Assembly (NCBI RefSeq): GCF_000003605.2
Contig: NW_003144290.1
Location: 226,286 to 262,786, forward strand
DNA: 36,501 bases
Origin: Saccoglossus kowalevskii
Lineage: Eukaryota > Hemichordata > Enteropneusta > Harrimaniidae
Direction of reading: 5' to 3'
Below are positions 1-36,501 of the stretch, one piece after another (within the stretch, counting starts at the first letter, position 1; each line of letters begins with the position of its first letter). Made by a program: the position numbers and the translations under genes. The notes under the pieces are model-generated. The model had not been told where the DNA came from, did no database searches, and saw only the letters and a program-made list of their open reading frames with translations.

Positions 1-1903
1 TTCGTCCTTTGACTGTAACAATTCACTATAAAAGCCGGTTTACACGAGGAAATTGATACAAACGCCGCGGCGTGACTCGGACCAAGATTAGTCAGTCACC
101 GGGTTGTAATCGCGCCCGCTAGCGACAGAGCACTACGTGAAATAAAATGACGTAGATGGATGAAAGCTTTGTCGGTAAAAGCGACAACTGCGTTTGATTG
201 TGTAGTCAATTATATTGCAAATACGTCAAAATATTATTTTTATTGAAAACAATATTGTTGTGCACGACATTCATTACCGTCACAGACCAGCTTATGACTT
301 CAATTTCATCGACGTTTTATTTTCAAGATCGTACAATTTGTTTGATTTCATTCAAAATAAGAGAGGTTCCTGGCATGTTATCGAACTTATCATGTACCAT
401 TTCACGCCATACTAACAAACACCGCTACTGTTAAAATTGCACGCGCCAAATTTGATCAAGTTAAATAAGTATCATTGTGTATAATGTAATGATGGGAACT
501 GAATAATAACGAAGCAAACGTTTGAAACACGCTTTGATTGTATTCCTCGATCACTCACAAATTGGGAGGAAAGATATACTACATGAATTTCAAGTGAAAT
601 GAAAACTTCCATCGTCGTTACCATGTGAAAAAAAGCTATGATACGAATTACAAAATTAGCCAATTCGAAATCTACATTATTAGAGATAAATGCATCTAAC
701 TACTTTGCAAGGTCGCGGTCTTTCACACTAAATATGATTAAATTTCGTATATTCAGTGATTTCGATTTGGACTATTCCATTTACACATTATGAAGATGAC
801 CATATTCTCATTTGAAGGTTTATGTATTGAAACCAGTACTAATGCCAGCACCATATTAAACAGTTGGATGGATGTTATAATTATTACCACGCGCTCCAAG
901 ATGGAAACCATGTAACTAAAAATAACAAATGTGCCTTTTTTTCTAGGTGTGTTGTCAGTATGCTCAGGCTTCAATAGCTCTAAAATTCATACAAACAAAA
1001 GTGATGCATATAAACCTTGACATCTGCCACGTTAAATATATTACTATATATGTCAAATGCTTAAATTAGTTCGTACGACCAGATCGTCTCTATCCACGAG
1101 GAGTTTTTAAACAGGAACGGGACAACGCTATTTTGTTGTTGAAAACACTAACCGACTTTCAGCAAGTCGGTACATCACAACAAAGCATTATTGCAGTTGA
1201 TTAAAATGAGTGAACGTGGACGATAACATTTGGAAATTACGTCGCCCACTCGCGTAATGTTTTGGGCAATTCTAGGAGTAGTATTTCAGTGACAGTGTGT
1301 GTTTTGGAAACATCAACGATAAGGATCTATTACTTAATTGATTGTCAGAGATTTCCTGAGTGCATGTGTCGTGAATCATCCTTACCAAAATTGACATTTA
1401 ATGGCACTATCTCCATTTACCGGCGTGCCATTCTACTAAAGATTGTTTTCCCGCTTAGCGAATCAACGTCGTAGGCGGAAAAAAATAGTCTTCTGGGAGG
1501 GAAGCCGACGATGACATTTCCGCTTATATCAGGCCTTTAAGCAGGCTAAAGATTTGCTCTTTTGAAAGGGTGGCCACTGTTTGTCAACTAGTTTCGACAG
1601 GACGGCGAGACGGGGCGGACTAAAAACGTTAAATAATCCAAGTTTACGTAATAAATTTAGTTAAGTTGTGTGTAATTCCACGGAAATGCGTGAACCAAAC
1701 CATGCCATAGCGAAAAAAATAAATATTATATTGTCTTGGAATATTATTTTTAGATTGTTGATGTGAATTCCGAAGATTCAAGTTGGCGATATAATGATTC
1801 CACAACAACAGTCATTCTCACTCCCAAATCATCTTTTCGGCATACATTCAAAAAATAAAATTAACTGTATAAACATGTTGACACTCGTATATCTTAATCG
1901 ATG

Positions 1904-1917
1904 GTTTCCATGACAAC
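1904..1917 (+). promoter_or_regulatory. RFX X-box, GTTTCCATGACAAC
   Basis: One mismatch from the symmetrical X-box GTTNCCATGGNAAC bound by RFX factors. It lies downstream of the membrane exon in the presumed gene body. Confidence 0.6.
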
Positions 1918-2326
1918 CATCAGTTCTGATCATGCTAACTGTGTCGTACTGCGCATCCAATTACGCTCCTCGTGATTCTCTAGACAATATTAAGTATTTA
2001 TTTATAATATTTTAGTTTAAGGCATTTTTATTGCATCCCGTTATGCGACTCAGAATATTTACTGTTACCGGTAGTCAAGCCGAAGCGTGGATTTTTATCT
2101 AATGCCAAACTAAGTGAATATTCAAAAGAGTTTGGTTTTTGCGATATATTGGCGTGCTTCTACTTTATCTCCAACTACGTGATTTAATTGGCGATTGGGT
2201 ATGGAAGGTGCTTAATATCAGCGGTCATCGCGATGCATCGTGATCAATACGGGCCATATGTGGCGTATACCGCGCAAATAAAATACATTTGTTTTTAAGC
2301 GTAATTCGTATGCGGTCTGCGTGACG

Positions 2327-2338
2327 CCCCCCCCCCCC
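2327..2338 (+). repeat. Poly-C run, 12 nt
   Basis: Uninterrupted C12 between GTGACG and GAGTGGG, conspicuous in AT-rich sequence. Confidence 0.95.
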
Positions 2339-2984
2339 GAGTGGGACACTTAAAAACAGATATGGGGACGTGTCGCCCTTCGGACAGGTATTTTCAGGCA
2401 TTTGAACTAGAACAGGGGTATGGATTCATTTTTTTGCGTATATATTAGTCAAACATGTGGGTATGCTTTCTGTACTCTTTACTCTACTTTAAGTGTTGAA
2501 CTTCCACAAACATTTAGTATTTTTTTATAAACATAATTTGGATCAGGATTTGGATATTTACAGAATCTCAGAAACAAATGAACAAGCATTATCATTCCCA
2601 GTGTAAGCCCCAGAATGCAATGCGAATATGGTCCCTGTGTTATAAATATTATCAAGTAACTATTTGTTCAACAAACTATAACATCAACGTGTTTTTTACC
2701 GGGGAAAGGTGCAGTAAAGTTAGGTTCCCGGTGAGTTCAAAAGCCGGAAAGAGTCATTATTTGTGTGCAATCTTTCAGACCTTAATGGCCTTTAACGGTA
2801 GGATACGTACCTAAATGTCAGAGTATCACCCCGTGATGTGAAGCTCAGCTTACCATTTAAGTGTGTAAATCGGCTACCGTGTTCGATTACCCTTACGTGT
2901 AATAACACGATAAAACAACAACAAAAATCACGTGCAAGCATTAAAAATAGTTTTGATGTTTGCATATGTTGAACTGATAGTAAC

Positions 2985-3202
2985 TTAAAGGGCAGCACGT
3001 GTTCGAATTTCATGCAAACAAACAATGTATTATACAGGCGTTATGTACGCTCGCTATTAGTGTATAATCGAACAGGACGTCGCGCGACGACCACCAACCC
3101 AGCGGTGGCCGTCACGCAGCCCGCGGTCGAACTCGTTTGCACTCGTTGTATAAGTCATCACATAGGACCCACATATCATACACAACGCGCCGTGTCCTTT
3201 AA
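2985..3202 (+). mobile_element. Family B relative, longer element flanked by TTAA
   Basis: It begins TTAAAGGGCAGCACGTGTTCG, and its right end complement reads TTAAAGGACACGGCG, so both ends carry TTAAAGGRCA. Positions about 2992-3060 align with the family-B interior at 13069: CGTGTTCGAATTTCatGcAA, AACAATGTATTATACAGGCG and the following GTAC segment correspond with scattered, mostly transition differences. The middle also contains CGTCGCGCGACG, a perfect palindrome. It is 218 bp in total and encodes no plausible protein. Confidence 0.55.
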
Positions 3203-4533
3203 TCAGGGCATTGTATAAAAACATCATATACGCACAGCGTAACTTTTCAAGTAACTTTGTATCTAAAATATAAAATTTCAGCCCGAATAAATCCACCTTA
3301 AAATTAGCCAAATTTTCGGCATATACAAGAACGATAAGCTTAATCTGACTTTACTTAAGTATCATACTCCGGTAGAATTAGCCGCCGCCAGGGGGAAATA
3401 GGCTTTTAATGATGTTTTTTTTTTCTCGCGAGTGTTAACGCTGCCGCTGAATAAAGTGTAATGTTTTTTTGGCGGTGGTCGACGCGACTACCTGCGTTCG
3501 ATATAGGGTTAGCGAGAACAGGTAAACAGTGAACACGACGACTTGCAATAATGATCCTGTTTATATCCACCGAGGTAACAAATCAAACAAATTGATCAAT
3601 TGAAAAACCTAGGCCATCGGAGGTCTGCTGGGGGACGTCAAGAAGTAGCGCGTTAACAAATTCCTAGATCCGCCAGTGATGTTCTCCGACGCATCATCCA
3701 CTGTGAATGGTGCATGTCGGGAAGACAACCCGGAGCCTTATTTCAGCTACCTCTTATATTGCTGAATATCATGTGGTATCACCCAATCAAAGAAGAGCAC
3801 AATGAAATGAACAGCGACCATTTTCTAGTAATCATGAATACAACAGTACCTACAGGCAGAGGTTTAAATTACCTCCCGTGTAAAAACCTAATGAGGTCGT
3901 TTTGTGTTATTTCTCCAAAACGTGTACACAATTCATTCCCGTTCAAGTATATTGCTATCATATCTATAACCTAAATACACCTGAAATTCACTTACTGGAG
4001 ATTTATTTGGTAAAAAATAAACGTTCTTTTTTTTTAAATTCACCCACATCCATATAAAGGATGGATAATTAAAAAAATATATTATAACCGTTCTGTTCTG
4101 CGCTCCGTTACGTTAATTACTATGAAATTAAAAAGAATAAGCATTACATCCTGTACTTGGCATACTAACATAATGAATATTACAGAATTTTTTTTTCTTT
4201 ACATAAAAAACCTGAAGAAGACCGACTAACTGGCGGATATTTAAATTATTCAAGAAGGGAGAAGAAAATTATATATATATATTTATATTTTTTCAATAGG
4301 GTAAACGTCTATGCGAAAACCTATAGTTTCATCGTCACTTTTTTATATAATTATAGCCGTAACGGGATATATTTTTCTTAATCGCACGAAACACAGTCCG
4401 GAGGTCGAACATTTTTCTCAATATGAGTAATTATTATCATACAATTTTAATGTCAGATAAATTTAATCGTCACGTGAACAGACGCGAGGTCCGTCGAGAC
4501 AGCGCTACTCGGGAATACGACCACGTCACTTAC
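3203..4533. other. Non-coding stretch immediately downstream of the membrane exon
   Basis: Beginning of the next minus-strand intron after the GTAAGT donor at 4533. AT-rich with short T-runs and an AT repeat near 4270. The 86-residue plus-strand frame at 3714-3974 shows no recognisable feature. Confidence 0.5.
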
Positions 4534-4664
4534 CTTCGAAGTGGCTTTTTCTTTTTGATACAGTACTTGCAAAAGACGATGACGCAGATGACAAGAATAA
4601 GACCTCCCACCACCCCAGTAACGAGGATGACAATTGGAAGATACTTTGGTATCGAGGAATTTTC
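4534..4664 (-). CDS. Internal coding exon encoding a transmembrane segment, synaptotagmin-like
   Basis: Internal exon of a minus-strand gene. The acceptor is a long T-rich tract ending TTATTTTCAG at 4665, and the donor is a perfect CGAAG|GTAAGT with GT at 4533-4532. The exon is 131 bp, enters in phase 0 and leaves in phase 2. It encodes ENSSIPKYLP, a hydrophobic span of about 22 residues (PIVILVTGVV... through VIVF), then CKYCIKKKKPLR. NSS is a possible N-glycosylation site just before the span, which would put the N-terminus in the lumen or outside. Family knowledge: synaptotagmin-1/2 proteins have a short luminal N-terminus, LPxW or similar, one hydrophobic span with a GL/VL core, a palmitoylatable Cys cluster CKKC and a Lys run. 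The match in order and spacing is good but this is a low-complexity kind of similarity. Other single-pass proteins with a basic juxtamembrane stretch remain possible. The C2 domains expected of a synaptotagmin are not in the window. Exon status is more secure than the family name. Confidence 0.7.
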
Positions 4665-5534
4665 CTGAAAATAAGAAAAAAAAAATAATTGTTCCCGGAA
4701 CGATTTCAAAATGATGATATATATATATTTTATTCCATGATTAACGAAAGCAGAGAAAAACATCGAGAACGCCAAGAAAACTTGACCACAAAAAAACAAA
4801 CAAAAAAACAACAACAACCTCAACACCTGTTGGAAAGATGCCATACATTGTACAATGGCTGTCTTGAACTGACTAATGAACGTTCAAATAAGTGTCGTAG
4901 TATCTGTAATTCGACATGATAATTACGATCAAAATACCTCAAACCGAGAATGTGTTTTACATTTTTGCTTAAAAATGATTGTGACCTGCCACGCACATCA
5001 CAACCGTGATACCTATTAAAGTAATAACGTGAATTGTGTTATGTATATATACAATAGAGTAAACCACACGAATCGATTAATTATGTGATAGGCGTATGTT
5101 AAAATAAAAGATAATGTAACAATAAAACGTAGCATGGGTGACTAGTTAATAGTAAAAAGAAACCAGTCCAAGACAAAGCAAAAACTGTGTGTATATCTCG
5201 TAACGCCGCTGACAGGGATAAGGCTACATACCATGAGAAATTATTACAATAGCTCCCCGGCACAATAATTGGCATAGCACACGCTATACAATCGACATCA
5301 TGACTGACTTTCGCCAGCTTACATAGCCGGATTATGTCTAACACGGATCGTGGGTGGAATCGAGGGGGTACGTTCATACGTCCCGCCGCCTAGTGTCGTT
5401 TTTTTAGTTCCTTGCCCGGAGCTCCCTGCTGCTATATCCGATATCCCAATCAGACTATAGAGTGTCGGAGAACTGGTGTTTGATTTCTCCACGAACATAA
5501 TTCATGGAAATGCGGCTCAAAGGATGAATCGCTG

Positions 5535-5548
5535 GTTTCCATGGTAAC
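5535..5548 (+). promoter_or_regulatory. RFX X-box, GTTTCCATGGTAAC
   Basis: Exact match to GTTNCCATGGNAAC. It lies about 870 bp upstream of the membrane exon within the putative intron. Confidence 0.7.
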
Positions 5549-8296
5549 TACCGTCCATCTCCGATGACGAGTGAAAGCACATTGTTAAATCTTCCTATTT
5601 TCCCTCCTGTCACGTGTTCTCTGTGCACGAGAAACATGCCCAGTTACACTTTCCGTCATTATGAAAACATCACGACAAAACCGACGGCCAACACGTTGTT
5701 GGTCCATTCCCAACGTGTATAATCAGCAAGCGACGGCAAAGTACGCATGGTAAACTAGACACACCCAGTCCTACAACGAGGGGCATACGTGTCGAACGCT
5801 AACAATGTTCTCATTCTACCATTTTTCCGGCGTTAACATAATGTGATATTTCCAAGAAGCCTAGGTAGCCCAGGTAATTCTCATTTTCCTGTTCACACTA
5901 CAATACATCGATGACGTCAATATTGAATAATTGAATGAGTACGATGCCGATCTGCCAAGAGATCATCCATGTTCGTCTTCACTACCGCAGCAACCCTCGA
6001 CTTCCACACAATTTTCTGGGTCAACAGTTTTTAGAAAAGCATAAGAAGCAATTACGTAAAGCGTTGAATTCACATCGTCCATACAAAGGATACAACGAGT
6101 TTCATATTTAATTTCCGCGACTAAGAGTCAACAATAAATGTGTGGCTTCAGAATAGTTAAAATATCACACTACTCTACAATGACAACTCTCTTACTTTCC
6201 CTGGACGCGGAAAATATTTAAGACTGGCCCTAAACTAAACTCGTACGCTTATCTCTGTAGGGAGATGCAAGGGGCATACGTCCACGTGATATATGTATAT
6301 CCTAGAATAGAAGCACACTCACTCGTACGAGGCTGTGTTCAAGGTCGCTCGTGATCTTACGTGCGTGGCTGTGACTACAGTTTTTTTTTTATTGTTTAAT
6401 CTTATCTTGTGTGTAGTTTTAGTTTTAGAGTTGATAACATACAATATCAAGTTGCCTAATGTTTACGTAGATTTCTCGTTATTGGAAATGCGCTATCGGA
6501 TTTCTTTGTTGCGAAGTTGAATTCAACATGTTGTTTTGGGTATTATGATGATTAAGTCAAATATTGAAATTTTCGACAGAGTGGACATAATAAATAAATT
6601 AAATCGGTCAAAATGTTAAAAAAAAATGACATATAAAATCGCTATACCGTAAATAAATTCAACGAATACACCTTGAAAGTTGAGAAGTATAAGCTTGCGT
6701 GACAATCGTATGATTGCACTTCTCTAATGCATTTAGAGCTTTAATGAGAAATAAATTAGTACGCAATTACCCAGTCAACGAACCGATAATATCAGGTTGC
6801 ACTTGGAGCGTAATGTACTGAGCGAGTCTGACAATTATCCCCGACATGCACCACCTTCAGAGCCGGTGATGTGTTATAGCACCGAACAGCGCCCCCGCTC
6901 CAGTTCAAGTGTTTAGTAACATGCAAAATGTCACATCTGTATATAGTTTTATTTCGAGTAGTGTGGTAGTTTGGATAACCAAGGGGCACATTCATGAAGA
7001 ATTTATTTTTATTCTGGGGGTTCTTGGAAAACCACTCTTCGTAGGCGTTCTATGACAAAAATATATATTCGATAACTGCAATAAACTGCATTGCACCACA
7101 ACAAACAAACATTACTGTAAAATGTTGTAAAAATCATCAAACAATGTCTAATTTTTCGGAAAAAAATAACTGAGAAAATAACATGTGGGTTAGTGTCGGC
7201 TTATTTTTAATGATGGTCGTTATAATACTTGAACTAATATTTTCAACCCATTTTGGCGTTAAGTTTTGATATTGTTTTTGAAGAAATGTGTCATTAATTA
7301 AATGAAAGAAGCAAATATAAAATATGGACCGTGACGTGTTCGAACTTGTTTTCATGAAAACATTGACAATGAAATTTCCTCATAACATCATTAGGCCCTA
7401 CTTTAGTGGTAATTAAAAAAAAACTAGTTTAATTTTGTTTCCGGACTTTCGAAAAGCCAATCACATGGGCTATCTAGGCAACATACTACTAATGACGTCA
7501 CAAATAATAACGTATATCGTAATAAATTAATGATTGTTCACGTGGGCGTTTGATTCGGGCACAAACAAAATTCCAAACAAGAACCATAAGCTGGGAGATT
7601 TATATTAAAAATCCTGTCGTGGAAAACTTTCTCAAGTTTATTGAATTTCATAAAAAACAGTTAACTGGAAAGATGATTTAGGTAATGGTGTTCGAAAAGT
7701 CGACGACGTTAAAATATAATCGATAACATTCATTGAAAAGTCCCGTGACAATCATACTAATGTGAATATATTTAGTAACAAGGCGAAATTAGAGAACGTA
7801 GTGCATTTGTTTAATTTATCATTATTTTTAGGTTTGTGTTGAATGTTACTTGTATAGTAGTATAATAATGGCAAGTCTACGTAACTTATTTATTAAATAA
7901 TGATGATGAGATTAAAATGTCCCAGTAAATTAGTCACAGTGTTCAATGCGTGTTTTCTCTCTATTGTAATAGGAAATCACTATGAGATCTACAATCGAAC
8001 TTGAACTGCATTTCATTATTAATTACGATCTACAAGCAATTACTATGTTGACTGGGACGTCATGCCAACGCACCGTGAGATTGAAGGACTGATTTATTGT
8101 TCACCCCGCGCTCACAACCGTTCATGAAACATGATTTTTTGAAAGATCGCGTGTTCATCTTTGAATTTTTTTAGGCACTCGCCGACAACTTGCGTAACTT
8201 TTATTTTGGAGACACTGTGAGAAGGTTGGGTGGTAAATTCACTGGCTTAGATTCATTCACTCACGGGTTGGACTTTCGGATAACCTTAGTTAAAGT

Positions 8297-8330
8297 CCAC
8301 AGGTGCTCGTGTGTCGCCCTGGACCTGTGG
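8297..8330 (+). other. Small hairpin, 8-bp stem
   Basis: CCACAGGT (8297-8304) pairs with ACCTGTGG (8323-8330) across an 18-nt loop. It is too short for a typical microRNA precursor. Confidence 0.3.
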
Positions 8331-8722
8331 CCCCCGATTTAGCGCGTTTACGTGACAGGAAAGTTGTCGTACAGTTATGTCACGTAGTTTCAAATGTTGA
8401 ATATGATTTGTTACAAAATGCGATTGTTTTTAATTTCCTACAAGATAATTGACTGTTCGTACATTATTGACAAATATGATTTCCTGCATATTTCCAGGCG
8501 CCGACGTGGAACGTGATAAGAGCGTCTTTGGCAACTCAGTCATCCTTTTTCGGTAAGAGAGATTCCGTATCAACACGCAAGCGCTGGAAGAATGACAGTA
8601 ATTGTAATGCCCAGTACCTGCCGAGTCAGACAGACACGATTCAGAATACGCCAACGTTCAATTGAATTACTGAGTTAATTGGAAAGCGAACGTCGCTACA
8701 ATCAAACTGATGCGTCATTTTG

Positions 8723-8793
8723 ATTGGTCACATATAGGGCGTCGTCAACTCAGCTAAACCAATCAGTTACACAATTTGCCTGACATAACCAAT
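8723..8793. promoter_or_regulatory. Three CCAAT boxes at 30-36 bp spacing
   Basis: ATTGG at 8723-8727, CCAAT at 8759-8763 and CCAAT at 8789-8793, each within the extended NF-Y pattern (GATTGGTC, AACCAATCAG, AACCAATCTT). Regular multiple CCAAT boxes are typical of NF-Y-dependent promoters, but I see no associated start codon or donor. Confidence 0.35.
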
Positions 8794-10873
8794 CTTAGTG
8801 CAAATTAGATAATTAGAAATCAGATCACGTCACTATGACTTTGCTTTGCACAACGTGGGAGAAGGGGGTTGGGGCATACAGCTCAATATGGCGCATTTTT
8901 TTTTTCTACAAATATAAACCATTTGTATAGACGCTCGCCGGAATTCCCTTCGTGGACGTGCAGCTAAATACATACGTTCATAAGTAACACAGTGTTCGCT
9001 ACTGGGGGCCACCGGGGATCTACGATCGACGCGGTCGCTTGGCTATTTTTAGACACGAATGGAGAGGAATATTAACACACCTCGTCAGTCTATTAAAATT
9101 CAACGCACGCACTTGGGGGCAAGCGATGGTTTGTTTCCTACTGCTCATTCGTAATGAACTCACTATATAGCGTCACTTAGATACTAAAGGAAGGAGACGA
9201 AAGCAGGAGGGTGGTATGACAAAGAGGATAATCACCGCGGAGTTTGATAATGGCCATTCTGTTCAAGATGGGCGCGTTATCTGCTATAAAACAGAAATGT
9301 GTCAAACAATACAGTAGGGGTTAAAGGTTATATTATATAGCAGTCACGAAAATGACGTCGTTGAGCTATAAATACTTTTCTCTAAAATGGGATAACGCAC
9401 CTTTCATAAATTCCAATTCTGCCACTAAATTTACGAAATAAAAAGAACGGAAAAAAGAAATAAAAGAGTGTACTTATTCGAAAGGTGATAACGAGGTGTT
9501 GAGATAATTAAATTCTAGGATACGCTTTGAACCGTATTTCTTAATTACATATAATATTCAGTAATATACGAGCCCGCCTTCAGGGGGAGGGGCGTTTAAA
9601 AATGAGATGTTGGGTTCATGTTATCGTTTTCTACGCGGGGATACGTGTTATAACGGAGACACATTCCGCTGTCAGTGTGACACATGATTCAACCGCAGAA
9701 TAATAAAAATAAAAAAAAATGTCATTCATCGTGATTTGAAATATTAAAATTGTGACTATTTGAAGAAACACATACATAAATGCGACAAAGTGCTGACAAT
9801 GAGGCCGACGTGAGTGAGGCGCCGCCGTATGGACCCGTGACGTCATAGTCGGAGACGCAGCTAGAATGATAACTATCTACGCATCGCTGTATGTGCTTTA
9901 TCATTAGACGGGCCCTTTAAGGTTCTTTGGAATGCGAGTGCAAATAGTCAGACTATTTGAGAACTTAACACTTAACGCACCAGTATCAGAATTTGTCTAA
10001 GTGGATTGTCTTTCTAGATTTGAAACTATCTTGATGACTGTACATTCCCGTATAAATAACCTTTTGACTTTTTCACGACATCAAGCGATAAATCTTGTCC
10101 GTGTTAAGAGGACTAGAGGGGTTACATTTACACAATTATTCAGACAAAAACATGCAATGATCGACAAGTTCAACATAATTTAATTTACATTCCTGAATGT
10201 TAATATTCAGTCGCTATGAATGATCGAACATGGGCGAAATTACGTTAAATACATCAAGGATCTTGAACGCAGCGTGTACCACTGGAGTGACTTTGGATCG
10301 GCGTTAATTCTTCTAAAAACCGAGTAAGAATAGGCGACATGAACTTGAACTTGAACGACGTATCATGGTATTAGCGACGACAATTTTTATAAGTTCGGTT
10401 GCAACGTGATAGGGCCCCATAGATATACGCAGTATATCGCGACTGTGTATGCGATTTCCCTTACAACACACTGTGACGAAAGCGAAGCGCTGTTACGTCA
10501 GTCAGATCGAAGAAGAAGAAAAGGGAAGGAAAAAAAACACTTACCGGGTTAAAAAGCCACAAAGCGGTATATTGTTAACGTTCGGGACCTGGAACACCTC
10601 GTAGCAACAACTTAAAGTGACGACTGCGTAAAGCGAACTGGCTACAATGCTCACTGCTGGATGAAACGCGCAGAGGCTGGTTTTATGTCGTCATCGCTAA
10701 TGTTTATTGACAAGGGGAGAATAAAAGTTGCGTGACCTGCCTGGCTTATTGCAAGCCGAGTTGTCAGAATTTCAAATATCCCCGCCGAATCATGCTTTTT
10801 TTTCACTCTCTCTGGATTTCATGGCAATGTGTCACATGATATAAACACTGGAATGTATTAAGCGATATTTAGC

Positions 10874-10884
10874 GGGGGGGGGGG
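10874..10884 (+). repeat. Poly-G run, 11 nt
   Basis: Uninterrupted G11 between TTTAGC and TGCC. Confidence 0.95.
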
Positions 10885-11177
10885 TGCCTATAATCGGTCG
10901 AATGAAAATATTGATTAAATGTTCGTTCTTAAAATTATTAAAATTAAATTACATCATCCAATTTGGTACATGTCTCGGTCACGATTTTGACGCATCACTG
11001 TTTTGAAATACAAAAATCAAAAAAGGGATGTTTACCCTGGGGACCGCTGTTATATGTATAATTTTGACATCTGACATCATTAACTCTAATAGTAGTATTT
11101 GCTTTTGTTGGTCTGTGTATCTTCAACATGGAATATCATTTTTAAACTAGCATTGTCTAGGAAATATTTTGTTTTCC

Positions 11178-11309
11178 TTAAAGCGGGAGTCGTCACATGC
11201 GCATGCGGCACTCTGCCATAGCGCGTTGTTGTTTACAAACACGCGTCTACCCATGATATTTTGCGTTTTTAGCGTGCGTTGTTATCATCGCTTGGGACCC
11301 CCCCCCCCC
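11178..11309 (+). mobile_element. Family A MITE-like element, copy 1, 3' end replaced by poly-C
   Basis: It begins TTAAAGCGGGAGTCGTCAC, followed by a CATGCGCATGCG end motif, GCCATAGCGCG, TTGTTTACAAACACGCG, a CATGATATTTTGCG segment and CGCTTGGGAC. These are shared in order with the copies at 12885 and 16429. The 3' inverted repeat expected after CGCTTGGGAC is missing and is replaced by a run of 12 C (11298-11309), so this copy is truncated or the assembly collapsed here. Confidence 0.8.
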
Positions 11310-12771
11310 GTTTTGAAACGTCAGTTGCATTATTGCCGTCACGGTTAACAAATTAAATATTTTTAAAGTCGGTTTCTATTACAACTTTTAACTTTTCTAA
11401 TTAATTGGTCGTAGTCTCAATGACAATGGATGTTGCGAGGTTCGTAAATTGATGTTGGTAACTTGATACAACACATGTAGTTCGTTAAATATAACACTGA
11501 TCCTCGCTGTGCAACTACGCATATAAAGGATGTACCATTTTCAAATGGGGGGGCCTTAAAACGTGAATGTTTGGCTAATTATTTTGTCTTTCCTTAAACG
11601 GACATATATAGGTAGGCTCTGAATTATCTTTACGGACATTATTACTCATTTTCTTTTTTTGTTGTGTTTCTACTCACGTCTTACCACCCCAGTAGAAATA
11701 ATGACTCACCCCTGAAGTGTTTTTCACTGGGACTGATAGACAGTCTATTTTCAATGACACCAGCGTGAAGGTAGTGCAGACAGAGATGACGATGTTGCCA
11801 TTCGTGGTGAGATTGTACGCCTATTCTCCAACTTCAATAACAAATTCAATTTATTTCCAGTATATAATATTAAATATAACTTTATTGAGAACGTATGTTG
11901 ACTACTTAAATGACAAGTAACCCTAATAACGAAAGACGACCTCTCGCTATTCCGAGAAGAAGACTAACTTTTTTTTTGGTAACGGTAAGATGATTATCGG
12001 TTCACTCGAATGTTGTTGTTCTTTTCATGAAATTTTGCTATTTCACTTGAAAAGCAGTGTTATTTACACATGTACCATGTGAGTCAAGTTACCCGTCACT
12101 GATATAAGACAGAGTGATCCGTCGAGCTCCTCCCGCCAGTGAATTTTGGAAAAGTTCAAGTTCAAATTCACCCAGCCAATATTTCAATGCGTCAGTACGC
12201 CATCACCAAACCACCTCGTTTTCGCTAATGAATCAACTCGCCAATCTCTATTGGTCTGGTAATGTATGTACAGGTAATACAGCAGGACAGAGGGGATAAT
12301 GTGAGACATCTCGTCCTGTTGTTATCTACGTGTTCTCCAATTCCCACCCTACATCGACACTGACCACGCAGAAGCCAGACACACGCCGGCTTTACGACTT
12401 CACTGGTTAAAATAACTCACTGATTACAGCGGGGAATTGTGATATGTATCATTGTGGCTTATCTTTTACTACTGCATAAAATCACTACATATGACGCTAA
12501 CGCCAAATGGCCACTCGCGCTGTCAATCAGCTAGCCGGTGTATATTCAATAATTCACTTTAAATACAAGTATTTCAAATCTTACGACAACTTTAGATTAC
12601 ATTCGTGTCCATGTAAGCATATGCCTTGATACAAATCATAATTGTGGTGTGAAACCTATATAAGATTAATGTGACTGTGCATATGTATATTGCGGTATTT
12701 TCGTGGTGCATGTCAGGCACGCGATCGATTACCTGCTTGTTATCAACTGTCGTTATGCATTTTCAATGCAC

Positions 12772-12833
12772 AAGTGATGTCATCATTCTTTGCCTTTAGT
12801 GTAAGTGATGTCACCATTCTTTGTGTTTCAAAA
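12772..12833 (+). repeat. 31-bp imperfect tandem duplication
   Basis: AAGTGATGTCATCATTCTTTG at 12772 recurs as AAGTGATGTCACCATTCTTTG at 12803 with one substitution in 21 bases. The period is 31 bp, and the second unit decays after about 12825. It lies just upstream of family-A copy 2. Confidence 0.75.
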
Positions 12834-12884
12834 CAGTTGATGCTGTCATCATCTTGTCGCGATGAATTCTGAAGTTGTTGTGAT

Positions 12885-13015
12885 TTAAAGCGGGGAGTCA
12901 TCACCTGCGCATGCGTCAGATGGCCATAGCGTGTCATTGTTTACAAACAAGCGTTGTTACCGTCGCTTGGGACTCAATTCCCGCGCGTGTGCAGGTGACG
13001 ACCCTCCCACTTTAA
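12885..13015 (+). mobile_element. Family A MITE-like element, copy 2, internally deleted
   Basis: TTAA occurs at both ends (12885-12888 and 13012-13015). The terminal inverted repeats are about 28 bp: the left end reads AAAGCGGGGAGTCATCACC and the complement of the right end reads AAAGTGGGAGGGTCGTCACC, both continuing into a CG-rich TGCGCATGCG-like stretch. The core TTGTTTACAAACAA is kept. About 30 bp of the internal segment present in the copy at 16429 is absent. Short open frames across this element repeat in other copies and are not genes. Confidence 0.85.
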
Positions 13016-13068
13016 ATTATATCACACCCACACACATGAACTATAAACAAAGCATAGCAGAGTTCTCC

Positions 13069-13184
13069 TTAAAGCGCTACAGTCGTCGCGCAGCGTGTGT
13101 TCGAATTTCGCGTAAACGAACAGTGTGTTTTACACGCGTTGTATACTTCGAAAACAACGCGGTGCGACCACTGTAGCGATTTTA
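13069..13184 (+). mobile_element. Family B short inverted-repeat element
   Basis: It starts TTAAAGCGCTACAGTCGTCGC, and the complement of its right end reads TAAAATCGCTACAGTGGTCGC, giving a terminal inverted repeat CGCTACAGTSGTCGC of 15 bp. The interior contains GTGTTCGAATTTCGCGTAAA and TTTTACACGCGTTG. It is about 116 bp and lies only 53 bp after family-A copy 2. The shared TTAAAGCG start and GTCGTC motif suggest the two families are related or were mobilised by the same transposase. Confidence 0.7.
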
Positions 13185-13354
13185 GAAATAAAAAAGACCT
13201 ACCACAGCTTGTCCGTTTCCATTGGCCATAGGTTGCGTAGTAATGTTATAATCCTGGAAAAAAACACACATAAAGACATGTATGTCAGTATCGAAACAAT
13301 CGGCATATGCTTATTTAGAAAAATTCAAAGTCTGCTGTTATCTAGACTCCCATT

Positions 13355-13482
13355 AAAAACAGTAATTTTGTGATTTCCTCACGGCCATATACCTGACTCT
13401 GACGGCCATTTTGAATCTAAAAACAGTGATTTTGTGATTTCCTCACGGCCATGTACCCGATTCTGGCGGCCATTTTGAATCT
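13355..13482 (+). repeat. 64-bp tandem duplication carrying YY1-like motifs
   Basis: Two adjacent 64-bp units (13355-13418 and 13419-13482) start AAAAACAGTRATTTTGTGAT and end GGCCATTTTGAATCT. They differ at only a few positions, mostly transitions. Each unit holds CGGCCATTTTGA, whose complement TCAAAATGGCCG fits a YY1 site, and an additional CACGGCCAT. A partial remnant may precede unit 1. Confidence 0.9.
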
Positions 13483-13994
13483 GAAAATAGTCACAGCTTG
13501 AACTAATTTTTCTCTTAAACAAACTTGAGTCAATTTTTATTTTTGTTTCACGATTTTTTAAGAGGTCTCCAATATTATCATCATTCACACAAAGTGAATG
13601 TTATTATAGATTGCACACATTTACCGACTAGTGAAACATACTAGTGGCTACATTGGAAATGCGACGGACGAACTAAATATTTTGCGCTTTAGTTTTCATA
13701 GTGTGAACGGAACTTCGGTGCAGGTATTTTCTCGGAGATGCGTGTTATTCTGTAAGGCAGGTACGTGCGTGTATGGGCGTAAGAGAGTGTATAATATCAG
13801 TTGATTGGAATTATTATTACATGTACTTTTGTTTATAATTTGAATATGTGGCGCGGCTCGCACCCGTATACAGGTGAAATGACATGCTTTATTAGTAGTA
13901 AAAGAGTGTGTTGTGTGTGTTGGCGTAGATGTGAGTACTCTTCACTATTGACATTAATAGACTGCACATCGATCAGGCGACTGAAACACTATTA

Positions 13995-14045
13995 TTGAAG
14001 CGGAACTGTTAGTCGCGCCGCATTGTGTTCGACGAGGGGTCCAAT
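13995..14045 (+). mobile_element. Diverged family B left-end fragment
   Basis: TTGAAGCGGAACTGTTAGTCG followed by CGCCGCATTGTGTTCGACG resembles the left end of the element at 13069 (AAGCGCTACAGTCGTCGCGC then AGCGTGTGTTCGAA). I could not find a matching right end, so this may be a decayed or truncated copy, or a chance resemblance over about 45 bp. Confidence 0.3.
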
Positions 14046-15090
14046 ACGACGCTTACAACGTTACATACAACACTTGAAATTCAAACGCTGGTACGAACAC
14101 AGCCCCAAGTAACCACAATAAATTGTCGGCTGTCGGTGTTTGAGGGGGAGGGGCACGTGCGAATCATACTAAAACTTCGTTTTCCCAGTGTTAAATTTAA
14201 AGTCCAGGAGTGGGAATAAAAGATATATGCTCTAGGTTTCATTTCACTGAAGGCACCTTCAAAATTTCTCATACGTTGGATATTTGGGCAGGTAAAAAGT
14301 CTCCTAAAATAATAAAAACAAGTTTACCTAACACCAAGAATTTAAAAACCTAGTACCCAGCCGCCACACTATTTTTTTCGGGGAAATATTACCCTGACCT
14401 CAATAAATTTCGCCCGAAATGTGTATTGCACGGTGTATGAGCAGTTTCGTTGACTGCACATGCGTGAAGTGCATGCGTGAGTACCTAGTTCAGAATCGGA
14501 AAGTGGGCGATATAACTACCTCCGGAGAGGAAGCTTTAAATTGTTGATTAAGGCACAGTCCCCCAACAGGGACGGTGATTAAGGGAAGGTTACGAAACGT
14601 AATATCGCCTTTTAGGAACGTAACGAGGTGTATTCATAGAAAGACGGACCACGTGAAGTTGAATGTAATGGTGAGGGTGCATGTTCTAATTGTGTTAGCG
14701 GCCACAAACCATGACGGAAGCAGCTGCTGCTAATTTGTTTTCAACACTTTCCGAAATATGACATGATAATCAAAAATTTGAATCATTTATAGAGAAAATC
14801 CAATGAGTGATCAATGTAATATCGTATTTATTAAACGAGTGTTCAGAGCCTTTGGCCAAGACCGTATTACACGATCACGATATCCTCTTTATCACATGCA
14901 CGATTTTTCAGCTGTTTCACATTCCAATTGCCCGAATAAGTCGTTTTAATTAGTCGAGATTTTAATTATGATTATGGGAGCGTGATTTTAATTAAGCAAG
15001 CCGTGGTTAAATACACGACATACAATGGTTTTCTGTGTTTAGAATGCTCTCTAAACTTCAATAACTGATAAATATACTACTCAGACTTAC

Positions 15091-15117
15091 CGTAAAATCA
15101 TTCATTTTCACTGGCAT
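15091..15117 (-). CDS. Weak candidate alternative first coding exon
   Basis: On the minus strand ATG at 15117 reads MPVKMNDFT and runs in phase 0 into ACG|GTAAGT (GT at 15090-15089), a near-consensus donor. Stops (TAG, TGA, TAA) lie directly upstream in the same frame, so the ATG would be the true start, and a second in-frame ATG at 15105 has A at -3. The phase matches the membrane exon at 4664, so it could supply a much shorter luminal N-terminus than the exon at 18019. No promoter motif was recognised next to it. A chance ATG near a chance donor is quite possible in 13 kb. Confidence 0.18.
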
Positions 15118-16146
15118 TTAATGTCACTATTTTACGAAATTTTTTAGCAAATCCATTGGGTTTTTAATATAAGGATTTGGCAGTGGTGAAACAATTAGAT
15201 ATTTGCGCAAATATATATAATATAATTAAATAGATTATACAGCACCTAGTGATTTTCATCGGCAACAACGATTACCAGTATTCGATTCGATAAGCTTTAT
15301 GATTAGACAGTGAGATTATAGGCATTTTGAAGGGGATGGGCGCTTAGCCGAGCATGGGCGTGTACGTGTGTTCGCTGCACTTTATCGGAGGAAATTGTCC
15401 GACATCGCCACATCTAGACCTCATACCAGCCACTACAAGGGGTGTAGAATTCAATGTTGAAACACCAAATTTACAAGGCTCTTGAGCTCATATAAACGTA
15501 AAAAAAAACGATAACACAAACGGATCACAAGCGTGGAAATTAGGACAACAAACTACACACAACGTTGTGTGGAACGCCATTTCGAATGATGATGTACTAG
15601 TATTACGCACATCTGAAACTCTTCAATCACAGGTCAAAGTTCAAGTTAACATTAGTGTCATAAACTGTTCAACGAGCTGATATCGATAATACATTGAAAT
15701 AAAACAAAGAGTAATCAGTGATTGCCAAGATTCAATAAATATTACAATCTACTTAGGGAGTAAAATGTACTTAGCATTCAAATAAACATTACACAATAAT
15801 ATCAATATAGGGGTAAAATTGATGAAATGTCGCTCTTAAGAACTTCAAAAAGATTATTTGAATGCATGGTTAGTTTACTCGTGAATATTCCGGAACTCGT
15901 CTGTTGTTCTGAACTGGTAAGGACGATGATAACCAAATCTTTCGCTCCATTGTGTACGTATCACGTGACAAAACCTCAACACGATAAGATTGTCTGTGTT
16001 TATAGTACATTGCAAGTGTTAATAAATCGTGACGTCACACTTACAAATAGCACAAAATGAACGAACAAAAGGTACCGAAATAGCCCCAAGAGAAGCGTAT
16101 TTGTGCCAATCATGTACACGACACAATTCAATCACATAACTTCCTG

Positions 16147-16160
16147 GTTGCCTTGGAAAC
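16147..16160 (+). promoter_or_regulatory. RFX X-box, GTTGCCTTGGAAAC
   Basis: Both half-sites (GTTGCC, GGAAAC) are intact with spacer TT instead of AT. Two exact CREs flank it at 16030 and 16320, making this 300-bp stretch a good enhancer candidate. Confidence 0.6.
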
Positions 16161-16428
16161 GAATGATAACTACTTCCTGGACCGATAAGAATCATCCGCG
16201 CATTGAATAATTCAGTAGGAACAGGTAGTCTGCCCCCCTGGTAACGCGGCAAATCAAACCACCCAAACAGAACAAATCAACATCCGGGTTGTATACCGCC
16301 GCTGTGATTCCCCTATTGATGACGTCATGGAAAGCGAGGTCCGACCCTTCTTTCTGTCAGAGCCGGGACTCGTTATTCAGTGGCATTAGTCAGACAACAG
16401 CCTGAAAATCATCTAAAATCTGTTCGAG

Positions 16429-16588
16429 TTAAAAAGTGTCGTCACTTGCGCATGCGACAGACGGCCATAGCGTGTCGTTGTTTACAAACACGCGTCTACA
16501 CATGAACTTTTGCGTTTTAGCGTGCGTTGTTATCGTCGCTTGGGACTCAATTCCCGCGCGTGCGCAGGTGACGACCCCTCCGCTTTAA
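16429..16588 (+). mobile_element. Family A MITE-like element, copy 3, most complete
   Basis: 160 bp including TTAA at both ends (16429-16432, 16585-16588). Order: TIR with GTCGTCACTTGCGCATGCG, GGCCATAGCGTG, TTGTTTACAAACACGCG, an AT-richer middle with TTTTGCGTTTTAGCG, CGCTTGGGACTCAATTCCCG, then the opposite TIR GCGCAGGTGACGACC. It encodes no protein and must be mobilised in trans if it ever moved as a DNA transposon. TTAA flanks are typical of piggyBac-type targets, but the ends do not start with the usual CCC, so superfamily assignment is open. Confidence 0.87.
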
Positions 16589-17953
16589 GAAATAAATCGG
16601 CAACACAAGAACGTGACGAGAGGGATAAAACGGTTTCACAGTTTTATGAAGAATAAACAAACTGTTAGTGTAACATAAAATATATTTTTTTGGCCCCATC
16701 TAGCGCACATTCACAAAAGTGTTTAGTTTACTTTTTTGACGTGACTATTGCTGAAGGCGAGAAAAAAAAAGAGTAAAGTTAGATGCATGGGAGACATCCG
16801 GGCCGTCCTCTGTATACCGAGGAGAACTTGGAAGAGAAGGGGGTAGGCTAGCGCCCAGGTCTTGCCAGCCACGACAAACATGTAACTGCATGATTACGAC
16901 ATATGCAGACCGCCCATCGTCTTGCAATCTCACTAGGAACATGACGTCTTTGGAATATGCACGTGACGTCAGCATAATGACAAGAGATTGAACTGTCTGT
17001 GAAATTGTGTAAGTCGGAAGTTTATCAACAGTGTGATTTTTAATTTCGCGAAGACTGTACTATGACTGGTAAATAGTTATGCTCTGTTTGAAATGAGCAT
17101 CTTCCGTTCATATTAAGTCAAATTATACGGTATTGAAAATTAAATTAAAAAAAAATATTGGTGTACAGCTGTAGTCGGCACTCGATATTTTATTTAACGT
17201 ATAGTAAATTTACAATTGCTACGTTCACTGTACCTTTTAAAACATAATTGATGTCCTGGCCGTAAAATATAATAGATCTGTTTTGTGTTGTTTATTTTCC
17301 AAGACTATATACAATCCACAACGGAAGCAACGTAAAAGGTGGCAACTCGATAATGCGTGACGAACTACGCAGGTATATCTATAAGGTGTAGGTAACACAG
17401 AAATGCCTTTCGCCGGCCTCTGTCACGATGACGGCGAAGAAAGCTGGCACGGCGAAACGAAAGCACACCCACTGACGGCATGACTGGAACACTCGATTGT
17501 TATCGGTCGTGTAACTTAAAAAAAATATAAAAGTATAGCTACTGCGTTTTAAAATTATGACGTCATCAAGTGTTCACAGGCCAACTATAACGTCTCTGTC
17601 GCTGACTCGTCTCTACTTCACAATACGACGACGTTGGATATTAATTATATTAATTATAACACGTATAATCGGGAAATTGACCCCGAGATAATGTAATACT
17701 ATCCTGTGTGTGGTTTGTGTAACCCTCTGTCGAGACAGTCCCGGGGATGTTGCGTGTGACACATTTGTCGGATCATCGATATTGTTGCGCTCGTACGTAC
17801 GTAATTTACCATTCATGAAATTGTATAATGGGCCCGGTTCATTTTGATTTTACGCACGTAGTTGTGACACGCCGATAAACACAATACATCGGCTCTGTCG
17901 GATGTGGCTGAGTGAAGAAATGCAAAAGAAATTGACGGTGATAGTATATTTAC

Positions 17954-18019
17954 CATGGTGATCGTCCAGGGCGATGTGGTGAACGACGATGACGAATCCT
18001 CTGTGTAGAGTGGAGCCAT
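17954..18019 (-). CDS. Putative first coding exon of the same minus-strand membrane-protein gene
   Basis: The frame opens at ATG 18019 and gives 22 residues, beginning MAPLYTED, then SSSS, and ending SPWTITM, up to a donor ATG|GTAAAT with GT at 17953-17952. The donor is phase 0, matching the phase-0 acceptor of the membrane exon at 4664, so the two join in frame. Joined, they give a Ser/Thr-rich acidic N-terminus of roughly 30 residues before the membrane span, a reasonable luminal domain for a synaptotagmin-like protein. The exon is less AT-rich than its surroundings. A TATA-like box and an initiator lie upstream at plausible distances. There is no independent proof of splicing across 13.3 kb, and further small phase-0 exons could lie between. 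A CTCGTCTTCAG|T sequence ending at 18102 could instead be a splice acceptor, making this an internal exon with upstream noncoding exons. Confidence 0.5.
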
Positions 18020-18134
18020 AATGTTCAGAAGTTAAGGTGGGCGTACGGAAAGGGCGCCACGGGTGAAGCAAACATTCTTGCAGCTATACGTACGCGCCGC
18101 ACTGAAGACGAGCACCTCTAACTACATAAATAAA
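18020..18134 (-). promoter_or_regulatory. Putative core promoter and 5' leader of the membrane-protein gene
   Basis: On the minus strand TTTATTTA (18134-18127) lies 24-31 nt upstream of the A in TTCAGT (A at 18103), the spacing of a TATA box and an invertebrate initiator. The resulting leader would be 84 nt. It contains an upstream ATG at 18075 that opens a 16-codon frame ending TGA at 18027-18025, only five nucleotides before the main ATG at 18019, an arrangement that could limit or regulate translation. The TTCAG of the initiator can also be read as a splice acceptor with a short pyrimidine stretch (CTCGTCTTCAG), so a promoter and an internal-exon reading compete. Confidence 0.35.
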
Positions 18135-20989
18135 TCTCTTACACGCGTACGTGAACGTTACTTGAACTCGTTTCGTAACATTTACATGTGTAAAGAACAA
18201 TAATAATATTTGCTCTTTATTTATAATCCCCCACGGTTTTGAAAATTTGAATTTTCTTCATTTCTATTAATAAACTGAATGATTCATAAAACCAAAATGA
18301 TAAAGATATATTTTTGTCGGTATCGGCGATTAATTTCGTGGACTATATAGAAACATTCAATTATTCATCAATTACATCACGAGTGTTTAAAACACCTGCT
18401 TAGGGTGCCTCGTAACGTCTCATGCGTGACCGGGAAAGTCGGATTTGCTTGGAGCTCATCTCGATATCATGAGAGAACTAAGTATGCCCACGGGAGAACA
18501 TCAATATCTTGTTTTGTCTATTTCTAGTTTCTACCTTTTTAAATAAGGGCGATCGGAACTGAGCGATATAGACTGTAACGAGAAGAGAAATCGAGTAGTC
18601 GATAACGTCGTCTAGGCAGATAAGACACTGACAGGTAAATGCCAACGACAAACAACGCTGAAGGGATATACACGATACCCCGCCCCTCCAGCTGTACAGA
18701 AAAGTCACGTACAATCTGTTTGGCGTGACGTCATGGTTAATTTCCATAACTATCAGATATAACGATTTGTGGCCGGCATCTGTTGGTTTTATATTTATAC
18801 GCTGGATAATAATGTTTGTAAAGAGGGCGAAATCTCAATTTATTAAATTGGGATCCCTGATGATAACGCAGTAGATACGAAACGATGCATGCAGCCTTAC
18901 ACCAATTTACAGACATAGGTGGCGTATTGAACTTAGTCAATCAGGTTTTCCAAAAAAACAAAAAAAAGTCAATTATTTGAGTCAGGTCAATATTCATTGA
19001 GTACACTCCCAGGTGTTGATGTGCACTGGCCCATAGGTGTTCCATTAGCCGAGGACGAGAAATGTCATGTATGAGCGCACATTGAAATTGCGTTGACATT
19101 ACCGCAGACGTAGAGGGCGCAATGTATAAAAACGGTCAACAGTCGTATTTGCATTTAATGCATATAATGCAAAGCCACCTGATAAACGCAACACGTGTTA
19201 GAAGGTCAAGCTTGGTAAAGCTTTGAGTAAATGCTTAATATTATCTTTTAATGATATTACTAAATCGACTTCCGCTATTATCCTCCCGGGCACATCTCAT
19301 GGGCAGCGAGGGGGTGTCGCAGTCGACTGTTATTTATTTCAAAATCTCTGGCACACTATGAAAGGGAAAAGATCACGTAGTTGGAAGTATTATATAAACA
19401 ATGCGGCGTACATACGTACCCCGCGGATGGGACGTCAGCGGGAAGAGGGCGGAGAGTTGTTCTTGAAAGTGAGATTTCGTACGCATGACTTTTCTAGGAA
19501 CCGACTTCAATAAGACGGCCCGGGGTATGTCGTGATGGCTTATACGCCTTAATGAGATACGATTGGCGGTTGGCATGGTGAAATGTCATTGCACAATTCA
19601 ATGCACAATTACTACACAAATCCATCAAATGATACTTAATTGAACTCTGAAATATGAGATCTAATCACACACTATATATCTAGCAAGACAAGGACGAGAG
19701 GAAATTCCCTATAAACACACAAGACACCGTGACATTGTACACGTGGGCATAGAGCAATTGCTATTTCAGTTCAAATATATCGATAGGATTTTTTTTTTCA
19801 ATTAACTCTTTCTTTTAAAAAAACACATCTGGATTTTGCTGGTCGTCTCATGTATCAGCCAACTTGAATCTGTTAACTACCTTTGATATGATTTATTATA
19901 TTCGGAGTAATTGCAATAAGATAAATAATTGAATTGGAATCACGGAAGCTACTTGCCTTAGTTTCAATCAGGAGAAAACACGTCTGTTTTAACATACTGT
20001 TTATGTATGTATCTATTTACCGACGTTTGGGCAGTGTGTACGATTTTTTTTAAACAAATGAGCATAACTATAAGTTAAATTAAAATTAAATTCTCCGTTA
20101 CCATAGAAACCGTTGATGCACATATGTCGTCACAATAATCTATTAAATATATAATGATCGTCACTGAGAAGATGTATGTACGTGTTATGATGACAGAATT
20201 GACGGTTAAAACACATGGTGTCTGGCTGTACGATCACACAATCTGGTAAAATCACAGAGTTTGAATTACATCGCAGAATCTGGGAATATATTTGTTGAAC
20301 TTCTAACTTCTAGCTGCATGTATATATTATGTGATCATGAATTCATTCCAGTGTATCGCATGGCGTAGCGGGATAAATTGTATCTTGAAATGTTCATGTA
20401 TGATGTACCAACTAAGACGGGTGATCGGTTTGCGACCTGACACGATGCCGGATGATCGTGAACGTGGCGAACGAACAAATTCTACTTTCCTAGATCAAGA
20501 TAACACACGTGTGGTAGGTTCAGACATTCAATGCACGCGCTCAAACTCGGCTTGCTGTCAGATGATAATAAACAGACGTTAATTTGTATAACTGTCCTGT
20601 CTAAAATATTCTGAATTATTCAAGTTCTCGATATGATGTAACACAAACTATCTATTCGAAAAAGTCGTAAATGTAAGTACGGCACAACAAAAATCAAAAT
20701 CGACCAGTAAATAATCCTACGGAGCTATTAAAGATATACTAGTTGAAAAAACCGAAATTTAATATTAGGAACTGTGCTCCTGGTTATTAAACCACGCGAC
20801 ATTGTCTGAAAAAAACTTCGAAACCGTGGACGGGTTCTAAGAAATATGATGCCTTTTCAAAGTTAAGAACTGCAGGAAACTATGGTCATATTTTACTACA
20901 CTTTATTATAAAAAATATGTAAATACAAAGTTTCCCCATCGCTCTTGTTTTGTTATAAGTCGAGAGGTCATTTTTTGCCAATCGATGAT
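18135..20989. other. Upstream region without recognised genes
   Basis: Apart from the CRE at 18726 and the X-box at 20097, I see only unremarkable AT-rich sequence. The frames near 18.5 and 19.3 kb (89 and 96 codons) have no domain, splice or codon-use support. Confidence 0.5.
20097..20110 (+). promoter_or_regulatory. RFX X-box, GTTACCATAGAAAC
   Basis: Two intact half-sites GTTACC and RGAAAC around AT, within the common RFX degeneracy. Confidence 0.6.
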
Positions 20990-21003
20990 GTAGCCATGGC
21001 AAC
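20990..21003 (+). promoter_or_regulatory. RFX X-box, GTAGCCATGGCAAC
   Basis: One mismatch from the symmetrical consensus. It lies about 400 bp from the promoter-like block at 21359-21495. A forkhead-like palindrome TTGTTTACAA follows near 21025. Confidence 0.65.
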
Positions 21004-21358
21004 CAAGTGATAATATAATTGAGCCTTGTTTACAAGAACAGTCACAGAACTAATCGATAGAAAAAAACGAAAACATTTTATGACGTGGTCGTGTTGCATG
21101 CAGACATTGATGTATAGGCCGTCGCACTTGTTTGCGTTTTGCGCGCGCGCTTGTGCAGTAGCTAGTTGGCAAGAATCAGTCGAAGATAACACAACGGCGT
21201 TGAACGTTGCTGTACGAGCTGATCACATTTGTTATCGGCATGCTGGCTGGCAAACATATAAACAAATGACGTTACAGTGCGACGGGTTATTGTACCGACC
21301 ACGTTGAAAGAAAACACCATGTTGGAAATGAACGAAAAAAATACGCACAGTAACTTAC

Positions 21359-21495
21359 CTCATTGCAAATAAAAAATAAATGATACTCTAAAGGCAGCCA
21401 TCTTGGGGTTCTCGGTGACGTAATGATAGATTGCGTTAATATCCACCAATGGTAAAACAGAGGTTAATCCACGTGATTGGTGTCATCTCGCGAGA
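21359..21495 (-). promoter_or_regulatory. Compact promoter-like block followed by a splice donor
   Basis: Within 137 bp, reading along the minus strand, I see TCTCGCGAGA (21495-21486), inverted CCAAT/ATTGG (21480-21476), CACGTG (21475-21470), ATTGG for the plus-strand CCAAT at 21446-21450, the CRE variant TGACGTAA (on plus, 21416-21423), AAGATGGCTGCC (21404-21393), and a consensus donor ATGAG|GTAAGT with GT at 21358-21357. TCTCGCGAGA and the YY1/TISU-type AAnATGGCnGC are recognised core-promoter elements in animals, and the YY1 orientation fits minus-strand transcription starting near 21410. The frame opened by the YY1-embedded ATG gives MAAFRVSF and stops after 13 residues, so the exon is most likely noncoding. 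The transcript would run toward the exons at 18019 and 4664, which suggests an upstream promoter of that gene, but the connection is inferred. Confidence 0.45.
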
Positions 21496-21899
21496 ATTCG
21501 ACGTTATATGTTCAGCCTTAAAACGTATCAGTTGTTATTTTCCACCTGTAAGAGATATATAACATTAGGTGTAGAGCATTTTAAAACAGTATAGGAAGCT
21601 TTGAAGATGCATATGGACGTGGCGTAATTTTCTCACTAACTGTTGTAGTTTGTTTCCATGTTTAATAATTGATTATATATCCAAAGTATGGCTACTAGAT
21701 TCCCTTCAGGACAGAAGTATACATTTAATCTTCTAAGCCCTGTCAACTTTTTGAGTATTTCATCGCTGTTTAGATGACATAGCATGAATGATGAAGCATA
21801 CAAAAATGTATACTAGTGTGAGAGAATCAACAACAAAAAAACGTGCGAGACATCAATCAATAGCGGGTTAGGGGTTCATATTCCCATACCGAGCCACGT

Positions 21900-21910
21900 A
21901 ATATGGCGGC
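21900..21910 (+). promoter_or_regulatory. YY1-like site AATATGGCGGC
   Basis: Matches AANATGGCGGC on the plus strand, 400 bp from and divergent to the promoter-like block at 21359-21495. The embedded ATG yields only MAASKVGGV before a stop. Confidence 0.3.
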
Positions 21911-22287
21911 GTCAAAAGTTGGGGGCGTGTAGCAACAGCAGTATATAGACACTCGCACACGTCTGTGGCATGCAGTATTAGCTTTTATAAGACCCATTAC
22001 ATCTCCCATATCATGAACTTGAGATCATAATCAGATAGATCCCATAAGTTCAGATGATACCATCATGTGTAGGATGGCAGGAGGCGATGATGTATTGACG
22101 GTGAAGACGTCTTTAACGCCGTTGCGACTACGTAGGTATTCCATCATTCGTGTATTTTCTGATGCTGTCAAGATAGGAGGCGCAAACATCACTGTAATCA
22201 TGTTCAACGCCGAGTGTCGATCAACCTCCATACTATGCCAACTCTTCAAAAAGTTGAGAAAAAGATATAAGCAGTGGAAAACAAGTT

Positions 22288-22314
22288 TTAAGGACGGTAG
22301 TCGTCGCGCCTCGC
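22288..22314 (+). mobile_element. Family B-like terminus running into the assembly gap
   Basis: TTAAGGACGGTAGTCGTCGC followed by GCCTCGC resembles the left end of the element at 13069, and the sequence becomes N directly afterwards. The most economical reading is an element whose body could not be assembled. Only 27 bases are visible. Confidence 0.35.
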
Positions 22315-22510
22315 NNNNNNNNNNNNNNNNNNNNNNNNNNNNNNNNNNNNNNNNNNNNNNNNNNNNNNNNNNNNNNNNNNNNNNNNNNNNNNNNNNNNNN
22401 NNNNNNNNNNNNNNNNNNNNNNNNNNNNNNNNNNNNNNNNNNNNNNNNNNNNNNNNNNNNNNNNNNNNNNNNNNNNNNNNNNNNNNNNNNNNNNNNNNNN
22501 NNNNNNNNNN
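22315..22510. other. Assembly gap (196 N)
   Basis: Unresolved bases. The two open frames that appear to cross it are artefacts of reading N as codons. The gap begins at a family B-like terminus and its length is near that of the 218 bp relative at 2985, so a repeat in the gap is plausible. Confidence 0.99.
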
Positions 22511-23044
22511 TATCAGTAAAGTCGTTCACATCCTCGATATTATTTTGCTCTGCCAATTAATTCAAACTACACTGTATTTGAGATCCTATATTTGCGACAC
22601 AACAACTAAACATACATCGCCTACACCCATCCACGTCTTTTGACGTCACAAAAATGTTTCAACACTAGAGGGCGCAACTGTTGATCCCAATTTCTCCCAT
22701 TTAAATGTATCGCATCGCATTGCAATTATCATATTAAAAGAAAAGTGATTATCAACCAGAAAGGTGTCTAAAATGGAAGAAAAATGAGGCTATTTTGAGA
22801 AAATTTGTGATCAGAACTATAACTCATTAGACTGCGCATGTCAGCAGCGAGTGTTGGAACTCATAATGACCACCCCTTAGGCTGATCACGTTCACTTTCG
22901 AAATTTATCATTTTTAGTCACGTTTCAATTTCCTGAGTGTGTCTGTTAATTATGGCAAGAAAGGTGAGAACTGATGGAGACAATTATAAATATAATACGG
23001 AGTTAGATGAATTAACTTGCGATGCACGCGACGACTATATCGAT

Positions 23045-23055
23045 GGGGGGGGGGG
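23045..23055 (+). repeat. Poly-G run, 11 nt
   Basis: Uninterrupted G11 inside a short open frame that begins MARKVRTDG. The homopolymer makes that frame an unlikely gene. Confidence 0.95.
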
Positions 23056-23636
23056 TATCTGTTCATACGCAGAACTTCCACGTTCTCGTCCGCCATCCGT
23101 AGAATTTGTTGCTACATATCTAGCATACTCCTGCCATAATACACCGAAAATGCCTATAACTATGATTTGGACACTCATATTAAGTAAATGGCCAATTAAC
23201 GCTGGAATCGTCTTCTTTTACAAGTAGATTCGGATTGGCTCTCTGTAATGGGAAGGAGCTACACAATACTAGCACTACAATGTAGACGCATTTATCATGG
23301 CTTTCTTGCGGTAACTATCTGGTGCCGCAATCAAGTGTAGGGTTTTACGACGATGAACGCCACAATTTAAATTTATTTTCCAATCGCAGGGTCACGTGAA
23401 AGCCTGAATGTAATCGCTTCTATTTTGAGAAAAACAAACAAAAACAAAACAACAAATAATTAATTGAAAGCGATGGCCTATTCTATTGTATTTGAGACTG
23501 GAAATTTAAGCAAAGAACAACGTGTTTTCAGAATGACAGCTTGAGTTGTGTCCACTTCGCTAATATATCCAATACAAGCAGGATATTTGAATAGAACTTT
23601 CATCGTGAAGGCATATTGTACTATTTGTTTTAGACG

Positions 23637-23708
23637 AAAATGGCTGCCGACGGAGATCTCGTTAAAAGCGAGATATCAACCGTGACCGGATTTCTGTCTG
23701 ACATTTAA
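23637..23708 (+). promoter_or_regulatory. YY1-like site with embedded ATG and 22-codon open frame
   Basis: AAAATGGCTGCC places an ATG at 23640 that reads MAADGDLVKSEIS and stops at 23708. The composition looks protein-like and the context (A at -3, G at +4) is favourable. A TTTCCCGCC (E2F-like) lies about 20 bp after the stop. No splice donor that would extend the frame is convincing. It may be a promoter with a micro-ORF or chance. Confidence 0.25.
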
Positions 23709-25303
23709 CTATTGTTCCACTCTTTCCCGCCATCACGCCCACTGTTCCAAATACAATAGTTACAACGTGTTTAAATGTCATAATTGTTGACAAAGTTTGT
23801 CATAAATCGCATGACAATGTTCACTGATTTAGTATGTACAATCAATAAGCTAATGTCCCATGGTACAATGAAATATCATTATTTTGTGTGTTAGGCAGTT
23901 AAGCTTTATGAGAAACGTGTCCTTATATTTCTTGAAAATTTGCTATTTTTAGAACAATTCCATAGAACACAGTGTTAAAGAAAAAATGTATTTGTTGAAA
24001 CTTTTTAAAACTCAGATTTTTTAAATAATTCAAAACAACAAAACGTACTCCGTCCTTAACAATATATGTTTTTTTTCAGCCTATGTCACCAGGCTAGATT
24101 TTGAGATATTGCATTATATCCATGCCAAAGGAACCTATGGTAAAAGTGTTATAATAGTGTCAAAATTCTCGAAAACAAAGGCTGGTGGACCCCCGATTTT
24201 TTAGGTCAATATCCTTGTATTGCCTTGTATGGCAAAATGACTAAATTCTCAGACTGGTATTTTTAAATTAATTCCTGTGTGAATGCCATTCGTTTTACAT
24301 TTGCAAATATTATAAATAACGTAGATGGAATTAACACATGGCGTAAATACACACAACGATGGATAAATACCGTCAAACTGTTTAAAAAAATAAGTGACAG
24401 AAAAATACCAAATACGCGTGGGCGAGGGAGTACGGAATCAAATTCCCTTGCAATGGATAGCATGTCAGCACACTTACATACGACCGCGTCTTTCAAATTG
24501 AAATCAGAATCATTACTCGTTAAGCCTAATTTGAATCGAGCAAGCAATCTAATCAGACGCTATTGCTCGACTTTTTTTTCAAGGGCTAATCTGTCTAATA
24601 GATTTGGTGGGATTACCGACGGACAAATGCCGATCCACCCTCAATCACACGCCGCTACGTGGGTGTCAATTATTCCTCCGAGGAACGAAAAAAAAAAAAA
24701 AACGCTGTGAAAAGTGTTCGTAGACTGGGAAACTGTGCCACCAAAATAGGAATGCTACTGTAATACGTGGAATGAGCAACATAATGTTGAATTATGGATT
24801 GTAGAACACGACATTGCTATTATCCCAGCCGTTGGTTAACGCTATTACCGACTTCACCTTATCGCCAGTCTATTTCCGGCGACACAGTTCGTTTACTGCG
24901 TACTGATGAATCTCAATCTAAACTCCCTACATCATTAACTGTTTGTATTTCCTATTATAATAAGACTATTCAAATTCAACCGACGAGAATTACTCTAAAC
25001 GACACAGGAAGAATGATTGTTTGAAGATCTCAATGAACATACTATTGACGCCAGCCATTCGATTTGAAAATATGATGTCGCTGTAATCGTCGTCATGAAA
25101 TGTGGAGACCCATGTGCGTCTGTAACAAACCGTTATGGTACCAGTATTCGGTCATGATACGTCAATACTAATATATTATATTGACAAAATCTCATTATGA
25201 TATTATCATGTTTATATCGATACAATAAATATAAAGGCACTCTCTCTTAACTCAACACACAATGACACCCTCCACTTATTAACATGTCATTTTTATTATA
25301 ATC

Positions 25304-25317
25304 GTTTCCATGGCAAC
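25304..25317 (+). promoter_or_regulatory. RFX X-box, GTTTCCATGGCAAC
   Basis: Exact match to GTTNCCATGGNAAC. It lies about 230 bp before family-A copy 4. Confidence 0.7.
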
Positions 25318-25545
25318 CATAAACCGAATAACGTCAAGAAGATGCCAAAAAAGCATAGCTTGGTCTGACCACCGCGCTACGGGGTTGTTAATAGGATAAC
25401 CGAGAGCTTAGTAGACGAGGCGTTTATACAGACGATTAGGCATAGACTGAATCGCACTATGGCAGTGATAAAAATGAAAACGCAGATTAAGAGTTCTTCA
25501 ATGACGTAATGTTTGGACGTTATAAGCTCTGTGTTTTTCTTAGCT

Positions 25546-25701
25546 TCAAAGCGTGAGTGTCGTCACCTGCGCACGCGCGGGAATTGAGTCCAACGCGACA
25601 CACGCTAACACCGCAAAGGCTCATGGGTAGACGCTTGTTTGTAAACAAAGACACGCTATGGGCATCTGACGCATGCGCAGGTGACGACTCCACCGCTTTA
25701 A
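25546..25701 (-). mobile_element. Family A MITE-like element, copy 4, inverted orientation
   Basis: The copy runs opposite to the other three: the GGGAATTGAGTCC segment comes first on plus and the TTTGTAAACAAA core later, followed by CATGCGCAGGTGACGAC and CCGCTTTAAA. The right flank is TTAA (25698-25701). The left flank is TCAA (25546-25549), one substitution from TTAA. It is 156 bp, close to copy 3, and lies upstream of the putative gene rather than in its intron. Confidence 0.85.
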
Positions 25702-26134
25702 ACACAATGCCTTGCTCGATGAAACGCACGTACACACACGCCTAATCAACTGATACGTTCAACAACTCATAATATAGTTAACAACTAAACCCTCCAACGC
25801 TGGACCCGTGTTGTAATCAAGTTGTATTGAATGATTTCCGCTGAAGGGAAACAAACAAATCGATATATCCATTTAGAAGAAAATACAGTAAAAAAGCATA
25901 ACACTATAATATTTTTCTAATCAACTCGCGACGTTCCGACGTATATATTTTGTACAACCATTTCCTAGCCTGCGGTCGAACACTTGCAGCGAACCACAGT
26001 CTCAATTGCGTTCATCAATGCAAGTGTGACATTTGCTTGTTTTTGATAATTTTTAAAAATGAGTTTTCAATTGTTATTTTCATGGCTGCAAATAGGACCT
26101 TCTTGTCAGTATGTCCCTCAACTCTAAAAATGTT

Positions 26135-26148
26135 GTTATCATGGTGAC
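26135..26148 (+). promoter_or_regulatory. RFX X-box, GTTATCATGGTGAC
   Basis: Matches the degenerate RFX pattern with GTTATC and GGTGAC half-sites around AT. Confidence 0.5.
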
Positions 26149-29100
26149 ACGCATGGTTTCAAGTGGGTGTCTCCATCGTGTCAAACGTGTTGCGAGTTAC
26201 TTCCATAACAAGTTGTAACTTTTAGCTGACTAATTTGGGTTGATCTTTTATGTTAAATTGTAACTCAGTATACCATTTTGTAGTGAAGCTATAATGTCAC
26301 TATATTAGATATCTACATTATTCCATGGTTATTTGCGCCACACCCACCTAATATATGACTACCTCCCATCAGCTCTGGATCCATATCTAGGCCGGTGAGG
26401 TTATGACATGCACACAGCAATCGAACCTGAAAGGGACCTATAATTCGATACATATAACAAGACTGGGTGAAATATTACTTATTGAATGTCAGTGGCGTCA
26501 ACAAGAAAATGTTTTATTTCTGGAATCACACCGAGATCGAATACAACGCATAGCCAGAAGAACTGACTAGAATAGCAAGAAACGGGATAGCAAAACAGAT
26601 TTTCCATATCGGCTTGCGGAAGAGCTGCACTTGCTTGTAGGAATCAATTATTGGGATGTAAATATTACTTTTTATAAACCGATTTTATGTTCTAATCTCA
26701 CAAACCGATCAATGTTATATAAAAGAGTTCTAGAAGCACTGCTCTCCAGTGTTGCAGAATATATTTCGAATGATACCTAGCTTTGTGGCTTAAGTTTGTT
26801 TAAATATTCATTGACTCACAGTCACAAGAGTATCACACTTGAGCTAGCAATATAGACGCAAGCAGCAATGATCGGCTTGTGTCATTAGTCTATCAAACCC
26901 CCGTTACTATGAATATGTCTGTGGTTGCTACGGATATACCCACCAACTGACGTAGTATGAACTGTATTGGTCTGGAACGTATAGAAATGTTTGCTATTCG
27001 TTGCTAGGTGTCAAACATGTGTTTTGTACTTAGTCTAGTATAGTGGCAATTAATGTCATGTTCATCAAAGGCGCTGTTTTGGTTTTGGCTGATATGGGCG
27101 TTGTCTCACTCATGTTATGAATGTTTGTTTTGTCAATCTGATAGCGTACTTGAATGCATACTAATGAGATCACGTGGCCACCACGTATCTACAAGAAGAT
27201 AGCAACAAATGACTCACATAGGCTATTTATATGCCATTCTATTCTCTTGATTATATCGGGTAAAAAGCACCTTTAAGCATGGTTGCCAAGGGTGTGGGCA
27301 TGGTTGCTAGCATATGATGTCGTGCAAAAGAAAATGTCTCAAAAGATGTATTTTAGATCAAAATGTATGGTGCTTTAAAAAGGGTCTTCTAAGTTCATAT
27401 TTTTTAAAACGAAAAACTGGTTTTCTCTAACTTAGATCTTTTTCTTCTAAATTTTGCTTCACGCGTTCTCTATTATAGGTTAGAAACCTGGTGGGCAATA
27501 AACACACTGTGAAAATGCAAACTCTATGAAAATACAACCCTATATATACAATAGACCTGGTGGTCGAACAAGTTCTGCTGTCCAATAAAAGCATATGAGT
27601 AATAAAACAAAGCAGAAAATTAACGAAAATATGACAGAAGTGCAACCTATTTATCAAGTATTAAAGTAATCAGGCTAATATAAAATGTCATTTTTACGAA
27701 AAATTATAAGAATATTTGCCAAAATTATAGAATTACTGAAATGATACTTCCGTGATTGTTTTAAGAACAGAAATTCAGTTCAGCATTGCTTAATTAGAGA
27801 TTCCTGTGCGAAACAAAAATTCGGAATGTCGATCACTTCGGTGACGAAAAATTGGCGATAACAACTAAGGGTGCGAGAAACTGCATTCCATGGTCATATT
27901 TACACATGTTGTATATACAGCAAGTTGAAAATACACACTGTCCTACTTTTCAGTGACATAATTGTGTAGATAAACGAGGTAGATGGTCTCACATTGACAT
28001 ATCAGTGTATATTGTAGCTACTACGCGATAATGTACCATCACCCCAACCCCGTCAAAACACACGATTTTTCTCCAACATAAAATGAAACATGATGTGCTT
28101 TTAAAATAATTTCTACGTGCACAGCAATCCACCAATACGGTCACGTGACTATACTTTCCCGGATTACGTTCGCTTACATGATTTCACGGACATTTCATTG
28201 CCATTGGTCACTAATAATATAAATCTCATTCCCACATGTCTCTGAATTTTATTGAATAATATTGTTGAATTATTAACCGTCCACGAGTGAGAATAATAAT
28301 AATCAAGACAAAAGTAACATTCTTGTGAGCGGCACTGTGGTACGCATCGTGGTTACGATATCATCATCGAAGTCTAATTATGTTTCCAGATGCACCAAAC
28401 TTTTAACAATATTATCAATATATTCGAGTTCGGATGTAAGTGTTTTTATTTAACCGATCTGCACGACTATTCTAAGCATCTACCGTAATCTGCACAACAT
28501 CAAACATTATTGACTGTATTCACCGACAACTTACAACGAATGGCCGCTGGGGTCTCGGTGAGTGCGAGAGTGCCGCGAAAATTGTTTTGCCCCGCTCAAA
28601 TTATGCCCACTGTTTCAAGTAACATTGTCACATAGGTCAGGAAAACGGCGAACGCAGTGACCGGAGAGAATGGTACATGGAATGGAACTTATAATTTTAG
28701 AGCTGATAATGGACAGTTATCAGCTGTTTTGTAAGCATTAATTTTCAATGGAACACATTTTCAATAAATACGATAATATACTTTTAGATAAAGAGCATTC
28801 ATTTCTTGATATGAAGACTAGAATACATTGTAATATGGCGTCCTTTCAGATAATTTATCAAATAATAAGTCACGGGAAGCGACGAAGTTTCTCAGACGTG
28901 AACATTCCTATTATTTTGTTCTGAGGTCGTCCACCAATAATATAATGTTATTTGTAGCCAAATAGAGCGGACTTGTAGAACGACATTTTGTACAACCGTC
29001 TACGTCACATTTTGAGACGTCACAGGCACGTTTCGCCACGAGAGGGCTCCGTCGACTTTTAGTTGGCTTCCTTAGATGCTGTATTATGACAGTTACATTT

Positions 29101-30538
29101 TCAACATACTGACTGCGTTAAGTGACACAGGGTTTTTGATAAAACGAAGACTGACTGTCCAGGAGTTAAACCTCAGTGATTATGCTGTGCATCACAGTTA
29201 GTTTCGCCGGAGTTTAAAGCACTACCGGTCAGCTTAATCCAAATTACGTACTTAATTTGTAGTTTATTCACATGAAAAACTTTTCCGTGCTGACACCCAT
29301 TTTCTGATCAATATTCAGGTGATCTACGCAACTGATGGCATTATCAGGTTTCGACATACATCTTATCCTGCTATCATATAAATGTGAGACAGAATTATCA
29401 ATATATTGATTAGAACCGAACAAGATGTCCCGCGTGGGCGTATATATTAATATTACTACAAACAGCACTTAATTTTAAAAAAAATCATTTATCGATATCG
29501 GCTTGTGAGAACATCGATGTTATTAGGATCGCCTTACGTTTGTTAAATCGATTTTTTTTAAATAATGGTTGCTCATGTAGTAAACGCTGTTTAGACGCCG
29601 AGTTCACGGGTGTCTAGATAATGTAAGGTACGACTGAAAAAGTAGAATTGGGTATCATTTGTGCGATATACCGTCATTGAACGCAGCGTCCGGGTACGAG
29701 GCTACATCCGGCGTATGAGAATGTTAACCAACTGCCGGTTTTCAGAAAAAAATAAGGTTCTGACAAATTGAACAAGTCTTTAATTTTTTTATGGCGATAA
29801 GTAGAATCCAGGTAAGATTAGATTATTTCGATTTTTGTAAATATGTTTAGTCCAATAACATGTCAACAGTCGCTGGTGTTTGTCATACGAATAGCAAGGT
29901 TGTATTTGGTGGCGGCCATCTTTGATTTTACCCAAAACAGTACAAATAATTCATTGCTAATAACCTGAAAAAAACGTGCAAAGCGGAATAAGTCCTTATA
30001 AACTGTCACACAGATTTGTGCATGGCTCGAGTTTAACATCAACTTACTACCATTTACGTCTTTCAGTGCACAGTAGAACACACATGGAAAAGGCAGGCTT
30101 TTTGGTGTTTTGATTAAACATGTAAGACGTGTACAGCAAGTAAATTCAATTGTGTATATAAATGACATTAAATAACTGCAAATCAATCGTCAAAGTCGAA
30201 ATAAGACAGCCATGCAGTTACGTGGTCTGGGCTGTCTAACCGACCACCGTGGCAAATTACGGATACAACACTGAACGTACAAAAAAACACACACTCAAAA
30301 AATCTAAATAGTTTTACCTGTTTTTTGGGTAACAATTTATTCCATTACGAAAAGGAACACAAAAAGTTAAGAAGCAAATGAAAGTTTACTGAGAATGTAC
30401 GTGCTTCTTCTTTAAAATACATAAAAATAAAATGCAGGGGGATTAGATTCGAGTTATATAGGGGTTGCCTCGCGTTGATTTCTTGCAGGTAATCCACATC
30501 GTATTCTTCTCTAAACGGGAGTGATTTTTATCACACAA
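26149..30538. other. Distal region without recognised genes
   Basis: AT-rich sequence. Notable only for a doubled GCATGGTTGC near 27278 and 27299, a short plus-strand ATG-to-donor candidate at 28540-28557, and the YY1-like site at 29911. Confidence 0.45.
29911..29922 (-). promoter_or_regulatory. YY1/TISU-like site AAGATGGCCGCC
   Basis: On the minus strand the motif embeds an ATG (29919-29917) that opens an 18-residue frame starting MAATKYNLAI and ending at 29863. This combination is characteristic of short-leader gene starts, but I see no strong donor within the frame, so the site could be regulatory only. Confidence 0.35.
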
Positions 30539-30550
30539 TACGCATGCGTA
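30539..30550. other. 12-bp perfect palindrome TACGCATGCGTA
   Basis: Self-complementary over 12 bases with an NRF1-like centre. It lies 180 bp before the X-box at 30730. Confidence 0.5.
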
Positions 30551-30729
30551 ATATATACCGTCTTTTTCGAAATATGGAGCATGAGCCGTACCACGACTTC
30601 ACATCGGTGCCCGCCCGTTATGTTTTCTTAAAATATATAATTTAGTTGTCAATTTGTCCGAATAGTAGTCGTGATTGCTGTATTATATAATAAATGAGAT
30701 GGGTGTTGAACCCTGTTTGACTTGGAACT

Positions 30730-30743
30730 GTAGCCATGGCAAC
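30730..30743 (+). promoter_or_regulatory. RFX X-box, GTAGCCATGGCAAC
   Basis: The same 14-mer as at 20990, but in different flanking sequence, so it is not part of an obvious copied repeat. Confidence 0.65.
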
Positions 30744-31294
30744 CTATATTGGAAGCTGATCCGCCGCTTCGTGAGATACGGACCAGTGTGCAATAAAGAC
30801 GACATCGTACATGTCTAATTATATGTTATTTCCGCTTCCCAATCATTTGTCGAATCTATGCTATCACGATCTACGATAAGTATAAGCACCCAGTGGACAC
30901 AAGATTTTTTTATTGTTATTGAAATTGATAGGTACTGTAGTCAAGCTGATGCGGATTTTAGAAAATATCATCTCGAAGATCTGGCGATAAACATGTTAAG
31001 GCATCAGAAGCGACAATGTATGTTGTCCAATTTTCATAGCGGCCATTATTGAAGATTGAAGAAACAACACAAACAACTCACTCGGTACATTATTTGATTC
31101 ATCTGCGCGCCTAGCTTATTTAAAAAAAAAATTCTTTCTTTTTGAGCAGGGATCAATTTTCTTACAAATGACACTGATATATATTAAATATAAAATTTGT
31201 TCATGATCTATTATAATGTTCGTCTTATATAATACTGTAAAAATCGTACCAGTAGAGTGGCTCGTGATACATGTAGAGGCGTTTCTTTTGTTTA

Positions 31295-31319
31295 ATATAT
31301 ATATATATATATATATATA
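31295..31319 (+). repeat. (AT)12 microsatellite
   Basis: An uninterrupted AT dinucleotide run of 25 bases, the longest in the window. A shorter run is near 4270-4281. Confidence 0.95.
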
Positions 31320-33646
31320 CGCCGCAAGAAAACAACGATCACTGCCTAAAGTTGCTTACGATATTTGAAATTCTGAGACCTATAACATTAATGAGGGCAG
31401 TCGATCGATGGCAGGAAATTGTAAATCAACAGTTCCCATTTATATGATATGTAATATTGATTCTGTGTTACTATACAATGAACATTCTATAAATGCTTAA
31501 AAAATCATAGACAAACCGATATTGTAGAAAAAAAGAAAGAAAGACACGAGATTTGGAATTTGCAAGAAATGTGACTTATCTCGTTTCATCGCCAGATCAC
31601 CCTTCCCTAAACAAAACCTATATATAACCTTATATCATCGTAGGTATTGGATTACTTTGTTCTAAAAATGAATGTATTTCACTTTAGATACAAGAAGAAA
31701 CATATATAGAATCCATTTGAGATATCCCTGCAAGCAAAATGTGTTAAATATTATCCACTGTTTGTTCATAAACAAGAAAATGTAACCCTTGTTTTGGTTG
31801 TGTACTGATAACCCTAAATGCATTAAACGCGTAGTGTGGCGCAATTATCATCTGGTCTATATATCTTACTGATCTGACCATGCTATGTAGTGGAGTATCA
31901 ACTCCCCTAACATCAGAGTCATTATCGCTCCATTCCACTATATTTTGACTGGTTCATAAATACAAATAGTGTCTAATCATTGATACTACCCTTTTAAAAT
32001 TCTATATTGACTGTCTGCGTTCTGTGTTGTCACCCAAACCCCACCCCTTTTCTAAAATAACGGTGCCAGTTTATCACTCCATTATAGAGCCAAACAATAT
32101 TTACTTTAGCATATATGTTTTTAATGGAATGAATTGACAATATATCAACTTCAATGAAGAGGATGAGGCAATACGGACAAACGTTGAGTGACGTCAGTAT
32201 GCTCTCGATATATTTGTGCCGAACGAGATAACATATTCATTAGCGTCGCATCCTCCAATATATGCACATCGACTATTAGTAAGTGCTCAGACCCGTAATG
32301 CTCCATACGGTGACGCTGTTCTTGTCATGTTTAATTTAGAGCGTTTGTGTGCATTGCAGTTGGGTACCGCTTAACCCCTGGGAAATTATGTCAATAATTG
32401 TTAAACGAAATGAATATACGAACTCCACATATTTGATTTGTACTAGTGTGACATCATACATCATCATTAATTGACAACAGTAAAACAAATTAACTAGAAC
32501 TAGAAAGAGGACATATTTTTGACACTTGTTTTTCGAATTGCTGACTGTTTTTGTAATTATTATGGTGCCTGAGACATGAAGAATGTATAGCCCGAAACCG
32601 AACATCTATTAACAGTATATTAAAAGCAATACAAATATGTTTAATCCGACCATTTAGCGGATTTTATGACCATAACAAACATGTATCCCGTGGATTTCCC
32701 GTCGAAGTCATACGGCGACAAATGAAAAATATTCAAAATGGGAAGGTGTATGCTTGACACACACCAACAATATTCAAAGGTTACAAAAACATTTGATGTT
32801 CCAAGGTCTCAACGAAATCAACACAAACTTCCGTAACATATTCCCTCAGGTGGGAACACGTGTGAACACAAAGAGAGGAAACCGGGTTGGGGTCTGGGGT
32901 GAGGGGTTGGAAAGAACGGAGGTGTACGCAATAAATTCAGTCTGGCGAGTACCCACGTTGAGCAGTCGTTAAAACAAATCGAAAGTGACGAATCTTGCAA
33001 CCATTCCCACTCACCACAAATGTAAATGACGTAATAAGAGTTAAATTTGCGCAATATTTTACTATTTTTATTCCATCTCATTTAGCCAACCAGAAAAATG
33101 AGTTGATATTGTTCTTTTCTCAAAACAAAATGATGAACTTCTGAATATCATTATGAAATTGCGGGAAACATTCAGAGACGAATGAAAGTATGCTCCACAT
33201 GACACCATATAAATCACCTGACAGATGTCTGTCACACGAGTTCATCTAAAGATAGGGAGTAAAGAATCTGTGTGAATCAGAGCTCGTAGCTTTAATCTAC
33301 ACTACGTGACGTCACAACTGAATTTAAGGACGTATACATTATTGGGCAATTAGTAGCCTTCTGGTGTTCCCATGCACGTGCTCAGTACATTCTGTTAGGT
33401 GTGTTTGTCTTCTGATTGCTAGGTCTTTTATTGTGACATTGCGGCAATCGAGTATTTTTCACACTCGTCTCATACGCAATAATATATTATTAGGCCCGGG
33501 TAAACTGCCCAGTATCTGGGTCATCAAAGCGTCACCGGTGCCAAACCAGTTGCAGTGCCGTGGGCGATGAACGTGAAATTGGATAATTTTTTGACAGGAA
33601 TTATTGCGACAAAACTACTCTCCTCAGGAATATTTACGTTGAAGCA

Positions 33647-33660
33647 GTTGCCATAGCGAC
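33647..33660 (+). promoter_or_regulatory. RFX X-box, GTTGCCATAGCGAC
   Basis: GTTGCC and AGCGAC half-sites around AT, within the usual RFX degeneracy (RRNRAC). Confidence 0.55.
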
Positions 33661-35768
33661 AATGAATTTCTTGTATCCGTAAATGTGAACATTGACATCG
33701 CCAATTAATACAAGCACCGTTGAAGGAAACTCACATCACACACGCGACGTTTTATATGCAACTTACATAATTCATGAAATTTACAGCATAATGTCGATAA
33801 ATTGGCGAGTACATTAACAGTTAATTGTTGTCCTTTAGTTGTATTCGGTAGATATTGGGTGTCCTGAATGCACCATTTCCTCGCCGACAGTGAATTTCTT
33901 CTCTTAACTCTTTCTGTCGGCTTCTACAATAAGTGCAATGCACTGCGACTGCTCAGTGTCGCGTGTGATCGCCATGTCTGTGTGTCTACCATAATGCGAA
34001 CCACCGGCGCGTGGTAGATACAGCGAGGAAAGCACTCTCCGTAAATTTGAAATGATCGCTCACGGATGGACGACGCCAATAGTAGACAGTATTGAGCAAT
34101 GTAACGAGAGAAAGAACGTTTCTATGAGCCCACAACGTCACGTGAATAACCATGGCACGGGCGGGGAATGATAAATATCATGCAAGGCGGCGATCTACAC
34201 CGGGAGAAATATTTTCAATCCGACCCCGACACCCTATTCCCGCTGGTAGCGCCCACCCAACGCCCATTTAATGTACTGTATTGCCGTGCTAACCGTCTTG
34301 TCGGTCATTTGAGTGGCTAGTTTTTAAGACTTTAATGACACAGTACTGACAATAAACAGAACAAGCAAACGGCCTAAACTTCACGACTTTGATCGAGCTA
34401 CCCTTGACTGAATTTCGACTCTACATTTCCGTACAGGTAATGGAATTGATATCCGCTTGGAACGGGACCTAGGAAACCCGATCGCAATTTGCCACGGATC
34501 TTTGTAAAGGCTAATAAGAGAAAGTAAAAAAGCGTGCTCACCGCCCGTTAAAATCCAACACAGCGACATAAATCTCCATAATTGTGAACGATCACACCAG
34601 AATACAATATCCTGTATACTTAGCGAATGTAAGCGTCCATTTGCAAAGCGTAATAGACGGCGACACTTTACATTATAGCATGAAATATACAATGTCACAG
34701 TCAGTATAAAAAAATCAAACTGAGTTTTGGATATTTTTTCCAGTCACTTCAATTCAAACAATTCAATTCAAAAACAGTCTGACTTTACTGGAATAGTACT
34801 CAAGAGATTACGCCGCATCTTTGTTCAGTCGCAAACAATATGTCTTCGTATCATGCATAATTTAGTCACGTGGTGCACACAAAAAAAGAAAAAAAAAAGG
34901 CTCGCTAATTATAACCAGATCTCGTCATTATATTTTAATAATCAACAAAACCGACAGCAAATTAAATATAATTATCAGGGTTTGTAGGAACAGGGGCGAA
35001 TTGATACGCTATTAACACAAACTGACACCTGCCATAACCCGAAAAGATGGTCTCGTTAACATGCTGAGGCCGCAGTGTTGCTGAGCTATTCGGAAGGCAG
35101 ATTAATTGGCTTCGAATTTCTTGCCCATGAGATATGTGTCTTGTTTGTCAATGGTGAATTTTATATTTTTTTAGTAAGCATGTATCCATCTTTTTTTTTA
35201 CATTTTTTTTACCATGAATGTGTATATTTCACACAGGATGCGGGTTCGTTTCTATATTTGATACGATACGTTCATCGCCGCGTTTTGTTTGCATACTCGA
35301 ACTGAAATACATTTCATTATAATGGAAGCAACACGTGCATATCCGTTAACAACCTGTGACATGTGTACATTATTATGCATTCAGAAAAGTGACTGACATC
35401 ACCATCAATATTGCTATCTCACCTGTATGTAAAAGCGTTTTATCCACGTCTTCTCTTGTTTCGAGTTGGGAACTGGTAAAATACAGGCCGTTTAAACACA
35501 CTCCACACTGCACACGAGATACAAGTCAATATTCGATTACGCCGAACAATCCACCTGTTCCGTCGGGATGCAAGCAAGTCCTTCACTGACAAGGGCGTTG
35601 TGTTATATTTTGGCGACCCTCTTCGGAGAATGAGCAATGAGGAAAGCGAACTTACTAAAAGATGGAAACCGCCAAGGTTCTAACGACCTTCTTGATATTT
35701 AAGCAACATGGGGCGTTTGACTGTTGACTCCGAGTCCGTGAAATTTGTGTATCGACTACAAAGAGCGG

Positions 35769-35928
35769 TGACGTCACGTAAACCGTATTATTAACATGTA
35801 CTGTCGTTTCTCACTGGGAAAGCGCTTTTATCACTTCGAGCTTCGAGCCGTATTTCCCTTGGGAGATACCATTATAATCTAGGGAAGGTTGGTGTACAAT
35901 AAGGCTGTGTACTCAAACGCGCATGCGC
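35769..35928. promoter_or_regulatory. CRE plus NRF1-type palindrome
   Basis: GGTGACGTCACG (CRE at 35769-35776) lies 140 bp before ACGCGCATGCGCAAT, whose GCGCATGCGC (35919-35928) is the NRF1 palindrome. The pair resembles a small promoter. No exon was recognised on either side. Confidence 0.35.
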
Positions 35929-36328
35929 AATATGCTTATGTTTGTTAAAACTACAATACGAATTGGAAAGAACGAGCAGTTTTTTTTTATCGAATGACGT
36001 TCAATTGCCAATGCCAATATAAGGTAATGAATGTGGATAAGCGCTAAAAATAGTACGTAAAAACGAGAGTTTATTTGAATTTGTATGCAGATGTTACACC
36101 TGACCGGGATTTCCTTGTAAGGAGATTTTGCAAGATCTGTGCTGAGATTGTCTGCGCAATAGATCGACGAAATCGGCATAATGTATTTTTACCTGTCGGC
36201 GGGCTCAGCATGTCAATTAGCATTACCTTTTTTGAAAATAATTTTGTGCATACATTTTGCCCGTTATGTTAATAGAATTCAGTGACGTAAATCACGTGAG
36301 AATGGCTTTCCCTTGTTTGGGCATTTAC

Positions 36329-36461
36329 TAACAAAAAGTACGATTTTTAATATCACAATGTGTGTTTTTATTTATTTATTTATTTATTTAATTTTATTAT
36401 TTTATTTATTAACAACAAGTACGATTTGTAATATCACAATTTGTATTTTTTTTATTTTTGT
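36329..36461 (+). repeat. 81-bp tandem duplication with a TTTA microsatellite inside
   Basis: TAACAAAAAGTACGATTTTTAATATCACAATGTG at 36329 recurs at 36410 as TAACAACAAGTACGATTTGT... with ATATCACAATTTG, a period of 81 bp. Between them lies (TTTA)6 at 36367-36390 followed by an imperfect T/A-rich stretch to about 36410. The second unit ends in a further T-rich run. Confidence 0.8.
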
Positions 36462-36501
36462 GTGTGTTTCGCATGTTATTTTATGTTATATTCGCCACAG
36501 T

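Follow-up and report, generated by a model that had tools for sequence, protein, structure and literature searches.

The DNA analyzed here, a nearly exon-free stretch of 36.5 kb from Saccoglossus kowalevskii (hereafter the window), carries a series of 14-mers resembling the X-box, the binding site of RFX factors. The X-box is long and specific, and without selection or directed spread it is hard to explain how DNA poor in exons could contain a near-perfect copy every few kilobases. We ask whether these 14-mers have the properties of RFX sites, whether their density is peculiar to the window or shared by the genome, and what might have multiplied or kept them.

X-box sites in the window

A preliminary description had listed nine near-consensus 14-mers, two of them exact and two identical to each other. 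All nine are present where it placed them (Table 1): two match GTTNCCATGGNAAC exactly (5535 and 25304), five differ from it at one position, including the GTAGCCATGGCAAC shared by 20990 and 30730, and two differ at two positions; the list omitted, however, the sites at 617 and 7348, with two mismatches each. The sites are spread evenly along the window, which cumulatively holds 2, 7, 11, and 23 of them at up to 0, 1, 2, and 3 mismatches, compared with means of 0.00, 0.05, 1.10, and 12.1 (maxima 0, 1, 5, and 21) in 200 order-2 simulations and 0.00, 0.09, 1.43, and 14.2 in 100 order-3 simulations. The excess is marginal at the three-mismatch level alone (23 vs 15.6, with 4 of 100 shuffles as high). 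The earlier expectation that so long and specific a site should be rare in 36.5 kb thus holds, as 0.05–0.09 sites with at most one mismatch are expected and seven are observed. Counted by such sites (7), the X-box ranks joint third among all 4,096 palindromes of the same layout, where pure-AT patterns precede or equal it, and first once the comparison is limited to the 3,648 that contain four or more G/C. The best of these 3,648 reached at most 5 in 600 simulated windows, compared with 8 for the X-box under the counting used there, in which a change made symmetrically in the two halves is scored as one. On these grounds we reject chance as the cause of the window X-boxes.

Table 1. Coordinates of X-boxes, other motifs, and the exon candidate in the window
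Feature	Position	Strand	Remarks
X-box-like GTTACCATGTGAAA	617..630	+	2 mismatches; fits neither GTNRCC N0-3 RGYAAC nor RYYNYY-N2-RRNRAC
X-box GTTTCCATGACAAC	1904..1917	+	1 mismatch
X-box GTTTCCATGGTAAC	5535..5548	+	exact
X-box-like perfect palindrome GTTTTCATGAAAAC	7348..7361	+	2 mismatches
X-box GTTGCCTTGGAAAC	16147..16160	+	1 mismatch
X-box GTTACCATAGAAAC	20097..20110	+	1 mismatch
X-box GTAGCCATGGCAAC	20990..21003	+	1 mismatch; exact fit to published GTNRCC N0-3 RGYAAC
X-box GTTTCCATGGCAAC	25304..25317	+	exact
X-box GTTATCATGGTGAC	26135..26148	+	2 mismatches
X-box GTAGCCATGGCAAC	30730..30743	+	1 mismatch; 14-mer identical to 20990, flanks different
X-box GTTGCCATAGCGAC	33647..33660	+	2 mismatches
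12 exact CRE palindromes TGACGTCA	5912..35776		starts 5912, 7493, 9838, 16030, 16320, 16964, 17558, 18726, 22641, 32189, 33307, 35769
6 palindromes TCACGTGA	4470..36299		starts 4470, 15961, 23392, 28141, 34138, 36292; weaker excess
9 sites AGTTCAAG	4863..18168	both	first half of window only; KS p 0.013
Densest spot: E-box, CRE, X-box, CRE within 367 bp	15961..16327		candidate promoter or enhancer
Best exon candidate	4534..4664	-	polypyrimidine 15/16, donor 7/7; predicted to encode one transmembrane helix and a basic tail

The excess has the geometry of an RFX dimer, being confined to the 2-bp spacer, with half-sites not raised. Half-site pairs with at most one mismatch number seven at spacer 2 and 0, 0, 0, 1, 0, 1, 1, and 0 at spacers 0, 1, and 3–8 (0.6–0.8 expected each), and single half-sites show no excess (54 vs 52 expected). 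The loose pattern RYYNYY-N-RRNRAC is found 31 times at spacer 2 (16.3 expected, sd 3.9, maximum 30 in 200 simulations) and 17, 8, 15, 10, 19, and 10 times at spacers 0, 1, and 3–6, where 16–17 are expected each. Two of the 11 window sites fit the strict published GTNRCC N0-3 RGYAAC, and eight fit the looser RYYNYY-N2-RRNRAC. At position 4, purines make up 9 of 14 in the window sites (p 0.21); across both halves of 46 exact genomic sites (n = 92) the counts are G 34, T 33, A 18, and C 7, a raised G and low C in line with RFX preference, alongside the frequent T also seen in the window. The excess at spacer 2 only, together with flanks that are unrelated, argues strongly at the level of sequence for the original identification of these 14-mers as RFX X-boxes.

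Genome-wide excess, local density, and flanking sequence

Exact X-boxes number 1,435 in the whole genome (572.1 Mb), compared with 38 for the reversed pattern, a 38-fold difference, and the X-box excess is therefore genome-wide. This comparison bears on a mutational or structural bias toward palindromes, acting without protein binding. Such a bias would suit the perfect short inverted repeats with 5-bp arms, which are raised at spacer 0 (28 vs 15.6) and spacer 3 (26 vs 17.1), and the G/C-rich 8-bp palindromes, mildly raised in the window (69 vs 52.8). However, most other combinations of arm length and spacer occur about as often as expected, the reversed X-box is equally palindromic and composed of the same letters, and AGTTCAAG, which is also in excess, is not a palindrome. 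Given the reversed count and the inverted-repeat classes, we reject palindrome bias as the whole cause and consider it extremely improbable.

The genome-wide count predicts 0.09 exact sites per window; assuming that 41% of the genome is unread, the share found in our genome sample, the figure rises to 0.15. Two are observed (P 0.004–0.011). That sample, a small one with 117,739 readable bases, was drawn as 10-kb stretches, 20 in all, from fixed positions on three contigs. Sites with at most one mismatch number seven in the window and two in the sample (p 0.0009), an 11-fold difference by length, and those with at most two mismatches number 11 in each (p 0.006). Within the sample alone, the two one-mismatch sites compare with 0.4 simulated, and a spacer-2 excess of half-site pairs was not found (2 vs 1.5); X-boxes are absent from the 3.2 and 3.3 kb of readable sequence beside the window. 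The equal density elsewhere that the preliminary description had named as contrary evidence was thus not seen, in a small sample and for a window chosen after the fact for looking rich, when a few dense windows are expected among some 9,000–16,000. Both alternatives offered there gain support, a lineage-wide amplification of the motif from the genome-wide count and a local regulatory array from the local density.

Flanking sequence bears on how the sites arose. As described before, the window sites are not copies of one repeat: compared over ±250 bp (E ≤ 0.05, low-complexity filter), their flanks are unrelated apart from short matches, namely an identical 16-mer at 20990 and 30730 and a weak 26-base match (26021 vs 31791) that lies away from the X-box site. 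Extended to ±400, they match the compared genomic X-box loci only through a MITE-like element further out. We therefore reject the idea that the window sites are dispersed repeat copies. Among 44 genomic X-box loci, ten have flanks in common with another locus (E ≤ 1e-5); in nine of these the shared stretch is no more than about 40 bp from the X-box at either locus, and a minority of genomic X-boxes may accordingly be repeat-borne. Spread of X-boxes within mobile elements would draw on these ten loci and on the MITE-like family in the window, whose four copies carry other palindromes (four of the window's six CGCATGCG and all four of its TGTTTACAAACA sites). Yet 34 of the 44 loci lack a shared flank, the X-box flanks in the window are unmatched beyond the short matches, and the four MITE-like copies contain no X-box or CRE. 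We thus reject this family as the X-box origin and judge transposon-borne amplification highly unlikely.

CREs, other motifs, and host DNA

The CRE palindrome TGACGTCA is also overrepresented, with 12 copies in the window compared with 1.6–1.7 expected (order 3), raised at spacer 0 only, and nine in the 118-kb sample (p 0.001). ATF/CREB factors prefer CREs with a purine before and a pyrimidine after, and the window copies show this preference, the flanking base being a purine in 20 of 24 cases. The sample is poorer in CpG (ratio 0.80 vs 1.21) and in GC (0.353 vs 0.383), which may account for part of the CRE difference. AGTTCAAG occurs nine times, compared with about 1.0 expected and five in the sample (p 0.001); the preliminary description overlooked the excess of both motifs. 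Six copies of TCACGTGA compare with 0.8–1.3 expected, an excess that loses significance once corrected for 256 palindromes. In a panel of 75 motifs, run as consensus strings on the window with 1,804 of its bases masked or of unknown identity, strict GTTRCCATGGYAAC had no match.

In the X1/X2 module of MHC class II genes, an RFX site stands beside a CRE-like site. The window likewise holds both types of site in one region, but the distance from an X-box to its nearest CRE ranges from 117 to 5,295 bases and no co-clustering of X-boxes with CREs was found in the window, and we reject a compact X-box/CRE module on both counts. CRE frequency shows no rise around genomic X-boxes (3 in 61,071 bases), and the densest spot in Table 1 is not significant as a cluster (P 0.07, with its width picked post hoc). 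The window might be in the upper tail of a genome-wide property, or one of a class of CpG-rich regulatory DNA, with no special RFX role. This reading is consistent with the 38-fold genomic excess, the even spread of X-boxes and their lack of co-clustering with CREs, the post hoc choice of window, and sample stretches of high CpG ratio, among them two that contain four and three CREs and two X-boxes each (at most two mismatches); it is at odds with the 11-fold density of one-mismatch sites over the sample, and we think it unlikely, though worth serious consideration.

The window DNA probably represents introns of a gene that lies on the minus strand and encodes a single-pass membrane protein. 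A stretch of 41 residues from the best exon candidate (4534–4664) gave weak, mostly membrane-protein matches in the PDB (phmmer; best erbB-4, E 0.024), and the Pfam matches of this candidate were weak as well. Outside the window, at a distance of 7 kb, a coding frame of 569 residues had no match in Pfam (E ≤ 0.1) or the PDB (E ≤ 0.01), and four frames beside the window had no convincing Pfam match. Within the window, Pfam searches of 141 of the 434 frames (stop-free, at least 38 amino acids, low-complexity ones filtered out; three of the 434 hold unknown bases) returned weak single matches, the best being DUF2705 at 8e-5; five frames searched against Pfam with a less strict threshold produced no match that passed the cut-off, and a tRNA search and Rfam (gathering thresholds) gave no matches.

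Known RFX systems and a proposed role

The window sites share with the RFX-family X-box (GTNRCC N0-3 RGYAAC; in Drosophila RYYNYY N1-3 RRNRAC) an inverted repeat of half-sites around a 2-bp AT center, but differ in being dense and far from any recognized promoter. Earlier reports describe an enrichment of RFX motifs around transcription starts in animals (PMC10530576) and loosely defined X-boxes in Drosophila as equally frequent at negative-control genes, with interspecies conservation used to separate functional ones (PMC2375033). X boxes are also described as prevalent in human conserved noncoding elements and beyond promoters (Xie et al., 2007, cited in PMC2797782); the window sites resemble these in being noncoding and not confined to promoters. 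For Xenopus multiciliated cells, Rfx2/Foxj1 enhancer-promoter loops are reported, with RFX motifs at distal sites and bridging by dimerization proposed (PMC5245798), a likeness that in the window concerns the distal motifs, whereas forkhead TGTTTAC is below expectation there (4 vs 10.4, masked window). A text search with six X-box 14-mers matched two papers that, by title and abstract, both concern cilia. In wider literature searches, no report of dispersed X-box amplification was found among the matches listed, and the term RFX is absent from the main text of PMC13317027, PMC12460157, and PMC9977687.

We consider it fairly probable that these 14-mers represent true RFX dimer sites, part of a genome-wide excess and unusually dense here in probably intronic DNA. 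Selection through RFX binding would keep the X-boxes, which would act as many separate distal regulatory elements for the local gene or its neighbors, perhaps touching promoters through RFX dimerization as proposed for Rfx2 in Xenopus, and the CREs beside them would be bound independently by ATF/CREB-type dimers. A broader and doubtful possibility is that this lineage has multiplied perfect RFX dimer sites throughout its noncoding DNA and retained them, with repeats supplying part of the seed copies and with hot spots such as the window in long introns, as a general code for enhancer-promoter contact rather than as switches of ciliary genes; it is weakened by the one-mismatch density in the 118-kb sample, which falls well short of one per 5 kb. 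With its 1,435 exact copies, shared flanks at ten of 44 loci, and dense spots like the window, such a genome would make it possible to study how regulatory words multiply, and also whether RFX dimers play an architectural role beyond cilia.

X-box excess at a two-base spacer

The preliminary description listed nine X-boxes, 14-mers of paired inverted RFX half-sites, and expected so long a site to be rare; all nine are present where it placed them, two exact, five with one mismatch and two with two, and its list lacked two further two-mismatch sites, at 617 and 7348. Seven X-boxes lie within one mismatch, versus 0.05 (order 2) to 0.09 (order 3) in simulated sequence. On this count the X-box ranks first of the 3,648 palindromes that share its layout and include four or more G/C. 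Second and third place, at six each, go to palindromes with TGCGCA, a sequence that recurs in a repeat family; the fourth scores two. Across 600 simulated windows the top palindrome of this set reached 5, versus 8 for the X-box by the same count. The excess is marginal once three mismatches are allowed, and the sites are evenly spread along the window (KS p 0.89).

The excess is a property of the inverted half-site pair at a 2-bp spacer. Pairs within one mismatch number seven there and 0 or 1 at each of eight other spacers, and single half-sites occur at expectation (54 vs 52). A looser published consensus (PMC2375033) yields 31 sites versus 16 expected at spacer 2 and no excess in the window at spacers 0, 1 and 3-6. 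Counting against RFX likeness, 2 of 11 window sites fit the strict consensus of PMC10530576, and purines are not significantly favoured at position 4 of the window X-boxes.

Density in the window and across the genome

The 572 Mb assembly, in which the window sits on a contig of 297,770 bases, holds 1,435 exact X-boxes versus 38 for the reversed pattern, and the excess is therefore genome-wide. The genome rate predicts 0.09 exact X-boxes per window (0.15 allowing for unread bases), and two are observed (P 0.004-0.011). A genome sample comprised 20 fixed-position stretches, each of 10 kb, from three contigs and gave 117,739 readable bases. Within 0, 1 and 2 mismatches it holds 0, 2 and 11 X-boxes, versus 2, 7 and 11 in the 36 kb window, whose density within one mismatch is 11-fold higher (p 0.0009). 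A local excess over the genome is likely, though unproven: the window was selected retrospectively, and the sample, besides its small size, differs in composition (CpG ratio 0.80, versus 1.21 in the window). No X-box within two mismatches occurs in the readable 3.2 and 3.3 kb that flank the window to either side.

In each of two genomic stretches, L052 and L057, exact X-boxes form a close pair in which one 14-mer occurs twice, at a distance of 312 bases in the first and 144 in the second. At 46 exact genomic X-boxes (L011-L014, L035-L074), T stands immediately next to the motif in 52 of 92 flanks, possibly an extension of the X-box in this genome.

Repeats, gene context and other motifs

Among the 44 loci holding these 46 sites, 10 share flanking sequence with another, nine of them close to the X-box, so some X-boxes elsewhere may be repeat-borne. 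By this comparison the window X-boxes are not repeat-borne: short matches apart, the only similarity of their flanks to one another and to these genomic loci comes from a MITE-like element hundreds of bases away; the initial view that they are not copies of one repeat holds. The element ends in terminal inverted repeats GTCGTCACCTGCGCA / TGCGCAGGTGACGAC and contains CGCATGCG, GCCATAGCG and TGTTTACAAACA; its copy at 11189 continues into a poly-C stretch, and sampled stretches L017, L019 and L027 carry relatives.

Features located in and beside the window
Feature	Position	Strand	Remarks
Best exon candidate	4534-4664	-	Predicted: one transmembrane helix, basic tail
569-residue stop-free frame	L075 (stretch left of the window):1446-3152, about 6.8-8.6 kb beyond the left end	-	Same strand as exon candidate
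MITE-like element, four diverged copies	11189-11310, 12889-13035, 16438-16590, 25541-25715 (-)		About 120-190 bp
Tandem repeat	13354-13491		64-bp unit, 2.2 copies, two GGCCAT motifs per unit
57-bp direct repeat	2992-3048 / 13090-13146		79% identity, 10 kb apart; relatives at L032, L067

The window (G+C 38%) yielded no tRNA, Rfam family or recognisable protein domain. The 569-residue frame, charged, low in structure and with repeated RQESISEED-like motifs, has no Pfam or PDB match; it resembles a cytoplasmic tail of the disordered, charged kind. We infer that it and the exon candidate belong to one gene, much of the window being its introns.

Other motifs are also in excess. The CRE palindrome TGACGTCA occurs 12 times versus 1.6-1.7 simulated, at spacer 0 only, with a purine as flanking base in 20 of 24 cases; with nine in the sample, the window is 4.3-fold denser (p 0.001). 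CREs are not raised near genomic X-boxes (3 in 61,071 bases), so the two excesses seem independent; window X-boxes lie no nearer to CREs than random points do (P 0.69). AGTTCAAG occurs nine times versus about one expected, all at 4863-18161 in the first half of the window; this 8-mer is borderline after correction (p 2e-6), and the 9-mer ACTTGAACT passes (7 vs 0.33 expected, p 6.5e-8). Some AGTTCAAG sites stand in tandem, as GTTCA repeats at spacer 1 (3 vs 0.12), resembling nuclear-receptor half-sites. The palindrome TCACGTGA (6 vs 0.8-1.3 expected) is weak after correction. The densest spot in the window, 15961-16327, reaches P 0.07, a value obtained with a width fixed only after the spot was seen. 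CAAGCCGA / TCGGCTTG has six occurrences in the window, where about 0.6 would be expected, and two in the 118 kb sample. A panel of consensus motifs gave no significant excess of GATA, SOX, POU, forkhead, T-box or homeodomain sites in the window.

Protein binding as the candidate cause

Binding appears the likeliest cause of the X-box excess, because motif and spacer are kept while the sequence around them is not, and the reversed pattern of the same letters is rare. Rfx2 has been proposed to join distal sites with promoters through dimerisation (PMC5245798), and X boxes are reported to be prevalent in conserved noncoding elements of the human genome (PMC2797782). The spacer-specific excess of predicted RFX-type sites is real and genome-wide, and probably stronger in this window; the X-box is an already known kind of site, and its density here is unusual.
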